From positions 65,655 to 129,654 of the forward strand of contig NZ_LGDE01000068.1 of NCBI RefSeq assembly GCF_001279725.1: a DNA stretch of 64,000 bases, read 5' to 3'. The notes under the pieces were generated by a model. The model was not told the origin of the DNA and did no database searches. It saw nothing but the letters and a program-made list of their open reading frames with translations. How positions within the stretch are numbered: position 1 is the stretch's first letter; each line of letters opens with the position of its first letter. The position numbers and the translations under genes are program-made. The DNA is from Streptomyces sp. WM4235 (GTDB taxonomy: Bacteria; Actinomycetota; Actinomycetes; Streptomycetales; Streptomycetaceae). Shown here one piece after another: positions 1-64,000 of the stretch.

Positions 1-924
1 AGCGACGGCTCCCCGCTCGGGTCCCCCGCCCGGACGGAGTCCGCCGAGCGCGTCCCGCTGCGCGTCGGCCTCGTGCAGATGCGCTGGTACGCGGACGAGG
101 ACGAGCACGACGCGCGCCTGCGCGAGGGCGTGCGCATCGCTGCGGCCGAGGGCGCCAAGGTCGTCTGCCTGCCCGAACTCACCCGCAGCCCGTACTTCTG
201 CAACACCGACGACCCCATGGCTGACGGCGCCGCCCGCCACCTCGAAGACCTGGAGGGCGGCCCCACCGTCGCCCTGGCCGCCGAACTCGCCGGGGAGCTC
301 GGCATCACGGTGCACGCCTCCCTGTACGAGCGCGCCGAGGACGGCGGGCTCGGCTACAACACGGCGGTCTGCGTGGACGCGGCCGGCAAGCTCGTCGCCC
401 GCACCCGCAAGAACCACATCCCCGCCTTCCCCGGCTACCGCGAGGACCTCTGCTTCCGCCCCGGGGACAGCGGCTTCCCCGTGGCCTTCCTCGAAGGGGC
501 CCGCTTCGGCTTCCCGACCTGCTGGGACGAGTGGTTCCCGGAACTCGCGCGCGCCTACGGCCTGCACGGGGCCGAGATCCTCGTCCACCCGACCGCCATC
601 GGCTCCGAAGTGGATCTCCCCGACTTCGACACCCGGCCGATGTGGGAGCACGCGATCAGCGCCAACGGCCTCGCCAACGCACTCTTCATGATCGTTCCCA
701 ACCGGGTCGGCACCGAGGGCCGCTCCACCTTCTACGGGTCCTCCTTCATCTCCGACCCCTACGGCCGTGTCATGCTGCGTGCCCCCCGCGACCGGCCCGC
801 CGTCCTCGTCGCCGACCTCGACCTCGACCAGCGCCGCGACTGGCTCGACTTCGGACTGATGCAGACCCGCCGCCCCGAGCTGTACGGCCGGCTCACCGAG
901 CCCCTCGACGCGCAGGCCCGCTGA
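1..924 (+). CDS. Carbon-nitrogen hydrolase (nitrilase superfamily), 5'-truncated
   Basis: The reading frame is open from the first base of the window, so the start lies upstream. The first beta strand (RVGLVQM) is encoded just before the ATG at 79, which argues against an internal start. The family hydrolyses amide or carbamoyl C-N bonds with a Glu-Lys-Cys triad. All three sites are visible: Glu in CLPEL, Lys in TRKNHIP and Cys in PTCWDEWFPE. The stretch HGAEILVHPTAIGSE resembles N-carbamoylputrescine amidase and beta-ureidopropionase-like enzymes, but the substrate cannot be fixed from sequence. A peptide-type ABC transporter starts 42 nt downstream, probably in the same operon, so the enzyme may act on the imported compound. 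Confidence 0.88.
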   Translation, partial: SDGSPLGSPARTESAERVPLRVGLVQMRWYADEDEHDARLREGVRIAAAEGAKVVCLPELTRSPYFCNTDDPMADGAARHLEDLEGGPTVALAAELAGELGITVHASLYERAEDGGLGYNTAVCVDAAGKLVARTRKNHIPAFPGYREDLCFRPGDSGFPVAFLEGARFGFPTCWDEWFPELARAYGLHGAEILVHPTAIGSEVDLPDFDTRPMWEHAISANGLANALFMIVPNRVGTEGRSTFYGSSFISDPYGRVMLRAPRDRPAVLVADLDLDQRRDWLDFGLMQTRRPELYGRLTEPLDAQAR

Positions 925-966
925 CCAGCAGGTCCTCCCAGCGCCAAACTCCGCCAAGGAGCGTGC

Positions 967-2595
967 ATGCCGATCCCCTCACGGCACCGCCTGGCCGGTT
1001 CCGCCGCCGCGGTCCTCGCCCTGATCCTCACGGGCGCGGGCTGCGCGGCCCCGGCCGGCGATGCCGACACCACCGGAATACACCTCTCCACCGCCACACC
1101 CGCCGCTCGCGGCGACATCGACGGGTTCACCTGGGCGCTGTACGCCGAACCGCCCGTGCTCGACTACCTCTACGCCTTCGACTACCCGCAGAACACCGTC
1201 CTCGCCAACGTCTGCGAGTCCCTGATGCGCTGGACGCCCCAGCTCACCGTGGAACCCGGCCTCGCCGAGAAGGCGTCCAACCCCGACCCCACCACCTGGG
1301 TCTACGACCTCCGCCCGAACGTGCGCTTCCACTCCGGCGCCACCCTCACCGCCGACGACGCGGTGGCCAGCCTGAACCGGCACCTCGACCCCGAACTCGG
1401 CTCGTACTGGGTCGAGGACTTCAAGAACGTAGCCTCCGTCGAGAAGACCGGCCCGCTCCAGGTCACCGTGCACCTCAAGACCCCCGACGCGCTCTTCCCG
1501 CAGGCCATGGCGAACTCCGCCGGGACGGTCGCCAACGCCGCCACCATGCGCGCGCAGGGCCGCAGGTTCGGCACCGCCGACGGCGGCCTCGACTGCACCG
1601 GCCCCTTCACACTGGGCAAGTGGGAACAGGGTGCCTCGCTGCGCCTGGACCGCTTCGACGGCTACCGGGGCAAGCGGGCCAAGGCCGGCCACGTCGACTT
1701 CGTCTTCCTGCCCGACTCCGCCGCCCGCACCAACGCCCTGCTCACCGGCGAGGTGGACGGCTCCTTCGCCGTGCCCCCGGAGTCCCTCTCCCGCTTCCGC
1801 GCGGCCGACAACGGCACCGTCCACCAGGGCCAGAGCCTCACCACCGTCAACCTCGCCGTGTCCGACCTCGGCGGCACCCTCTCCGACGTACGGGTGCGCC
1901 GCGCCCTGATGCTCGCCCTCGACCGCGAGGGCTTCGCCAAGGGCGCGATGCGCGGCGCCGCCACCCCCACCAACTCCCTGGTGGTCAAGGACATCTGGCG
2001 CGGGATGCCCGAGGAACCCGTCGCCCGGGAACTGGCCGCGCTGCCCCCCGTCAAACGGGACCTGACCGAGGCGAAACGCCTCGTCGACGAGGCCGGCGCG
2101 CGCGGGAAGAAGGTGACCGTCGCCTCCAGCCCGCTCGGTCCGGACGTCGCCCTGCTCGCCACCGCCGTCCAGGACGCGGGCCGCCGCATCGGCCTCGACA
2201 TGGAGATCCGCACCGTCGCACCCGACGCCTTCACCGCGCTGTTCTCCGACCCCGAGGCGCGCAAGGGACTCGACCTCTTCCCCTTCACCTACTACCTGTC
2301 GCTCAGCGACCCGCTGGCCATGTACAGCAACTTCCGCACCGGCCAGTTCGAGAACTACGCCGGCTACAGCTCACCCGAGTACGACGCCCTCGTCGACCGG
2401 GCGACGGCCGAGTACGACCCCGCCCGACGCGGGGTGCTGACCGCCCGGCTCGCCAGGATGGCCGCCGACGCGGCCCTGTGCCTGCCGGTGGCGGAGTACC
2501 CCGGTCCGATGTTCCTCAACAAGAGGATCACCGGCGCGCCGACCGGCATCTCGTACATGTACGCCCCCTGGGCGGCCGAAGTGGGGGCCCCGTGA
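967..2595 (+). CDS. ABC transporter substrate-binding lipoprotein, family 5 (peptide/nickel type)
   Basis: A 542-residue extracytoplasmic solute receptor. The N-terminus is a lipoprotein signal: a basic start, a hydrophobic stretch and the lipobox TGAGC near residue 25, so the mature protein should be lipid-anchored outside the membrane. The body has the SBP_bac_5 pattern (SLMRWTP, WVYDLRPNVRFHSG, TADDAV). It is preceded by AAGGAG six bases before the ATG. It begins a five-gene run with two permeases and two ATPases, each coupled by a 1-4 nt overlap. Family 5 receptors bind peptides, nickel, opines or modified sugars; the ligand here is unknown. Confidence 0.93.
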   Translation: MPIPSRHRLAGSAAAVLALILTGAGCAAPAGDADTTGIHLSTATPAARGDIDGFTWALYAEPPVLDYLYAFDYPQNTVLANVCESLMRWTPQLTVEPGLAEKASNPDPTTWVYDLRPNVRFHSGATLTADDAVASLNRHLDPELGSYWVEDFKNVASVEKTGPLQVTVHLKTPDALFPQAMANSAGTVANAATMRAQGRRFGTADGGLDCTGPFTLGKWEQGASLRLDRFDGYRGKRAKAGHVDFVFLPDSAARTNALLTGEVDGSFAVPPESLSRFRAADNGTVHQGQSLTTVNLAVSDLGGTLSDVRVRRALMLALDREGFAKGAMRGAATPTNSLVVKDIWRGMPEEPVARELAALPPVKRDLTEAKRLVDEAGARGKKVTVASSPLGPDVALLATAVQDAGRRIGLDMEIRTVAPDAFTALFSDPEARKGLDLFPFTYYLSLSDPLAMYSNFRTGQFENYAGYSSPEYDALVDRATAEYDPARRGVLTARLARMAADAALCLPVAEYPGPMFLNKRITGAPTGISYMYAPWAAEVGAP

Positions 2596-3560
2596 TGCCG
2601 AGACCCGATCTCGTCCGCTTCCTGCTGCGCAGGATCGGCGAGCTGCTCGCCACCCTCCTCGTCGCCTCGTTCCTCGTGCACGCCTCCATCCGCCTCGCCC
2701 CGGGCAGTCCCGAGACCTTCCTGCTCGGCGGTCGCGGCGCGAGCCCCCAGGCACTGGAGGCGATCCGCTCCCACTACCACCTCGACGACCCGTTCCTCGT
2801 CCAGTACGGGAAGTGGCTCGGCGGCGTCGTCACGGGAGACCTGGGCACCTCCGTCCAGTACCGCTCCGACGTCGTCGACCTGGTCGCCTCCCGCATGCCC
2901 GTCACCCTCGCCCTGATCGGGATGTCGGCCCTCCTCGTCATCGCGGGCGGACTGCTGCTCGGCCTGTTGGGCGCCGTGCGCGGGCGCCGCACCGACCAGG
3001 CCGTCCTGATCACCACCTCGGTCGCCGTCGCCACCCCGTCCTTCATCGCCGCGATCCTGCTCCTGTCACTGTTCTCGGTCCGGCTCGGCTGGTTCCCCGT
3101 ACTCGGCAGCGGAGACGGCTTCCTCGACACCCTCCACCACCTCGTCCTGCCCGCCGTGGCCCTGGCCCTGCCCTTCGTCGGGGTGCTCGCCCGTGTCACC
3201 AGGGCCTCCCTGCTGGAGCAGTTCGCGCAGGACCACGTCACCGTCGCCCGCAGCCGCGGCGTGCCGGAGCGCACCGTCGTACGCCGCCACGTACTGCGCG
3301 GAGCGCTGGGCACCGTCGTCACCCAGGCCGGTCTGGCCCTCTCCGGGCTGATGGTCTGCACGATCCTCGTGGAGTCCGCCTTCGGCCTCGGCGGGCTCGG
3401 CGAGTTCCTCGCGAAGTCCGTGACCGTCAAGGACTTCCCCGTAGTCCAGGCGATCTCCCTGCTGACCATCGCGCTGTTCGTGCTGGTCAACCTCGCCGTC
3501 GACCTCGTCCACCCGCTCATCGACCCCCGGGTCCGGCTCGGCACCAGGAGCTCCGAATGA
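2595..3560 (+). CDS. ABC transporter permease, DppB type
   Basis: A 321-residue inner-membrane permease of the dipeptide/oligopeptide class. It starts MPRPDLVRFLLRRIGELLAT, with the typical first membrane helix preceded by Arg residues and the APGSP motif after it. The EAA loop toward the C-terminus reads DHVTVARSRGVPERTVVRRH. The ATG overlaps the receptor stop (TGATG, 1 nt), indicating translational coupling. It should form the channel together with the DppC-type subunit encoded next. Confidence 0.93.
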   Translation: MPRPDLVRFLLRRIGELLATLLVASFLVHASIRLAPGSPETFLLGGRGASPQALEAIRSHYHLDDPFLVQYGKWLGGVVTGDLGTSVQYRSDVVDLVASRMPVTLALIGMSALLVIAGGLLLGLLGAVRGRRTDQAVLITTSVAVATPSFIAAILLLSLFSVRLGWFPVLGSGDGFLDTLHHLVLPAVALALPFVGVLARVTRASLLEQFAQDHVTVARSRGVPERTVVRRHVLRGALGTVVTQAGLALSGLMVCTILVESAFGLGGLGEFLAKSVTVKDFPVVQAISLLTIALFVLVNLAVDLVHPLIDPRVRLGTRSSE

Positions 3561-4420
3561 CCGCACTCCTGCTCCGGCCCGCGGCCGCGCGGGCCAAGGC
3601 CCGCAAGGCCGCCGGCGGTGCCTGGCTCCACCGGATCTGCCTCGGCTTCGCCGCCCTCGTCGTGCTGGTCGCGTTGGTCGCCCCCTGGCTGGCGCCGCAC
3701 GACCCGAACGCCGTCGACTTCGGGGCCTCGCTCGCCAACCCCACGCCCCACCTGCCGCTCGGCGGCGACATCAGCGGCCGCGACACCCTCTCCCGTCTCA
3801 TCGTCGGCGCCCGCACCTCACTCCTCGGCCCGCTCGGCGTCGTCGTCCTGTCGACCCTCCTCGGGGTGGTCATCGGCGTCACCGCCGCCTGGCGCGGCGG
3901 CTGGGTCGACGCCCTGCTCTCCCGGACCAGTGAACTGCTGCTCGCCTTTCCCGGGCTGCTCCTCGCCATGCTGCTCGTCTCGCTGTACGGGCGCGGGCTG
4001 ATCGCCCCGATGGTCGCGTTGTCCCTCGCGTACACGCCGTTCGTCAGCCGGCTCGCCCGCAGCCTCGCGCTGTCCGAGGTCGGCAAGCCGTACCTCGCGG
4101 CGTACCGGGTGCAGGGCTTCTCCGGGGCGTGGATCTGTGTACGCCACCTCGTGCCGAACATCGCGCCCGTCGTCCTCGCCCAGTCCACCGTCAACTTCGG
4201 CTACGCCCTCCTCGACCTGGCCGCCCTGTCCTTCCTCGGCCTCGGCGTGCCACCCCTCACCCCCGACTGGGGAGCCATGATCAACGACGGCCAGTCCGCC
4301 ATCCTCGACGGGGCGCCGCTCTCCGCGCTCGCCCCCTGCCTCGCGGTGATCCTCACCGTCGTCGCCTTCAACGTCGTCGGCGAGCGCTTCGCCGACCGGG
4401 TCTCGGGGCGCGCCGCATGA
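3557..4420 (+). CDS. ABC transporter permease, DppC type
   Basis: A 287-residue second permease subunit. An N-terminal transmembrane segment is followed by the periplasmic APWLAPHDPNAVDFG stretch and GGDISGRDTLSR, both typical of DppC/OppC. The EAA loop is around YLAAYRVQGFSGAWICVRHL. It starts with an ATGA overlap on the DppB gene and ends with an ATGA overlap on the first ATPase, so all subunits should be made in fixed ratio. Confidence 0.92.
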   Translation: MTALLLRPAAARAKARKAAGGAWLHRICLGFAALVVLVALVAPWLAPHDPNAVDFGASLANPTPHLPLGGDISGRDTLSRLIVGARTSLLGPLGVVVLSTLLGVVIGVTAAWRGGWVDALLSRTSELLLAFPGLLLAMLLVSLYGRGLIAPMVALSLAYTPFVSRLARSLALSEVGKPYLAAYRVQGFSGAWICVRHLVPNIAPVVLAQSTVNFGYALLDLAALSFLGLGVPPLTPDWGAMINDGQSAILDGAPLSALAPCLAVILTVVAFNVVGERFADRVSGRAA

Positions 4421-5349
4421 GCCCCGTACTCGAAGTGGAACGGCTCCACCTGACGCTGCCCGGCTTCCCGCGCCCCGTGCTCGCCGGAGTCGACCTGACC
4501 GTCGAAGCCGGCGAGACCGTCGCCCTCGTCGGCGAGTCCGGCTCCGGCAAGTCCCTCACCTCCCGCTCCGCGCTCGGGCTGCTGTCGCCCGGCGCGGAGG
4601 TCTCGGGATCGGTGCGGGTCGCCGGCCGGGACGTGCTGACGATGGCCCCCGCCGCGCTCCGCGAACTCCGCTCCCACACCGCCTCGATGATCTTCCAGGA
4701 CCCGCGCGCGGCAATGAATCCGCTGCGTCGCCTCGGCGACTTCCTCACCGAGGGGCTGCGGCACGCGGGCGTCGAGGTCCCCGACGGACGGCTCGCCGAA
4801 CTCCTCGACGCGGTGGGCCTGCCCGACCGGGTCCTGCGCCAGTACCCCCACGAACTGTCCGGCGGCATGCTCCAACGCGTCATGATCGCCTCCGCGCTGC
4901 TGCCCGGACCCCGGCTGCTGCTCGCCGACGAACCCACCACAGCCCTCGACACCACCACCCAGGCCGAGACCATCGCCCTCCTCGCCCGGCTGCGGGAACG
5001 CGAGGGCTGCGGGCTCCTGTTCGTCACCCACGACCTGGAACTCGCCGCCGCGATCAGCGACCGGGTCCACGTCATGTACGCGGGCCGCATCGTGGAGACC
5101 GGCCCCGCCGCCGCCCTCTTCGAACACCCCCGGCACCCCTACACGAGGGCGCTCCTCGCGGCGACCCCCCGCCTCGACGCGCCCCCCGGACCCCTCGCCT
5201 CGATCGCCGGCCGGCCGCCGGACCTGCGCACGACCGTCACCGGCTGCGCCTTCGCCCCGCGCTGCGCCCGCGCCACGGATCTGTGCGCCGCCGAGGTCCC
5301 GACCCCGCGCTCCGGCGTGGCCTGTCACCACGCGGAGGTGCTCTCGTGA
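4417..5349 (+). CDS. ABC transporter ATP-binding protein, DppD type
   Basis: A 310-residue cytoplasmic ATPase. Walker A is GESGSGKS, the ABC signature is LSGGMLQR and Walker B is LLLADEPTTALD, followed by the switch His in FVTHDLE. The C-terminal oligopeptide/dipeptide extension with cysteines (TGCAFAPRCARATDLC) is characteristic of DppD/OppD. The start is an ATGA overlap with the permease. It pairs with the DppF-type ATPase downstream. Confidence 0.93.
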   Translation: MSPVLEVERLHLTLPGFPRPVLAGVDLTVEAGETVALVGESGSGKSLTSRSALGLLSPGAEVSGSVRVAGRDVLTMAPAALRELRSHTASMIFQDPRAAMNPLRRLGDFLTEGLRHAGVEVPDGRLAELLDAVGLPDRVLRQYPHELSGGMLQRVMIASALLPGPRLLLADEPTTALDTTTQAETIALLARLREREGCGLLFVTHDLELAAAISDRVHVMYAGRIVETGPAAALFEHPRHPYTRALLAATPRLDAPPGPLASIAGRPPDLRTTVTGCAFAPRCARATDLCAAEVPTPRSGVACHHAEVLS

Positions 5350-6149
5350 GTGCGGTACTGGAAGTCCGCGGCCTGGCCCGCGCCTACGGCGCCGTGCGCG
5401 CCGTCGACGACGTCTCCTTCCGCGTCCCGGCGGGCGGCTCGCTCGGCATCGTCGGCGAGTCCGGTTCGGGCAAGACCACCACGGCCCGGATCGTGACCGG
5501 CCTGGAGCGGGCCGACGCGGGCGAGGTCCTCGTACGGGGACGGCTGCGGGCCCCGTCGGTGCGCGGCCGGGCCGCCCGACTGCACCGGGCCCGCGAGGTA
5601 CAACTGGTCTTCCAGGACCCGCTGCTGTCGCTGGACCCCCGGGTCCCGGCGGGCGAGGCGGTGCGCGAGACCCTGCGGCTGCACTTCCCCGACCGCGATC
5701 CCCGGCCCCGGGTCGCGGAACTCATGGAACAGGTGGGCCTCGGCGACCGGGAGGCGGCGGCCCGACCGCGCGAGCTGTCGGGCGGCCAACGTCAGCGGGT
5801 CGCCATCGCGCGGGCCCTCGCGGTGGAGCCGGCGGTGCTGGTGCTGGACGAGGCGGTGGCGGCCCTGGACGTCTCCGTGCAGGCGCAGATCCTGAACCTG
5901 CTCGCGGAGATCCGCGCCCGCACGGACATCGCGTACCTGTTCATCACCCACGACCTGGGCGTCGTAAGGGCGGTGACCGACTCGCTGGTTGTCATGCGGT
6001 CCGGCCGGATCGTCGAACAGGGCGCGACGGCCACGCTGCTGTCCGCCCCCGAGCACGCGTACACCCGGCTGCTGCTGGATTCCGTGCCCCGCCCCGGCTG
6101 GGACCCGGCCGCCATCGCGGCCCGACGGCGGCCGGCCGCGGGCCACTGA
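5346..6149 (+). CDS. ABC transporter ATP-binding protein, DppF type
   Basis: A 267-residue ATPase that starts at a GTG overlapping the stop of the DppD gene (GTGA). Walker A is GESGSGKTT, the Q-loop is VFQDPLLSLDPR, the signature is LSGGQRQR and Walker B is VLVLDEAVAALD. It is a little shorter than most DppF proteins and lacks the cysteine-containing C-terminal tail of its partner. It is the last gene of the operon; a strong hairpin terminator follows 57 nt after the stop. Confidence 0.92.
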   Translation: MSAVLEVRGLARAYGAVRAVDDVSFRVPAGGSLGIVGESGSGKTTTARIVTGLERADAGEVLVRGRLRAPSVRGRAARLHRAREVQLVFQDPLLSLDPRVPAGEAVRETLRLHFPDRDPRPRVAELMEQVGLGDREAAARPRELSGGQRQRVAIARALAVEPAVLVLDEAVAALDVSVQAQILNLLAEIRARTDIAYLFITHDLGVVRAVTDSLVVMRSGRIVEQGATATLLSAPEHAYTRLLLDSVPRPGWDPAAIAARRRPAAGH

Positions 6150-6206
6150 GCGTCCGCCCCGGTCGCCGGGGGGCGGTCGGGGCGGTGACGCACCCCGCGC
6201 ACGACA

Positions 6207-6244
6207 AAGCGCCGGGTCACGGGACCGTCCGTGACCCGGCGCTT
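6207..6244 (+). terminator. Rho-independent-type terminator of the ABC transporter operon
   Basis: Perfect 16-bp inverted repeat: 6207-6222 (AAGCGCCGGGTCACGG) pairs with 6229-6244 around a 6-nt loop. There is no long T-run, which is common for Streptomyces terminators. The 3' side ends in TT. Confidence 0.8.
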
Positions 6245-6587
6245 CGGTTGTGACCGCCCGACGGTGCGAGGCTGGCGCGACAGGACGTTCGCACCGCCGG
6301 GCGGAGTGTTGGGGGAGGGTGTTCCTCCTCGGGTACAGGGGACTCTGTGCGTGGCCCCTGTACGGAAGGAAGAGGCTGGGACCGCGGCGGGCGGCGACGA
6401 GAACTCCGGCACCGTCTCCCTCAGGTCGAGAGACGGGCCTCGGAACCCATTACCACCGCACTGGCTCGCACGCCCGCCACGGTCCTCGTCCTGCCCCCAC
6501 CGCGTACCACCCCTCATCCGGGTCCGCGGTGCGGGCTCAGCACCCGGGACCTGACCTCCCGTCAGGCCCCCGGTACAGTTGAGCGGC
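6245..6587. other. Gene-free gap with one hairpin
   Basis: This is the 343-bp space between the transporter terminator and the end of the catalase gene, whose reading frame converges from the other side. I find no convincing gene: the short open frames lack ribosome sites and Streptomyces codon bias. It contains an inverted repeat GTACAGGGG (6333-6341) / CCCCTGTAC (6355-6363) with a 13-nt loop. A small CCTGAC/GTCAGG repeat close to the catalase stop may help terminate that gene. Confidence 0.5.
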
Positions 6588-8045
6588 TCAGGCGTCTCGC
6601 AGGGCGCGGACGGCCTCCTCGACGCGCTTGCCGTAGTCGGCGTCCGCGGCGTGGAAGTGAGCCAGGTTCTTCTCGATGACGTCCTCGATGGTGACCTGGG
6701 ACAGGCCGCCGGCGATGTTCGCCACCAGACGCTGCTTCTCGGCCTCCGACATCAGGCGGTAGAGCTCACCGGCCTGGAAGAAGTCGTCGTCCTTGGTGTG
6801 GGCCGGGGCCTCGTGGGTGCCCGTGTAGCCGGAGACGGCCTTCGGGGCGCCGAGCGCCAGACCGGTCTCGGCCGGGCCCCGGTACGAGTTGGGCTCGTAG
6901 TTCTTGTCGTGGCGCGAGCCGTTGCGCAGCGCCATGACGCCGTCGCGGCCGTAGTTGTCGGCCGTGGTCGCCTTCGGGGCGTTGACCGGCAGCAGGGTGT
7001 GGTTGACACCGAGGCGGTAGCGCTGGGCGTCGGCGTACGCGAAGAGACGGCCCTGGAGCATCTTGTCCGGCGAGGCGGTGATGCCCGGGACGAAGTTGTT
7101 CGGGGAGAACGCGGACTGCTCGACCTCGGCGAAGACGTTGTCCGGGTTGCGGTCGAGGACCAGACGGCCCACGCGCTGCAGCGGGTAGTCGCTGTGCGGC
7201 CACACCTTGGTGAGGTCGAACGGGTTGAAGCGGTAGTCCGCGGCCTCGGAGGCCGGCATGACCTGGACGTAGAGGGTCCAGCTCGGGTTCACGCCGCGCT
7301 CGATCGCCTGGAGCAGGTCGGTCTGGTGCGAGTTCGCGTCCTTGCCGACGAGCTCGGCGGCCTGGTCGCCGGAGAGGCTGCGGACGCCCTGGTTCGTCTT
7401 GAAGTGGTACTTGACGAAGAAGGCCTCGCCCTGGGCGTTGGTCCACTGGTAGGTGTGGGAGCCGTAGCCGTTCATGTGGCGGTAGGACGCGGGGATGCCG
7501 CGGTCACCCATCAGCCAGGTGATCTGGTGCGTGGCCTCGGGGGCGTGCGCCCAGAAGTCCCAGACGTTGTCCGGCTCCTGCTTGCCCGTGAAGGGGTCGC
7601 GCTTCTGCGAGTGGATGAAGTCGGGGAACTTGATCGGGTCCTTGATGAAGAACACCGGGGTGTTGTTGCCGACGAGGTCGTAGTTGCCCTCTTCGGTGTA
7701 GAACTTCAGGGCGAAGCCGCGCGGGTCGCGGACGGCGTCCGCGCCACCGAGGGAGTCCGCGACGGTGGAGAACCGCAGGAAGGTCTCGGTCTTCTTGCCG
7801 ACCGTGTTCAGGAACGCGGCGCTGGTGTAGGCGGTGACGTCGTCGGTCACCTCGAAGTGGCCGTACGCGGCCGAGCCGCGGGCGTGCACCACGCGCTCCG
7901 GGATGCGCTCCCGGTTGAAGCGGGCGAGCTTCTCAAGGAGCTGCTGGTCCTGGACCAGGAGCGGGCCACCGACGCCGGCGGTGGCGGAGTTCTGGTTGTC
8001 GGCGACCGGGGCGCCGGACTCGGTCGTCAGCGTGCGCTTCGACAT
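6588..8045 (-). CDS. katA: Catalase, monofunctional haem type
   Basis: A 485-residue catalase converting hydrogen peroxide to water and oxygen. Visible family elements are the distal His in VVHARGSAAYGHFEV, the Asn region NNTPVFFIKDP, and the proximal haem-ligand motif with RLFAYADAQRYRLG. The length fits small-subunit clade 3 catalases. The start MSKRTLTTES is chosen because GGAAGG lies five bases upstream; an in-frame start at 8093 would place coding sequence over the operator. It lies downstream of hyi-glxR on the same strand but has its own promoter carrying both purine-regulon palindromes. A likely job is removing peroxide from urate oxidase. The katA symbol is by family only. Confidence 0.95.
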   Translation of the reverse strand: MSKRTLTTESGAPVADNQNSATAGVGGPLLVQDQQLLEKLARFNRERIPERVVHARGSAAYGHFEVTDDVTAYTSAAFLNTVGKKTETFLRFSTVADSLGGADAVRDPRGFALKFYTEEGNYDLVGNNTPVFFIKDPIKFPDFIHSQKRDPFTGKQEPDNVWDFWAHAPEATHQITWLMGDRGIPASYRHMNGYGSHTYQWTNAQGEAFFVKYHFKTNQGVRSLSGDQAAELVGKDANSHQTDLLQAIERGVNPSWTLYVQVMPASEAADYRFNPFDLTKVWPHSDYPLQRVGRLVLDRNPDNVFAEVEQSAFSPNNFVPGITASPDKMLQGRLFAYADAQRYRLGVNHTLLPVNAPKATTADNYGRDGVMALRNGSRHDKNYEPNSYRGPAETGLALGAPKAVSGYTGTHEAPAHTKDDDFFQAGELYRLMSEAEKQRLVANIAGGLSQVTIEDVIEKNLAHFHAADADYGKRVEEAVRALRDA

Positions 8046-8084
8046 GGTGACCTTCCGTACGGGAAACTGCTGACGGAATGCATC

Positions 8085-8141
8085 TTCCGTCATGCGGAAC
8101 AGCCTAATTTCGGCGTGAACTCGACGTCAACAGTTTGTTGA
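8085..8141 (-). promoter_or_regulatory. Catalase promoter with two different 15-bp palindromic operators
   Basis: On the minus strand the -35 box TTGACG (8125-8130) and -10 box TAGGCT (8101-8106) are 18 nt apart. The palindrome TCAACAAACTGTTGA (8127-8141) overlaps the -35. A second palindrome, TTCCGCATGACGGAA (8085-8099), sits just downstream of the -10, over the expected start of transcription. Both motifs recur at other purine-degradation genes in this window. Promoter boxes are by eye; the palindromes are exact. Confidence 0.7.
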
Positions 8142-8163
8142 AAGAAAGAGTGTGGAGAGGGAA

Positions 8164-8223
8164 TCCGGACGGTGCCGGCGCTTGGGCGCGACAGGACAGG
8201 TGTCAGCACCGGCACCATCCGGA
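8164..8223 (-). terminator. Long hairpin between glxR and catalase
   Basis: Arms 8164-8178 and 8209-8223 match at 14 of 15 positions (TCCGGACGGTGCCGG against its partner) with a 30-nt loop. A second small palindrome of C and G runs lies at 8232-8244. It is positioned to end the hyi-glxR transcript just before the catalase promoter, but has no T-run. Confidence 0.5.
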
Positions 8224-8264
8224 AACTCAGGTCCCCCTGGGGGGAAGGGCGTTCGGATCCGTGA

Positions 8265-9164
8265 TCAGATCTGCGCGCCGGAGAGGCGCTCGACCGCGCG
8301 GAGCAGGGCGGAGTGGTCCAGGCCACCGTCACCCTGGGCGCGCAGCGAGGCGACGAGCTGGGCGACGACCGCGCCGACCGGGAGGGCCGCACCCACATTG
8401 CGGGCGGCGTCGGTGACGATGCCCATGTCCTTGTGGTGCAGGTCGATCCGGAAGCCGGGCTTGAAGTCGCGGTTCAGGAAGTTGTCCTTCTTGCGCGTCA
8501 GCACCGTGGAGCCGGCCAGACCGCCGTTGAGAACGTCCAGGGCGGCGGTGAGGTTCACGCCGGACTTCTCCAGGAAGACGACGGCCTCGGCGCACGCCTG
8601 GATGTTCACCGCGACGATGAGCTGGTTGGCGGCCTTCACCGTCTGGCCGGAGCCGTGCGGGCCGCACAGGACGATGGTCTTGCCGAGGGCCTCCAGGACC
8701 GGCAGGGCCTCGTCGAAGTCGGCCTGCTCGCCACCCACCATGATCGACAGCACGGCCTCGATGGCGCCGGCCTCGCCGCCGGACACCGGGGCGTCGATGA
8801 CGCGGATGCCCTTCTCGGCGGCGTTCTTGGCGAGGTCGATCGAGGTCTGCGGGGTGATCGACGACATGTCGATGATCAGCGCGCCGGACTTCGCGTTCTC
8901 CAGGATGCCGTTCTCGCCGTAGGCGATGGCCTCGACCTGCGGGGAGGCGGGCACCATCGTGATGACGACGTCGGCGTCCTTGACGGCCTCGGCGATCGCG
9001 CCGGCCGCGGTGCCGCCGGCGGCGGCGAGGCGGTCCAGCTTGTCTTGCTCCAGGGTGAAGCCGGTGACCGAGTAGCCGGCCTTCAGGAGGTTCTCGGCCA
9101 TGGGGGAGCCCATGATGCCGAGACCGACCCAGGCGATCGACGGGAGGGCAGCGGGGTTGCTCAT
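8265..9164 (-). CDS. glxR: 2-hydroxy-3-oxopropionate (tartronate semialdehyde) reductase
   Basis: A 299-residue NAD(P)H-dependent beta-hydroxyacid dehydrogenase that reduces tartronate semialdehyde to D-glycerate in the glyoxylate-to-glycerate route. The N-terminal Rossmann motif is AWVGLGIMGSPMAENL. The substrate-binding signature is DAPVSGGEAGA and the catalytic Lys is in TVKAANQLIV. Other members of the superfamily (3-hydroxyisobutyrate dehydrogenase) share these motifs; the adjacent hydroxypyruvate isomerase gene decides the call. GAAGGA lies upstream of the ATG. It is the second gene of a hyi-glxR operon with a 75-nt gap. Confidence 0.9.
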   Translation of the reverse strand: MSNPAALPSIAWVGLGIMGSPMAENLLKAGYSVTGFTLEQDKLDRLAAAGGTAAGAIAEAVKDADVVITMVPASPQVEAIAYGENGILENAKSGALIIDMSSITPQTSIDLAKNAAEKGIRVIDAPVSGGEAGAIEAVLSIMVGGEQADFDEALPVLEALGKTIVLCGPHGSGQTVKAANQLIVAVNIQACAEAVVFLEKSGVNLTAALDVLNGGLAGSTVLTRKKDNFLNRDFKPGFRIDLHHKDMGIVTDAARNVGAALPVGAVVAQLVASLRAQGDGGLDHSALLRAVERLSGAQI

Positions 9165-9239
9165 GATGAGGGTCCTTCTCTTAATGCTTTGTACGAAAAG
9201 TGCGTGAGGTGCCTGGCTGATCGCCCGGACTTGGTCCGC

Positions 9240-10073
9240 CTACTTCGCGGCGCGGGCCTCGGCCGGCAGCCACGCGAAGGAGGCGGGGGCGTCGGCGGCC
9301 TTGTACTCCAGGCCTACGTAGCCCTCGTATCCGGCCTTCCTCAGCTGGTCGAGCAGCTCCTCCAGGGGCAGCTCGCCGGTGCCGGGGGCACCGCGTCCGG
9401 GCTTGTCCGCGATCTGGACGTGCCCGGTCTTGGCGGCGTACTTTTCGATGACCTCGGAGAGGTCCTCATCGTTCATCGCCAGGTGGTACAGGTCGAGGAG
9501 GAACTTGGCGTTGCCGAGACCGGTGGCCTCGTTCACCTTGTCCACCACCTCGATGCCGGCCGGCGCGCTCACCAGGGGGTAGAGCGGCGACTCGGGCTTG
9601 TTGAGGGTCTCGATCAGGAGGATCGCGCCCACGCGGTCCGCGGCCCGGGCGGCCACGACCAGGTTCTCCAGGGCGAGCTCGTCCTGGACGGCCGGGTCGA
9701 CGCCTTCCACGCGGTTTCCGTAGAGGGCGTTCAGCGCCTTGCAGCCGACCGAGGCCGCGAAGTCGGCGGCCACGTTGATGTTGGCGTTGAAGCGCTCCGA
9801 CTCCTCACCGGGGACCGAGACCGCGCCGCGGTCGGGACCCGGCAATTGGCCGGCGTAGAAGTTCAGGCCCACCAACCGGGTGCCGGCGTCCTCAAGAGCC
9901 TTCTTGAGGGCGTCGAGCTCCGCCTGGGCGGGAGTGGGGGTCTCGATCCAGGGCCACCACAGCTCGACCGCGGTGAAGCCCGCCGCGGCGGCGGCCGCGG
10001 GACGCTCCAGAAGCGGGAGTTCCGTGTAGAGGATCGAAAGGTTTACATCGAAGCGCTGGTCCGTGTATCCCAT
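9240..10073 (-). CDS. hyi: Hydroxypyruvate isomerase
   Basis: A 277-residue TIM-barrel sugar-phosphate-isomerase-fold enzyme interconverting hydroxypyruvate and tartronate semialdehyde. Start MGYTDQRFDVNLSILYTELP is the standard N-terminus. Metal-site Glu and His residues appear in LLIETLN, FLLDLYHLAM, HVQIAD and GYEGYVGLEYKA. An upstream in-frame ATG at 10154 would run through the operator and -10 region and is rejected. The ribosome site GGAAGGAG directly abuts and partly overlaps the TTCC-N7-GGAA operator, so repressor binding would also mask it in DNA terms. The partner glyoxylate carboligase gene is not in this window. Confidence 0.9.
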   Translation of the reverse strand: MGYTDQRFDVNLSILYTELPLLERPAAAAAAGFTAVELWWPWIETPTPAQAELDALKKALEDAGTRLVGLNFYAGQLPGPDRGAVSVPGEESERFNANINVAADFAASVGCKALNALYGNRVEGVDPAVQDELALENLVVAARAADRVGAILLIETLNKPESPLYPLVSAPAGIEVVDKVNEATGLGNAKFLLDLYHLAMNDEDLSEVIEKYAAKTGHVQIADKPGRGAPGTGELPLEELLDQLRKAGYEGYVGLEYKAADAPASFAWLPAEARAAK

Positions 10074-10089
10074 GAGGGGTGTGCGCTCC

Positions 10090-10154
10090 TTCCGTATTGC
10101 GGAAGTTGTTTTCTGCTTGATGGAAGACTGCATCGAGGTTCGCGTGGCTGTCAA
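10090..10154 (-). promoter_or_regulatory. hyi-glxR promoter and TTCC-N7-GGAA operator
   Basis: On the minus strand a consensus -35 TTGACA (10149-10154) is followed after 17-18 nt by a weak -10 (CAGTCT, around 10125-10130). The palindrome TTCCGCAATACGGAA occupies 10090-10104, about 20 nt downstream of the -10 and ending at the ribosome site. No TCAAC palindrome is present here, unlike the catalase, allB and malate synthase promoters. Confidence 0.65.
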
Positions 10155-10198
10155 GTGCGGACTGCCGAAACCTGCGGAGCGCGGGGTAGCTTGACCGC

Positions 10199-10450
10199 GT
10201 GCGATTGAGAGTGGAATTCACGACCGAGCCCTTCGATCTCGAAGAGGCCCCCGCCCATGCCGTGGCCGCTCGCGAGGTCATCCAGAAGGCGCGGCTCGAC
10301 GCGGTGGACGTCGGCCCCTTCGGCAACACCGCCGAGGGCGGGTCCGAAGAGGTGCTCACCGCCGTTTCCGCGCTCCTGCGCGATGCGCTGGAGGCCGGAG
10401 CCACGCGCGTCTCGCTCCAGGTGAACGTGATCCGGGAGGAGACCCCGTGA
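10199..10450 (+). CDS. Thiamine-binding-like small protein (MTH1187/YkoF-like, DUF77)
   Basis: An 83-residue protein beginning at GTG. The pattern VRLRVEFTTEPF, then VDVGPFGNTAEG, then DALEAGATRVSLQVNVI matches the MTH1187/YkoF superfamily of small ferredoxin-like-fold proteins, some of which bind thiamine or its pyrimidine. No enzyme activity is expected. There is no ribosome site; TAGCTT (10187-10192) lies six bases before the GTG, so the transcript is probably leaderless. It overlaps the next gene by 4 nt (GTGA), and the pair may act as a ligand sensor with a DNA-binding partner. The family call is from pattern recognition only. Confidence 0.65.
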   Translation: MRLRVEFTTEPFDLEEAPAHAVAAREVIQKARLDAVDVGPFGNTAEGGSEEVLTAVSALLRDALEAGATRVSLQVNVIREETP

Positions 10451-10830
10451 CCGAGCCCCGCGACCACCCGTTCGTCACCGCGGTCAAGCCGCTGGTCGAC
10501 GCCATCGGCGGCGAGCTGATGGATCCCTCCCTGGCGCAGCCCGACGACGTCGTGCTCACCTGGGAGGGTCAGGACCTGCTGGCCGTGCGCCTGCCCCAGC
10601 TGTCCGACTCGCTGGACCACATCCTGGCCGCGCTGGAGCGACGCCACGGCGTGCCCCTGGCCCGGCTCGACCGGAAGTCCAAGCAGGACGTGGTGCGCAT
10701 ATTGGAGGCGCGTGGCGCCTTCTCCGTGCGGCACGGGGTGGAAACGGTCGCGGGCGCCCTGGGGGTAAGCCGCTTCACGGTCTACAACTACCTGAACAGG
10801 GAAAACCCGAACAAGAACAGCCAGGAGTGA
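10447..10830 (+). CDS. Helix-turn-helix protein, YheO-type (HTH_22)
   Basis: A 127-residue protein. The C-terminal third (DRKSKQDVVRILEARGAF, then VETVAGALGVSRFTVYNYLN) matches the HTH_22 domain that ends YheO-like regulators. The N-terminal part (VKPLVDAIGGELMDPSL, VLTWEGQDLLAVRLPQ) looks like a shortened sensor domain; typical YheO proteins are about 220-240 residues. Its GTG overlaps the stop of the thiamine-binding-like gene. It lies between the hyi promoter and the urate operon and is a reasonable candidate for the unassigned regulator that binds the TCAAC palindrome next to uraD. That link is inference. Confidence 0.75.
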   Translation: MTEPRDHPFVTAVKPLVDAIGGELMDPSLAQPDDVVLTWEGQDLLAVRLPQLSDSLDHILAALERRHGVPLARLDRKSKQDVVRILEARGAFSVRHGVETVAGALGVSRFTVYNYLNRENPNKNSQE

Positions 10831-10853
10831 ACGGCGTCTGACGCACGGTGACG

Positions 10854-10887
10854 AGCCGCCGCCCGATTCACCCGGGCGGCGGCTTTT
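10854..10887 (+). terminator. Terminator after the HTH gene
   Basis: Perfect 12-bp inverted repeat AGCCGCCGCCCG (10854-10865) / CGGGCGGCGGCT (10873-10884), 7-nt loop, followed by TTTT. It separates the two-gene regulator unit from the urate operon. Confidence 0.85.
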
Positions 10888-10901
10888 GTGTACGCGAAGT
10901 T

Positions 10902-10942
10902 TCAACAAAGTGTTGACGCGGTGTTGTCGAGGGCGTTAGCTA
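10902..10942 (+). promoter_or_regulatory. uraD operon promoter with TCAACA-N3-TGTTGA palindrome
   Basis: The -35 TTGACG (10913-10918) and -10 TAGCTA (10937-10942) are 18 nt apart. The perfect palindrome TCAACAAAGTGTTGA (10902-10916) overlaps the -35, exactly as in the catalase promoter. No TTCC-N7-GGAA site is seen nearby. Confidence 0.7.
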
Positions 10943-10983
10943 TGCGCAGCCCGTCAAGCAACAACAGGCCACGGAGGCCTACC

Positions 10984-11490
10984 GTGACTTCGAGTCCGAC
11001 CCCGGGTCTCACCCGGTTCAACGCCTTGGACGACAGCGCGGCCACGGCCGAACTGCACGAGGTCTGCGCCAGCTCGGCGTGGGGGAGCAAGCTGCTCGCC
11101 CAGCGCCCCTTCACCACCGCCGACGCCCTGTTCTCGGCCAACGAGTCCGCCATGGCGGAGCTCACCGCCGAGGACCTGGCCGAGGCGATGGGGGGCCACG
11201 CGCCGATCGGCCGGCCGAAGCCGGGAGACCCGACCTCCGCCCGCGAGCAGCGTGGCATGGCCGGTGCCTCGGAGGACCTCAAGAACGAGCTCCTCGAACT
11301 GAACCTGGCGTACCAGGAGAAGTTCGGCCACGTCTTCCTCATCTGTGCCACCGGTGCGACCGGTGAGTTCATGCGGGACGCGGTCAGGATCCGGATCGAC
11401 AACTCGCCGGAAGCGGAGCGGGAAATCGCCCGCGGCGAGCTCGTCAAGATCAACCGGATCCGCCTGACCCGCCTCGCAGAAGGAGAGTGA
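10984..11490 (+). CDS. uraD: 2-oxo-4-hydroxy-4-carboxy-5-ureidoimidazoline (OHCU) decarboxylase
   Basis: A 168-residue all-helical enzyme that decarboxylates OHCU to S-allantoin, the third step from urate. The catalytic His and substrate-binding region is GGHAPIGRPKPGD, followed by the conserved SAREQRGM and the C-terminal KFGHVFLICATG. The GTG at 10984 is chosen because GGAGG stands seven bases upstream; an open frame from 10888 includes the promoter. It is the first gene of the uraD-uraH-uricase operon, with 7-nt and 5-nt gaps. Confidence 0.92.
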   Translation: MTSSPTPGLTRFNALDDSAATAELHEVCASSAWGSKLLAQRPFTTADALFSANESAMAELTAEDLAEAMGGHAPIGRPKPGDPTSAREQRGMAGASEDLKNELLELNLAYQEKFGHVFLICATGATGEFMRDAVRIRIDNSPEAEREIARGELVKINRIRLTRLAEGE

Positions 11491-11497
11491 GCACGCC

Positions 11498-11902
11498 ATG
11501 AGCACCGAGACCACCGCGTCGGTGTCCACGCACATCCTGGACACCAGCATCGGCAAGCCCGCCGAGGGCGTCGCCATCTCCCTGTCGGCCCGTACGGGTC
11601 CGGGCGGCGAGTGGGCGGCCCTGGGCGGCTCCGCCACCGATGCGGACGGGCGTTGCAAGGACCTGCCGGCCCTGCCGGAGGGCACCACACACGTGCGTCT
11701 CGACTTCGAGACCGAGACGTACTTCCTGAACAAGCACAGTTCGAAGAAGCAAGCCGAGGCGCAGCAGGACGCCCCCCGCGTAAGGGACAGCGGTGCGTTC
11801 TTCCCGGAGGTCACCATCACCTTTGCGGTGAACCCGGGCGAGCATTACCACGTACCGCTGCTGCTCAACCCGTTCGGCTACTCCGTTTACCGAGGGAGCT
11901 AG
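11498..11902 (+). CDS. uraH: 5-hydroxyisourate hydrolase (transthyretin-like)
   Basis: A 134-residue enzyme hydrolysing 5-hydroxyisourate, the product of urate oxidase, to OHCU. Hallmarks are STHILDTSIGKPA at the start, the HYHVPLLLNPFGYS region and the C-terminal YRGS tetrapeptide that defines the family. Compared with typical members of about 110-115 residues it carries extra charged sequence in the middle (LNKHSSKKQAEAQQ). It sits directly between uraD and the urate oxidase gene. Confidence 0.95.
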   Translation: MSTETTASVSTHILDTSIGKPAEGVAISLSARTGPGGEWAALGGSATDADGRCKDLPALPEGTTHVRLDFETETYFLNKHSSKKQAEAQQDAPRVRDSGAFFPEVTITFAVNPGEHYHVPLLLNPFGYSVYRGS

Positions 11903-11907
11903 CAGAC

Positions 11908-12831
11908 ATGCCCACGATTCTCGGCCAGAATCAGTACGGGAAAGCAGAGAACCGCGTAGTCAAGATCACGCGGGACGGCGACACCCACCACATCAAGGAC
12001 CTCAACGTCTCGGTCGCCCTCTCCGGCGACATGGACGACGTCCACTACTCCGGCTCGAACGCCAACGTGCTGCCGACGGACACCACCAAGAACACGGTGT
12101 ACGCGTTCGCCAAGGAGTACGGCATCGAGTCCGCCGAGCAGTTCGGCATCCACCTGGCGCGTTGGTTCGTCAACAGCCAGGAGCCGATCCAGCGCGCGCG
12201 CATCCGGATCGAGGAGTACTCCTGGTCCCGGATCGCCACCTCCGACGCCAACTCCAAGTTCATCGGGTCGGACGAGGTCAACCACTCGTTCGTCCGTGAG
12301 GGCATGGAGACCCGCGTCACCCAGATCACGTACGACGGCACCAACTGGGAGGTCATCTCCGGCCTCAAGGACCTCGTCGTCATGAACTCCACGAACTCCG
12401 AGTTCTGGGGTTACGTGAAGGACAAGTACACGACCCTGAAGGAGGCCTACGACCGCATCCTGGCCACCCAGGTGTCGGCTCGCTGGCGCTTCAACTGGTC
12501 GGACGACGAGCAGCGGATGCCCAACTGGGAGAAGTCCTACGCCGAGACCCGCAAGCACATGCTTCAGGCCTTCGCGGAGACCTACTCCCTGTCGCTCCAG
12601 CAGACCCTGTACCAGATGGGTTCGCGCATCATCAACCACCGTTCGGAGATCGACGAGGTCCGCTTCTCGCTCCCGAACAAGCACCACTTCCTCGTCGACC
12701 TGGAGCCCTTCGGCCTCAAGAACGACAACGAGGTCTACTTCGCCGCGGACCGCCCCTACGGTCTGATCGAGGCGACGGTCCTCCGCGACGGCGTTGACGC
12801 CCGTATCCCCGTGGACATGACCAACCTCTGA
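11908..12831 (+). CDS. pucL: Urate oxidase (uricase)
   Basis: A 307-residue cofactor-free oxidase that converts urate and oxygen to 5-hydroxyisourate and hydrogen peroxide. It is a stand-alone uricase, not fused to a decarboxylase. Recognisable segments are QNQYGKAENRVVKITRDG near the start, TDTTKNTVYAFAKEYG with the catalytic Thr-Lys region, and NKHHFLVDLEPFGLKN near the end. ATG at 11908 follows the uraH stop by 5 nt. The peroxide by-product gives a biochemical reason for the co-regulated catalase. Confidence 0.96.
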   Translation: MPTILGQNQYGKAENRVVKITRDGDTHHIKDLNVSVALSGDMDDVHYSGSNANVLPTDTTKNTVYAFAKEYGIESAEQFGIHLARWFVNSQEPIQRARIRIEEYSWSRIATSDANSKFIGSDEVNHSFVREGMETRVTQITYDGTNWEVISGLKDLVVMNSTNSEFWGYVKDKYTTLKEAYDRILATQVSARWRFNWSDDEQRMPNWEKSYAETRKHMLQAFAETYSLSLQQTLYQMGSRIINHRSEIDEVRFSLPNKHHFLVDLEPFGLKNDNEVYFAADRPYGLIEATVLRDGVDARIPVDMTNL

Positions 12832-12843
12832 CGAGCACGCGCG

Positions 12844-12870
12844 TCCCGGGGCTCCGCAGTGGCCCCGGGA
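12844..12870 (+). terminator. Hairpin after urate oxidase
   Basis: Inverted repeat TCCCGGGGC (12844-12852) / GCCCCGGGA (12862-12870), 9-nt loop, 12 nt after the uricase stop. It has no T-run. It may reduce rather than stop reading into the deaminase gene. Confidence 0.5.
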
Positions 12871-13021
12871 TCGGCGCGACACTCTTCAACTTCCTTAATC
12901 GGCACCCGGACGCAACACACGGGGCGGCAGTACTGTCAGCTGTCAAGGCCCCCGGCTCCGGCACTCAAATCCCCTGGGTTTTGCCGTGCCCGTACCGCCA
13001 CTGAAAGCACGAGGAAGTCCC

Positions 13022-14425
13022 ATGGCAGCATCGGCAGCCCAGGACAGCGCCGTCGAGCGCATCGTCATCGAGAACTGTGCCATCGCGACCGTTGACGCGA
13101 ACGACACCGAGTACGCCTCGGGTCACGTGGTCGTCGCCGGCAACAAGATCGAGTCGATCGGTGCGGGCAAAGCCCCCGAGAACCTCGCCAACGTGGTCCG
13201 CCGCATCGACGGCACGGGTCACCTCGTCACCCCGGGTCTGGTCAACACGCACCACCACTTCTACCAGTGGATCACCCGTGGTCTGGCCACCGACCACAAC
13301 CTCTTCAACTGGCTCGTCGCCCTGTACCCGACGTGGGCGCGCATCGACGAGCAGATGACGTACACGGCCGCCCAGGGCTCCCTGGCGATGATGGCCAAGG
13401 GCGGCGTCACCACCGCCATGGACCACCACTACGTCTTCCCCAAGGGCTCCGGCGACCTCTCCGGCTCGATCATCCGCGCCGCGTCCGAGATGGGCGTCCG
13501 CTTCACCCTGGCCCGCGGATCGATGGACCGCAGCGTCAAGGACGGCGGCCTGCCGCCGGACCACGCCGTCGAGACCCTCGAAGGCGCGCTCGCCGACACC
13601 GAGGCGACCGTCAAGAAGCACCACGACCACTCCTTCGACGCGATGACCCAGGTCGCCGTCGCCCCGTGCTCCCCCTTCTCGGTCTCCACCGAGCTGCTGA
13701 AGCAGGGCGCCGAGCTGGCCCGCCGGCTGAACGTGCGCCTGCACACGCACGGCTCGGAGACCGTCGAGGAGGAGCAGTTCTGCAAGGAACTGTTCGGCAT
13801 GGGCCCGACCGACTACTTCGAGTCGACCGGCTGGCTCGGCGAGGACGTGTGGATGGCGCACAGCGTCCACATGAACGACTCCGACATCGCCGCGTTCGCC
13901 CGCACCAAGACCGGTGTGGCGCACTGCCCGTCCTCCAACGCCCGTCTGGCCGCCGGCATCGCCCGCGTGCCCGACATGCTGGCCGCCGGCGTACCGGTCG
14001 GCCTCGGCGTGGACGGCACCGCCTCCAACGAGTCCGGTGAGCTGCACACCGAGCTGCGCAACGCGCTGCTCATCAACCGCCTGAACCCCGTCCACCGCGA
14101 GCGCGCACTGAACGCGCGCCAGGCCCTGCGCCTCGGTACGTACGGTGGCGCCCAGGTCCTCGGCCGCGCCGACAACATCGGTTCGCTGGAGGTGGGCAAG
14201 CTCGCCGACCTGGTGATGTGGAACGTCAGCACGCTGGCGCACTCCTCCATCGCCGACCCGGTCACCGCGCTCGTCTTCGGCGCGGCCGCACCGGTCACCC
14301 TCTCGCTGGTCAACGGCAAGCAGATCGTCGAGAACAACCGACTGCTCTTCGCCGACGAGGACGCGATCGCCGTGTCCACGCGGGAAGAGGCCCAGCGCCT
14401 CGCGCGGCTCTCCGCGCAGGCCTGA
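13022..14425 (+). CDS. 8-oxoguanine deaminase (amidohydrolase superfamily)
   Basis: A 467-residue metal-dependent deaminase of the ATZ/TRZ group. The metal motifs are NTHHHFYQWIT, LHTHGSETVEE, AHSVHMND and GLGVDGTASNES. This family is generally annotated as 8-oxoguanine deaminase, which makes urate and ammonia directly from 8-oxoguanine. Related enzymes act on isoguanine, guanine or triazines, so the substrate is inferred from similarity and from the uricase next to it. ATG at 13022 has GAGGAAG upstream. A 190-nt gap separates it from the uricase gene. Confidence 0.82.
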   Translation: MAASAAQDSAVERIVIENCAIATVDANDTEYASGHVVVAGNKIESIGAGKAPENLANVVRRIDGTGHLVTPGLVNTHHHFYQWITRGLATDHNLFNWLVALYPTWARIDEQMTYTAAQGSLAMMAKGGVTTAMDHHYVFPKGSGDLSGSIIRAASEMGVRFTLARGSMDRSVKDGGLPPDHAVETLEGALADTEATVKKHHDHSFDAMTQVAVAPCSPFSVSTELLKQGAELARRLNVRLHTHGSETVEEEQFCKELFGMGPTDYFESTGWLGEDVWMAHSVHMNDSDIAAFARTKTGVAHCPSSNARLAAGIARVPDMLAAGVPVGLGVDGTASNESGELHTELRNALLINRLNPVHRERALNARQALRLGTYGGAQVLGRADNIGSLEVGKLADLVMWNVSTLAHSSIADPVTALVFGAAAPVTLSLVNGKQIVENNRLLFADEDAIAVSTREEAQRLARLSAQA

Positions 14426-14466
14426 TCCCCCGGAGTCCGGTCGGGGGGGACGGCCCTCGACCGGCG

Positions 14467-14493
14467 GCCGCGGACCCGAGCGGGGTCCGCGGC
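14467..14493 (+). terminator. Hairpin after the deaminase
   Basis: An 11-bp perfect stem, GCCGCGGACCC (14467-14477) with 14483-14493, and a 5-nt loop, 41 nt past the deaminase stop. Confidence 0.6.
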
Positions 14494-14797
14494 AGCCGTT
14501 CCCGGGAAGCGCCCGAGGTCAACACCGAGGGCGCCCCCGGGGGCGGTGACTCGTGACACTCTCACGGCGCGCACCACCATCGGCACGCCACCGCGTCACG
14601 CCACGGCCCGCGGGCTCCCACGCACCGCGGCATTCCGTGGGAACGACTCGGGCGAATCGTTTCCGCACCCCGTGCGTCCCTCACACCCCCTCGGGACGGC
14701 ACCTCGACAACTTCACAACGGCTCGACTAGCACCGCTTTCGCACCACCTCCCAGACACCCACGTCCCTGCCGACGTGTTACCCGACCGGAGGAAGCC
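14494..14797 (+). promoter_or_regulatory. Leader region of the purine permease
   Basis: A 304-bp gene-free stretch. A possible promoter is TCGACA (14704-14709), 18 nt, TAGCAC (14728-14733). Neither purine-regulon palindrome occurs here. An open frame extends upstream of the permease start but lacks a ribosome site and codon bias. Confidence 0.4.
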
Positions 14798-16192
14798 GTG
14801 GCCGCAACGCCCAGGTTTCGCAAAGATGCAGTCGCAGTACCGGAGGAGACGCACCCGGTCGACGAGACCCTGCCTCCGCTGAAAATGTTCACGAGCGGTC
14901 TCCAACACGTGGCCGCCATGTACGCGGGTGTCGTCGCCCCGCCCATGATCGTCGGACCCGCCGTCGGTCTCTCCGCCACCGAGACGGCCTTCCTGATGGG
15001 CGCCTCGCTCTTCACCGCCGGCCTCGCCACCCTGCTCCAGACCCTCGGGTTCTGGAAGATCGGCGCCAAACTCCCCTTCGTCAACGGCGTCTCCTTCGCC
15101 GGCGTCACCCCGATGATCGCCATCGGCAAGGGGGAGGGGGTCGACGCCATCCCCGTCATCTTCGGTGCGATCATCGTCGCCGGACTCCTCGGCTTCCTGG
15201 CCGCCCCCTACTTCGGGAAGCTCGTCCGCTTCTTCCCACCCGTCGTCACCGGCACGGTCATCACCCTGATCGGCGTCTCACTGCTCCCGGTGGCGTTCAA
15301 CTGGTCGCAGGGCGGCAACAGCACCGCCTCCGACTACGGATCGATGCAGAACATCGGCATGGCCGCCCTCACCCTGGCGATCGTGCTGGTCATGCGGAAG
15401 TTCCTGCGGGGCTTCCTCCAGCAGATATCCATCCTGCTCGGCCTGGTCGTGGGCACCCTCATCGCGATCCCGCTGCACATGACGAACTTCGACGCCATCC
15501 GCGACGCGGACATCGTCGGCTTCCCCACCCCGTTCCACTTCGGCGCCCCGCAGTTCCAGGTCGCGGCCATCATCTCCATGTGCATCGTGATGCTGGTCTG
15601 CATGACCGAGTCCACTGCCGACATCCTGGCCCTCGGCAAGATCGTGGGCCGTCCGGCGGACGCGAAGACCATCGAGGGCGGCCTGCGCGCCGACACCCTC
15701 GGCAGCGCCGTCAGCCCGCTGTTCAACGGCTTCATGTGCAGTGCCTTCGCCCAGAACATCGGACTCGTCGCGATGACCAAGGTGCGCAGCCGGTTCGTCG
15801 TCGCGGCCGGCGGCGGCATCCTGATCCTGCTCGGCCTGTGTCCGGTGGCGGCCTCCGTGATCGGCGTGGTGCCGCTGCCCGTGCTCGGCGGCGCCGGCAT
15901 CGTCCTCTTCGGCTCGGTCGCCGCCAGCGGCATCCAGACCCTGGCGGGCGCCGCCATGGAGAAGGGCGAGAACGCCCTGATCGTGGCCGCCTCGGTCGGC
16001 ATCGGCCTGATACCGATCGCCGCCCCCGGCTTCTACCACGCCTTCCCGAAGGACCTGTTGGTCGTCCTCGACTCCGGCATCAGCACCGGCTGCGTCGTGG
16101 CGATCCTGCTCAACCTGGCCTTCAACCACCTCGGCGCCAAGAAGAAGGACGAGGCCGCACAGGCCACGTCGGAACCGGCGTTCGTGCACTGA
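14798..16192 (+). CDS. NCS2 family purine permease (urate/xanthine type)
   Basis: A 464-residue membrane transporter of the nucleobase:cation symporter-2 family with 12-14 predicted helices. The signature region is SAFAQNIGLVAMTKVRSR near residue 320. Other family segments are LQHVAAMYAGVVAPPMIVG at the N-terminus and the FPPVVTGTVITLIG helix. GTG at 14798 is chosen because GGAGG lies 5 nt upstream. Its position after uricase and the deaminase suggests import of urate, xanthine or 8-oxopurines by proton or sodium symport. Confidence 0.9.
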   Translation: MAATPRFRKDAVAVPEETHPVDETLPPLKMFTSGLQHVAAMYAGVVAPPMIVGPAVGLSATETAFLMGASLFTAGLATLLQTLGFWKIGAKLPFVNGVSFAGVTPMIAIGKGEGVDAIPVIFGAIIVAGLLGFLAAPYFGKLVRFFPPVVTGTVITLIGVSLLPVAFNWSQGGNSTASDYGSMQNIGMAALTLAIVLVMRKFLRGFLQQISILLGLVVGTLIAIPLHMTNFDAIRDADIVGFPTPFHFGAPQFQVAAIISMCIVMLVCMTESTADILALGKIVGRPADAKTIEGGLRADTLGSAVSPLFNGFMCSAFAQNIGLVAMTKVRSRFVVAAGGGILILLGLCPVAASVIGVVPLPVLGGAGIVLFGSVAASGIQTLAGAAMEKGENALIVAASVGIGLIPIAAPGFYHAFPKDLLVVLDSGISTGCVVAILLNLAFNHLGAKKKDEAAQATSEPAFVH

Positions 16193-16208
16193 GGCCGGAC
16201 CCCCGGCC

Positions 16209-16267
16209 GGCGCGCGGCGGTGCGTACGCCACCCACTGCGGGTGTGGCGTACGCACCGCCGCGCGCC
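16209..16267. terminator. Very long bidirectional terminator hairpin
   Basis: A 24-bp perfect inverted repeat (16209-16232 with 16244-16267; core GGTGCGTACGCC) and an 11-nt loop. It lies between two convergent genes, the purine permease and the Lrp regulator. Confidence 0.85.
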
Positions 16268-16351
16268 CGTGCTCCCCCACGGGTCCGCGTCCGGCGGCGC
16301 GGCCCACTCCCCGGGACCGCCCCGGACCGACCGCCCGTACCCCCGCCGGCA

Positions 16352-17407
16352 TCAGGCCGCGCGCGTCGGCTCCGTCCAGATGTCCGGGAGCACCGTGCGC
16401 ACGCGTCGCCCCTCCTGGTCCAACTCCTGCGCCTCCGACTTGCGCACGTGGAGCGCCACCGCCGAGTCGGTGACCCGCATCGCCGGCAACCGGCGCGAGA
16501 GGTCCGAGGTGTAGTGGGCCAGCTCCGCGATCGTGCGCAGCCGCGCACTGATCATGAAGTTCCAGGGCCCGCTGACGGACATGCAGGTCCGGGTCTCGCG
16601 TAACCCGATCGCCGCCGCCGCGCAGTCGGCCACCTCGTGCTCGGGCACCTCCGCCCACAAGGTCGCCGACACCGGCCAGCCCGAGACCCCCGAGGCCATC
16701 GCGCAGCTGTAGCGCAGGCCCTGCCCCGCCTCCAGCCGGCCCAGCCGGCGACGCACCGTGGACTCGCTCATGCCGGTCTCCCGCGCCAGCGAGGCCACGC
16801 TGCGTCGCGCGTCCGAGGCCAGCGCCAGCACCAACGGCCGGTCCTCCTCGGTCATGTTCGACGGCGCCGGGCCGGCGAGGGCCGCCGACGACGTGGAGCG
16901 GCGGGTCCGCCCGGTCAGCTGATCGATCTGGAGGGGGGACAGTTGATCCAGGCGCCACCGGTCGGGGGCGCTGTGCACCGCCGTCACCATCGACGACCGG
17001 GTCGCGCCCACCCCGGGGATCCGCTGGACGCGGAACGACAGGTAGCGGTACAGCGTGTGCAGGTTCGGGACGGCCACGAACGCCAACAGGTCACGGGCGC
17101 CCGTGGTGTGCTGCACGCCGAGCGTGTGCGGGTCCCCGACCAGCGCCGCGCCGACCGCCGGGGCGGTGCCGGCGGCGCAGGTCACCTCCACCCAGGCCAT
17201 GCAGGGCGACTGGTTGCCCGTACGCAGCCCCAGCCCCGATATCCAGGCCTCACCGGCCCCCGTCATGCGCTCCCAGCGGCGGGCCAGCGTGTCGGGGCGG
17301 GCGCCGAGCACCGGCCCCAACCGCTCCCAGCTCGCCCGGGGCGCGAGCTGGAGTGCGTGGACGAGCGCCCGGTCGGTGTCGTCCACGGCGGAAATGGCCG
17401 CGTGCAT
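16352..17407 (-). CDS. AsnC/Lrp-family regulator with duplicated domains
   Basis: A 351-residue regulator made of two AsnC-like halves. The second HTH is clear (DARRSVASLARETGMSESTV), and the first is weaker (VDDTDRALVHALQLAPRAS). This double arrangement is common in Streptomyces. Start MHAAISAVDD has GGGGAAGG immediately upstream. Codon 269 is TTA (16601-16603 on the plus strand as TAA), the rare leucine codon read by the bldA tRNA, so translation may depend on developmental stage. It is divergent from the ATPase gene with 128 bp between. Ligand and targets are unknown; amino acids such as lysine are typical for the family. Confidence 0.85.
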   Translation of the reverse strand: MHAAISAVDDTDRALVHALQLAPRASWERLGPVLGARPDTLARRWERMTGAGEAWISGLGLRTGNQSPCMAWVEVTCAAGTAPAVGAALVGDPHTLGVQHTTGARDLLAFVAVPNLHTLYRYLSFRVQRIPGVGATRSSMVTAVHSAPDRWRLDQLSPLQIDQLTGRTRRSTSSAALAGPAPSNMTEEDRPLVLALASDARRSVASLARETGMSESTVRRRLGRLEAGQGLRYSCAMASGVSGWPVSATLWAEVPEHEVADCAAAAIGLRETRTCMSVSGPWNFMISARLRTIAELAHYTSDLSRRLPAMRVTDSAVALHVRKSEAQELDQEGRRVRTVLPDIWTEPTRAA

Positions 17408-17535
17408 ACCTTCCCCCTGGTGGTTCTCCCGGTCGCGGGTCGGAAGACCGGACTTTCCGCAGATCATCTCTCTTTGTGCACCGAACCGATGAATCCGACG
17501 GTGGTGCGCGAGTACAGGACGTCGCGGGAGGACGC

Positions 17536-19530
17536 GTGGGTGACCCCGAAGCGTGCGCGCGCCGCACCGTGCCCGCGGAGCTGTCCGATGTCGTCGGCCG
17601 GGACCGGGAGACGGCCGCCACCGCCGAACTGCTCGCCGCCGGACGGCTGGTGACCCTCACCGGACCCGCCGGCATCGGCAAGACCCGGCTCGCCGTGCGC
17701 ACCGTACGCGCCCTGACCGCCGCCGACGGCGCCGACACCGTGTGGGTGGAGCTGTCCACGCTCCCCGAATCCCGTTGGGCGGTGATGGAACACGAACTGG
17801 TCCACGGGCTCGCCGGCCGTGAGGTGCTTCTGGTGCTCGACGGCTGCGAACAACTGGGGGACAAGGCCGCACGGGTGGTCGCGGACCTGATGGCCTGGCT
17901 GCCCCGGGCCCGCATCCTGGCGACCTCCCAACGACGGCTCGACCTGCCGGGCGAAGCCGAGCTCGCCGTCCCGCCGCTGTCCCTGCCCGCCGAACCCCGG
18001 GACCCCGCCGCGCGGCAACCGGCCACCGCGATCGTCGGCTCCGCCGCGGTGCGGCTCTACGAGGAACGCGCACGCGGCGCCGACCCCTTCTTCGAGCTCA
18101 CCGACGCCAACGCCGCCGCCGTCGCCGCCCTGTGCCGAGCCCTCGACGGCATCCCCGGAGCACTGGAACTCGCCGCCGGGCGCGCACACCGGTACCCGCC
18201 CCTGGAAGCCCTGCGCCGCCTGACCGCCGACCCGCTGACCTTCCTCGCCGGCGGCGCCGGTCGCGCCACCCGCGTCGACGCCGAGCGCACCCACCGACTC
18301 GCCTCCCCGGCCGAACGCCTCCTGTGGGAACGGCTCTCCGTCTTCGCCGGCCCCTTCGACGCGGCCGCCGTCGCCGACGTGTGCGGGTTCGGGGAACTCA
18401 CCCCGGACACGGCCGTGGAAGCCCTGGCCCGACTGGCCCCCGCCCTGCTCGCGGACGAGGAGCGCCCCGGCCGGCACCGACTGCCCCTGTCCGTACGCGC
18501 CCACGCGGCCATGCGTCTGGCCCGCCGGCCCGGAGACGACGGGACCACCGTCGCCCTGCGCCACCAGGAGCGGTGTCGCTCGCTCGCGGAACGCGCCGCG
18601 CGACTGTGGCGGGGTGGCGCGCAGAGCGAGGCGCGCGCCCTGGCCCTGGCCGAACTCCCCGAACTGCGGGCCGCGATGAACCCGCTCGCCGTCGGTTCGG
18701 GCGCCGCCCTGGAACTGGCCGTCACCCTGTGGTTCCTCTGGTCGGCCTGCGGGCTCCCGGCGGAGGGCCGGTGCCACCTGGAGCGCGCCCTCGCCCTGCA
18801 CCCGCGGCCCCGGCCGGCCCGCGCTCTGTGGCTGACCGCCTGGCTGACGGCGATCCTCGACGGGACGGACGGTACGGACCCGCTGCTGGTGGAGGCGTGG
18901 AGCGCCGCCGTGCGCGAAGGAGACGACGACTGCCTGGCGCGGCTCGCGCACGTTCGCGGCACGATCGCGCTCTGGGAACGCCGCCACGAGAGTGCTGTCG
19001 CCGAGTACCGGGAGGCGCTGGAACTGCTGCCCGCCGGGACCGGGTCCGGCCCCGGCCCCGGCCGGGAGGTGCTCCGGGCCGCCCTCGCACTGGCCCTCGC
19101 GCACGTGGACCCGCTCGCCGAACCGTCGACGGAGCCGCTCGTCGATCCGCTCGCCGATCCGCCCGGCGGGCGTCGCGACCCGTGGGCCCGTTCCTGGGCG
19201 AGCCACGCCTCGGCCGTGCGCCTGGCCCGCCAGGGGCGTACCGATGCGGCTCGTACCGAGGTGCTGCGCGCGCTGGAGACACAGTCGGCCCTGGGCGACC
19301 GGACCGGCCGGGCATTCTCGGCGGAGCTGTTGGCCGAGTTGGAGGCGGGCCAGGGCCGGTACGCGCGATCCGCCCGGCTCCTCGGTTCGGTCTCCGGGGC
19401 CCGCCCGGCGGCCGCCCGCCCGCCGCGCGCCCTGGACGTCCTGGGGGACCGGATGCCCGAGGAGGAACTCCGGGCGGCGTACGCGGAGGGCGCACGGATC
19501 GGACCGCGAGCGCTGCTGCCTGAATTCTGA
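17536..19530 (+). CDS. STAND-like ATPase of the LuxR/AfsR regulator type, lacking a DNA-binding domain
   Basis: A 664-residue protein. An N-terminal NTPase has Walker A TGPAGIGKTRLAV and a Walker B-like VLLVLDGCEQ. A long alpha-helical, TPR-like region follows. The last 70 residues (YARSARLLGSVSG, then MPEEELRAAYAEGARIG) resemble the stretch that normally precedes the LuxR HTH in large ATP-dependent regulators, but the protein stops there. No BTAD or OmpR-type domain is present at the front. GTG at 17536 follows GGGAGGA. It could be a signalling ATPase, a regulator that lost its HTH, or a partner of another DNA-binding protein. Confidence 0.75.
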   Translation: MGDPEACARRTVPAELSDVVGRDRETAATAELLAAGRLVTLTGPAGIGKTRLAVRTVRALTAADGADTVWVELSTLPESRWAVMEHELVHGLAGREVLLVLDGCEQLGDKAARVVADLMAWLPRARILATSQRRLDLPGEAELAVPPLSLPAEPRDPAARQPATAIVGSAAVRLYEERARGADPFFELTDANAAAVAALCRALDGIPGALELAAGRAHRYPPLEALRRLTADPLTFLAGGAGRATRVDAERTHRLASPAERLLWERLSVFAGPFDAAAVADVCGFGELTPDTAVEALARLAPALLADEERPGRHRLPLSVRAHAAMRLARRPGDDGTTVALRHQERCRSLAERAARLWRGGAQSEARALALAELPELRAAMNPLAVGSGAALELAVTLWFLWSACGLPAEGRCHLERALALHPRPRPARALWLTAWLTAILDGTDGTDPLLVEAWSAAVREGDDDCLARLAHVRGTIALWERRHESAVAEYREALELLPAGTGSGPGPGREVLRAALALALAHVDPLAEPSTEPLVDPLADPPGGRRDPWARSWASHASAVRLARQGRTDAARTEVLRALETQSALGDRTGRAFSAELLAELEAGQGRYARSARLLGSVSGARPAAARPPRALDVLGDRMPEEELRAAYAEGARIGPRALLPEF

Positions 19531-19651
19531 GCCCCCGTTCCCGCTGCCGCGCTCCTTGCCGAACGCCATCGGTGAACGGACTCTGATGGTCGGTCACATG
19601 TTGCACGCGGACGTCCGTCGAGGCGTCCTGAGCAGACAGGTGGTACCGCCG

Positions 19652-20773
19652 ATGGCAGATGTGCCGCAGTTGTGGATGCGCAACGAGACACGCCTCACCG
19701 AACGAAGGGCCCCGCTCACCCCCCAGGACGCCGGACGGCTCGTCCGGCAGGGCGTACGACTCACCGTGGAGGACTCCGACCACCGCGTCTTCCCCCTCGC
19801 CGCGTACGTGGACGCCGGCTGCCGCGCCGCACCCGCCGGATCCTGGGCGGACGGGGCCGCACCCCGGTCCGCGTACGTCCTGGGCCTCAAGGAACTCCCG
19901 CCGACACCCGAGCGGTTGCACCACCGACACGTGTACTTCGGGCACGCGTACAAGGGCCAGGCCGAGGCCCCGGCGCTGCTGGAGCGGTTCGCGGCGGGCG
20001 GCGGGACCCTGCTCGACCTGGAGTACCTGGCCGACGCCCAGGGCCGCAGGCTCGCCGCCTTCGGGTACTGGGCGGGCTACGTGGGCGCGGCGCTGGCCGT
20101 GCTCCAGGCGCGGGGGCTGCTCGAAGGCCCGCTGACACCGATGCCCCGGGCCGAACTCGACCGCCGATTACGCGCCTCGCGAGCCGTTCCCCCACCCGAC
20201 GGGGTACAGCTGCGGTCCATCGTGATCGGAGGGTACGGGCGCAGCGGGCGCGGCGCCTGCGACGCCCTGGTCACCGCCGGCGTACGGGTCACCCGGTGGG
20301 ACCGCACCGACACCGCCCACCTGGACCGCGCCGCCCTGCTCGGCTGCGACGTCCTGGTCAACGCGGTGCTCACCACCCGACCCGTACCGCCCTTCCTCAC
20401 CTCCGCCGACCTGGACGGCGGGCCCGGCCGAGACGGGCGACGCCTCTCGGTGATCGCCGACATCACCTGCGACACGGGTTCGCCGCTGCACCTGCTGCCC
20501 GTCTACGACCGGCTCACCGACTGGACGACTCCGGCCCGCCGGCTGGGCGACGGCCTGCGACCGCTCGACGTCATCGCCATCGACAACCTGCCGTCCCTCC
20601 TTCCGGCCGAAGCCGCCCGGGCGTTCTCGGCGGACCTGCTGCCCAAACTGCTTGCCCTGGGGACCGGTACCCCGGACCCCGATTGGCTGCGCTGCCGGGA
20701 GGCCTTCACCGAGGCCATGACCACACTGCGACCGACCTTCGTCCGCGACGGCGACGAGCAACCCGCCGCATAG
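19652..20773 (+). CDS. Saccharopine dehydrogenase homologue (NAD, L-lysine-forming type)
   Basis: A 373-residue protein similar to fungal LYS1-type saccharopine dehydrogenases: WMRNETRLTERRAPLTP at the N-terminus, GVRLTVEDS, FGHAYKGQ, and a Rossmann core IVIGGYGRSGRGACDAL. It should interconvert saccharopine with lysine and 2-oxoglutarate. Bacteria rarely need this for lysine synthesis, so lysine breakdown or a specialised pathway is possible. Codon 173 is TTA (20168-20170). The ATG has only a weak ribosome site (CAGGTGG); an in-frame ATG 66 nt upstream is an alternative. Lrp, ATPase and this gene may form one functional block. Confidence 0.8.
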   Translation: MADVPQLWMRNETRLTERRAPLTPQDAGRLVRQGVRLTVEDSDHRVFPLAAYVDAGCRAAPAGSWADGAAPRSAYVLGLKELPPTPERLHHRHVYFGHAYKGQAEAPALLERFAAGGGTLLDLEYLADAQGRRLAAFGYWAGYVGAALAVLQARGLLEGPLTPMPRAELDRRLRASRAVPPPDGVQLRSIVIGGYGRSGRGACDALVTAGVRVTRWDRTDTAHLDRAALLGCDVLVNAVLTTRPVPPFLTSADLDGGPGRDGRRLSVIADITCDTGSPLHLLPVYDRLTDWTTPARRLGDGLRPLDVIAIDNLPSLLPAEAARAFSADLLPKLLALGTGTPDPDWLRCREAFTEAMTTLRPTFVRDGDEQPAA

Positions 20774-20828
20774 GCCCTGGACGGCCCGCCCCGGTCGGGG
20801 GTCGGGGGTCGGGCATCCGCCCCGGGCA

Positions 20829-20859
20829 CGGAACCCGGGCCTCTCGGCCGCGGGTTCCG
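20829..20859. terminator. Bidirectional hairpin between convergent genes
   Basis: CGGAACCCG (20829-20837) / CGGGTTCCG (20851-20859), 13-nt loop, between the saccharopine dehydrogenase and SGNH hydrolase genes. A tandem repeat of GGCGGTTCCTACGGG lies right after it, at the hydrolase stop. Confidence 0.6.
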
Positions 20860-20899
20860 CGCCCCTCGCGCGCGAGGGCGGTTCCTACGGGGGCGGTTC

Positions 20900-22090
20900 C
20901 TACGGGGCGGGCGTCAGGTACATCCCGCTCTGGTCGCCCCCGGCGGTGTTCTTGCAACTGTCCCGGGACGTCGCCGGCCGGGCCGCGGCCAGGGCCAGGC
21001 AGCGTCCGGCGGCCAGTTGCCCGAAGTGGTTCGGGTGCATGGATTCCTGGATCAGTCCCTGCGTCTCACTGCTGTCGATCCAGCGCGCCCACTCGCTCGT
21101 CCGTGCGGACGCGGCGGTGGTGGAGGTCACCTGCCTGCTGGCCTTCGCGCACACCTCGCGCCCCTGCATCATGTCCCGCAGGTCCAGGAACTGCACGCCC
21201 TTGGCGGCGGCCACCGCGCCCAACCGATCGGCGATCTGCGGCACCAGCGCGTCCCGCGCCCAGTCGGAGTCCCGGTTCCAGAAGGGGCAGCCGCCGGAGT
21301 TCAACCGGCTCCAGTCGCTCTGCGGGTACCGGTTCTCGGCGCCCCGCGGGATCGGCGAGGGGTAGGACTGCAGGACGACGCGGTACGAGGAGTCCGCGTA
21401 CCCGGCGCCGCGCATCACCGCCCGGATCTCGTCGACGGACTTGCCCACCTTGGCCATCACCCCGTCCATCTTCCCGTCGACGGACTCCTGTTGGTCGTCG
21501 TGGCAGTAGGAGCCCCAGAGGACGAAGTCGAAGGCGCACTCCTCGATGATGTCGGCGAAGCCGAGATCGTTCCCGCCGATGGACAGCACGATCACCTTGA
21601 CGTCGTGGCTCGCGGCCACGGCGGCGAGCTGATCGGCCTGCGGGGCCTCGCCCTTGAAGGACACCCCGCCGTTGGACGCCCGGAAGACGTTGTCCGACAC
21701 CGCCCCGGAACACGCCAGGTTCACGGCCACGTCGGCGATCGGCCCCGCGCTGCGCACCTCGGCCGAGTCCGACCGGTGGCAGCCGCCGGCGGTGGCGCCG
21801 TACACCTTGGAAGGATCGTAGGAACTGCCGCTGATCCAGGCCCGGTCGGTGCCGTTGCGGCTGCCGCCGTTGGTCAGGCTGTTGCCCTTCCACCGGCCGG
21901 CCTCGCCGGAGATGTAGCTGTCGCCCAGGGAGACCACCGCGGTGGGCCCGTTGCCCGGGCTCGCCGCGGACGTTCCCGCCCCGCCGGTCACGAGCGCGGC
22001 GGCGGTGAGGGGGAGGATCAGTGCGGCCCCGGCCAGTCGTCGCACACGACTGCCGGTCCGGCCCTTGCCGGTGTTGCGGAATCCGATCAC
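20900..22090 (-). CDS. Secreted SGNH/GDSL-family hydrolase (esterase/lipase)
   Basis: A 396-residue protein with a signal peptide (a basic start, then LAGAALILPLTAAALVTG and an Ala-rich cleavage region). Catalytic blocks are SLGDSYISGE (Ser nucleophile), LACSGAVSDN (Gly), LSIGGNDLGF (Asn) and HPNHFGQ (Asp/His). It contains several cysteines, consistent with disulphides in an exported enzyme. GTG at 22090 is preferred over 22114 because AGGAG lies seven bases upstream. The natural substrate (lipid or carbohydrate ester) is unknown. Confidence 0.88.
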   Translation of the reverse strand: MIGFRNTGKGRTGSRVRRLAGAALILPLTAAALVTGGAGTSAASPGNGPTAVVSLGDSYISGEAGRWKGNSLTNGGSRNGTDRAWISGSSYDPSKVYGATAGGCHRSDSAEVRSAGPIADVAVNLACSGAVSDNVFRASNGGVSFKGEAPQADQLAAVAASHDVKVIVLSIGGNDLGFADIIEECAFDFVLWGSYCHDDQQESVDGKMDGVMAKVGKSVDEIRAVMRGAGYADSSYRVVLQSYPSPIPRGAENRYPQSDWSRLNSGGCPFWNRDSDWARDALVPQIADRLGAVAAAKGVQFLDLRDMMQGREVCAKASRQVTSTTAASARTSEWARWIDSSETQGLIQESMHPNHFGQLAAGRCLALAAARPATSRDSCKNTAGGDQSGMYLTPAP

Positions 22091-22343
22091 TGCGGAACTC
22101 CTGCGGTCTGCCACGCCGGTGCCCGGAGGAACTCCGGTGCACGGCTGGGGAAGTGGGGATTACCGCCGGCGCCGGTGGCATCGGAAAGGTGACACGGCGC
22201 CGCATGTTACCGCTAGGTACGCGCAGATCACGATGAGGTAACGCCCGATCGTTCGGTCGGTCCACGCGTCTCGCGTCCCGGGCTCGCCCGACCTGATTCC
22301 GCCGCCCGGCGCGGCGCGGTCGCGGGGCGGATGACGTGAAAAG

Positions 22344-22381
22344 GCCCCGCCCCCGGGCCCTTGGGGCGGCGGGGGCGGGGC
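22344..22381 (-). terminator. Terminator of malate synthase
   Basis: A 12-bp stem, GCCCCGCCCCCG (22344-22355) with CGGGGGCGGGGC (22370-22381). Read on the minus strand it is followed by a T-run (CCTTTTCAC), a classic intrinsic terminator 45 nt after the malate synthase stop. Confidence 0.85.
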
Positions 22382-22425
22382 TTCGTACTCGGCTGCTGTG
22401 CGTTTCAGCCGAAGACGCGGGTGGG

Positions 22426-24045
22426 TCAGCCGGTGAGCTGGTCGTACGCGGGGAGGGTGAGGAAGTCCGCGTAATCGGCGTCGAGGGAGACCTGGAGCAG
22501 GAGGTCGTGGGCCTGCTGCCACTTGCCGGAGGCGAAGGCCTCCTCGCCGACCTCGGCGCGGATGGCGGCCAGTTCCTCGGTCGCGATCTTGCGGGTCAGG
22601 TCGGCCGTGGCCGTCTCGCCGTTCTCGAAGACGACCCCGGCGTTGATCCACTGCCAGATCTGCGAGCGGGAGATCTCGGCGGTGGCCGCGTCCTCCATCA
22701 GGCCGAAGATGCCGACGGCGCCCAGGCCGCGCAGCCACGCCTCGATGTAACGGATGCCGACCTGGACGGCGTTGCGCAGGCCCTCGTAGGTCGGCTTGGC
22801 GTCCAGCGAGTCGATGGCGATCAGCTCGCCCGCGGCCACCGAGACGTCCTCGCGCAGCCGGTCCTTCTGGTTGGGCTTGTCGCCGAGCACCGCGTCGAAG
22901 GAGGCCATCGCGATCGGGACCAGGTCGGGGTGGGCGACCCAGGAGCCGTCGAAGCCGTCGCCGGCCTCGCGGTCCTTGTCGGCCTTGACCTTCTCGAACG
23001 CGACCTTGTTGACCTCGGCGTCCTTGCGGGACGGGATGAAGGCCGCCATGCCGCCGATGGCGTGCGCGCCGCGCTTGTGGCAGGTCCTGACCAGCAGTTC
23101 GGTGTACGCCCGCATGAAGGGGGCGGTCATCGTCACCGCGTTGCGGTCCGGCAGGACGAACTTCTCGCCGCCGTCACGGAAGTTCTTCACGATGGAGAAG
23201 AGGTAGTCCCAACGGCCCGCGTTGAGGCCGGCCGCGTGGTCCTTGAGCTCGAAGAGGATCTCTTCCATCTCGTAGGCCGCGGTGATCGTCTCGATCAGGA
23301 CGGTCGCGCGGACGGTGCCCTGCGGGATCCCGACGTAGTCCTGGGCGAAGACGAAGATGTCGTTCCAGAGGCGGGCCTCAAGGTGCGACTCCGTCTTCGG
23401 CAGGTAGAAGTAGGGGCCCTTGCCGAGGTCGATGAGGCGCTGGGCGTTGTGGAAGAAGTACAGGCCGAAGTCGACGAGCGAACCGGAGGCCGGGCCGCCC
23501 TCGAAGCGCAGGTGGCGCTCCTGGAGGTGCCAGCCGCGCGGCCGCATCACGACGGTGGCGAGTTCGTCGGCGGACTTCAGCGCGTACGCCTTGCCGGTGC
23601 GGGGGTCGGTGAAGTCGATGCGACGCTCGTAGGCGTCGATCAGGTTCAGCTGGCCGAGGACGACGTTCTCCCAGGTGGGAGCCGAGGCGTCCTCGAAGTC
23701 GGCGAGCCAGACCTTGGCGCCCGAGTTCAGGGCGTTGATGGTCATCTTGCGGTCCGTCGGACCGGTGATCTCCACGCGGCGGTCGTTCAGCGCGGCCGGG
23801 GCCGGCGCGACCTTCCAGTCTCCCTCGCGGACCTGTGCGGTGTCCGGGAGGAAGTCGAGGGTGGAGGTCCGGGCGATCTCGGCGCGCCGCTCGCCGCGTC
23901 GGGCGAGGAGCTCCGCGCGGCGTGGGGCGAACCGCCGGTGGAGCTCGGCCACGAAGGCGAGGGCCGCTTCGGTGAGGACCTCGTCCTGCCGGGGCAGGGG
24001 CTCGGCGTCGACGATGGCCAGCGGGGACGGCGCTGGTGCGGACAT
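22426..24045 (-). CDS. aceB: Malate synthase A
   Basis: A 539-residue enzyme condensing glyoxylate and acetyl-CoA to malate. The length and the malate synthase A signature (KDHAAGLNAGRWDYLFSIVK) are standard. Other conserved parts are LADFEDASAPTWEN, VMRPRGWHL and GGMAAFIP. The ATG at 24045 has GAAGGAG eight bases upstream. No isocitrate lyase gene is adjacent, and the promoter carries purine-regulon palindromes. Its main role here is therefore probably assimilation of glyoxylate from allantoin rather than the acetate glyoxylate bypass. Confidence 0.96.
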   Translation of the reverse strand: MSAPAPSPLAIVDAEPLPRQDEVLTEAALAFVAELHRRFAPRRAELLARRGERRAEIARTSTLDFLPDTAQVREGDWKVAPAPAALNDRRVEITGPTDRKMTINALNSGAKVWLADFEDASAPTWENVVLGQLNLIDAYERRIDFTDPRTGKAYALKSADELATVVMRPRGWHLQERHLRFEGGPASGSLVDFGLYFFHNAQRLIDLGKGPYFYLPKTESHLEARLWNDIFVFAQDYVGIPQGTVRATVLIETITAAYEMEEILFELKDHAAGLNAGRWDYLFSIVKNFRDGGEKFVLPDRNAVTMTAPFMRAYTELLVRTCHKRGAHAIGGMAAFIPSRKDAEVNKVAFEKVKADKDREAGDGFDGSWVAHPDLVPIAMASFDAVLGDKPNQKDRLREDVSVAAGELIAIDSLDAKPTYEGLRNAVQVGIRYIEAWLRGLGAVGIFGLMEDAATAEISRSQIWQWINAGVVFENGETATADLTRKIATEELAAIRAEVGEEAFASGKWQQAHDLLLQVSLDADYADFLTLPAYDQLTG

Positions 24046-24187
24046 ATCTGTCACTCCTTCAGCGGCGGTGCCTGGCGGCCGCGGGGGAATGCTCGCGCGA
24101 GACGGCACGCAGTGCCGTCGGGTGTGGAGAGTTCCGGGATACGGTCGCGGGCGCCGTCTGTGGGTTCAGGGCGCTTCTGACCAGTGG

Positions 24188-24227
24188 ATAGTAATTTCCT
24201 CATGGTGGAAGTTCAATGGTTTGTTGA
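24188..24227 (-). promoter_or_regulatory. Malate synthase promoter with both purine-regulon palindromes
   Basis: On the minus strand, -35 TTGAAC (24211-24216), a 17-nt spacer and -10 TACTAT (24188-24193). The spacer holds TTCCACCATGAGGAA (24196-24210). The imperfect palindrome TCAACAAACCATTGA (24213-24227) overlaps the -35. The two palindromes are separated by only 2 nt, so the two binding proteins would touch or compete. The 5' leader is about 135 nt. Confidence 0.75.
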
Positions 24228-24319
24228 TATCGAGATTCTCCGGGTCGACAGATTCCGCCGATCGGTGGCCCTGGGTGCCACGGTGGTCACGCCCCGCTGC
24301 TTCCCGCCGACCCGCCGAT

Positions 24320-24934
24320 TCATGCGAGTCGGGCCAGGTCCGGCGGCGTGTCGATGTCCCAGGCCTCCGCGATGTCCCCGCACTCCACCAGGGTGAGCTC
24401 CCCGGCGTGCCGCTTCAGATGGACCCGAGCCCCCCGGTCGCCGGTCGCGGTCTCGGCGATGTCCGCCCAGCGGTCCGCCCCGAACAGCACCGGATGCCCC
24501 CGCTCGCCGTCGTACGCCGCGGCGGCCAGACTCGCGGGCGACCGGTACGCCGCCAGCACCCGGGCCACCGCCGCCGCCCCGATGCCCGGCTGATCCACCA
24601 GGGACACCAGCGCCGCGTCCGCCCCCGCGCCGGCCAGCGAGGCGAGCCCGACCCGCAACGAGGACCCCATGCCCTCGGCCCAGTCCGGGTTCTCCACCAC
24701 CACGCAACCGGTCAGGTCGGCGCGCTCGCGCACCTCGGCCGACGAGGCCCCCAGCACCACGTGCAGCGGGCCGCAGCCCGCCTCGCGCAGCACCCGGACG
24801 GCGTTCTCCACGAGCGGGCGGCCGCGGTGGGCGAGCAGCGCCTTGGGGCGGCCACCGAGACGGCGACCGCCTCCGGCGGCGAGCAACAGGCCCGCGATCA
24901 CCGGGGCGGGACGGGAGGAGGTGTTGGCTGACAT
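24320..24934 (-). CDS. MobA/MocA-like nucleotidyltransferase
   Basis: A 204-residue NTP transferase. The nucleotide-binding signature LLLAAGGGRRLGGRPKAL is at the N-terminus, with SLVDQPGIG and the C-terminal DIDTPPDL found in molybdenum-cofactor cytidylyl- and guanylyltransferases. A MocA-type enzyme would mature the cofactor of xanthine dehydrogenase, which makes urate; no xanthine dehydrogenase gene is in the window. The start overlaps the upstream small gene by 37 nt. The ribosome site is weak, so translation may depend on the upstream gene. Confidence 0.78.
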   Translation of the reverse strand: MSANTSSRPAPVIAGLLLAAGGGRRLGGRPKALLAHRGRPLVENAVRVLREAGCGPLHVVLGASSAEVRERADLTGCVVVENPDWAEGMGSSLRVGLASLAGAGADAALVSLVDQPGIGAAAVARVLAAYRSPASLAAAAYDGERGHPVLFGADRWADIAETATGDRGARVHLKRHAGELTLVECGDIAEAWDIDTPPDLARLA

Positions 24935-25137
24935 GACAGCGATTCTCGCCCCTGGACCGAACCGCGCGGGCGCCGAGCCAGGATCCCGCGCACGGCCGCG
25001 GCCAAGGCCGGCACGGCCGCCGAAACAACCGGCACGGCGGCGGACACGGCGGCGGCCACGGCCGGGAAGCGCAACGGCTCCGAGATCCGCTGCTCCACGG
25101 CACTCACCCGGGCTCGTTCCTCGCGATCGGTCAGCAT
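24898..25137 (-). CDS. Small hypothetical protein
   Basis: A 79-residue frame starting MLTDREERARVSAVEQRI with an excellent AAGGAG seven bases upstream of the ATG. A charged N-terminus is followed by an Ala/Val-rich segment (FPAVAAAVSAAVPVVSAA) that could be a membrane or amphipathic helix, then a basic, proline-rich tail. It overlaps the nucleotidyltransferase gene by 37 nt and is divergent from the MocR gene. No family recognised. Confidence 0.5.
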   Translation of the reverse strand: MLTDREERARVSAVEQRISEPLRFPAVAAAVSAAVPVVSAAVPALAAAVRGILARRPRGSVQGRESLSCQPTPPPVPPR

Positions 25138-25151
25138 GTCGGCGTCTCCTT

Positions 25152-25217
25152 GCCAATCGGGGGCCAATACGGCGAGTCTGGTCCTCGATTGGCCTGGCGG
25201 GCAGAGCCAATCGGGGG
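25152..25217 (+). promoter_or_regulatory. Three GCCAATCG boxes, probable MocR operator
   Basis: GCCAATCGGGGG occurs at 25152-25163 and again at 25206-25217, and its inverse CGATTGGC at 25186-25193. A partial GGCCAATAC follows the first copy. Combined direct and inverted boxes between divergent genes are typical of GntR/MocR regulators. The last copy abuts the ribosome site of the MocR gene, implying autoregulation. Confidence 0.6.
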
Positions 25218-25225
25218 AGGTTGGC

Positions 25226-26713
25226 ATGGCGAACGGTCCAGTGGTCCACCCGGCGGACAGAACCATCGGCAGCCGGCGGCTCGCCGCGCTGCTGCCCGCC
25301 GAGGTACGGGCACGCCCCGGCTACCGCTCCCTCGCCGACGCCCTGCGCACCCTGATCCTCGACGGCCGCATCGCCCTGCGCGTCCGGCTGCCCGCCGAAC
25401 GCGAACTCGCCGCTGCGGTCGGTGCGAGCCGGGCCACCGTCACCGGCGCCTACGACCTGCTGCGCGAGAGCGGCTACGCACGCAGCCGGCGCGGCTCCGG
25501 GACCTGGACCGAGCTGCCCGAGGGCCACGGGCCCGTCGCCGCTCTCCCGCTCGTCGGCGCCGGCGGGTACCGCCCGGACGGCGATCCCGGCATCGACCTG
25601 GCCATCGCCGCGATGGGCGCCCCCGAGGGCAGCCTGGAAGCGGCCCTGGCCTGGGCCGCGCCCCGCCTGCCCTCGGTGGCACGGCACCCCGGCTACCACC
25701 CGTTCGGCCTGCCGGACCTGCGCACGGCCGTGGCGGAACGCTTCACCCGGCGCGGACTGCCCACCCGCCCCGAGCAGATCCTCGTCACGGCGGGCGCCCA
25801 GCAGGCCTTCGCCCTGGTGGTGAGCCTGCTGTGCGGGGCGGGGGACCGGGTCGTCACCGAGAACCCGACCTACGCCAACGCGCTCGACGCGTTGCGGCAC
25901 GCCCGACTGCGCACCGCGTCGATCGCCGTATCCGATGCGGGCTGGGACATGGAGATCGCGGAGTCCACGCTGCGTCAGACCGTGCCGAGACTGGCGTACG
26001 TGATCCCCGACTTCCACAACCCGACGGGCTCCCTGATGCCCGAGGAGGACCGGCAACGCCTGCTGGAGGCCACCCGGCGCACCGGGACCTGGCTGGTGGT
26101 CGACGAGACGATCGCGGACATCGCCCTCGACGTGCCCGCACCCGCCCCGCTCGCCTCCCTCGCGCCGCGCGGGGGAGCGGACCACGTCGTGACCATCGGG
26201 TCGCTGAGCAAGACCCACTGGGGCGGGCTGCGCGTCGGCTGGATCCGCGCCTCCGCCAAGATGATCGCCGAGCTGACGGCCGTGCGGGTCGCGGCCGACA
26301 TGACCGGCTCGGTCCTGGACCAACTCGTCGCGCTGCCGCTGCTGGAAGGGCTCGACGCGTCGCTCCCGACACGGCTCGGACAGCTGCGCGAGCAACGCGA
26401 GGCCCTCGTCCGTTCCCTCGAACGACACACCCCGGAATGGTCCTGGGAGCTGCCGCCGGGGGGCCTCTCGCTCTGGGTGGACCTCGGGGAACCGGTCAGC
26501 TCCGCGCTCTCCGAACGGGCCGCGGCCGCCGGAGTCCACATCGGGCGCGGCGCCCGCTTCGGAGTGGACCCGGGAACCTTCGAACACCGCCTGCGCATCC
26601 CGTACACGCTCCCGGCGGACCGCCTCGACGAGGGCGTCCGCCGGCTCGCGGCCGCCTTCCACGACGGGGTGCCGCTGCCCCCGTCGGTGGAACGGCCGTA
26701 CTGGGTCGCGTGA
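25226..26713 (+). CDS. MocR/PdxR-type GntR regulator with aminotransferase domain
   Basis: A 495-residue regulator. The N-terminal winged helix (YRSLADALRTLILDGRI, LPAERELAAAVGASRATV) is joined to a fold-type I aminotransferase-like domain with the PLP lysine in TIGSLSKTHWGGLRVGW and the YHPFGLPDLRTAVAERF segment. Such proteins sense pyridoxal phosphate or amino compounds. ATG at 25226 has GGGGGAGG five bases upstream. It is not next to a pyridoxine gene; the divergent small gene and nucleotidyltransferase are the only close candidates for control. Confidence 0.9.
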   Translation: MANGPVVHPADRTIGSRRLAALLPAEVRARPGYRSLADALRTLILDGRIALRVRLPAERELAAAVGASRATVTGAYDLLRESGYARSRRGSGTWTELPEGHGPVAALPLVGAGGYRPDGDPGIDLAIAAMGAPEGSLEAALAWAAPRLPSVARHPGYHPFGLPDLRTAVAERFTRRGLPTRPEQILVTAGAQQAFALVVSLLCGAGDRVVTENPTYANALDALRHARLRTASIAVSDAGWDMEIAESTLRQTVPRLAYVIPDFHNPTGSLMPEEDRQRLLEATRRTGTWLVVDETIADIALDVPAPAPLASLAPRGGADHVVTIGSLSKTHWGGLRVGWIRASAKMIAELTAVRVAADMTGSVLDQLVALPLLEGLDASLPTRLGQLREQREALVRSLERHTPEWSWELPPGGLSLWVDLGEPVSSALSERAAAAGVHIGRGARFGVDPGTFEHRLRIPYTLPADRLDEGVRRLAAAFHDGVPLPPSVERPYWVA

Positions 26714-26734
26714 GACGCCGCCGGCGGCCCCGCC

Positions 26735-27364
26735 CTACGGGGTGCGGATCAGCCGGCGGGTGGCCGCCGCGGCGACCGCCGCCGTGCGGGAGTCGACGCC
26801 GAGCTTCGCGTAGACGTGCACCAGGTGGGACTTGACCGTGGCCTGGCTGAGGAAGAGCCGCTTCGAGATCTGCTGGTTCGACAATCCGTCCGCGACCAGC
26901 TGGAGCACCTCCAGCTCCCGCTTCGTCAGCGCCTCCGCCGGCATCCGCATCCGGTCCATCAGCCGCAACGCCACCGCCGGGGCCAGCGCCGACTGGCCGG
27001 CCGCCGCGGTGCGGACCGCCGCCGCCAGCTCCTCCGGCGGGGCGTCCTTGAGCAGGTAGCCCGAGGCGCCCGCCTCCACGGCGGCCAGGATGTCCGCGTC
27101 CGTGTCGTACGTGGTCAGCACCAGCACCCGGGGCGCGTCCGGCCGGGCCGTGATCAGGGCCGTGGCCTGCGAACCGTGCATGCCGGGCCCGAACTGGAGG
27201 TCCATCAGGACCACGTCCACCCCCGCCGAGGCGGCCAGCTCCACCGCCCGCTCGGCGGTGGCGGCCTCCGCGACGACCGCGAAGTCCGCCTCGGTGTCCA
27301 GCACCGCGCGCAGCCCCGCGCGGACCACCGGGTGGTCGTCGGCGAGCAGCAGCCGGATGGTCAT
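26735..27364 (-). CDS. NarL/LuxR-family response regulator
   Basis: A 209-residue regulator with a receiver domain (LLADDHPVVRAGL acidic pocket, phospho-Asp in DVVLMDLQFGPGMHG, Lys in YLLKDAPPEE). A LuxR HTH follows (LTKRELEVLQLVADGLSNQQ, SQATVKSHLVHVYAKLGV). The start overlaps the kinase stop by 4 nt (ATGA). Together with the kinase it probably controls the divergent ABC exporter. Confidence 0.93.
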   Translation of the reverse strand: MTIRLLLADDHPVVRAGLRAVLDTEADFAVVAEAATAERAVELAASAGVDVVLMDLQFGPGMHGSQATALITARPDAPRVLVLTTYDTDADILAAVEAGASGYLLKDAPPEELAAAVRTAAAGQSALAPAVALRLMDRMRMPAEALTKRELEVLQLVADGLSNQQISKRLFLSQATVKSHLVHVYAKLGVDSRTAAVAAAATRRLIRTP

Positions 27365-28545
27365 GACAGGGCCTCCGCGGGCAACGGCAGGGTGACGGCC
27401 ACGGCGGTGCCCTGGCCCGGGGCGGACTCGACGGTGAACAGCCCGCCCAGCGTCTCGGCCCGCGAGCGCATCGCCGGCAGACCGAAGCCGCCCTCGCCGG
27501 ACGGCGCCGACGAGGGGTCGAAGCCCAGACCGTCGTCCACGACGTCCAGGGTGACCGAGGTGTCCATGAAGGTCAGGGTGATCTCCGCGCGGCCCGCGCG
27601 GGCGTGCCGGACCACATTGGCCAGCGCCGACTGCGCGATCCGCAGCAGGGCCACCTCGTACGGGGTGGGCAGGATCCGGGGGGCACCACTCAGCGAGAAC
27701 CGCACGCGCGGCCCGGGAGCCGCGGTGCAGAGGCGTTCCAGCGCCGCGGCGAGGGAGCCGTGCTCCAGGTCGGGAGGCGTCAGGGCGCGGACGAAACGGC
27801 GCGCCTCGGCGAGGTTCTCCTGCGCGGCCTCCCGGGCCCGGCCGATGTGCTCCAGCGCGGGCGCGCCGACGGGGAGCGAGCGCTCGGCGGCCCGCAGCAG
27901 CAGCTGGATCGAGCTCAGGCCCTGGGCGAGGGTGTCGTGGATCTCCCGGGCGAGGCGTTCGCGTTCGGCGAGGATCCCCGCGCCCCGCTCGGCGGCGGCC
28001 AGCTCGGCCCGGGTGGTGATGAGTTCCTCGATCAGCTCCCGGCGGCGTTCGCTCTCCCGGTACAGGGCCTGGTAGCCGAGGACCGTGGCCACGGCGACGG
28101 CCCCGCCGAGCAGCGGGCCGAGGAAGGCCCCCGGCGTGGGGGTGCTGCTGTGGGCGAGGAACCCGCCGATCGCCGCGCAGGCCGTGACGGCGACGGCCGC
28201 GACCCCCCAGCGCAGCCGCAGCAGGTGCAGTTCGAGGAAGTACAGCGGGAAGGCGATCCACAGCCCGTCCGGGGAGACCACGAGCAGCGCGGCCCACGCC
28301 GCGCCGAGCAGGGCCAGCCACACCGCTCCGGCGCGCGGCGAGCGGTCCACCACGGGAGCCGCGGCGCCCGCCACGTACACGGCGGCGAACAGCGCGCACG
28401 CGGCGACCGCCCACCCGGCGCGGGGCACGTCGTCGGCGACGGCGCGTCCCGCGGCCAGCGCGAGCAGCCCGAAGAGCAGCGCGTGCAGGCACAGCCGCAG
28501 GACGCGGGAGACGGGGGTCAGGGGGCGGGATTCCGGAGCAACCAT
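27361..28545 (-). CDS. Sensor histidine kinase, NarL-partner type (HisKA_3)
   Basis: A 394-residue membrane kinase. About five hydrophobic helices fill the first 180 residues. A coiled linker and the dimerisation motif REIHDTLAQGLSSIQ with the phosphorylated His follow. The ATPase part contains ALANVVRHA, DDGLGFDP and GGFGLPAMRSRAE. ATG at 28545 is used; the extra upstream frame lacks kinase-like sequence. There is little extracellular loop, so it may sense a membrane-active compound, in line with the exporter next door. Confidence 0.92.
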   Translation of the reverse strand: MVAPESRPLTPVSRVLRLCLHALLFGLLALAAGRAVADDVPRAGWAVAACALFAAVYVAGAAAPVVDRSPRAGAVWLALLGAAWAALLVVSPDGLWIAFPLYFLELHLLRLRWGVAAVAVTACAAIGGFLAHSSTPTPGAFLGPLLGGAVAVATVLGYQALYRESERRRELIEELITTRAELAAAERGAGILAERERLAREIHDTLAQGLSSIQLLLRAAERSLPVGAPALEHIGRAREAAQENLAEARRFVRALTPPDLEHGSLAAALERLCTAAPGPRVRFSLSGAPRILPTPYEVALLRIAQSALANVVRHARAGRAEITLTFMDTSVTLDVVDDGLGFDPSSAPSGEGGFGLPAMRSRAETLGGLFTVESAPGQGTAVAVTLPLPAEALS

Positions 28546-28679
28546 GGCCCGACCAGCGTAAGTGGGGGCCCGCCGGCCCCGGTCAACCAAAAGATTGATG
28601 TACGGGGCGTCCCTTCGACACGAGGATCCCTACCGTGGCGCGATGCCGTGTGTCCACGGTGAACACCAGGGTGGGGGAC

Positions 28680-29765
28680 ATGTTCGTCGCATGGAGAGAT
28701 CTACGGTTCGCCAAGGGCCGCTTCGCCCTCATGGGCTCGGTCGTCGTGCTCATCACCCTGCTGGTCGGCCTGTTGTCCGGACTCACCTCGGGCCTGGCCC
28801 GGGAGAACATCTCGGCGATCACGGGACTGCCCGCCTCACACCTGTCGTTCGCGGCGCCCGCCGGGGACCAGGACGTGTCCTTCACCAACTCCCGGATACC
28901 CGAGAAGGCCTGGCTGGCCTGGCGCGAGCGACCTGGCGTCACATCGGCGGAGCCGATCGGCATCCGCACCACCAACGCGGTCTCGGGTGAGCGCACCGCG
29001 GCCGTCTCGGTCTTCGGCGTCGATCCGGCGGGCCGCCTCGCACCCCGCGGATCAGGACTCACCCAGGGGCAGGTGGTCCTGACCGAGAAGGCCGCCGAGG
29101 AACTCGGCGGGCTCGCGGCCGGCGGGAAGCTCAGGATCGGCGCGCTCGAACTGTCCGTCGCGGCCGTCTCCGGCACCGCCTCCTTCAGCCACACCCCGGT
29201 CGTGTGGATGGACCTGAACGACTGGCAGCGCGTCGGCAACCCCGGCACCTCCATCGACACCGTCGCCACCGTCATCGCCCTGGACGCGTCCGGGGCGGAC
29301 CTCGCCGCCGGCGACGCGAGCGCGGAGACCCGGACCGAGACCGTCGACGACGCGCTGTCCGCGATCGGCTCCTACACCTCCGAGAACGGCTCGCTCCAGC
29401 TGATGCGCGGCTTCCTCTTCGCGATCTCCGCCCTGGTCATAGGCGCCTTCTTCACGGTGTGGACGATCCAGCGCGGCGGTGACGTCGCCGTGCTGAAGGC
29501 ACTGGGTGCCTCCACCGTGTACCTGCTGCGGGACGCCCTCGGTCAGGCGGTGGTGATGCTCGCCGTCGGGACCGGACTCGGTACGGCCCTCGCCGCCGTC
29601 CTCGGAGCGCTGATCAGCGGCGGCGACGTGCCCTTCGTGCTCGACGCGGCCACCGTGCTGGTCCCCGCCGTCGTCATGATCGCGCTCGGCGCGCTCGGAG
29701 CCGCCCTGTCCATCCGGCGGATCACCGCCGTAGACCCGCTGACCGCACTCGGGAGCGCCCGATGA
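28680..29765 (+). CDS. ABC transporter permease, FtsX/DevC type
   Basis: A 361-residue membrane protein with an N-terminal helix (MGSVVVLITLLVGLLSG), a large extracytoplasmic domain and three C-terminal helices ending in IRRITAVDPLTALG, the usual FtsX-domain layout. MacB- or DevC-type exporters move lipids, peptides or antibiotics. The ATG at 28680 is only a few bases after a G-rich run, so a GTG farther upstream (28650) is possible. It is divergent from the two-component genes by about 134 bp. Confidence 0.88.
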   Translation: MFVAWRDLRFAKGRFALMGSVVVLITLLVGLLSGLTSGLARENISAITGLPASHLSFAAPAGDQDVSFTNSRIPEKAWLAWRERPGVTSAEPIGIRTTNAVSGERTAAVSVFGVDPAGRLAPRGSGLTQGQVVLTEKAAEELGGLAAGGKLRIGALELSVAAVSGTASFSHTPVVWMDLNDWQRVGNPGTSIDTVATVIALDASGADLAAGDASAETRTETVDDALSAIGSYTSENGSLQLMRGFLFAISALVIGAFFTVWTIQRGGDVAVLKALGASTVYLLRDALGQAVVMLAVGTGLGTALAAVLGALISGGDVPFVLDAATVLVPAVVMIALGALGAALSIRRITAVDPLTALGSAR

Positions 29766-30445
29766 CCCTGCTCGTCCACGACGTCACGCTCACCTACCCG
29801 GACGGCGACGGCCGGCTCACCGCCCTCGACGCGGTCGCCCTGGAGGCGCCGGCGGGCACCCTGACCGCCGTCATCGGGCCTTCGGGCTCCGGCAAGTCCA
29901 GCCTGCTCGCGGTCGCCGCCACCCTGGTCACCCCGGACGCGGGCCGGGTCGTCGTCGCCGGCCGGGACACGGCCCGGCTCAGCGCCGCGCAGAAGTCCGC
30001 GCTGCGCCGCGAGGAGATCGGCATCGTCTTCCAGCAGCCCAACCTGCTCGCCTCGCTCACCGCCGCCGAGCAGCTCCAGGTGATGGCCCACCTGTCGGGG
30101 CGGCCGGCCAAGCGGCTGCGCCGGCGGGCCCTGGACCTGCTGGACGCGGTGGGCATGGCCGACAAGGCCGACAAGCGCCCGCACCAGCTCTCGGGCGGGC
30201 AGCGCCAGCGCGTCAACATCGCCCGCGCCCTGATGAACGAGCCCGCCGTGCTGCTGGTGGACGAGCCGACCAGCGCCCTGGATCACGAGCGGGGGGCGGC
30301 CGTACTGGACCTCCTGGTCACCCTCACCCGCGAGCGGTCCACCGCCACGGTGCTGGTCACCCACGACCACGCCCACCTGGAGCGCGTGGACCGCACGATG
30401 ACGATGACGGACGGCCGCCTCACGGAGGCGGCCCCGGCCCGCTGA
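29762..30445 (+). CDS. ABC transporter ATP-binding protein, LolD/DevA type
   Basis: A 227-residue ATPase. Walker A is [10 protein letters not shown], the Q-loop is IVFQQPNLLASLT, the signature is LSGGQRQRVN and Walker B is [11 protein letters not shown]. The length and sequence fit the LolD/MacB/DevA class that works with FtsX-type permeases. It overlaps the permease by 4 nt (ATGA). Confidence 0.93.
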   Translation: MTLLVHDVTLTYPDGDGRLTALDAVALEAPAGTLTAVIGPSGSGKSSLLAVAATLVTPDAGRVVVAGRDTARLSAAQKSALRREEIGIVFQQPNLLASLTAAEQLQVMAHLSGRPAKRLRRRALDLLDAVGMADKADKRPHQLSGGQRQRVNIARALMNEPAVLLVDEPTSALDHERGAAVLDLLVTLTRERSTATVLVTHDHAHLERVDRTMTMTDGRLTEAAPAR

Positions 30446-30514
30446 CGTGCGAAGGCCCCGGCCGCGGCGCGACAGCGCCGGCCCCGCGGTGTACGAGGCG
30501 CCGCCGCACACGTA

Positions 30515-30562
30515 CGAAGGCCCCGGCCCGCCCCCTTCGAGAAGGGCGGTCCGGGGCCTTCG
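30515..30562. terminator. Bidirectional terminator between ABC exporter and allR
   Basis: CGAAGGCCCCGG (30515-30526) pairs with CCGGGGCCTTCG (30551-30562), with further pairing of CCGCCC/GGGCGG inside. A second copy of GCGAAGGCCCCGGCC stands just after the ATPase stop (30449-30463). Confidence 0.8.
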
Positions 30563-30573
30563 CGTACGGGTCC

Positions 30574-31377
30574 CTACGCGGGATTCTGGCTCTGCAGGGC
30601 CACCGACAGCTCGGCGGCGATCCCCTGGAGGATCGGCACGATCGAGTCCGTCAGCGCCTCGGTCACCCGGCCCGCGGGGCCCGAGATGGAGATCGCGGCG
30701 GCGGTCGGCGAGTTCGGCACCGACACGGCCAGGCAGCGGACTCCTATCTCCTGCTCGTTGTCGTCGACCGCGTAGCCCACCTTGCGGACCTGCTCCAGGG
30801 CGTCCAGGAAGCCCTCGGGCGTGGTGATGGTCTTCTCGGTCGCGGCCGGCATCCCGGTGCGCGCCAGCAGCGCGCGCACCTCGTCCGCGGGGGTGTACGC
30901 GAGCAGCGCCTTGCCCACGCCCGTGGAGTGCGGCAGCACCCGGCGGCCCACCTCCGTGAACATGCGCATGGAGTGCTTGGACGGCACCTGGGCGACGTAG
31001 ACGATCTCGTCCCCGTCGAGCAGGGCCATGTTCGCGGTCTCGCCGGTCTCCTCGACGAGCCGTGCGAGGTAGGGACGGGCCCACGTGCCCAGGAGGCGGG
31101 AGGCGGATTCGCCGAGACGGATCAGCCGGGGGCCGAGGGCGTACCGTCGGTTTGGCTGCTGCCGGACGTAACCGCACGCCACGAGGGTGCGCATGAGGCG
31201 ATGGATGGTGGGCAGCGGGAGACCACTGGCGGCGGAGAGCTCGCTGAGGCCGACCTCGCCCCCGGCATCGGCCATGCGTTCGAGCAGATCGAAGGCGCGC
31301 TCAAGGGACTGGACGCCACCCCCGGCGGCGGTGGGCTTGGCGGAAGCGTCGGTGGTGCTGGCGCTGGACGTCGGCAC
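30574..31377 (-). CDS. allR: IclR-family regulator, probable allantoin repressor AllR
   Basis: A 267-residue IclR protein. The winged helix is VQSLERAFDLLERMADAGGE then LSELSAASGLPLPTIHRLM, and the effector domain contains TGVGKALLAYTP and NEQEIGVRCLAV. IclR-type AllR represses allantoin genes in S. coelicolor; the position next to allantoinase and allantoicase supports the same role. GTG at 31377 has AAAGGA about nine bases upstream; a TTG at 31407 is an alternative. The likely effector in this family is an allantoin-pathway intermediate (glyoxylate or allantoin-related), not visible in the sequence. The promoter holds a TTCC-N7-GGAA site, so it probably represses itself. Confidence 0.88.
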   Translation of the reverse strand: MPTSSASTTDASAKPTAAGGGVQSLERAFDLLERMADAGGEVGLSELSAASGLPLPTIHRLMRTLVACGYVRQQPNRRYALGPRLIRLGESASRLLGTWARPYLARLVEETGETANMALLDGDEIVYVAQVPSKHSMRMFTEVGRRVLPHSTGVGKALLAYTPADEVRALLARTGMPAATEKTITTPEGFLDALEQVRKVGYAVDDNEQEIGVRCLAVSVPNSPTAAAISISGPAGRVTEALTDSIVPILQGIAAELSVALQSQNPA

Positions 31378-31555
31378 GGGCGCGGTCCTTTCGGTGCTGG
31401 CAGGCAAGGAATCAGCCTACCGGTCGGTCGGCGTCGGCCCTAGAGCCGGGGCACTGCCGTCCCCGCCGGTCAGAGGGGGTTTGTCCTGGTGGTGGACGTC
31501 CTCGGAAGTCAACCGCGCGACTCCCGATGGCGGTAGCTACATTCTGGATAGTGAA

Positions 31556-31585
31556 ATCTTAATTCCATCCTGTGGAAACATCCAA
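31556..31585 (-). promoter_or_regulatory. allR promoter with operator in the spacer
   Basis: On the minus strand, -35 TTGGAT (31580-31585) and -10 TAAGAT (31556-31561) lie 18 nt apart. The 15-bp TTCCACAGGATGGAA (31563-31577) fills the spacer, as in the malate synthase promoter. The leader to the GTG would be about 170 nt. Confidence 0.65.
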
Positions 31586-31623
31586 TTGTGCCGTGCGTGG
31601 CTGGGTGGTCCGTCCGGGCGCTC

Positions 31624-31686
31624 TTGACTGGCCCCGGATCGGGGTGAAGACTCCGTCAACAGAACGTTGAATTTCGCTCTGTGGAA
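31624..31686 (+). promoter_or_regulatory. allB promoter region with adjacent palindromes
   Basis: TTGACT (31624-31629), 17 nt, AAGACT (31647-31652) is one possible promoter. TCAACAGAACGTTGA (31656-31670) is followed after 1 nt by a one-mismatch TTCC-N7-GGAA site (31672-31686, TTTC in the left arm). The order matches malate synthase. If the right TTGA arm is the -35, as at catalase and uraD, no good -10 is found, so the start of transcription is uncertain. Confidence 0.55.
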
Positions 31687-31704
31687 GTAGATGGGGAGGT
31701 TCCG

Positions 31705-33048
31705 GTGGCCGACGCGGCTGTGGAACTGGTACTGCGCTCGACGCGCGTCATCACCCCCGAGGGGACGCGCGCCGCCTCGGTGGCCGTCGCCGGCGGGAAG
31801 ATCACGGCCGTGTCGGAGTACGAGGCCGAGGTACCGGCCGGAGCCCGGCTGGAGGACTTCGGCGACGACGTCCTGCTCCCCGGCCTGGTCGACACCCACG
31901 TCCACGTGAACGACCCGGGCCGCACCGAGTGGGAGGGCTTCTGGACCGCCACCCGCGCGGCGGCGGCCGGCGGCATCACCACCCTCCTCGACATGCCGCT
32001 GAACTCCCTGCCGCCGACCACCGCGGTCGACAACCTCCGCGTCAAGCAGGAGGTCGCCCGCGCCAAGGCGCACGTGGACATCGGCTTCTGGGGCGGCGCG
32101 CTGCCCGACAACGTCAAGGACCTGCGCCCCCTGCACGACGCCGGCGTCTACGGCTTCAAGTGCTTCCTGTCGCCCTCCGGCGTGGACGAGTTCCCCGAAC
32201 TCGACCAGGAGCGACTGGCCACGTCCCTCGCGGAGATCACCGGCTTCGGCGGCCTGATGATCGTGCACGCCGAAGACCCCCACCACCTGGACTCCGCGCC
32301 GCAGACCCCCGGCCCGAAGTACGCCGACTTCCTCGCCTCCCGTCCGCGCGACGCCGAGAACACCGCCATCGGGAACCTGATCGCCCAGGCGAAGCGGCTG
32401 AACGCCCGCGTGCACGTCCTGCACCTGTCCTCCTCCGACGCGCTGCCGCTGATCGCCGCCGCCAAGGCCGAGGGCGTGCGCGTCACCGTCGAGTCCTGCC
32501 CGCACTACCTCACCCTGACGGCGGAGGAAGTCCCGGACGGCGCCAGCGAGTTCAAGTGCTGCCCGCCCATCCGCGAGGCCGCCAACCAGGACCTGCTGTG
32601 GGACGCGCTCGCCGACGGCACCATCGACTGCGTCGTCTCCGACCACTCGCCCTCCACCGCGGACCTGAAGACGAACGACTTCGCCACCGCGTGGGGCGGC
32701 ATCTCCTCCCTCCAGCTGGGACTCCCCGCGATCTGGACCGAGGCGCGGCGGCGCGGCCACACCCTGGAGGACGTCGTCCGCTGGATGTCCGCCGCCCCCG
32801 CCGCCCTCGCCGGACTGGCCGACAAGGGCGCGATCGAGGTCGGCCGCGACGCCGACTTCGCCGTCCTGGCACCCGAAGAGACCTTCACCGTGGATCCCGC
32901 GGAACTGCACCACCGCAACCGGGTCACGGCGTACGCGGGCAAGACCCTGCACGGCGTCGTGAAGTCCACCTGGCTGCGCGGCACGCGGATCGCCGACCAC
33001 GGCACCCCGAACGAGCCCACGGGCCGACTCCTCGAAAGGCAGAACTGA
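31705..33048 (+). CDS. allB: Allantoinase
   Basis: A 447-residue cyclic amidohydrolase that opens allantoin to allantoate. Binuclear metal ligands are visible in [16 protein letters not shown], the carbamylated Lys in [25 protein letters not shown] and [11 protein letters not shown] at 31705 follows GGGGAGG by 5 nt; upstream in-frame codons would overlap the operator. The allantoicase gene begins 2 nt after the stop. Divergent from allR. Confidence 0.96.
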
Positions 33049-33050
33049 CA

Positions 33051-34178
33051 GTGGCACAGCGTTCAACTGGACCGGCTTCCTTCACCGGCAACGCGAACCC
33101 GTACGGAGGCGGCGACCCGTACGCGGACTACCGCACCGCGGACTTCCCCTTCACGCGGTACGCGAACCTCGCGGCCCGTGAGCTGGGCGCCGGTGTCATC
33201 GAAGCCAACGACGAGTTCTTCGCCCAGCGCGAGAACCTGCTGATCTCCGAGGCCGCCCACTTCGACCCCGAGGACTTCGGGCACAAGGGCAAGGTCATGG
33301 ACGGATGGGAGACCCGCCGTCGCCGCGGCGTCTCCGCCACCCGGCCCTGGCCCACCGCCGAGGACCACGACTGGGCGCTCGTCCGCCTGGGCGCCCCCGG
33401 CGTCATCCGCGGCATCATCGTCGACACCGCCCACTTCCGCGGCAACATGCCGCAGGCCGTGTCGGTGGAAGGCGCCACCGTCGCGGGCTCCCCGACGGTC
33501 GTCGAACTCCTCTCCGACGACGTCAAGTGGACGACCCTCGTCGAGCGCACCCCGGTCGGCGGCCACGCGGCCAACGGCTTCGAGGTGAACGTCGAGCAGC
33601 GTTTCACGCACCTGCGCGTCAACCAGCACCCCGACGGCGGCATCGCCCGCCTGCGCGTCCACGGCGAGGTCGTCACCGACCCGAAGTGGCTCGCCGCGCT
33701 GGGCACCTTCGACGTGGTCGCCCTGGAGAACGGCGGCTCGGTCGAGGACGCCTCCAACCGCTTCTACTCCCCGCCGACCAACACCATCAACCCGGGCCGC
33801 TCCCGCAAGATGGACGACGGCTGGGAGACCGCCCGTCGCCGTGACAACGGCAACGACTGGATCCGCTACCAGCTCGTCGCCGACTCCGAGATCCGTGCCG
33901 TCGAGATCGACACCGCGTACCTCAAGGGCAACTCGGCCGGCTGGGCCTCGCTCTCGATCAAGTCGGGCGAGGAGGGCGAGTGGACGGAGTTCCTGCCGCG
34001 CACCCGCCTCCAGCCCGACACCAACCACCGCTTCGTGCTGGACGCCCCGGCGGTCGGCACGCACGTCCGGATCGACATCTTCCCGGACGGCGGCTTCTCC
34101 CGCCTTCGCCTGTACGGCTCGCTGACGGAGGCCGGCGCGGCCGCGCACGCCGCCCGCCACCAGGAGCTCGGCGGCTGA
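33051..34178 (+). CDS. alc: Allantoicase
   Basis: A 375-residue enzyme splitting allantoate into ureidoglycolate and urea. It has the two repeated jelly-roll halves of the family. Each half carries KVMDGWETRRRRG-like and HLRVNQHPDGGIARLRVHG-like segments (the second: KMDDGWETARRR and VRIDIFPDGGFSRLRLYG). GTG at 33051 sits two bases after the allantoinase stop, with AAAGG about 11 nt upstream, so it is probably translated by coupling. No ureidoglycolate lyase gene follows in the window. Confidence 0.95.
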   Translation: MAQRSTGPASFTGNANPYGGGDPYADYRTADFPFTRYANLAARELGAGVIEANDEFFAQRENLLISEAAHFDPEDFGHKGKVMDGWETRRRRGVSATRPWPTAEDHDWALVRLGAPGVIRGIIVDTAHFRGNMPQAVSVEGATVAGSPTVVELLSDDVKWTTLVERTPVGGHAANGFEVNVEQRFTHLRVNQHPDGGIARLRVHGEVVTDPKWLAALGTFDVVALENGGSVEDASNRFYSPPTNTINPGRSRKMDDGWETARRRDNGNDWIRYQLVADSEIRAVEIDTAYLKGNSAGWASLSIKSGEEGEWTEFLPRTRLQPDTNHRFVLDAPAVGTHVRIDIFPDGGFSRLRLYGSLTEAGAAAHAARHQELGG

Positions 34179-34194
34179 CGCCGAACCCGTGACC

Positions 34195-34268
34195 GCCCCG
34201 GGGGCCGACACCCCCGGGGCCCGGTCGACCGCCCGACGGGGCGCACCACTTCAGGTGCGCCCCGTCGG
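34195..34268. terminator. Double hairpin after allantoicase
   Basis: The first stem is GCCCCGGGGG (34195-34204) / 34211-34220. The second is 15 bp, CCGACGGGGCGCACC (34233-34247) / 34254-34268. It lies between convergent allantoicase and SDR genes and should work in both directions. Confidence 0.85.
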
Positions 34269-34294
34269 CGTTCACCGGTCCGGTGCGTCGGGCC

Positions 34295-35026
34295 CTACGC
34301 CGCGTGGCCGCCGTCCACCGAGAACTCGGCGCCCGTGACGTACGCGGCGTCCGCCCCCGCGAGGAAGGACACCATGGCGGCCACCTCCGTCGCCGTGCCG
34401 AAGCGGCCGAGGGCCGTCATCGACGCCTGCGGGGCGGAGTAGGGTCCGTCGGCCGGGTTCATGTCGGTGTCCACCGGGCCGGGGTGGACGAGGTTCGCGG
34501 TGATCCCGCGCCCGCCGAGTTCCCTGGCGAGCGCCTTGGTCAGACCGGTCAGCGCGGCCTTGCTCATCGCGTACAGGGTGCCGCCCGGGCCCGGGACCCG
34601 CCGGGTGATGCAGCTGCCGATGGTGATGATCCGCCCGCCGGAGCCCATGCTGCCCGCTGCCGCCTGGGAGGTCAGGAAGACCCCGCGGACGTTCACCGCG
34701 AGGACGCGGTCCACGTCCGCGAGGGCGAGTGCGTCGAGCGGGCCGAGCACCCCCACCCCGGCGTTGTTGACCAGTACGTCGAGCCTTCCGAGGTCCCGCA
34801 CGGTCCGCTCCACCGCCCCGGCGGCCTCCGCGGCGTCGCCCGAGTCGGCTCGTACGGCCAGGCCGCGTCGGCCGAGGGCCTCGATGTCGGCGACGACCTT
34901 CGCGGCCGAGGTCGCGTCGTCGACGTAGGTGATCGCGACGTCGGCGCCGTCCCGCGCCAGGCGCAGGGCCGTGGCGGCCCCGATGCCGCGGCTGCCGCCC
35001 GTGACCAGTGCCACTGTGCCGTTCAT
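34295..35026 (-). CDS. Short-chain dehydrogenase/reductase
   Basis: A 243-residue classical SDR. The cofactor motif is TGGSRGIG, followed by NNAG. The catalytic Ser is in IITIGSC and the Tyr-Lys in YAMSK, with the C-terminal VTGAEFSVDGG typical of 3-oxoacyl-ACP-reductase-like members. The lack of a basic residue pattern and of pathway neighbours leaves cofactor and substrate open. It appears as a single gene. Confidence 0.88.
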   Translation of the reverse strand: MNGTVALVTGGSRGIGAATALRLARDGADVAITYVDDATSAAKVVADIEALGRRGLAVRADSGDAAEAAGAVERTVRDLGRLDVLVNNAGVGVLGPLDALALADVDRVLAVNVRGVFLTSQAAAGSMGSGGRIITIGSCITRRVPGPGGTLYAMSKAALTGLTKALARELGGRGITANLVHPGPVDTDMNPADGPYSAPQASMTALGRFGTATEVAAMVSFLAGADAAYVTGAEFSVDGGHAA

Positions 35027-35231
35027 GTGCTTCCTCCCGTTGGCGTCCGGCCGTGTCCGTCCGGCCGTCTCGTTCCGTAAGTCGTTGCGGGTTCAATGAA
35101 ACGGTCGGCGAGGGAAACGGGCCGGCGGGAATCGGACCTCGCGTTCACGCGCGCCGCACCGATGAGTTCCGGGCGGCCGGGAAGTCTGAACCCGTGAAGA
35201 CGGACGGACCGCGAACAAGGAGCGCAGAGCC

Positions 35232-35846
35232 ATGGGCAAGCTGACCCTCACCACCTTCCTCAGCCTCGACGGCGTGATGCAGGCACCCGGAGGTCCGGAG
35301 GAGGACACCAGCGGCGGCTTCCGGTACGGCGGCTGGACCGTGCCGTTCGCCGACGAGGGCATGGGGGAGTTCGTCACGCAGGTCTTCGACCGCGCCGGGG
35401 CGTTCCTGCTCGGGCGCCGGACGTACGAGATCTTCGCGGGGCACTGGCCGCGGTACACCGATCCCGCCGACCCGATCGCGAGCCGGCTGAACGGACTGCC
35501 CAAGTACGTGGCCTCGACCACCCTCAAGGAGCCCGCCTGGGCCGGGACCACGGTGATCGACGGCGAGCACCTCCAAGCCGAGATCACGCGGGTCAAGGAC
35601 AAGCTGGAGGGGGAACTCCAGGTGCACGGCAGCGGCGCCCTCGCCCAGTGGCTGCTGGCGCGCGATCTGGTCGACGAGCTGAACCTGCTGGTCTTCCCGG
35701 TGTTCCTGGGAACCGGGCGCCGACTGTTCCCGACCGGCGGCCTGCCGACCGCCTGCGAGGTGGTCGCCTCCCGCACCACCTCGAAGGGCACGTCCATCCA
35801 CACCTACCGCCCGGTGGGCCGGGCCGGCTTCGGCTCCTTCGCCTGA
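35232..35846 (+). CDS. Dihydrofolate reductase-like (RibD C-terminal domain) protein
   Basis: A 204-residue NADPH-binding-fold protein: LTTFLSLDGVMQAPGG at the start, LLGRRTYEIFAGHWP in the middle, and VHGSGALAQWLLARDLVDEL and VFLGTGRRLF near the end. These match the DHFR/RibD_C family of small reductases common in actinomycetes. AAGGAG precedes the ATG. The true substrate is unknown; it is probably not the essential folate enzyme. Confidence 0.85.
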   Translation: MGKLTLTTFLSLDGVMQAPGGPEEDTSGGFRYGGWTVPFADEGMGEFVTQVFDRAGAFLLGRRTYEIFAGHWPRYTDPADPIASRLNGLPKYVASTTLKEPAWAGTTVIDGEHLQAEITRVKDKLEGELQVHGSGALAQWLLARDLVDELNLLVFPVFLGTGRRLFPTGGLPTACEVVASRTTSKGTSIHTYRPVGRAGFGSFA

Positions 35847-35848
35847 CG

Positions 35849-35887
35849 GGCGGGGCGTCGGGTGGCGGGGCGTCGGGTGGCGGGGCG
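35849..35887 (+). repeat. Tandem 15-bp repeat
   Basis: GGCGGGGCGTCGGGT is repeated at 35849-35863 and 35864-35878, with a partial third copy (35879-35887), directly after the DHFR-like stop codon. Confidence 0.8.
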
Positions 35888-36004
35888 ACTCCCACCCCGA
35901 GCGACCGGCAAACCGCTCGACCGGCGTGATCGCGCTCGGGTAGCGTGGTCACGCCCCGTGCGAGCCACCGAAGTCTCCACCCGCCTCCTGCCGTTGGAGA
36001 ACCG

Positions 36005-36919
36005 GTGTCCACCGTCGCCGCACCCGCCCCCGTCGCCGCCCCCGGCAGAGCCTGGCTCGCCGATCTGCCGGTCCTGCTCGTCGCCGTCGTCTGGGGCGGC
36101 AGCTACCTCGCCGCCAAGGGGATCACCACCACGCACACCGTGATCGCGGTGCTCGTGCTGCGCTTCGCGCTCGTCCTGCCCGTCCTCGTCGTCGTCGGAC
36201 TGCGGCGGCTGCGCGCGCTGAACGCCGCCCAACTGCGCGGCGCCGGGCTGCTGGGCCTGGTACTCGGCGGGATCTTCCTGCTGGAGACCTACGGGGTCGT
36301 CCACACCTCCGCCACGAACGCCGGGCTGATCATCAGCCTGACCATGATCTTCACCCCGCTCGCCGAGGCCGCCGTACGGCGCGTGCGCCCCTCGACCGGA
36401 TTCCTCGGCGCCGCCGCCGTGTCCGTCGCGGGCGTGGTGCTGCTCACCCAAGGGGCCGGCTTCACCGCCCCCGGCCTCGGCGACCTGCTCATCCTCGGCG
36501 CCGCCCTCGCCCGGACGCTGCACGTCCTGCTGATGGCCCGGATCAAGGCCGTCCAGGACGCCGACCCGCTCTCCCTCACCACGGTCCAACTCGGCGGCGC
36601 TGTCGCCGTGTTCGCCCTCCTCGCCCTGCTGCCCGGCAGCGGCGCGAACCCCTGGGAGACCGCCGTCGCATTCGATTCCCGCCAGTGGGCGGGGCTCGTC
36701 TTCCTGGCCGTCTTCTGCACCCTCTTCGCCTTCTTCGTGCAGATGTGGGCCGTACGCCGCACCTCGCCCTCCCGCGTCAGCCTGCTGCTGGGCACCGAAC
36801 CCCTGTGGGCGGCCGCCGCCGGCATCGCGATAGCCGGTGAGCGGCTCGGCGCCGTCGGTCTCGTCGGGGTCGCGCTGGTGCTCGGCGGCACCGCCTGGGG
36901 TCGGCGCGCCGCAGCCTGA
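36005..36919 (+). CDS. DMT-superfamily transporter (EamA domains)
   Basis: A 304-residue membrane protein with ten predicted helices in two EamA repeats: VAVVWGGSYLAAKG in the first and LILGAALARTLHVLLM opening the second, then LGTEPLWAAAAGIAIAGERL. These carriers export amino acids, metabolites or drugs. GTG at 36005 is preceded by a weak TTGGAG. Apparently monocistronic. Confidence 0.88.
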   Translation: MSTVAAPAPVAAPGRAWLADLPVLLVAVVWGGSYLAAKGITTTHTVIAVLVLRFALVLPVLVVVGLRRLRALNAAQLRGAGLLGLVLGGIFLLETYGVVHTSATNAGLIISLTMIFTPLAEAAVRRVRPSTGFLGAAAVSVAGVVLLTQGAGFTAPGLGDLLILGAALARTLHVLLMARIKAVQDADPLSLTTVQLGGAVAVFALLALLPGSGANPWETAVAFDSRQWAGLVFLAVFCTLFAFFVQMWAVRRTSPSRVSLLLGTEPLWAAAAGIAIAGERLGAVGLVGVALVLGGTAWGRRAAA

Positions 36920-36973
36920 ACGAATGGCCGAAAGCCGCTCCTTCGAGGTCAACTACACGTCTAGGCTGACGAC

Positions 36974-38161
36974 ATGCCGGTTCTGGACCTCAGTACGATC
37001 GCCGAAGACTTCAACGAAAACCCGTACCCCCACTACGCGCGACTGCGGGAGATCGCCCCCGTTCACCGCGTCAAGGCGGTGGACGGGCAGGAAGTCTGGC
37101 TCGTCGTCGGTCACGACGAGGCGCGCCAAGCCCTGACCCACCCCGAGGTGTCCAAGAACTGGCTGACGTCCGGGCTCTACACCGACCGCGAGAAGACCGA
37201 CGCCAGCGCCAACATGATGCGCGCCGACCCGCCCCACCACACCCGGCTGCGCCGGCTGGTCTCGCGGTCCTTCGCACCCGGCCGGATCGAGACCCTGCGG
37301 CCCCGCATCCAGCAGATCGTCGACGGGCTCCTCGACGACATGGCCGCCCTGCCCGAGCGTCGCGCCGACCTGATCGACGCCTTCGCCCGGCCGCTGCCCA
37401 TGACGGTGATCTGCGAACTCCTCGGGATACCGGAGGACGCCCGGGGCCCCTTCCACGAGTGGGTCACCGAGATCGTCTCGCCGACCGGGGTGGAGGCCGA
37501 GAACACGGCCCTGCGCGCGATGACCGCGTACCTGGCCGACCTGACCGACGCCAAGCTCGCCGAACCGGGCGACGACCTGCTCAGCGACTGGACCACCAGC
37601 CGCGGCGAGGACGGGGACCGGCTCTCGCGGCAGGAACTGGTCGCCATGGCCTTCCTGATGATGATCGGCGGCCACGAGACCACCGTGCACCTGATCTCCA
37701 ACGCGATGCGGGCCCTCTTCGCCCACCCCGTGCAGCTCGCGGCCCTGCGCGCCGACCTCGACGGGCTCACCGACAGCGCCGTGGAGGAGGCCCTGCGCTA
37801 CGACGGACCGGTGGAGACGGCCACCTTCCGTTTCGCCCGCGCGGACCTGGAGATCGGCGGCGCCCTGATCGAGGCCGGTTCTCCCGTCCTGGTCTCCCTC
37901 GCCGGAGCCGACCGGGACCCCGCCCGCTTCGCGCATCCCGACACCTTCGACATCCGCCGCCCCGGACGCGGCGGCGGCCACATCGCCTTCGGCCACGGCA
38001 TCCACCACTGCGTCGGCGCCCCCCTGGGCCGACTGGAGGGCCGGATCGCGATCCGCTCGATCCTGGAGCGCTTCCCCGACCTGGAGGAGGAGCCGATCGA
38101 GCACGCGTGGGTGCCCGGCATCCTGGTCCGGGGCGTCCTCAGCCACCCGGTGCGCTGGTAG
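36974..38161 (+). CDS. Cytochrome P450 (CYP107-like)
   Basis: A 395-residue soluble P450. The I-helix oxygen-binding motif is MIGGHETT, the ExxR is EEALR, and the haem-Cys loop is FGHGIHHCVGAPLGR. The N-terminal MRADPPHHTRLRRLV stretch is typical of Streptomyces CYP105/107 enzymes. TAGGCT (36962-36967) ends six bases before the ATG and there is no ribosome site, which suggests a leaderless mRNA. No ferredoxin gene is adjacent, so electrons must come from elsewhere. Substrate unknown. Confidence 0.93.
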   Translation: MPVLDLSTIAEDFNENPYPHYARLREIAPVHRVKAVDGQEVWLVVGHDEARQALTHPEVSKNWLTSGLYTDREKTDASANMMRADPPHHTRLRRLVSRSFAPGRIETLRPRIQQIVDGLLDDMAALPERRADLIDAFARPLPMTVICELLGIPEDARGPFHEWVTEIVSPTGVEAENTALRAMTAYLADLTDAKLAEPGDDLLSDWTTSRGEDGDRLSRQELVAMAFLMMIGGHETTVHLISNAMRALFAHPVQLAALRADLDGLTDSAVEEALRYDGPVETATFRFARADLEIGGALIEAGSPVLVSLAGADRDPARFAHPDTFDIRRPGRGGGHIAFGHGIHHCVGAPLGRLEGRIAIRSILERFPDLEEEPIEHAWVPGILVRGVLSHPVRW

Positions 38162-38190
38162 CCGGCCGGGCGCCCGCGATGCCCCGCGGC

Positions 38191-39195
38191 TCACAGGTCC
38201 GGCAGCTCCTCCAACCGCACCCGGCGCCGCTCCCGCCGGGACAGCTCGCAGGCCTCCGCGATCCGGAGCGCGGCGAGCGCCTCGCGGCCGTCGCACGGGT
38301 TGGGGCCCTCGCCGCGCACCAGCCGCACGAAGGCCGCCAGCTCCGCTTCGTACGCGGGGGCGAACCGTTCCAGGAAGCCCGTCCACGGCTTGCTCGCCGC
38401 CGGCGGGCCGTGCGGCTCCGTCGAGGCGATCGGCGTACGGTCGTCCAGCCCCGTGGAGACCTGGTCCCGCTCCCCGGCGAGTTCCATCCGCACGTCGTAC
38501 CCGGCGCCGTTGCAGCGGGTGCCGGTACTGCTGACCAGCGTCCCGTCGTCCAGGGTGAGGACGGCCACCGCCGTGTCGACGTCACCGGTCTCCCGGAACA
38601 CGGACGGACCCGCGTCCGACCCGGCCGCGTACACCTCGGTCACCTCGTGCCCGGTGACCCAGCGGACCATGTCGAAGTCGTGCACCAGGCAGTCCCGGTA
38701 CAGCCCGCCGGAGCCGGCCAGATAGGCCGCGGTCGGCGGCGACGGATCGGCCGTCGTCGTCCGTACGGTGTGCAGCCGCCCCAGCGCACCCGAACGGACC
38801 AGCTCCCGCGCCGCGGCGTACCCCTCGTCGAAGCGGCGCATGAACCCCAGCTGGAGCACCCCGCCCAGCGCCGTGACCTCGCGCAGCACGCCCAGGGTGC
38901 GGGTCAGGTCCGGTGCCACCGGCTTCTCGCAGAACACCGGCAGCCCGCCGCGCACGGCCCGGACGATCAGCTCGGCGTGTCCGTCGGTGGAGCAGCACAC
39001 GACGACCGCGTCCACGCCCCACGTGAAGACCTGCTCCACGGAGGGCGCGGCCGTGGCCCCCAACCGGTCCGCGAGCCGCGCGGCCCGCGCGGGGTCGACG
39101 TCGGCGAGCAGCAGCGAGCCGGCGTCCGGGTGGCGGGCCAGGGCGGCCGCGTGGAACGAGCCGATCCGGCCGGTTCCGATGAGCCCGATGCGCAT
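38191..39195 (-). CDS. Gfo/Idh/MocA-family dehydrogenase (inositol 2-dehydrogenase-like)
   Basis: A 334-residue NAD(P)-dependent sugar or polyol dehydrogenase. The Rossmann motif is IGLIGTGRIGSFHA, the catalytic Lys motif is FCEKPVAPD, and FMRRFDEGY and HDFDMVRWVTG are characteristic of IolG-type enzymes. It is divergent from a ribose/inositol-type ABC transporter with 171 bp between, so it probably oxidises the imported sugar or inositol. The other iol genes are absent here, so the inositol assignment is tentative. Confidence 0.85.
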   Translation of the reverse strand: MRIGLIGTGRIGSFHAAALARHPDAGSLLLADVDPARAARLADRLGATAAPSVEQVFTWGVDAVVVCCSTDGHAELIVRAVRGGLPVFCEKPVAPDLTRTLGVLREVTALGGVLQLGFMRRFDEGYAAARELVRSGALGRLHTVRTTTADPSPPTAAYLAGSGGLYRDCLVHDFDMVRWVTGHEVTEVYAAGSDAGPSVFRETGDVDTAVAVLTLDDGTLVSSTGTRCNGAGYDVRMELAGERDQVSTGLDDRTPIASTEPHGPPAASKPWTGFLERFAPAYEAELAAFVRLVRGEGPNPCDGREALAALRIAEACELSRRERRRVRLEELPDL

Positions 39196-39304
39196 GCACT
39201 CAACGTGACCCCGTATGGGGGACCTGTCAATCCGCCCGACGCCGCCCCGATGGGCTCCCGTGGTCCACTGTGGCGGATACTGGGCGGCTGGAACCGGAAT
39301 GGAC

Positions 39305-39332
39305 CGCTTTGACATCGATCCGCTTCGACATC
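39305..39332. promoter_or_regulatory. Direct repeat between dehydrogenase and sugar transporter
   Basis: CGCTTTGACATC (39305-39316) and CGCTTCGACATC (39321-39332) are tandem copies 16 bp apart with one mismatch, within the divergent promoter region. The first copy contains a TTGACA -35-like box. Possible regulator site. Confidence 0.45.
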
Positions 39333-39366
39333 CGAGAAGTGCAGGACAAGGGAAGGGCGCGGCGAC

Positions 39367-40386
39367 GTGGCTAGGGTTCGGACAGGGGTGCGCGTCGTGG
39401 GCGTCGTGCTCGCGGCGGTACTGGGCGCCTCCCTCGCGGGGTGCAGCAGTACGGGCGGCAAACGAGCCGAGGAGCGGGCGAAGGCCGCCGAGGCCGGCCG
39501 GCCCGCCGTGTCCACCCCGCGCTGGACCTTCGCGATGGTCACCCACGCCGGAGACGGCGACACCTTCTGGGACATCGTGCAGAAGGGTGCCAAGGAAGCC
39601 GCGGCGAAGGACAACATCAAGTTCGTCTACGCCCACGACGACCAGGCACAACAGCAGGCCCAGTTCGTGCAGAACGCCATCGACCAGAAGGTCGACGGGA
39701 TCATCGTGAGCCTGGCCAAGCCCGACGCCCTCAAGGACGTCGTCGCCAAGGCCGTCAAGGCCGGCATCCCGGTGGTCACGGTCAACTCCGGATCCGCCCA
39801 GTCCGCCGAGTACGGGGCCCTGACCCACATCGGCCAGGACGAGGAGATCGCCGGCGAGGCGGTCGGCACCGAGCTCGCCAAGCGCGGCAAGAAGAAGGCC
39901 GTCTGCGTCCTGCACGAACAGGGCAACGTCGGCCACGAGCAGCGCTGCGCCGGCGCGAAGAAGACCTTCGGCGAGTCCGGCGGGGTCATGGAGAACCTCT
40001 ACGTCGAGGGCACCAACATGCCCTCCGTCCAGTCGTCCCTCCAGGCGAAGCTCCAAGCGGACCCCTCCGTCGACGCGATCGTCACCCTCGGCGCGCCCTT
40101 CGCCGCCACCGCCGTCAAGGCCAAGGACGCGGCGGGCAGCAAGGCCGAGGTGGACACCTTCGACCTCAATGAGTCAGTGGCCAGGGACCTCAAATCGGGC
40201 GCCCTCGGCTTCGCCGTCGACCAGCAGCCCTACCTCCAGGGGTACGAGGCCGTCGACCTGCTCTGGCTCAACCTCTACAACGCGAACGTCCTCGGCGGCG
40301 GCCGCCCGGTCCTCACCGGACCGGCGATCGTCACCGGCGCCCAGGCCGCCGAGCTGGAGAAGTACATCAAGCGGGGCAGCCGATGA
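39367..40386 (+). CDS. Sugar ABC transporter substrate-binding lipoprotein (ribose/inositol class)
   Basis: A 339-residue periplasmic-binding-protein-fold receptor (Peripla_BP_4). The signal peptide ends in the lipobox SLAGC. Key segments are [34 protein letters not shown] and [22 protein letters not shown] start with GAAGGG about 11 bases upstream. It heads a four- to five-gene operon with overlapping stops and starts. Ligands of this class are pentoses, hexoses and inositol. Confidence 0.92.
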
Positions 40387-41419
40387 GCGCGACCGCCGGT
40401 GCGACGGTCGACGAACGGCTGGCCCCCACCTCGCTCGCGCGCCGTCTGCTGGCCCGCCCCGAGCTGGGCGCGGTCGTCGGCGCGGTCGCCGTCTTCGTGT
40501 TCTTCTCCTTCGCCGCGGACAGCTTCCTGCGGGCCTCCAGCCTGAGCACCGTGCTGTACTCGGCCTCCACCATCGGGATCATGGCGGTGCCGGTGGCCCT
40601 GCTGATGATCGGCGGCGAGTTCGACCTGTCGGCCGGCGTGATGGTCACCACCTCGGCGCTGGTCAGCTCGATGTTCAGCTACCAGATGACCGCGAACGTG
40701 TGGGTCGGTGTCCTGGTGTCCCTGGTGGTCACCCTGGCCATCGGCTTCTTCAACGGGTTCATGCTGACCCGCACCAAGCTGCCGAGCTTCATCATCACGC
40801 TCGGCACCTTCCTGATGCTGACCGGCCTGAACCTCGGCTTCACCAAGCTCATCAGCGGATCCGTCTCCACCAAGAGCATCGCCGACATGGAGGGCTTCTC
40901 CTCCGCGCGGGCCCTGTTCGCCTCCGAGTGGAACATCGGCTCGGTCACCCTCAAGGTCACCATCCTGTGGTGGTTCGCCCTGGTCGCCGTCGCGACCTGG
41001 ATCCTGCTGCGCACCCGCGCCGGGAACTGGATCTTCGCGGTGGGCGGCGGCGCCGACGCGGCCCGCGCGACCGGCGTACCCGTCGTGAAGACCCGCATCG
41101 GGCTCTACATGGGCGTCGCGCTCTGCGCCTGGATCTCCGGGCAGCACATCCTCTTCTCGTTCGACGTGGTGCAGTCCGGCGAGGGCGTCGGCAACGAGTT
41201 CCTCTACATCATCGCGGCCGTCATCGGAGGCTGTCTGATGACGGGCGGCTACGGCTCGGCCATCGGCTCGGCGGTCGGCGCCTTCATCTTCGGCATGACC
41301 AGCAACGGCATCGTGTACGCCCAGTGGAACCCGGACTGGTTCAAGTTCTTCCTCGGCGCGATGCTGCTGCTCGCCACGCTGCTCAACGCATGGGTCCGCA
41401 AGCGGGCGGAGGCGAAGTG

Positions 41420-41420
<1 letters not shown>
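40383..41420 (+). CDS. Sugar ABC transporter permease (RbsC type)
   Basis: A 345-residue permease of the ribose/xylose class with about ten helices. [12 protein letters not shown] and the glycine-rich [19 protein letters not shown] segment match RbsC-type proteins. ATGA overlap with the receptor gene. It probably acts as a homodimer with the ATPase encoded next. Confidence 0.92.
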
Positions 41421-42312
<892 letters not shown>

Positions 42313-42316
<4 letters not shown>

Positions 42317-43479
42317 GCACGTACCGGGACTTCTCGCTCGCCCACCGGGGGTCGGCGCGGGGCACCGTCCTGCGGACCGTCGGGACCCGTGAGCGCCGGT
42401 CGCTGCTGACCGCCCCGCGGGTCCCCACCGTCGGCATCGACATCGGCGGCACCAAGGTCATGGCCGGGGTGGTGGACGCGGACGGGGTCATCCTGGAGAA
42501 GATCCGGGCCGAGACCCCCGACAAGTCCAAGAGTCCCAAGGTCGTCGAGGACACCATCGTCGAGCTGGTCCTGGACCTCTCCGACCGCCACGACGTGCAC
42601 GCGGTGGGCATCGGCGCGGCCGGCTGGGTGGACGCCGACCGCTCCCGCGTCCTGTTCGCCCCGCACCTCGCCTGGCGCGACGAGCCGCTGCGCGACGCCC
42701 TCCAATCCCGGCTCGCCGTCCCGGTCATGGTCGACAACGATGCCAACACCGCGGCCTGGGCCGAGTGGCGCTTCGGCGCCGGACGCGGCGAGGACCATCT
42801 CGTCATGATCACGCTGGGCACCGGCATCGGCGGCGCCATCCTCGAAGGCGGCCAGGTCAAGCGCGGCCGCTACGGGGTGGCCGGCGAGTTCGGGCACATG
42901 CAGGTCGTCCCCGGCGGCCACCGCTGCCCCTGCGGCAACCGCGGCTGCTGGGAGCAGTACAGCTCCGGCAACGCCCTGGTCCGCGAGGCGCGCGAGCTGG
43001 CCGCGGCCGACTCCCCGGTCGCCTACAACATCATCGCCAAGGTCGGCGGCAACGTCCACGAGATCACCGGCCCGCTCATCACCGAGCTGGCCCGCGAGGG
43101 CGATGCCATGTGCATCGAGCTCCTCCAGGACATCGGCCAGTGGCTGGGCGTCGGCATCGCCAACCTCGCCGCCGCCCTCGACCCCTCCTGCTTCGTCATC
43201 GGCGGCGGCGTCAGCGCCGCCGACGACCTGCTCATCGGACCCGCCCGGGACGCGTTCCGGCGCCACCTCACCGGCCGCGGCTACCGCCCCGAGGCCCGGA
43301 TCGCGAAGGCCCAGCTCGGCCCGGAGGCCGGCATGGTCGGCGCCGCCGACCTCTCCCGACTCGTCGCCCGGCGCTTCCGCCGGGCCACCCGCCGCCGGGT
43401 GGAGCGGTACGAGCGCTACGCGCAACTGGGCCGCCGTGACCTCGGCGGCGCCAAGGACCGGGAGCAGGAACAGCAGTGA
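42313..43479 (+). CDS. ROK-family sugar kinase (glucokinase-like)
   Basis: A 388-residue kinase. The ATP-binding phosphate loop is [12 protein letters not shown] near residue 41, followed by LGTGIGGAI and the zinc motif [15 protein letters not shown]. Catalytic Asp is in [15 protein letters not shown]. No DNA-binding domain is present, but a basic N-terminal extension of about 38 residues precedes the kinase core. ATGA overlap with the ABC ATPase. It probably phosphorylates the sugar brought in by the transporter. Confidence 0.9.
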
Positions 43480-44066
43480 CCCCGCCCACCCTGCCCCACC
43501 AGGCTCCCGCTCCCGACGCGGAAGGCAGACCGCGGCCCCCGGCCGAGGACCGCCGACACGTGGTCCGGCGCCGCTGGATCACCGCGATCATCATCGTGCT
43601 GCTGATCGGGGTCCCCGCGGGCTACCTCGCGGTGTCCGCCCAGCAGAGCCGCCAGAGCGGCCGCGACAAGGCCGCCAAGGTCGGTGCGGTCCACGTGCGC
43701 CCGGCCTGGCCCTCCAAGGTCCAGCGCAGCATCTACGAGGTGCCGATCCCCGATCAGGCCTCGGCCGTCGGCTACCTGGAGACCAACAACTGGCACACCA
43801 GCCGGCTCTACACCGAGTTCGCCCTCACCCCCGCGCAGTTGGACACCTTCCTGGCCGACGCGGGCACCCGTCGGGAGGCGTTGACCCGGGGGGTGTCGAT
43901 CTCCGATCACGACGCCCGGATCGCCGGCTGGAACTGGAAACCGGACCATTCGTGGTTCGGCACCACCCTGGACGCCAAGGAACCCCGCCCCACCAGGGAC
44001 ATCACCGTCGACCTGAGCGACCCCGCGGTCCCCAGGGTGTACGTGGTCTCCACCGCCATCCCGTAG
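43476..44066 (+). CDS. Hypothetical single-pass membrane protein
   Basis: A 196-residue protein of unknown function. A proline-rich cytoplasmic N-terminus of about 32 residues is followed by one transmembrane helix (WITAIIIVLLIGVPAGYLAV) and an extracellular domain with no recognised motif. Its GTG overlaps the kinase stop (GTGA), so it is part of the sugar operon by position, though not obviously by function. Confidence 0.75.
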   Translation: MTPPTLPHQAPAPDAEGRPRPPAEDRRHVVRRRWITAIIIVLLIGVPAGYLAVSAQQSRQSGRDKAAKVGAVHVRPAWPSKVQRSIYEVPIPDQASAVGYLETNNWHTSRLYTEFALTPAQLDTFLADAGTRREALTRGVSISDHDARIAGWNWKPDHSWFGTTLDAKEPRPTRDITVDLSDPAVPRVYVVSTAIP

Positions 44067-44095
44067 CCGGGTCCGCGCGCCGCTAGCCTGGGATC

Positions 44096-44728
44096 ATGAA
44101 GCTCACCAAGCGGCTCCACTCCTGCGTCCAGTTGGAGAAGGACGGGCGCGTGCTCGTCATCGACCCGGGCGCCTTCAGCGAACCCGACGCCGGCCTGGGG
44201 GCCGACGTCCTGCTGGTCACGCACGAGCACCCCGACCACTTCGAGGAGGGCCGGCTGCGCGCCGCCCTCGAAGCGAACCCCGCCGCCGAGCTGTGGACCC
44301 TGCGCAGCGTCGCCGAGAAGCTGGCCCCGGCCCATCCCGGCCGGGTGCACACGGTGGGGCACGGGGACGCCTTCACCGCGGGCGGTTTCGAGGTGCGGGC
44401 CTACGGCGAGCTGCACGCCGTGATCCACCCGGACATCCCCCGGGTCACCAACGTCGGGTTCCTGGTCGACGGTTCGCTCTTCCACCCCGGCGACGCGCTG
44501 ACCGTGCCCGAGGCCCCCGTGGACACCCTGATGCTCCCGGTGCACGCGCCCTGGAACAAGGTCTCCGAGGTGATCGACTACCTCCGCGAGGTCAAGCCCC
44601 GGCGCGCCATCGACATCCACGACGCCTACCTCGCCGACCTGGCCCGGCCGATCTACGACCTGGCCCTGGACAACCTGGGCGGCACCGACCACGGCAGGCT
44701 CACCGCCGGGGAGGCCACGGACCTGTGA
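44096..44728 (+). CDS. Metallo-beta-lactamase-fold hydrolase (UlaG-like)
   Basis: A 210-residue MBL-fold protein. The metal-binding motif is THEHPDHF, with further ligands in GELHAVIHPDI, FHPGDAL and the C-terminal DIHDAY. The family includes UlaG lactonases and many uncharacterised hydrolases. TAGCCT (44084-44089) ends six bases before the ATG without a ribosome site, so it is probably leaderless. Confidence 0.85.
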   Translation: MKLTKRLHSCVQLEKDGRVLVIDPGAFSEPDAGLGADVLLVTHEHPDHFEEGRLRAALEANPAAELWTLRSVAEKLAPAHPGRVHTVGHGDAFTAGGFEVRAYGELHAVIHPDIPRVTNVGFLVDGSLFHPGDALTVPEAPVDTLMLPVHAPWNKVSEVIDYLREVKPRRAIDIHDAYLADLARPIYDLALDNLGGTDHGRLTAGEATDL

Positions 44729-44758
44729 CCGTCGGTGCCGGGCGGTAGGTTGGGTGGC

Positions 44759-45538
44759 ATGCGTATCGCCACGTACAACGTCAATTCGATCACCGCCCGG
44801 CTGCCGCGCCTGCTGGCCTGGTTGGAGTCCTCCGGCACGGACGTCCTGTGTGTCCAGGAGACCAAGTGCTCCGCCGAGCAGTTCCCGCACGCGGAGCTCC
44901 GCGAGGCGGGTTACGAGGCCGCGGTCAACGCCACCGGCCGGTGGAACGGCGTGGCCCTGCTCTCCAAGGTGGGTCTCGACGACGTGGTGACGGGCCTGCC
45001 CGGCGGGCCCGACTACGAGGGCGTCCAGGAGCCCCGCGCCATCTCCGCCACCTGCGGCGGGGTGCGCGTCTGGTCGGTCTACGTGCCGAACGGCCGCGAG
45101 GTCGAGCACGACCACTACGGCTACAAGCTGGACTGGTTCCGCGCCCTGGCCGCCGCCGTCGCCGAAGATGCGGCCGGCCCCCGTCCGTTCGCGGTGCTCG
45201 GCGACTTCAACGTGGCGCCGACCGACGAGGACGTGTACGACCCGGCGGTCTTCGCGGGGCTCACGCACGTCACCCCCGCCGAGCGCGCCGCCCTGGAGGC
45301 GCTGCGCGAGGCCGGTCTCTCGGACGTCTTCCCGCGCGCGCTCAAGTACGACCGTCCGTACACGTTCTGGGACTACCGGATGCTCGCCTTCCCCAAGAAC
45401 AGGGGCATGCGCATCGACCTGGCCTACGGGAACACCCCCTTCGTCAAGGCCGTCACCGACGCCTACGTGGACCGCGAGGAGCGCAAGGGCAAGGGCGCGT
45501 CCGACCACGCCCCGGTCGTGGTGGACCTGGACCTCTGA
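44759..45538 (+). CDS. xthA: Exodeoxyribonuclease III (AP endonuclease)
   Basis: A 259-residue DNA-repair nuclease acting at abasic sites. Hallmarks are MRIATYNVNSI, LCVQETKC (catalytic Glu), VYVPNG, the catalytic Asp-Asn in LGDFNVAPTD, the RIDLAYG block and the C-terminal SDHAPVVVDL. TAGGTT (44746-44751) is seven bases before the ATG and no ribosome site is present, so the mRNA is probably leaderless. Confidence 0.96.
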   Translation: MRIATYNVNSITARLPRLLAWLESSGTDVLCVQETKCSAEQFPHAELREAGYEAAVNATGRWNGVALLSKVGLDDVVTGLPGGPDYEGVQEPRAISATCGGVRVWSVYVPNGREVEHDHYGYKLDWFRALAAAVAEDAAGPRPFAVLGDFNVAPTDEDVYDPAVFAGLTHVTPAERAALEALREAGLSDVFPRALKYDRPYTFWDYRMLAFPKNRGMRIDLAYGNTPFVKAVTDAYVDREERKGKGASDHAPVVVDLDL

Positions 45539-45589
45539 TCCCTGCGCGCCCTGTGGCCGGCGGCGGATCCGGGTGCCAGGCTGGTTCGC

Positions 45590-46030
45590 ATGAACATCCC
45601 CTTCCTGGACAACTGGCTGAACCGGAACGAGAAGGAACGGGGTGCGGGACTCGCCGCCGCCCTCGTGGATGATCCCGAGGGCGTCGCCGAGTTGTTCTCG
45701 GAGTGCGAGATGCTGCGCGCCCAGGCCCGCTCGGCAGGGCTCGAACTCGACGGGAGCCCGGCTTCGTTGGAGGCGCTCGACCAGCTGATGCCCCGCTGGC
45801 GACGGGATCCCGAGGCCGTGCCGTGGCTGGGCAACGACGCCGGCTTCTACCTCGGGACCGTGATCATCCGCACCATCCCGGGCACCGTCTGGCAGGTGTG
45901 GCCGAACGGGCAGCCGGTGATCCGGCTGGCCTCGGGCCGGGAGCTGAACGTGGTCGAGTCCGGGGTGTCGTGGGCGATGACCGGATCCCCGGAGTTGTCC
46001 CAGGCGTACGCCGAGGCCTCGGAGGGCTGA
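45590..46030 (+). CDS. Conserved actinomycete protein (DUF6278-like)
   Basis: A 146-residue soluble protein with no catalytic motif seen. It starts MNIPFLDNWLNRNEKERG and contains ALDQLMPRWRRDPEAV and GTVIIRTIPGTVWQVWPNG. The sequence resembles a Streptomyces family I recall as DUF6278. There is no ribosome site; CAGGCT lies seven bases before the ATG. Function unknown. Confidence 0.7.
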   Translation: MNIPFLDNWLNRNEKERGAGLAAALVDDPEGVAELFSECEMLRAQARSAGLELDGSPASLEALDQLMPRWRRDPEAVPWLGNDAGFYLGTVIIRTIPGTVWQVWPNGQPVIRLASGRELNVVESGVSWAMTGSPELSQAYAEASEG

Positions 46031-46037
46031 TCTCCGG

Positions 46038-46113
46038 CGCCTTTATGCGGCATTTAGGCGTGTCGAGGCGAAGTGCCTTTCCACGGCTGGATAGTTTGCG
46101 CTGACCTCGACAC
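46038..46113 (+). promoter_or_regulatory. Regulatory region of the glutamate-type transporter
   Basis: Two symmetries lie upstream of the operon. One is an imperfect 23-bp palindrome centred on 46049 (CGCCT-TT-ATGC-G-GCAT-TT-AGGCG, 46038-46060). The other is an inverted repeat GTGTCGAGG (46060-46068) / CCTCGACAC (46105-46113) with 36 bp between arms, a spacing that would suit a looped or two-site operator. Confidence 0.5.
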
Positions 46114-46137
46114 ACCGACAAGTGGGCAGGGCAGCGT

Positions 46138-46881
46138 ATGGCCGTCGATCCGTTGATCGAGCTGCGGGACGTCAACAAGCACTTCGGGCAGTTGCACGTG
46201 CTCCAAGACATCAACCTCACCGTCGGCCGCGGGGAGGTGGTGGTGATCATCGGCCCCTCCGGTTCCGGCAAATCGACCCTGTGTCGGGCCATCAACCGGC
46301 TGGAGACCATCGAGTCGGGAGCGATCACGCTCGACGGGAAGCCGCTGCCGGCCGAGGGCAAGGAGCTGGCGGGACTGCGCGCCGAGGTGGGCATGGTCTT
46401 CCAGTCCTTCAACCTCTTCGCGCACAAGACCGTCCTCGCCAACGTCTCGCTCGCGCAGGTCAAGGTCAGGAAGCGCAAGAAGGACGAGGCCGACAAGCGC
46501 TCCCGCGAGCTGCTGGACCGGGTGGGCCTCGCCGACCAGGCCGAGAAGTACCCCGCCCAGCTCTCCGGCGGCCAACAACAGCGCGTGGCCATCGCCCGTG
46601 CCCTCGCCATGAGTCCCAAGGCCCTGCTCTTCGACGAGCCCACGTCGGCGCTCGACCCGGAGATGATCAACGAGGTGCTGGAGGTCATGCAGCAGCTGGC
46701 CGCGGAGGGCATGACCATGGTCGTGGTCACCCATGAGATGGGCTTCGCCCGCTCCGCCGCCAACCGCGTGGTGTTCATGGCCGACGGAAAGATCATCGAG
46801 GACCGCACCCCGGAGGACTTCTTCACCGCTCCCGAGAGCGACCGGGCCCGGGACTTCCTCTCCAAGATCCTCAAGCACTGA
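46138..46881 (+). CDS. gluA: Glutamate-type amino-acid ABC transporter, ATP-binding protein
   Basis: A 247-residue polar-amino-acid ATPase. Walker A is [10 protein letters not shown]-loop [15 protein letters not shown], signature [15 protein letters not shown], Walker [15 protein letters not shown], switch VVTHEMGFA. It is first in a four-gene operon (ATPase, receptor, two permeases), the order of the gluABCD glutamate system of actinomycetes. Substrate is inferred from gene order. Confidence 0.93.
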
Positions 46882-46891
46882 GGGGCCGGCC

Positions 46892-47821
46892 GTGACGCTC
46901 TCCCGTCGATCCCGTCGATCCCGCCTGCCCGGGGTCCTCCTCGCCCTCGCCCTGCTCGCCTCCGCGGTCGGCTGCGGCAAGGACGGCAGCCCACCCGTCA
47001 AGGGGCCCCAGCCGGAGGACCTGCCCACCTACAAGGTCGCCACCGACTTCACCCTGCCCGAGTCCCCGACCTGGCAGCGGGCCAAGAAGCGCGGGCACCT
47101 CGTCGTCGGCGCCAAGGAGGACCAGCCGTACATGGGGGAGAAGGACCCCGCGAGTGGCCGCTACTCCGGCTTCGACATCGAGATCGCCAAGATGATGTCC
47201 GCCTCCCTCGGCTTCGACCCCAAGACGATCGAGTTCAAGACGATCGCCTCCGCCAACCGCGAGACCGCCCTGCAGAACGGGCAGATCGACTACTACGTCG
47301 GCACCTACACGATCAACGACAACCGCAAGAAGCAGGTCGGCTTCGCCGGCCCCTACTTCATGGCCGGCCAGTCCCTCCTCGTGCGCAAGGACGAGAAGGA
47401 CATCAAGGGCCCCGGGGACCTCGCCGGCAAGAAGGTCTGCTCGGCGGCGGGCTCCACCCCCTACCAGCGCCTCCAGAAGGAACACCCCGAGGCCGTGCTG
47501 GTCTCCTACGACACCTACTCCGTCTGCGTGGACAACCTGCTCACCTACCAGGTCGACGCCGTCTCCACCGACGACTCGATCCTCCTCGGCTACGCCGCCA
47601 AGGTCCCCGACGAACTGAAGGTCGTCGGCGAGCCCTTCTCCAAGGAGCCCTACGGGATCGGTGTCCCGCGCGGCGACAACGCCCTGCGCTTCGCCCTCGA
47701 CGATGCCCTGGCGGAGAACGAGAAGAACGGCAACTGGAAGAAGGCGTACGAGGCCACGCTCGGCCTGTCCGGCGAGCCCGCCCCGACGCCACCACCCATC
47801 GATCGCTACCCGGCGAGCTGA
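46892..47821 (+). CDS. gluB: Glutamate-type ABC transporter substrate-binding lipoprotein
   Basis: A 309-residue receptor. The signal peptide ends with the lipobox SAVGC at about residue 28. The family 3 core includes YSGFDIEIAKMMSASLGF and TYTINDNRKKQVGFAGPY, with the ligand-binding Asp in VDAVSTDDSILLG. GTG start 11 nt after the ATPase stop. Confidence 0.92.
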   Translation: MTLSRRSRRSRLPGVLLALALLASAVGCGKDGSPPVKGPQPEDLPTYKVATDFTLPESPTWQRAKKRGHLVVGAKEDQPYMGEKDPASGRYSGFDIEIAKMMSASLGFDPKTIEFKTIASANRETALQNGQIDYYVGTYTINDNRKKQVGFAGPYFMAGQSLLVRKDEKDIKGPGDLAGKKVCSAAGSTPYQRLQKEHPEAVLVSYDTYSVCVDNLLTYQVDAVSTDDSILLGYAAKVPDELKVVGEPFSKEPYGIGVPRGDNALRFALDDALAENEKNGNWKKAYEATLGLSGEPAPTPPPIDRYPAS

Positions 47822-47840
47822 GAGGAGCGGAGTCACCTCC

Positions 47841-48485
47841 ATGGACGTACTCACCGAGAACTTCGCGATCTACGGCAAGGGATTCCTCGGGACCCTGCAA
47901 CTCACCTTCTACGCCTCCCTCCTCGCCCTGGTCCTGGGCTTCGTGATGTGCTCCTTCCGGGTCGCGCCCGTCGGATCCTTCCGGGTCTTCGGCACGGTCT
48001 GGGTCACCGTGCTGCGCAACACCCCGCTCACCCTGCTGTTCTTCGCGGTGCTGCTGGGCCTGCCGCGCTTCGGCATCGTGCTGCCCTTCCAGCTCTTCGC
48101 GATCCTCGCGCTCGGCTGCTACACCTCCGCGTTCATCTGCGAGGTGCTGCGCTCCGGCATCAACACCGTGCCCAAGGGGCAGGGCGAGGCGGCCCGGAGC
48201 CTGGGGATGTCCTTCGACCAGACCCTCGGCACGGTGGTGCTGCCCCAGGCCTTCCGCTCCGTGATCCCGCCCATCGGTTCCACGCTGATCGCCCTCGCCA
48301 AGAACTCGGCCATCGCGGGCGCCTTCAGCGTCAACGAGCTGCTGGGCACCTACAAGACCCTCAACGAGCTGGGCTACAGCATCATCTGGACCTTCGTCTG
48401 GATCGCCGTGGGCTACCTGATCATCACCCTGTCCATCAGCGTTCTCTTCCACGTGCTCGAAAAGCGGTTCGGAGTCGCCCGATGA
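47841..48485 (+). CDS. gluC: Glutamate-type ABC transporter permease
   Basis: A 214-residue permease of the HisM class with about five helices. The family motif VTVLRNTPLTLLFF and the EAA loop SGINTVPKGQGEAARSLGMS are clear. CGGAG is eight bases upstream of the ATG. It pairs with the next permease. Confidence 0.92.
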   Translation: MDVLTENFAIYGKGFLGTLQLTFYASLLALVLGFVMCSFRVAPVGSFRVFGTVWVTVLRNTPLTLLFFAVLLGLPRFGIVLPFQLFAILALGCYTSAFICEVLRSGINTVPKGQGEAARSLGMSFDQTLGTVVLPQAFRSVIPPIGSTLIALAKNSAIAGAFSVNELLGTYKTLNELGYSIIWTFVWIAVGYLIITLSISVLFHVLEKRFGVAR

Positions 48486-49366
48486 CCGCGCACACGCTCC
48501 ACGGGGACCTGGAGTCCAACGCCCTCTACGACATCCCCGGTCCTCGGGCCCGGCGCCGGCACTTCCTCTACGGGGTCGTCTCCACGGCGCTGATCCTGTT
48601 GGTGCTCGGCTGGATCCTCTACCTGCTCTTCGACACCGACCAGTTCACCGCCGCCAAGTGGACCCCCTTCGAGTACAAGGGCATCCAGGAACTGCTGCTC
48701 AGAGGGCTCGGAAACACCCTCAAGGCCTTCGCGTACGCCTCCGTGCTCTCGCTCGCGCTGGGCGCGGTGCTGGCCACCGGACGGATGTCGATCCACCGTC
48801 CGGTGCGCTGGCTCGCCACGCTGTGCGTGGAGTTCTTCCGGGCGATGCCCGTCCTGGTGATGATCTTCTTCATCTTCGTCGCGCTGAAGGTCCAGCCGCT
48901 GCCGGCGCTGGTGGCGGGGCTGACCCTCTACAACGGCTCGGTGTTGGCGGAGGTCTTCCGCACGGGGATCAACTCGGTCGAGAAGGGACAGCGCGAGGCC
49001 GCGTACGCCCTGGGCATGCGCAAGACCCAGGTGATGACCTTCGTCCTGGCCCCGCAGGCGGTCCGGGCGATGCTGCCCACGATCATCAGCCAGCTCGTGG
49101 TGGCCCTGAAGGACACCTCGCTGGGCTACCTGATCACCTACGAGGAGTTCCTGCACGCGGGCAAGCTGATCGCCTCGAACCTGGACTACGACCTGCCGTT
49201 CATCCCGGTCGTCATGATCATCTCTCCCATCTACATCGGCATGTGCATGCTGCTGTCCTGGTTCGCCACCTGGGTGGCGCGACGGCAGCGGCGCAATCCG
49301 AAGACCGAGGCGGTCACCGTCGCCCCGGCCGAACCGGGAACGGCGCTGCCGGGCGGACGCACGTAG
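48482..49366 (+). CDS. gluD: Glutamate-type ABC transporter permease
   Basis: A 294-residue second permease with an N-terminal cytoplasmic extension (LESNALYDIPGPRARRR) typical of GluD. The motif ATLCVEFFRAMPVLVMIFF and the EAA loop TGINSVEKGQREAAYALGM are present. ATGA overlap with gluC. Last gene of the operon. Confidence 0.92.
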   Translation: MTAHTLHGDLESNALYDIPGPRARRRHFLYGVVSTALILLVLGWILYLLFDTDQFTAAKWTPFEYKGIQELLLRGLGNTLKAFAYASVLSLALGAVLATGRMSIHRPVRWLATLCVEFFRAMPVLVMIFFIFVALKVQPLPALVAGLTLYNGSVLAEVFRTGINSVEKGQREAAYALGMRKTQVMTFVLAPQAVRAMLPTIISQLVVALKDTSLGYLITYEEFLHAGKLIASNLDYDLPFIPVVMIISPIYIGMCMLLSWFATWVARRQRRNPKTEAVTVAPAEPGTALPGGRT

Positions 49367-49411
49367 TCCGCCCGCGGCCCGAAGAGCCAACCCGCCCGGC
49401 GGCAGCCGCGG

Positions 49412-51010
49412 TCACTGCTCGCGCAGCGGCACCGAGACGTACGAGGGATCGGTGCGCGGCGAGGAGAAGGTCAGCTGCGCGCCGGTGGGGTTGTGCTCGA
49501 TGTAGAGCGGGTCGACGGTGTCCACGACCAGGGCGAGCCGATGGCCGGCCGGGACGTCGTAGGCGGTGGAGAAGAGGTCGAGGTCCACCCCGAAGGCCTG
49601 GTTGGGGGTCTTCCCGTGGAAGGTGTACGGGGCGTTGCTGACCAGCTTGCCGAGGCCGAGCGGGCCGACGTCGTAGAGGTAGGCGACGAAGGTGCCGTCC
49701 GCCTTGGTGGGCGTGACGGTGGTGTGCACCTTGACCGTGCCGCGGACCCTGCGGACAGCGTCGTGGCGGTCCGACTGCCAGACGGCCGCGAAGGCGCGGG
49801 GGAGGAGCGGGATGGAGGCGACCGGGGGCGCCTTGACGAACTGGTCGAGGATGCTGGAGAGGAAGAGGGTGCCGCCGTTGGCGCCGGAGTCGACGTTGGC
49901 GAACACGTGCTCGCTGTCGGAGAGCGGCAGCCGCTGCGTTCCGCCCGAGCCGACCGACTTCCAGTCGGGGTAGCCCTCGTAGCCTTCGGTGCTGCGGGAC
50001 TTGATCTGTACCGGGGCCTCGGAGTCCACGCCGTTGCGCTCACCCTTGAGGTAGCGGTCGAACCAGCGGTGCGCGTTGGTCCAGGTGTCGTTGGGCAGCC
50101 CGAACAGGCCGGTGGCCTCGGCGGTGGCGTGGTCGCCGGGACGGAACTCCAGGCGCTTGGGGCCGGTCAGCTTCTCGAAGAAGTCCGCGTACTGGTTGGG
50201 CGGGAAGATGGTGTCCCCCCAGGCGTTGCCCAGCATGATCGCGGCGCCGTTGGAGTTGATGCGGTCCACCTCGTAGGCGGCGGAGCGCTTCTTGCCCCAG
50301 TCGATCATCTGCTGTTCGCGATCCAGCCGGGAGTCGAGGAAGTCGTCCAGGATCTGCTGGAGTTCGGGGCCGGGGCGGCCGGTGATCCGCCCGGCGACGC
50401 CGAGCATCCCGGCCGCCTGGCGGTGCTGGGTGCGGCCGGAGTAGATCGACTCGACGATGTCGGCCCAGCCGCTGAGCGCGACCACTGCCTTGATCCGGGG
50501 GTCGCGGGCCGAGGCGAGCAGGCTGATGCCCGCGCCGTAGGAGACCCCGCCGAGACCGACGCGTGCGGCGTCGGCCGGGGTGTTGGCGAGGGCCCAGTCG
50601 ATGACGGCGGAGACGTCGGCGGTGTCCGCGGGACCGGCCGTCTCGATCTGCCCGCCGGAGAGCCAGAAGCCGCGGGAGGTGTAACTGACCACGACGTAAC
50701 CGGAGTCGGCGAGCTTCTTGGCCTGCGCGACGTACTCGATCTGCGGCAGGCCCCAGCTGGTGGGCAGCACGATCAGCGGGTACTTCGCGCCGGCCCCGGC
50801 GCCCGCGGGAGTGAAGACGTTGCCCTTGAGGGTGATGCCGCCGGAGCCGGGGATGTCGTGGAAGCGCAGTTCCGACGAGGCGTCGGAGGTGGCGGTGGGC
50901 CCGGTGACGGGCGCCGCCTGGGCCTGGTGGGGGGCCAGGCCCAGGGCGGTCGCCGCGAGCACGGCCGCCACGGTCGCTGCGGCCGCCGCGGTGCTGGTGG
51001 TGCGGACCAT
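49412..51010 (-). CDS. Secreted CocE/NonD-type alpha/beta hydrolase (X-Pro dipeptidyl-peptidase-like)
   Basis: A 532-residue exported hydrolase. The signal peptide (TVAAVLAATALGLAPHQAQA) has an AXA cleavage site. The alpha/beta-hydrolase core has the nucleophile elbow GGVSYGAG, an Asp region and a His in FRPGDHATAE. A C-terminal beta-sandwich (PGHRLALVVDTVDP) as in X-prolyl dipeptidyl peptidases follows. It may release X-Pro dipeptides or hydrolyse esters outside the cell. Confidence 0.87.
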   Translation of the reverse strand: MVRTTSTAAAAATVAAVLAATALGLAPHQAQAAPVTGPTATSDASSELRFHDIPGSGGITLKGNVFTPAGAGAGAKYPLIVLPTSWGLPQIEYVAQAKKLADSGYVVVSYTSRGFWLSGGQIETAGPADTADVSAVIDWALANTPADAARVGLGGVSYGAGISLLASARDPRIKAVVALSGWADIVESIYSGRTQHRQAAGMLGVAGRITGRPGPELQQILDDFLDSRLDREQQMIDWGKKRSAAYEVDRINSNGAAIMLGNAWGDTIFPPNQYADFFEKLTGPKRLEFRPGDHATAEATGLFGLPNDTWTNAHRWFDRYLKGERNGVDSEAPVQIKSRSTEGYEGYPDWKSVGSGGTQRLPLSDSEHVFANVDSGANGGTLFLSSILDQFVKAPPVASIPLLPRAFAAVWQSDRHDAVRRVRGTVKVHTTVTPTKADGTFVAYLYDVGPLGLGKLVSNAPYTFHGKTPNQAFGVDLDLFSTAYDVPAGHRLALVVDTVDPLYIEHNPTGAQLTFSSPRTDPSYVSVPLREQ

Positions 51011-51154
51011 CTGTCGCTCCTCGCGTACGCCGGTGTCAAAGTGACCCGACGGTAACGGGAGGGGCTTACCGTAGGTAACCCGTGGGTAAGTTACGTACGA
51101 GTAACGATTGGCTGAAGTTCAACGCACCGGCCCGCGGCGGAGGGTGTCGCGTGG

Positions 51155-52399
51155 TCAGCCGCTCTGCGGCGCGCCGTTCAGCGCGCTCTTGGCCTTCCAC
51201 TCGTCCCAGGACAGGTTCCACTCGCCGTACCCGTTGCCGATGTCCGCACGCCCCTTGGAACCGCTGCCGACGACCTCGAAGGGATCCCCGACCTGCGCCT
51301 GCTCGTAGAACGCCGCCGCGTTGGCGTCGCTCATGCCCACGCAGCCGGAACTGGCGTTGGCCCTGCCGAAGTTGGCGCTGTTCCACGGGGCGGCGTGCGC
51401 GTACATGCCCGACCAGGTCAACCGCATCGAGTAGTCGACCATCTTGTCGTAGGAGTCGCCCAGGCCCACCGTCTGGGAATCCATCCGGATGGTGCCCTCC
51501 TTCGCCATCACCACCATGGTCCCGGACCAGGAGGCCTTCTGACCGCCCGGGGTGCCGGCCGAGATCGGAATGGTCTTCACGACCTGGCCGCCCTCGGTGA
51601 CCGCCAGCTTCCGGGTGTCGAGATCCACCTTGATCCGACGGTCCTTTCCGATCTTGAACTCGGTGGAGTAGTCCTTGGCGAACAGTCCGCCGCCCGCTCC
51701 GGAGTCGACGCCGTTCAGGTTCATCTCGACCTTCACGTCGGTGCCGGACTTCCAGAACTCCTTCGGGCGCCAGTCCACCCGGTCATTGCCGGAATAGTCC
51801 TTGAACCAACCCCAGGAACCCTCGGTGTTGTTCGACGTGGTGACCTTCAGGTGCTTCTCCACCTCGGCCTTGTTCTTCACCGGGTTGTCGAACACGATCG
51901 AGACGGGCTGCGCCACACCCACGACCGGGGTGACCCTGCCCGGATTGATCGTGACCTTGTTCACCTTGTCGGCCGCGGACGTCTTGAAACGGGCTTCCGC
52001 GCTCTGGCTCTCCGCGTTCTGCGCCTCGACCCGGTACTCGGACCCCGGCGACGCGTTGCGCTCCGACGTCCAGGTCCGGCCGTCGGCGGCTATCCGGCCG
52101 GCCAGTTCACCGCCCTTGCCGTCCGTCACCTTCACCCGGGCGAGCCTGCCGTCCGCGACGGTCACCGTGACCGGTTGACCTGCCTTCACCTCGCCGCCCG
52201 TCAGGTTGACCGAGATCGCCATGGCGGCCTTCTCGCCCTTCCCCGGCTTGCCGTCATCGGCCCCGGCGGAACCGGAACCGCCCCCGCAGGCGGTCAGTGC
52301 GAGGGCCGCCAGCGCGGCGGCGCCGGCCAGAGCGGCGGTTCGACCGCGCGCCCGCGTGAGGTGACGGCGCGACAGGTCGATACGGCGTGTGCGGCTCAA
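51155..52399 (-). CDS. L,D-transpeptidase lipoprotein
   Basis: A 414-residue cell-wall cross-linking enzyme that makes 3-3 peptide bridges. It is lipid-anchored (lipobox LTAC around residue 40), has an Ig-like region and ends in a YkuD domain with the catalytic block MYAHAAPW followed by ASSGCVGMSDAN (His and Cys). The start is a TTG at 52399, chosen because CGGAGGGG is seven bases upstream; the upstream frame lacks a ribosome site. It is divergent from the MurJ gene, another cell-wall function. Confidence 0.92.
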   Translation of the reverse strand: MSRTRRIDLSRRHLTRARGRTAALAGAAALAALALTACGGGSGSAGADDGKPGKGEKAAMAISVNLTGGEVKAGQPVTVTVADGRLARVKVTDGKGGELAGRIAADGRTWTSERNASPGSEYRVEAQNAESQSAEARFKTSAADKVNKVTINPGRVTPVVGVAQPVSIVFDNPVKNKAEVEKHLKVTTSNNTEGSWGWFKDYSGNDRVDWRPKEFWKSGTDVKVEMNLNGVDSGAGGGLFAKDYSTEFKIGKDRRIKVDLDTRKLAVTEGGQVVKTIPISAGTPGGQKASWSGTMVVMAKEGTIRMDSQTVGLGDSYDKMVDYSMRLTWSGMYAHAAPWNSANFGRANASSGCVGMSDANAAAFYEQAQVGDPFEVVGSGSKGRADIGNGYGEWNLSWDEWKAKSALNGAPQSG

Positions 52400-52876
52400 C
52401 GGAAACCCCTCCGAAGTAATGATCGTCCGTAAAGGGAGAGTGCGTGCGGGGGTCCCGGGTTGCGGATTTCGCGAGAAAGATCGGCCACGGGCATGTGACA
52501 TGGACCGCAGCGAATCCGGCAACCGAATGCCGGTTCCCGATCGGGAACCGAGCGGCGGAATGGGCGGACGTCCTTCCGGGCCCGGGTGAAAGGACTTTCG
52601 GCCCTCACCTCACGCACCCCCCGGCTCCGGCGGACGAAGAATGCGCCGACAACGCGGCGGCCCGATTCCCGCCGGGTCCGCGGCCCCCTCGCCCCTCGCC
52701 CCACCCACCGGATCCGATGGGTACGACGCCCGCGGGGTACCCTCCCCCCTCGACCTCGGCGAACACACGTTCACCGCCGGTCGGATCGCCGAAGCACCAG
52801 GCAAGCGGGAGAGACCCTTGAACGGACACGACAGCACCGCGCGCGACCGGGCCCTCGCGGCCCCCCGTGCCCACCG
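52400..52876. other. Intergenic region between L,D-transpeptidase and MurJ genes
   Basis: A 477-bp divergent promoter region. It contains a perfect 20-bp palindrome CGGTTCCCGATCGGGAACCG (52531-52550). A possible 20-residue leader frame (TTG 52818 to stop 52880, ribosome site GGGAGAG) would overlap the murJ GTG by GTGA. I see no other gene. Confidence 0.5.
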
Positions 52877-54550
52877 GTGAGCGCCCCCACCGAGACGAGA
52901 CCGGCGCCGGGCGGCGCTCCGGCGGCGCCCGCCAAGAGCTCCGTGCTGCGCAGCGGTGCGCTGATGGCCGCCGGTTCGATCGTCTCGCGCGCCACCGGCT
53001 TCGTCCGTTCCGCCGTGGTCGTCGCCGCGCTCGGAACCCACTTCCTCGGTGACGGCTACGCCGTCGCCAACACCATCCCCAACATCGTGTACATCCTGCT
53101 GATCGGCGGCGCGCTCAACGCCGTCTTCGTCCCCGAACTGATCAAGGCGGCCAAACGCCACGAGGACGGCGGCGTCGCCTACACGGACCGACTGCTGACC
53201 GTCTGCGTCCTCGCGCTCCTCGCGCTCACCGCCGCCGCGGTCCTCGCCACGCCGTGGATCGTCCGGGCCTACGCGCCCGCCGGCTACAGCGCGGCCCAAC
53301 TGGACACCACCGTGGCCCTGGCCCGGTTCTGCCTCCCGCAGATCCTCTTCTACGGGCTGTTCACCCTGCTCGGGCAGGTGCTGAACGCCCGGGGCCGGTT
53401 CGGGGCGATGATGTGGACCCCGATCCTCAACAACCTCGTCCTCATCGCCGTCTTCGGTTTCCACCTGTACGTGTCCGTCGGCGGGGACGAGGTGCTGAGC
53501 GCGTCCGAGACCCGACTGCTCGGCATCGGCACCACCGCCGGCATCGTCGTCCAGGCACTCGCCCTGATCCCGTCGCTGCGCGCGGCCGGCTTCCGCTGGC
53601 GCCCCCGCTTCGACTGGCGCGGCAGCGGCCTCACCCGCCCGCTGCGCAACGCGGGCTGGCTCGTCGCCCTGGTCCTCACCAACCAGTTCGCCTACTGGGT
53701 CGTCACCCTGCTCTCCACCACCGCCGGTCAACTGGCCGACGACTCCGGGGTCGCGGGCGGCGCCGGCTACGTCGCCTACAGCAACGCCTACCAGCTGTGG
53801 GTGGTGCCGCAGGGCATCGTCACCGTCTCGCTGGTCACCGCCCTGATGCCCCGGATGAGCGCCTCGGCCTCCGACGGGGACCACGCCGCCGTCCGCCGCG
53901 ACGTCTCGTACGCACTGCGCTCCAGCGCCGCCCTCGTCGTGCCCGCCGCCGCGATCTTCGCCGCCCTCGCCCCCTGGGTGACGGCGAGCGTCCTCCAGTA
54001 CGGGCAGGTGGGGCCCGCCGACAGCGAGGTCATCGCCGGCATCCTCATGGCCTTCGCGCCCGGCCTGGTCGCCTTCTCGGCCCAGTACGTGCTCGCCCGC
54101 GGCTTCTACGCGCTCTCCGACACCCGGACCCCGTTCTTCCTGAACCTGGTCATCGTCGTGCTCACCGCGTCGCTGGCCTACACCGCCCACGCCCTGCTCC
54201 CGCCGCGTTGGGTCGTCACCGGCATCGCCGGCGCCACCTCCCTCGCCTACCTGGCGGGCGCCGCGGTCACCGCGTACGCCCTCGCCCGCCGGCTGGGCCC
54301 GCGCGCGGAGACCCCCGCCGGGGCCCGGACCACGGCGCTGCGCACCCACCTGCGGCTGCTTCTGGCCTGCGTGCCGGCGGCGGCCGCCGGATACGGGGCG
54401 GCCCTGGCGTGTGACGGGTTCGGCAGATTCGCCGCCGTCGGAGCGGGAACCGCGGCGCTCGCCCTGGTCGTCATCCTTCTCGCAGGGCCGCTGCGCCTGA
54501 CGGAGATCACCGACCTGCTTGAATCCCTCCGCCGGAGAACGGGCCGGTAG
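52877..54550 (+). CDS. MurJ/MviN-family lipid II flippase
   Basis: A 557-residue membrane protein with about 14 helices. Family segments include GSIVSRATGFVRSAVV at the start, NTIPNIVYILLIGGALNAVFVPEL, FYGLFTLLGQVLNARG and VLARGFYALSDTRTPFF. It moves lipid-linked peptidoglycan precursors across the membrane. It lacks the C-terminal pseudokinase region of mycobacterial MurJ and may be a paralogue of the housekeeping protein. GTG at 52877 is chosen by homology; no strong ribosome site is present. Confidence 0.9.
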   Translation: MSAPTETRPAPGGAPAAPAKSSVLRSGALMAAGSIVSRATGFVRSAVVVAALGTHFLGDGYAVANTIPNIVYILLIGGALNAVFVPELIKAAKRHEDGGVAYTDRLLTVCVLALLALTAAAVLATPWIVRAYAPAGYSAAQLDTTVALARFCLPQILFYGLFTLLGQVLNARGRFGAMMWTPILNNLVLIAVFGFHLYVSVGGDEVLSASETRLLGIGTTAGIVVQALALIPSLRAAGFRWRPRFDWRGSGLTRPLRNAGWLVALVLTNQFAYWVVTLLSTTAGQLADDSGVAGGAGYVAYSNAYQLWVVPQGIVTVSLVTALMPRMSASASDGDHAAVRRDVSYALRSSAALVVPAAAIFAALAPWVTASVLQYGQVGPADSEVIAGILMAFAPGLVAFSAQYVLARGFYALSDTRTPFFLNLVIVVLTASLAYTAHALLPPRWVVTGIAGATSLAYLAGAAVTAYALARRLGPRAETPAGARTTALRTHLRLLLACVPAAAAGYGAALACDGFGRFAAVGAGTAALALVVILLAGPLRLTEITDLLESLRRRTGR

Positions 54551-54589
54551 GGGGAGGAAGGCACCCGAACCGCACTGGATACTGATCGG

Positions 54590-55273
54590 ATGCCACGCGT
54601 ACTGCTGATCGAGGACGACCCTTCCATCCGGGAAGGGGTCGCCCTCGGCCTTCGCCGCAGAGGCCACGAGGTGAGCACCGCCGAGACCGGGGAGGACGGC
54701 CTGGCCCTGATGGCCGGCTTCCGCCCCGAGCTGGTGCTCCTCGACCTCATGCTGCCGGGCATCAACGGAGTCCAGGTCTGCCGTCGCATCCGTGAGACCA
54801 GCCAGGTCCCCGTCATCATGCTCACCGCGCGCGGCGACGACTTCGACATCGTCGTCGGCCTGGAGGCGGGCGCCGACGACTACGTCGTCAAGCCCGTCCG
54901 CACCGAGATCATCGAGGCCCGGGTCCGGGCCGTGTTGCGGCGCCTGGTCGCCCCGACCGACGGCCGCGCCGGGATCGAGCTGCACGGTGAGCTCGCCGTC
55001 GACCGCGCAGGTCTGACCGTCGCGAAGAACGGCACGCACGTCCCGCTGGCCCCCAGCGAACTCAAACTGCTGCTGCACCTGTCGGCCGCCCCCGCGCAGG
55101 TCTTCTCCCGCCGGCAACTGCTGGAGTACGTGTGGGAGCACAGCTACCACGGTGACGCCCGCCTCGTAGACGCCTGCGTCCGGCGCCTGCGCCACAAGAT
55201 CGAGGACCCGGACGCCGCCCCCCGCTACATACAGACCGTGCGGGGCTTCGGCTACCGCTTCGGTCCCCTCTAG
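54590..55273 (+). CDS. OmpR/PhoB-family response regulator
   Basis: A 227-residue regulator. The receiver domain has LLIEDDPSIREG, phospho-Asp in LVLLDLMLPGING, and Lys in DDYVVKPVRTE. A winged helix follows (LAPSELKLLLHLS, DACVRRLRHKIED, VRGFGYRF). GATACT (54578-54583) ends six bases before the ATG, so it may be leaderless. First gene of a three-gene unit with kinase and lipoprotein. Confidence 0.93.
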   Translation: MPRVLLIEDDPSIREGVALGLRRRGHEVSTAETGEDGLALMAGFRPELVLLDLMLPGINGVQVCRRIRETSQVPVIMLTARGDDFDIVVGLEAGADDYVVKPVRTEIIEARVRAVLRRLVAPTDGRAGIELHGELAVDRAGLTVAKNGTHVPLAPSELKLLLHLSAAPAQVFSRRQLLEYVWEHSYHGDARLVDACVRRLRHKIEDPDAAPRYIQTVRGFGYRFGPL

Positions 55274-55281
55274 GGCGCCCG

Positions 55282-56733
55282 GTGGGACGCATCGCCCCGC
55301 TCGGCCTGCGGACCCGGTTGATCGCCGCCTTCCTGCTGGTCGCCGCGATCTGCGCGGTGACCACGGCCGCGCTGACGTACCAACAGGCCCGCACCGCGAT
55401 CCTCAAGCAGACCCAGGACACCGCCGTCAGCACCCTGCGCGACCAGATCGACAACCAGGCGGTCCAACTGCCCTTCGACCGGCCGCAGCTCCAGAGCATG
55501 GTCACCGAACTGGGCCGGCGCGGCAAACCCCACTCCTGGGTGGTGTACGGCGAGTACGGCGACCTGAAGGCGACCTCGAACAACCCGGGCGGCCCCCTCG
55601 CGTCACCCCTCGTCGGCGAGGGGTTCCGCGAACAGATACGCCACACCCGCTCGGGCGCCTTCCAACGGGTCCGGGACGGCGAGGGCAACGCCATGCTCGC
55701 CGTCGGGATGCCCGCCGTCTTCGTCCACGACGGGTCCAACCGACCCACCGGCGCCGTCTTCTACGCCGTGATGCCCCTGAACACCGAGGAGCAGACCGTC
55801 AGCGCGATGGTCGACGCCGCCCAACAGGGCGCCGTCCCGGGCCTGGCCATCGCCGTCGTCCCCGCCCTGCTCGCCGCCCGCAGCGTACTGCGCCCCGTAC
55901 GCCGACTGCGCACCGCGGCCCAGCAGATGGGCCGGGGACAACTGGACACCCGGATCGAGGTCAGGGGAGCGGACGAGCTCGCCGGACTCGCCCGGACCTT
56001 CAACGAGACGGCCGGCGCGCTGGAACGCTCCGTGGAGGAACTGCGGCAGGCCGAGGTCCGCGCCCGCCGGTTCGCCTCCGACGTCTCCCACGAACTGCGC
56101 ACCCCCCTCGCCGGGATGCTCGCCGTCACCGAGGTGCTCGACGAGGACGCCGAGAGCCTCGACCCCGACACGGCCAAGGCCCTGCGGCTGATCAGCGCCG
56201 AGACCGGCAAACTCGCCGTGCTCGTCGAGGACCTCATGGAGATCTCCCGGTTCGACGCCCGCGCGGCCGAGCTCAACCTCGACGACGTCGACGTCGCCGA
56301 GGCCGTGGGCAAGACCCTGGAACGACGCCACTGGGACGACGACCGGGTGAGCGCCGAACTGCCCCCGCGAGTCCGTGCCCGGCTCGACCCGCGCCGCTTC
56401 GACGTGATCCTCGCCAACCTCGTCGGCAACGCCCTGCGGCACGGCGGCGCCCCGGTCCGGATCACCGTCACCGCCCCGCCCCGCCCCGACGGCGACCGCC
56501 TGGTGATCGAGGTGGCCGACAGCGGGCCCGGCATCGCCCCCGAGGTACTGCCGCACATCTTCGACCGGTTCTTCAAGGCCGACGCGGCCCGGACCCGGTC
56601 CGCCGGCAGCGGCCTCGGACTCGCCATCACCCTGGAGAACGTCCGTCTGCACGGCGGCACCCTGCACGCCGCCAACGGCGCCGACGGCGGGGCCGTCTTC
56701 ACCCTCGACATGCCCCTGGAGGCCCGCGCGTGA
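55282..56733 (+). CDS. Sensor histidine kinase (HAMP-HisKA-HATPase)
   Basis: A 483-residue membrane kinase: first helix LIAAFLLVAAICAVTTAAL, an extracytoplasmic domain of about 130 residues, second helix near AVPGLAIAVVPALLAA, then HAMP. The phospho-His motif is SDVSHELRTPLAG, and ATPase motifs are NLVGNALRHGG, DSGPGIAPEV and GSGLGLAI. GTG start 9 nt after the regulator. The kinase stop overlaps the lipoprotein start (GTGA). Confidence 0.93.
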   Translation: MGRIAPLGLRTRLIAAFLLVAAICAVTTAALTYQQARTAILKQTQDTAVSTLRDQIDNQAVQLPFDRPQLQSMVTELGRRGKPHSWVVYGEYGDLKATSNNPGGPLASPLVGEGFREQIRHTRSGAFQRVRDGEGNAMLAVGMPAVFVHDGSNRPTGAVFYAVMPLNTEEQTVSAMVDAAQQGAVPGLAIAVVPALLAARSVLRPVRRLRTAAQQMGRGQLDTRIEVRGADELAGLARTFNETAGALERSVEELRQAEVRARRFASDVSHELRTPLAGMLAVTEVLDEDAESLDPDTAKALRLISAETGKLAVLVEDLMEISRFDARAAELNLDDVDVAEAVGKTLERRHWDDDRVSAELPPRVRARLDPRRFDVILANLVGNALRHGGAPVRITVTAPPRPDGDRLVIEVADSGPGIAPEVLPHIFDRFFKADAARTRSAGSGLGLAITLENVRLHGGTLHAANGADGGAVFTLDMPLEARA

Positions 56734-57236
56734 CCCCCGTACGCAGGGCCGTCGCCATCCTGGCCGCGCCGCTGACGCTGCTCACCGCGTGCGGGATCAA
56801 GGACACCCCCGTCGTGGAGATCGGCCGGCCCGGGGTGCTCACGGTCGCCGCCCCGCCCGACGCCGGCCTGCTGTACTTCGTCCTGCCCGACGGGCGCCTC
56901 GCACCGGTCCCGATCGCCGACGGGCCCGCGTACGGGCCGGGCGCCATGATCACCCTGTTGATGAACGGCCCCGACCCCGCGGCGAAGGCGGTCGGGCTGC
57001 ACACCGAACTGCCCTCCTCGAACGCCCCGGGCAAAATCGACGGACGCCCGCTGACGCAGATGACCGGGGAGAGGTCCGTCCGGGTCCGACTGCCGTTCCC
57101 GGTGCGACCCCTGTCCGAGGCGGCCCGCCGCCAGGTGATGTGCACCGTCGTCTCCTCCGCCGGGATCCCGGCGGACGCCGAGGTCACCCTGGCCGGCCCC
57201 GACAGCGTCCTGGCACCCGATCACTGCGGGTTCTAG
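56730..57236 (+). CDS. Lipoprotein co-encoded with the two-component system
   Basis: A 168-residue exported protein with the lipobox LLTAC near residue 21 and no other recognised motif; two later cysteines may form a disulphide. The GTGA overlap with the kinase gene suggests it is a partner, such as an accessory sensor on the outer face of the membrane. The layout recalls cseA-type lipoproteins, but the sequence does not establish homology. Confidence 0.78.
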   Translation: MTPVRRAVAILAAPLTLLTACGIKDTPVVEIGRPGVLTVAAPPDAGLLYFVLPDGRLAPVPIADGPAYGPGAMITLLMNGPDPAAKAVGLHTELPSSNAPGKIDGRPLTQMTGERSVRVRLPFPVRPLSEAARRQVMCTVVSSAGIPADAEVTLAGPDSVLAPDHCGF

Positions 57237-57314
57237 GAGGTCCCCTCGGATCGTGTCGCGCCGTCGGGTTCCGTCCTCTTGCGAGGCACGCGCCCCGACC
57301 GGCACCGTGACCCC

Positions 57315-58589
57315 ATGGCCCCCGCCCCCACGCACGGCGACGCGGACGTCCCCGACGTCTTCGACCCCCGCCTGTACGCCGAAGACATCCCGTACCGGCG
57401 CTACCGGCTGCTCCGCGACCGGCACCCCGTCGCCCGGCAGGCCGAACCGGAGGTCCTCGGCTGGCCCGCGGGACCCGGCTTCTGGGCCGTCACCCGGCAC
57501 GCCGACGTCGTACGGGTCCTGCGCGAACACGCCACGTACTCCTCGTGGCTCGGCGCCACCCAGATCCGCGACCCCGACCCCGCCGACCTGCCCTTCCTGC
57601 GCCGCACCATGCTCAACCAGGACCCTCCCGGGCACGGCCGGCTGCGACGGCTCGTCGCCCGCGCCTTCACCCCCGCCCGCGTCGACGCCTTCGCGGGCCG
57701 GGTGCGCGAGCGGGCCCGGACGCTGCTGCGCGCCGCCCGCGAAGGCGCCGAGGACGGGACCGCCGACCTGGTGTCCGCGGTGACCGACGAGTACGCGCTG
57801 CTCAACCTGACCGACCTGATGGGCATCCCGGCCGCCGACCGCGGCCTGCTCCTGGAGTGGACCGTACGGGTCATCGGCTACCAGGACCCCGACGACACCC
57901 CCGCACCGCTGCTCGGCCCGGACGGGAAACCCCTCAACCCCCGCTCCCCGGCACTGCTGGGCGAGATGTTCGGGTACGCCCGCGAACTGGCCGCCCACAA
58001 GCGGGCGCATCCGGGCGACGACGTGATGACCGCCCTCGCTGAAGCCGAACTGGAGCCGGCCGAACTGGAGATGTTCTTCTTCCTGTTGACCGTCGCGGGC
58101 AACGACACCGTACGCAGCGCCGCGCCCGGCGGCCTGCTCGCCCTGGCCCGCGACCCGGACGGCTATCGACGGCTCGCCGCGGGCGACGTGCCCATGCACC
58201 GGGCCGTGGACGAACTCCTGCGCGTCCACCCGCCCGTGCTCAGCTTCCGCCGCACCGCCTCCGTGGACACCGAACTCGGCGGGCAGCGGATCCGCGCCGG
58301 AGACAAGGTGGTGGTCTTCCACGCCTCCGCCAACCACGACGAGCGGGTCTTCACCACACCCGAACGGCTCGACCTCGGACGCGCGCACAACCCGCACGTC
58401 TCCTTCGGCGACGGACCACACGTCTGCCTGGGAGCCCACTTCGCCCGGCTCCAACTGCGCATCCTCTACGAGGAGTGGCGCACGCTGATGCCCCCGCCCG
58501 AGTCCGCCGGGCCGCCGCGCCGGCTGGTCTCGAACTTCATCAACGGGATCACGCGGCTGCCGATGCGGGTGTCCGGGCCGACCGGGTGA
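57315..58589 (+). CDS. Cytochrome P450 (CYP124/125/142-like)
   Basis: A 424-residue P450. The I-helix is LLTVAGNDTVR, ExxR VDELLR, haem loop FGDGPHVCLGAHFARLQ. The C-terminal RRLVSNFINGITRLPM is the pattern of CYP124/125/142 enzymes that hydroxylate methyl-branched lipids and sterol side chains, so a lipid substrate is plausible. ATG at 57315 has no clear ribosome site. Its last 41 nt overlap the end of the convergent gene. Confidence 0.9.
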   Translation: MAPAPTHGDADVPDVFDPRLYAEDIPYRRYRLLRDRHPVARQAEPEVLGWPAGPGFWAVTRHADVVRVLREHATYSSWLGATQIRDPDPADLPFLRRTMLNQDPPGHGRLRRLVARAFTPARVDAFAGRVRERARTLLRAAREGAEDGTADLVSAVTDEYALLNLTDLMGIPAADRGLLLEWTVRVIGYQDPDDTPAPLLGPDGKPLNPRSPALLGEMFGYARELAAHKRAHPGDDVMTALAEAELEPAELEMFFFLLTVAGNDTVRSAAPGGLLALARDPDGYRRLAAGDVPMHRAVDELLRVHPPVLSFRRTASVDTELGGQRIRAGDKVVVFHASANHDERVFTTPERLDLGRAHNPHVSFGDGPHVCLGAHFARLQLRILYEEWRTLMPPPESAGPPRRLVSNFINGITRLPMRVSGPTG

Positions 58590-59274
58590 CATCCGCCAAC
58601 AGTTCCGCCACGTCCGGCCCGTAGGCGTCGGAGTTGACCACCTTGAGCACGACGCAGAAGGAGTCGCCGCCGAACTTGCGGGCCAACTCGCGGTGATTGC
58701 GCGCCAGATAGCGGGCGCCCGCCTGGTTGCTGATCGCGGTCTGTCCGGAGATCAGGAACACGGGCCTGGTCCCCGGTCCCGTCGTCAGCCGGGCCAGCAC
58801 CACGTGGTCCACCAGGCCCTTGTTCCAGCGGTACGTCTCGTCGCCGACGACGATGGCGCCGCGGTCGGGACCCGCCTCCGTGCTGACGTCCACCCGGATG
58901 CCCGGCAGCATCGACCCCAGGTGGGCGGCCGTCCGCGCGTTGGAGACGGGACCGCCGACACAGAACTCGGCCCGCTCTCCGAAGCCTTGGCGGACCGTGT
59001 CCTGGGAGACGATCTGAAGGTTCGCGCCGCAGTCCTTGATCAGGGCGGATATCTCCAACAGCGCGAAGGCGTCGTTGCGATGCACCGACCCCTCGGTGCC
59101 ACCCATCTGTCGGCCGACCACGAACAGACAGTCGGAGCCCGAGGGCAGCCCGAAGAAGGCCTGCTTGCGGCGGAGCGTGCGGCGCCACAGGTAGGTGCGG
59201 GCGAACCAGCCGAAGCCGCCGCTGATGGCCGTGGCCATCACGCCGAGCACGATGTTGCGCACGTCGTCGTTCAT
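58549..59274 (-). CDS. Conserved hypothetical membrane-anchored protein
   Basis: A 241-residue protein, start MNDDVRNIVLGVMATAI with one N-terminal membrane segment followed by a basic stretch (YLWRRTLRRKQAFFGLP). The cytoplasmic domain contains CLFVVGRQMGG, NDAFALLEISALI and FLISGQTAISNQAGARYLARN. I recall similar proteins in other Streptomyces, without a known function. TAACAT lies seven bases before the ATG, so a leaderless transcript is likely. It converges on and overlaps the P450 gene. Confidence 0.75.
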   Translation of the reverse strand: MNDDVRNIVLGVMATAISGGFGWFARTYLWRRTLRRKQAFFGLPSGSDCLFVVGRQMGGTEGSVHRNDAFALLEISALIKDCGANLQIVSQDTVRQGFGERAEFCVGGPVSNARTAAHLGSMLPGIRVDVSTEAGPDRGAIVVGDETYRWNKGLVDHVVLARLTTGPGTRPVFLISGQTAISNQAGARYLARNHRELARKFGGDSFCVVLKVVNSDAYGPDVAELLADVTRSARTPASAAA

Positions 59275-59387
59275 GGCGCGGATGTTAACCCGAGCGAGGC
59301 CGTCCTGACGCGGGGGGCGCGGTGAAGTTAGAGTGCCGGCCTGGGCCTGTGGCACGGGGTCTGACAGGCCGTCGACTGGAGGTACGG

Positions 59388-61193
59388 ATGCGTCGTCCCG
59401 CCGCACGTCAATGGGCGCTGGTCGCCCTCGTCGGAGCACTGGTGTCCACCGGGGCGGCGGCGCCACCGTCGGCGCCGGCGGGCGGTGCCCCCGCGAAGGT
59501 CCCGGTGGCCGTCGGCCACGGCGGTGCGGTGGCCAGCGTCGACGCCGACGCCAGCGCCGCCGGCATCGCCGTCCTGCGCTCCGGCGGCAACGCGGTGGAC
59601 GCGGCGGTCGCCACCGCCGCCGCGCTCGGCGTCACCGAGCCGTACTCCGCCGGGATCGGCGGCGGCGGGTACCTCGTGTACTACGACGCCAAGACCCGTC
59701 GGGTGCACACCATCGACGGTCGGGAGACCGCCCCGGCGACGGCGGACGCCGGCCTGTTCCAGGAGAACGGCGTCCCCATCCCCTTCGCCGAGGGCCAGAC
59801 CAGCGGGCGCGGGGTCGGCGTCCCCGGCACCCCGGCGACCTGGAAGAGCGCCCTCGACGCCTGGGGTTCGCGGCCACTGGGTCAACTGTTGCGCCCGGCA
59901 GAGAAGTTGGCCCGTGAAGGGTTCGCCGTGGACGCCACCTTCCGGGCCCAGACCGAACTGAACCAGGACCGCTTCAAGGACTTCCCGGCCACCGCGAAGC
60001 TCTTCCTGCCCGGCGGCTCCCTGCCGGTGGTCGGCTCCACCTTCAAGAACCCCGACCTCGCCGCCACCTACGCCGAACTCGGCCGCAAGGGCACCGGGGC
60101 GCTCTACCGGGGCCCGATCGCCGAGGACATCGTGCGGGCCGTCCGCAAGCCCCCGGTGGACCCCGCCGCCACCCGCGTGGTCCGCCCCGGCGACCTGACC
60201 ACCGGCGACCTGCGCGCGTACGCCACCAAGCGGCAGGCCCCGACCCGGGTGGGCTACCGGGGCCTGGACGTCTACAGCATGGCCCCGTCCTCCTCGGGCG
60301 GCACCACCGTCGGCGAGGCGCTCAACATCCTGGAGCGCACCGACCTGGGCTCGCTCTCCGAGGCGCAGTACCTGCACCGGTTCATCGAGGCGTCCCGGAT
60401 CTCCTTCGCGGACCGGGGCCGCTGGGTCGGCGACCCGGCCGCCGAGGACGTGCCGACGCGGGAACTGCTCTCGCAGCGGTTCGCCGACAGCCGCGCCTGC
60501 CTCGTCAAGCCCGGCCAGACGCTGACCAGCCCGCTGGCCCCCGGCGACCCGCGCAATCCGGTGCCCTGCGCCACCACGGGCAAGGCCGCCCCGACCACGT
60601 ACGAAGGGGAGAACACCACGCACCTGACGGTCGCCGACCGCTGGGGCAACGTGGTGTCGTACACGCTGACCATCGAGTCCACCGGCGGCAGCGGGATCAC
60701 CGTCCCGGGCCGAGGCTTCCTGCTCAACAACGAGCTGACCGACTTCTCCTTCGCCCCGGCCGCCCCCGGCGTCCCCGACCCGAACCTGCCCGGCCCCGGC
60801 AAGCGACCGCGTTCGTCGATGGCCCCGACCATCGTGTTGGAGCACGGCCGACCGGTGCTGGCCGTGGGCTCCCCGGGCGGTGCCACCATCATCACCACCG
60901 TGCTGCAGACCCTGCTCGGACACCTGGACCGCGGACTGCCGCTGGTCGACGCCATCGCGGCGCCGCGGGCCAGCCAGCGCAACCAGACGACGACCGAGCT
61001 TGAGCCGGGCCTGTGGAACAGTCCGGTGCGCGCCGAACTGGAGGCGATCGGCCAGGGGTTCCGGCAGAACCCGGAGATCGGCGCCGCCACCGGCGTGCAG
61101 CGGCTGCCGGACGGCCGCTGGCTGGCCGCGGCCGAGACCAGCAGGCGGGGCGGCGGCGCGGCGATGGTCGTCAACCCGCACGGCCGCCCGTAA
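59388..61193 (+). CDS. ggt: Gamma-glutamyltransferase (secreted)
   Basis: A 601-residue exported precursor that self-cleaves into large and small subunits; it hydrolyses or transfers gamma-glutamyl groups, e.g. from glutathione-like or mycothiol-related compounds. Signal region WALVALVGALVSTGAAA. The small subunit would begin at the nucleophile Thr in GENTTHLTVADRWGN. Conserved later blocks include GFLLNNELTDFS, RPRSSMAPTIV and GSPGGATIITTVLQ. ATG at 59388 has GGAGG six bases upstream. Confidence 0.94.
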   Translation: MRRPAARQWALVALVGALVSTGAAAPPSAPAGGAPAKVPVAVGHGGAVASVDADASAAGIAVLRSGGNAVDAAVATAAALGVTEPYSAGIGGGGYLVYYDAKTRRVHTIDGRETAPATADAGLFQENGVPIPFAEGQTSGRGVGVPGTPATWKSALDAWGSRPLGQLLRPAEKLAREGFAVDATFRAQTELNQDRFKDFPATAKLFLPGGSLPVVGSTFKNPDLAATYAELGRKGTGALYRGPIAEDIVRAVRKPPVDPAATRVVRPGDLTTGDLRAYATKRQAPTRVGYRGLDVYSMAPSSSGGTTVGEALNILERTDLGSLSEAQYLHRFIEASRISFADRGRWVGDPAAEDVPTRELLSQRFADSRACLVKPGQTLTSPLAPGDPRNPVPCATTGKAAPTTYEGENTTHLTVADRWGNVVSYTLTIESTGGSGITVPGRGFLLNNELTDFSFAPAAPGVPDPNLPGPGKRPRSSMAPTIVLEHGRPVLAVGSPGGATIITTVLQTLLGHLDRGLPLVDAIAAPRASQRNQTTTELEPGLWNSPVRAELEAIGQGFRQNPEIGAATGVQRLPDGRWLAAAETSRRGGGAAMVVNPHGRP

Positions 61194-61222
61194 GCCGTCT
61201 CTCGCGGATCGTGCCGGTGCCA

Positions 61223-61259
61223 CCGGCCCCCGCGGATCGTGCCGGGCCGCGGGGGCCGG
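61223..61259. terminator. Bidirectional terminator between ggt and map
   Basis: Perfect 13-bp stem CCGGCCCCCGCGG (61223-61235) / CCGCGGGGGCCGG (61247-61259), 11-nt loop. A direct repeat CGCGGATCGTGCCGG overlaps it. Confidence 0.8.
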
Positions 61260-61268
61260 CCCGGCACG

Positions 61269-62036
61269 TCACGGGGTGGTCAGGATCCTGGGGCCGCCGG
61301 CGGTGATCGCGACCGTGTGCTCCGCGTGCGCGGCGCGACTGCCGTCCACGGTCCGCAGGGTCCAGCCGTCGGCGTCGCAGGTGTAGTCGTCGGTGCCTCC
61401 CGCGATCACCATCGGTTCGATCGCGAGGACCATGCCGGCGCGCAGCCTCATGCCGCGCCCGGCGGGACCCTCGTTGGGCACGCCGGGATCCTCGTGCATG
61501 GAGCGGCCGATGCCGTGCCCGCCGAACCCGTCCGGTATGCCGTAACCGGCGCCGCGGCAGACCGTGCCCACGGCGTGGGCGATGTCGCCGATCCTGTTGC
61601 CGGGCACGGCGGCGGCGATGCCCGCGGCCAGCGCGGCCTCGGCGGTCTCGATCAGTCGCAGGTCGGCCGGGCGGGCCCGGCCGACCGTGAAGCTCACCGC
61701 GGCGTCCCCGGCCCAGCCGCCCAGCTTCGCGCCGAAGTCGACGCTGACCAGGTCCCCGTCGCACAGCCGGTATCCGGTCGGGACGCCGTGCACGATCGCG
61801 TCGTTGACCGAGACGCACAGCACGGCCGGGAAGGGCACGGGCGCGAACTGCGGCCGGTACCCCAGGAAGGGGGAGGTCGCGCCGGCCTCCCTGAGCACCT
61901 CGCGGGCCACCGCGTCCAGCTCCAGCAAGGAGACCCCGACGTCGGCGGCCTCCCGCGCCGCCGCCAGGGCCCGCCCCACGACCCGGCCGGGAGCGCGCAT
62001 TTCCTCGATGTCTCGGTCCGTCTTCAATTTCACCAT
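61269..62036 (-). CDS. map: Type I methionine aminopeptidase
   Basis: A 255-residue metalloprotease that removes N-terminal Met. The five metal ligands are in VDFGAKLGGWAGDAAV (two Asp), GGHGIGRSMHEDP (His), LAIEPMV (Glu) and HAEHTVAI (Glu). There is no N-terminal zinc-finger extension. Streptomyces usually have more than one copy; this one is divergent from an XRE regulator. On the minus strand a TATAGT box ends seven bases before the ATG, so it is probably a leaderless message. The box overlaps a TATACCGGTATA palindrome. Confidence 0.95.
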   Translation of the reverse strand: MVKLKTDRDIEEMRAPGRVVGRALAAAREAADVGVSLLELDAVAREVLREAGATSPFLGYRPQFAPVPFPAVLCVSVNDAIVHGVPTGYRLCDGDLVSVDFGAKLGGWAGDAAVSFTVGRARPADLRLIETAEAALAAGIAAAVPGNRIGDIAHAVGTVCRGAGYGIPDGFGGHGIGRSMHEDPGVPNEGPAGRGMRLRAGMVLAIEPMVIAGGTDDYTCDADGWTLRTVDGSRAAHAEHTVAITAGGPRILTTP

Positions 62037-62043
62037 GCCAATA

Positions 62044-62057
62044 ACTATACCGGTATA
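62044..62057. promoter_or_regulatory. Palindromic operator between map and the XRE regulator
   Basis: TATACCGGTATA (62046-62057) is a perfect 12-bp palindrome in an otherwise unusually AT-rich stretch. It overlaps the map -10 box (TATAGT on the minus strand, 62044-62049). The repeat ATAACT flanks it on both sides. Likely target of the divergent XRE protein. Confidence 0.65.
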
Positions 62058-62100
62058 ACTTTAACGGGATGAAAATTGGGTCCCGGGGTAGGATGACCGC

Positions 62101-62352
62101 ATGGTCCGAACCCCCCTCACCCCCGAAGAGCGCGAGCGCGGCGAACGGCTGGGCGCGCTGCTCCGCGAGGCGCGAGGCCCGCGCAGCATGGTCGAGATCG
62201 CCGCGAGCGCCGGTCTCTCCGCCGAGACGCTCCGCAAGATCGAGACGGGTCGCGCGCCGACGCCCGCCTTCTTCACCGTGGCGGCCCTCGCCGGCGCCCT
62301 CGGCCTCTCCCTCGACGACGTGATGCGGCGCTGCGCCTTCGTGCCCGTCTGA
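62101..62352 (+). CDS. XRE-family transcriptional regulator
   Basis: An 83-residue protein that is little more than an HTH: ERLGALLREARG, MVEIAASAGLSAETLRKIE, TVAALAGALGLSLDDVM. TAGGAT (62089-62094) ends six bases before the ATG with no ribosome site, so it is probably leaderless. It is divergent from map and likely binds the palindrome between them. Confidence 0.88.
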   Translation: MVRTPLTPEERERGERLGALLREARGPRSMVEIAASAGLSAETLRKIETGRAPTPAFFTVAALAGALGLSLDDVMRRCAFVPV

Positions 62353-62539
62353 GTTCGCGCCCGCCCGGTTCGCCTCCGCCGGGGCCGGCCGCCTGGTCGA
62401 GCGGGTGTCGGCGGGTGCCGTCGAAGGGGCGACGAGGATACGCCTGATCGGCCCCGCGGGCCTGTCGTTCGAGCGGGACGATCGGCCGAACGGCCCAACG
62501 GGCGGTGGGGCCCGCGGGGCGCGGGGCAAGCGTGAGGGC

Positions 62540-62743
62540 GTGTCAGCCACGAACGCATCGAAGCGACTCGGATTCGGACTGCTCGGCGCCGTCCTCGCGA
62601 GCGGCCTGCTGCTCGCGGCCTGCGCCGTACCCGAGGGCCGAGCCCGTGTCGGGGATTCGGGGGAGGCGGTCTCCCGCCACCCGGGCGCCGTCGCCGTTCA
62701 CGACCCGCTCCCGGCCCGGCCCGATCCGCGCGAAACCCCCTAA
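62540..62743 (+). CDS. Small putative lipoprotein
   Basis: A 67-residue frame with a lipoprotein signal (LGFGLLGAVLASGLLLAACA, Cys near 28) and a short Pro/Arg-rich mature part without motifs. GTG at 62540 with GAGGG upstream. Its TAA stop forms part of the -10 box of the next gene. Real but unproven. Confidence 0.5.
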   Translation: MSATNASKRLGFGLLGAVLASGLLLAACAVPEGRARVGDSGEAVSRHPGAVAVHDPLPARPDPRETP

Positions 62744-62752
62744 GCTCGGGGC

Positions 62753-63133
62753 ATGAACTTTGAGGAGCTCGGCCGGGGCAAGTACGTCAGCCTCACCACC
62801 TTCCGTAAGGACGGCACCCCCGTCGCCACCCCCGTCTGGGCGGTGGCGGACGGGGGCGAGCTGTACGTGTGGACGCGCAGCGACTCCTGGAAGGTCAAGC
62901 GGATCCGCAACAGCGGCCGGGTCACCGTCAGCCCCTGTGATGTGCGCGGACGTGTCCAGGAAGGGGCTCCCGCACTGCCGGGCGAGGCGCGGTTGCTCGA
63001 CGAGGCCGGGCTCAAGCGGGTGCGCGGGCTGATGATGCGCAAGTACACCTGGCAGTTCTGGTTGGTGGACGTGCCCGCCACCGTGGTGCGTCGCGGCAAG
63101 CGCCCGCACACCGCGATTGCCGTCAAGCTTTGA
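62753..63133 (+). CDS. PPOX-class F420-dependent oxidoreductase-like protein
   Basis: A 126-residue split-barrel flavin/F420-binding protein: YVSLTTFRKDGTPVATPVW, ELYVWTRSDSWKVKRIR, VTVSPCDVRG. Actinomycete family members reduce small molecules with F420 or bind haem. TAAGCT (62741-62746) ends six bases before the ATG, so a leaderless start is probable. Confidence 0.88.
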   Translation: MNFEELGRGKYVSLTTFRKDGTPVATPVWAVADGGELYVWTRSDSWKVKRIRNSGRVTVSPCDVRGRVQEGAPALPGEARLLDEAGLKRVRGLMMRKYTWQFWLVDVPATVVRRGKRPHTAIAVKL

Positions 63134-63178
63134 GGCTCCTGTAGTCCGCCTGTAACACGGGTGGGATCCAATGCGCCC

Positions 63179-64000
63179 ATGGAGACGGCGACTTCGCTGC
63201 TGATCGCTCAACTCGCTGAATATCTGCGCGGGTTGACGCGGAGACTGGATCCCGGGGCGGGCTGGTACGGGGAGTTCCTGCGCCGGGACCCCGACGGGAT
63301 GCGGGCCTGCCTGGACGGAGCCGCGATTCCCCCGTGGGACGTGGTGGAGTCCCTGCTGGGTGATGCCGGGGCCGTGGCCGGCGAGGTGGAGTACGCGGCC
63401 CGGCTGCGCGGCGCCGCCGCCGGGGCCTGGGACCGGGCCCCGGGCGGCGCGGGTGAACTGCGGACCCTGCTCCGTACGGCCGCCGCGCAGCGGGAGGCCT
63501 CGGAGGCGGCGCTGCGCAGCCTGACGGCCAGGCCGGCCGGCACGCCGGACCCGGTGGAGGCGGCCGCGCTGGCGCGGGAGGTGGCCTGGACCCGGGACGA
63601 CGCCGCCCGGGCGGCCGGGCGGCACGAGGACCTCACGGCCCGGCTCGCCGCGCTTCCGATGAACCCGGCCGAGGTCCGGGAGTGGACGCGCTCGGACACC
63701 GCGTCCCCCGCCATGGCCGGTGAACCCCTGCCCGGGATGCCGCGGCGGCGCCCGGCGGCGCCCGCCCCGGTCGTCGAGGCGCCGCCCGGACCACCCACCC
63801 CGGAGCGGACCCGCCAAGCCCCGGCCGCGGAGGCGACCGCCGCCCCGGCCGACGGTCCGTACGGCGCCCCGGCCGACGATCCGTACGGTGAGGCGGCCCG
63901 GGGTCCGTACGGCGCGCCGGCCCCCGACCCGTCGCCCGGACCCGGCCGAGCCCCCGACGCGCCCCCGCCCCCGGGCCCTGCCGCTGCCGTGCCCCCGGCC
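63179..64000 (+). CDS. Proline-rich conserved protein, 3'-truncated by window end
   Basis: ATG at 63179 opens a frame that runs to the end of the window with no stop (274 codons seen). The first 160 residues are helical and charged (LIAQLAEYLRGLTRRLDPG, REVAWTRDDAARAAGRHEDL). The rest is Pro/Ala-rich with three spaced PYG repeats (GPYGAPADDPYGE, then GPYGAPAP). Probably a conserved Streptomyces protein of unknown function with a disordered C-terminal half. Confidence 0.75.
   Translation, partial: METATSLLIAQLAEYLRGLTRRLDPGAGWYGEFLRRDPDGMRACLDGAAIPPWDVVESLLGDAGAVAGEVEYAARLRGAAAGAWDRAPGGAGELRTLLRTAAAQREASEAALRSLTARPAGTPDPVEAAALAREVAWTRDDAARAAGRHEDLTARLAALPMNPAEVREWTRSDTASPAMAGEPLPGMPRRRPAAPAPVVEAPPGPPTPERTRQAPAAEATAAPADGPYGAPADDPYGEAARGPYGAPAPDPSPGPGRAPDAPPPPGPAAAVPPA

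Follow-up and report, generated by a model that had tools for sequence, protein, structure and literature searches.

In Streptomyces coelicolor the allantoin genes are controlled by AllR, an IclR-family regulator which targets allB and aceB and has a TTCC-type motif. Regulators of the YheO/DauR type combine a PAS domain with the DNA-binding domain HTH_22. We know of no printed role of the DUF77 sensor family in transcription. Urate itself is sensed in Deinococcus radiodurans by HucR, a member of the MarR family (excerpt of PMC5487221), and in Streptomyces ureA is under the control of GlnR (excerpts of PMC10704036 and PMC3087709). Here we examined a palindrome at the urate and allantoin genes of a Streptomyces genome and the gene pair next to it.

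A conserved palindrome at promoters of urate and allantoin genes

An earlier note on the window (the whole stretch of DNA analysed, 64 kb) had placed a palindrome at catalase, uraD, allB and malate synthase. All four sites were found at exactly these places.

6588..8093, minus strand: catalase (catalase HPII model, E 9e-143, below the cut-off of that equivalog)
8127..8141, minus strand: putative operator palindrome of catalase, right arm within the -35-like hexamer 8125-8130
10902..10916, plus strand: putative operator palindrome of uraD-uraH-uox, right arm within the -35-like hexamer 10913-10918
10937..10942, plus strand: -10-like hexamer TAGCTA of the uraD promoter, as read from the sequence
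10984..11490, plus strand: uraD, OHCU decarboxylase; a start following GGAGG is likely, the start of the reading frame at 10888 being too early
11498..11902, plus strand: uraH, hydroxyisourate hydrolase, assigned because it lies between uraD and uox and because SCO6209-SCO6211 are syntenic in an excerpted source, not by a profile scan
11899..12831, plus strand: uox, urate oxidase (TIGR03383, E 1.9e-105 on the longer frame 11611-12831)
22426..24108, minus strand: aceB, malate synthase (TIGR01344, E 1e-253)
24213..24227, minus strand: imperfect palindrome at the -35-like hexamer of malate synthase; a TTCC..GGAA element is next to it in the promoter spacer
31656..31670, plus strand: palindrome with a single changed base in one arm, close to where allB transcription is expected to start
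31681..33048, plus strand: allB, allantoinase (TIGR03178, E 2.8e-188); start codon probably further in

The 12-base palindrome TCAACA-N3-TGTTGA is perfect at catalase (TCAACAGTTTGTTGA) and at uraD (TCAACAAAGTGTTGA). The allB site, TCAACAGAACGTTGA, is perfect for the looser form TCAAC-N5-GTTGA and has one mismatch to the 12-base form; the site at malate synthase has one and two mismatches, respectively. From base composition (72% GC) about 2e-4 perfect 12-base sites were expected in 64 kb versus the two seen. In 20 Streptomyces genomes the strict motif occurred at 63 places compared with 2 for the pattern read backward. The looser form was not in excess in the source genome (9 places, and 9 for the backward control). 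When up to two mismatches to it were allowed, the window contained 35 matches versus 10.4 ± 2.9 in shuffles; these matches were unsorted and are not relied on. At orthologous promoters of other Streptomyces, where absence of the motif had been named beforehand as a refutation, the palindrome was conserved. The palindrome is real and far above chance. The promoter of hyi had been said to lack it, and indeed no match starting in 10121-10230 has fewer than 6 mismatches. Within the literature searched we found no regulator already assigned to TCAACA-N3-TGTTGA.

As the promoters read, the right arm contributes to the -35-like hexamers of uraD (TTGACG-N18-TAGCTA), of catalase (TTGACG-N18-TAGGCT) and of malate synthase (TTGAAC-N17-TACTAT), in agreement with the earlier reading of the sequence. 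Relatives repeat TTAGCTAT, or a closely similar form, at the -10-like position of uraD; in a consensus promoter scan the uraD promoter was not flagged. The allB palindrome is located instead just 3' of a conserved TTGAC...GAAGACT element. Among Streptomyces promoters, 27 of 29 at allB contain the palindrome with up to one mismatch and 23 of 30 at aceB with up to two; at aceB of genome G226 it is perfect. The targets make up one pathway, in which catalase serves for the peroxide from urate oxidase.

In some genomes urease is an extra member of the target set, which had not been noted before. Ten of 29 fetched ureA promoters carry the palindrome (nine perfect, one with a single mismatch); at urease it lies just upstream of a -10-like element. 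In several genomes a perfect palindrome was also seen at cydA/cyclophilin-like genes, i.e. outside the pathway.

A DUF77/HTH_22 gene pair adjoins the uraD site

A gene which had escaped notice ends 71 bases upstream of the uraD palindrome. It codes for an HTH_22 protein and overlaps with the gene before it.

10199..10450, plus strand: putative sensor subunit, DUF77/UPF0045 (PF01910, thiamine-binding-like), 83 aa
10447..10830, plus strand: putative DNA-binding subunit, HTH_22 (PF13309), 127 aa; 4-base overlap with the end of the upstream gene

The 127-aa protein matched PF13309 above the curated cut-off (E 2.4e-20, 72.8 bits versus 29.6), and the 83-aa protein scored just below the gathering score of PF01910 (E 5.8e-5, 23.4 bits versus 24.9). 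Both domains are assigned, as precomputed, in fused relatives from other genera. The predicted model of the 83-aa protein has the ferredoxin-like DUF77 fold; Foldseek matched it to 1yqh, 2eky, 1vk8 and 1lxn with E down to 1.3e-6, a probability of 1.00 and TM by query length of 0.64-0.74 for the 14 best chains. In the model of the HTH_22 protein helices are predicted at residues 76-88, 97-105 and 109-118. The HTH core GVSRFT[VI]YNYLN was present in 48 of 48 aligned Streptomycetaceae orthologues, and RFTVYNYL in 116 of 120 database relatives among the matches listed. The two module proteins match HTH_22 and DUF77 and have no MarR match; likewise, no MarR-family protein was found among the scanned genes from catalase to pbuX (all but uraH).

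The HTH_22 gene is directly 5' of uraD in the cluster regions of 20 of 20 relatives. In other genera, e.g. Amycolatopsis, DUF77 and HTH_22 are one fused protein. Among 80 loci collected, the module genes were fused in 22 and separate in 58, mostly overlapping by a rough estimate.

The palindrome co-occurs with the gene pair

The uraD palindrome was perfect in all 30 Streptomyces uraD loci fetched in one search. The 31st genome of this search has one mismatch at uraD and a frameshifted HTH_22 gene. In two genomes with a broken HTH_22 gene the left arm at uraD was decayed (1 and 2 mismatches) and the -35 arm was intact. All 16 family members chosen for carrying the module have a perfect palindrome beside uraD, and in a class-wide sample of 196 genomes it was present in 18 of 18 with the module, G071 included. 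In fetched uraD loci from module-less genomes, which are more distant taxa, no site within one mismatch was found (0 of 13; whole loci of about 3.5 kb each). Of the uraD loci located for this comparison, only 30 were fetched.

Loci were also collected with the fusion protein of G071, i.e. blind to the motif. The palindrome was perfect in 80 of 80, from 13 named genera and one MAG, and each of 59 control palindromes with permuted arms occurred in at most one of the 80. In 80 of 81 loci the right arm is followed by a C, giving TTGAC. RFTVYNYL was present in 81 of 81, partly a matter of selection because FTVYNYLN was among the six search patterns used for collection. The palindrome adjoins the module despite changed gene order: uox is first in G071, and uraD is divergent in Tsukamurella.

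Thus, the site is present with an intact module and absent where the module is missing, with two exceptions. In G269, a 250-contig assembly, no module was detected, yet a perfect site is at a DUF6986 gene and a second site is present. G313 has a degenerate HTH_22 gene, yet an allB site with one mismatch. At allB, only 4 of the 16 module-bearing genomes of the family set (two of them Streptomyces) have a site with up to one mismatch, and 6 more have a three-mismatch form. Of 14 family genomes that lack an intact module, only two, G009 and G313, were seen to retain uraD; missing sites there may thus in part reflect missing targets. Further, because of the linkage between the module and the uraD operon, co-occurrence would be expected for whatever protein regulates uraD. 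Because of this linkage and of G269 and G313 the assignment to the module is short of proof.

Which regulator reads the palindrome?

The earlier note had implied a second regulator apart from the reader of the TTCC motif. This is well supported, as the palindrome follows the HTH_22 gene and not allR. The allR-type gene of the window is:

30574..31407, minus strand: IclR-type regulator (IclR_C and HTH_IclR), thought to read another motif

AllR might bind the palindrome besides its own motif. It is encoded beside allB, its targets allB and aceB presumably overlap with the palindrome-bearing genes, and in G226 allR adjoins a perfect site (L330). However, G009, G463, G232 and G246 keep allR (64-84% identity), have no intact HTH_22 gene and have no palindrome at allB. 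Moreover, uraD carries the palindrome but by eye no TTCC element, as had been claimed, and aceB has a separate TTCC..GGAA element beside the palindrome. We consider a role of AllR here very improbable. Even less credit is given to the double-domain Lrp/AsnC protein at 16352-17467: it is placed in the cluster beside the xanthine permease, and Lrp proteins typically bind sites of 15 bp that have a 3-bp centre, yet the cluster regions of 20 palindrome-bearing relatives contained no match of at least 35% identity.

Binding by the module is a prediction from sequence, and an unlinked regulator, e.g. of the MarR or TetR type, might own the palindrome while the HTH_22 module merely travels with the urate operon. 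The two sites retained in G269 and the cydA-type sites would fit. Such a regulator, however, would have to have kept pace with the module in all 13 named genera, and the palindrome adjoins the module even where gene order differs; we think it unlikely. Somewhat less unlikely, but still improbable, is that the module is the regulator and acts as an activator beside the -35 region. The centre of the palindrome is at about -40 at uraD and catalase, assuming a start 7 bases after the -10-like box, and class II activators are positioned there as well. Against this, the right arm itself provides a good -35 hexamer, and repression fits better with the allB site at the expected transcription start and the urease site just upstream of the -10-like element.

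A proposed urate switch

We consider it quite probable that TCAACA-N3-TGTTGA is the operator of the module at 10199-10830, which most likely would repress urate and allantoin catabolism in response to a metabolite. This draws on the observed conservation, linkage, co-occurrence, fusion and promoter overlap and on the predicted fold of the putative sensor. We infer the following on binding, dimerization, repression and ligand. Two copies of the HTH_22 protein would bind together as a dimer, each placing its recognition helix at one arm; the centres of the arms are 9 bp, or roughly one helical turn, apart. The DUF77/thiamine-binding-like protein may be its sensor subunit, as both form one chain in some genera and have overlapping frames here. 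By covering the -35 region or the start site, the complex would repress uraD-uraH-uox, catalase, allB and malate synthase; urate itself, or a product of its breakdown, may release the complex from DNA. With almost as much confidence as doubt, we suggest that a DUF77 sensor of a urate-pathway metabolite, separate or fused, and an HTH_22 DNA-binding part constitute a widespread actinobacterial urate switch.

If true, a regulator and its operator, together with a small regulon, would be assigned to the breakdown of urate in Streptomyces and numerous other actinobacteria; both uricase and catalase have practical uses there. A function would be given to two proteins mostly named 'helix-turn-helix domain-containing protein' or 'YqgV (UPF0045/DUF77)' in public records. 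SCO6208, a putative transposase in an excerpt of PMC3897704, is likely the S. coelicolor counterpart of a module gene, to judge from its number beside SCO6209-6211. The DUF77 family would gain a role in transcription, with an operator letter-perfect across at least 13 genera. A non-MarR sensor of the urate pathway could be used as a biosensor, and the natural split and fused pairs would be a system in which to study signalling from a sensor domain to an HTH.

Comparison with known systems

Like HucR, as excerpted in PMC5487221, the module is encoded next to uricase; it would have one site in the uricase promoter and control the urate pathway. Unlike in the MarR protein HucR, its DNA-binding part is HTH_22 and its putative sensor DUF77. 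As with GlnR, the urease promoter is a putative place of action. A GTTAAC-N6-GAAAC-like box with up to one mismatch was present in 27 of the 29 ureA promoters (a count without a chance control), and in the ten with the palindrome it has one mismatch; the palindrome forms a further element, 65-148 bp downstream from the box. With AllR of S. coelicolor the module would share control of allantoin genes and the targets allB and aceB; AllR differs in its TTCC-type motif, and presence of allR does not predict the palindrome at allB. The PF13309 domain is shared with YheO/DauR-type regulators, and longer proteins of the same genomes align only at their HTH_22 end (about residues 54-120 of the 127-aa protein, 35-48% identity); yet the protein described here is 127 aa long, with DUF77 as the partner or the fused domain. 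The 83-aa protein is predicted to share the fold of the DUF77/UPF0045 thiamine-binding-like proteins 1yqh, 1vk8 and 1lxn. Whereas those chains of about 90-110 residues have no room for an HTH, DUF77 is here fused or coupled to one.

The palindrome and its promoters

The palindrome TCAACA-N3-TGTTGA had been claimed at four places of the window (GC content 72%), which belongs, judging by its relatives, to a Streptomyces-like genome, and all four positions were borne out when the sequence was checked. Sites and adjoining candidate regulator genes are:

8127-8141, perfect palindrome, catalase
10199-10450, DUF77/thiamine-binding-like gene
10447-10830, HTH_22 gene, overlapping the former
10902-10916, perfect palindrome, uraD
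24213-24227, imperfect palindrome, malate synthase (aceB)
31656-31670, imperfect palindrome, allB

Around the sites lie genes for catalase, glxR (2-hydroxy-3-oxopropionate reductase), hyi, the DUF77 and HTH_22 proteins, uraD, uraH (assigned by its position between uraD and uox), uox, 8-oxoguanine deaminase, xanthine permease, an Lrp/AsnC protein, malate synthase, an IclR-type protein, allantoinase and allantoicase. At 8091-8106 the -10-like box of catalase precedes the ATG by about 8 bases; the message may therefore be leaderless. In the malate synthase promoter (24188-24227) the palindrome overlies the -35-like hexamer, and the spacer holds a TTCC..GGAA element; this arrangement is little altered in most of the 30 Streptomyces compared. 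No counterpart of the double-domain Lrp/AsnC regulator gene adjoining the xanthine permease gene (16352-17467) was seen when the cluster regions from 20 relatives were searched.

All 30 fetched Streptomyces loci, the own locus among them, have a perfect palindrome at uraD; a 31st genome (G009) has it with one mismatch. The catalase site was perfect in all 15 regions, among 20 fetched, that contain this promoter; G005 has a further candidate site beyond its fetched region. At most one mismatch was seen in 27 of 29 allB promoters (a 30th genome is without a close allB) and at most two in 23 of 30 malate synthase promoters. The strict form occurred at 63 places in 20 Streptomyces genomes versus 2 for the control. 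The looser TCAAC-N5-GTTGA is uninformative genome-wide because its 9 places in the own genome equal the 9 of the backward control: three are in the window, one is upstream of urease, one lies between a cyclophilin-like gene and cydA, and four are inside or close to unrelated genes.

Sites outside the cluster

The urease site (L007:1501-1515; G000:C446:63947-63961) is, in the own genome, a perfect palindrome identical to that of uraD, directly upstream of the urease genes. Among 29 fetched Streptomyces urease promoters, including one from a more distant paralogue (G022), it was perfect in nine and had one mismatch in another. It is an extra element downstream of a GlnR-like box, which was found with at most one mismatch in 27/29, a figure that stands without a chance control. 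In S. coelicolor and S. venezuelae, ureA is a reported target of GlnR (PMC10704036, PMC3087709). The site between the cyclophilin-like gene and cydA (L008:1501-1515; G000:C457:73855-73869) is a perfect, longer palindrome, ATTCAACAATCTGTTGAAT; similar ones occupy the matching position in G003, G006, G015 and G029, and urate catabolism does not account for them. In three other genera of the Streptomycetaceae a perfect palindrome precedes a DUF6986 (HpcH/HpaI aldolase-like) gene, possibly for a glyoxylate-related enzyme (loci L325:9989, L326:1500, L327:9637, L416:4245). G226 (L331:2636-2650) and G284 (L334:2850-2864) have a palindrome with one mismatch between hyi and the DUF77 gene, which could mean autoregulation in these two genomes.

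The palindrome accompanies a DUF77-HTH_22 module

The regulator-like genes adjoining the uraD site are the overlapping DUF77 and HTH_22 genes. The latter was directly upstream of uraD in 20/20 Streptomyces cluster regions, even where hyi and catalase had moved off. In a class sample of 196 genomes HTH_22 matched at full length in 17 genomes of Streptomyces; G071, of another family, gave a strong partial match. All 18 carry the perfect palindrome. Thirteen non-Streptomyces uraD loci, out of 30 uraD loci given, were scanned whole and had no palindrome within one mismatch; best matches had 4-5 mismatches just upstream of uraD and 2-4 across the loci. Twelve of these genomes had no HTH_22 match, and G077 had only a weak partial one on a different contig.

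In G071 a single reading frame (L335:7151-7720) encodes both domains; a perfect palindrome comes next, and then uox. Proteins related to this fusion occur in Phycicoccus, Pedococcus and Knoellia, among others, and have both Pfam domains assigned to them. When named genomes were searched with the fusion protein, without reference to the motif, 80 loci came up, 35 from Streptomyces and 45 from Amycolatopsis, Prauserella, Kutzneria, Nocardia, Nocardioides, Kribbella, Saccharopolyspora, Halosaccharopolyspora, Actinopolyspora, Tsukamurella, Modestobacter, Leekyejoonella and a Nocardioidaceae MAG. Every one contained the perfect palindrome (102 places), and each of 59 permuted-arm control palindromes occurred in at most one locus; because the taxa are related, these cross-genus counts are not independent events. 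In 75/80 the palindrome follows the HTH_22 match by no more than 600 bp, and in the two Tsukamurella loci it lies between the module and a divergent uraD. Fused genes were seen in 22 loci (Amycolatopsis, Prauserella, Kutzneria, one Nocardioides, one Actinopolyspora); the other 58 have two separate genes, which by rough estimate mostly overlap. RFTVYNYL was present in the HTH of 81/81 loci, a count biased by FTVYNYLN being among the search patterns; less biased sets show GVSRFT[VI]YNYLN in 48/48 orthologues from Streptomycetaceae and, among the 120 database relatives listed, RFTVYNYL in 116.

Loss of the module

Of 30 genomes picked from the family, 16 had an intact module, and all 16 had the perfect palindrome beside uraD. 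Thirteen of the 14 genomes with no intact module were without a perfect palindrome, apart from a MarR coding match in four; the exception, G269, has one at a DUF6986 gene and another that is unexplained. Fisher's test of site against module gave 1.2e-7, uncorrected for kinship. The missing sites may partly reflect loss of the target, since uraD was seen to persist only in G009 and G313 among the 14. In G009 the HTH_22 gene is split over two frames, possibly by sequencing error, and G313 retains it as a degenerate relic. Both genomes have a decayed left arm and an intact -35 arm at the uraD site. The allB palindrome was absent in four genomes that have allR, the IclR-type gene, and no intact module; G313 keeps it with one mismatch despite its degenerate HTH_22. 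Among the 16 module-bearing genomes allB had at most one mismatch in four, a three-mismatch form in six and no palindrome in six.

Proposed mechanism

The palindrome is quite probably the operator of the DUF77-HTH_22 module. Sequence evidence for this pairing is strong; it is tempered slightly by the bias of the helix count and by site losses that may include losses of the target. We infer binding, sign, ligand and complex of the module. The arms are 9 bp apart, centre to centre, which would fit a dimer on one helix face. At uraD, catalase and aceB the palindrome's right arm contributes to the -35-like hexamer, and the allB site is at the expected transcription start; repression by occlusion is therefore the simplest reading, with class II activation a conceivable alternative. 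The module would likely use the DUF77 protein, with its predicted ferredoxin-like fold, as sensor, as gene fusion and overlap suggest. Urate or a urate product is a candidate inducer, and catalase as a target would handle the peroxide from urate oxidase. The uraD-uraH-uox genes of S. coelicolor are hpxQ-hpxT-hpxO (SCO6209-6211), which are reported to respond in work on the HbpS-SenS-SenR system that predicts a different site (PMC4991794).
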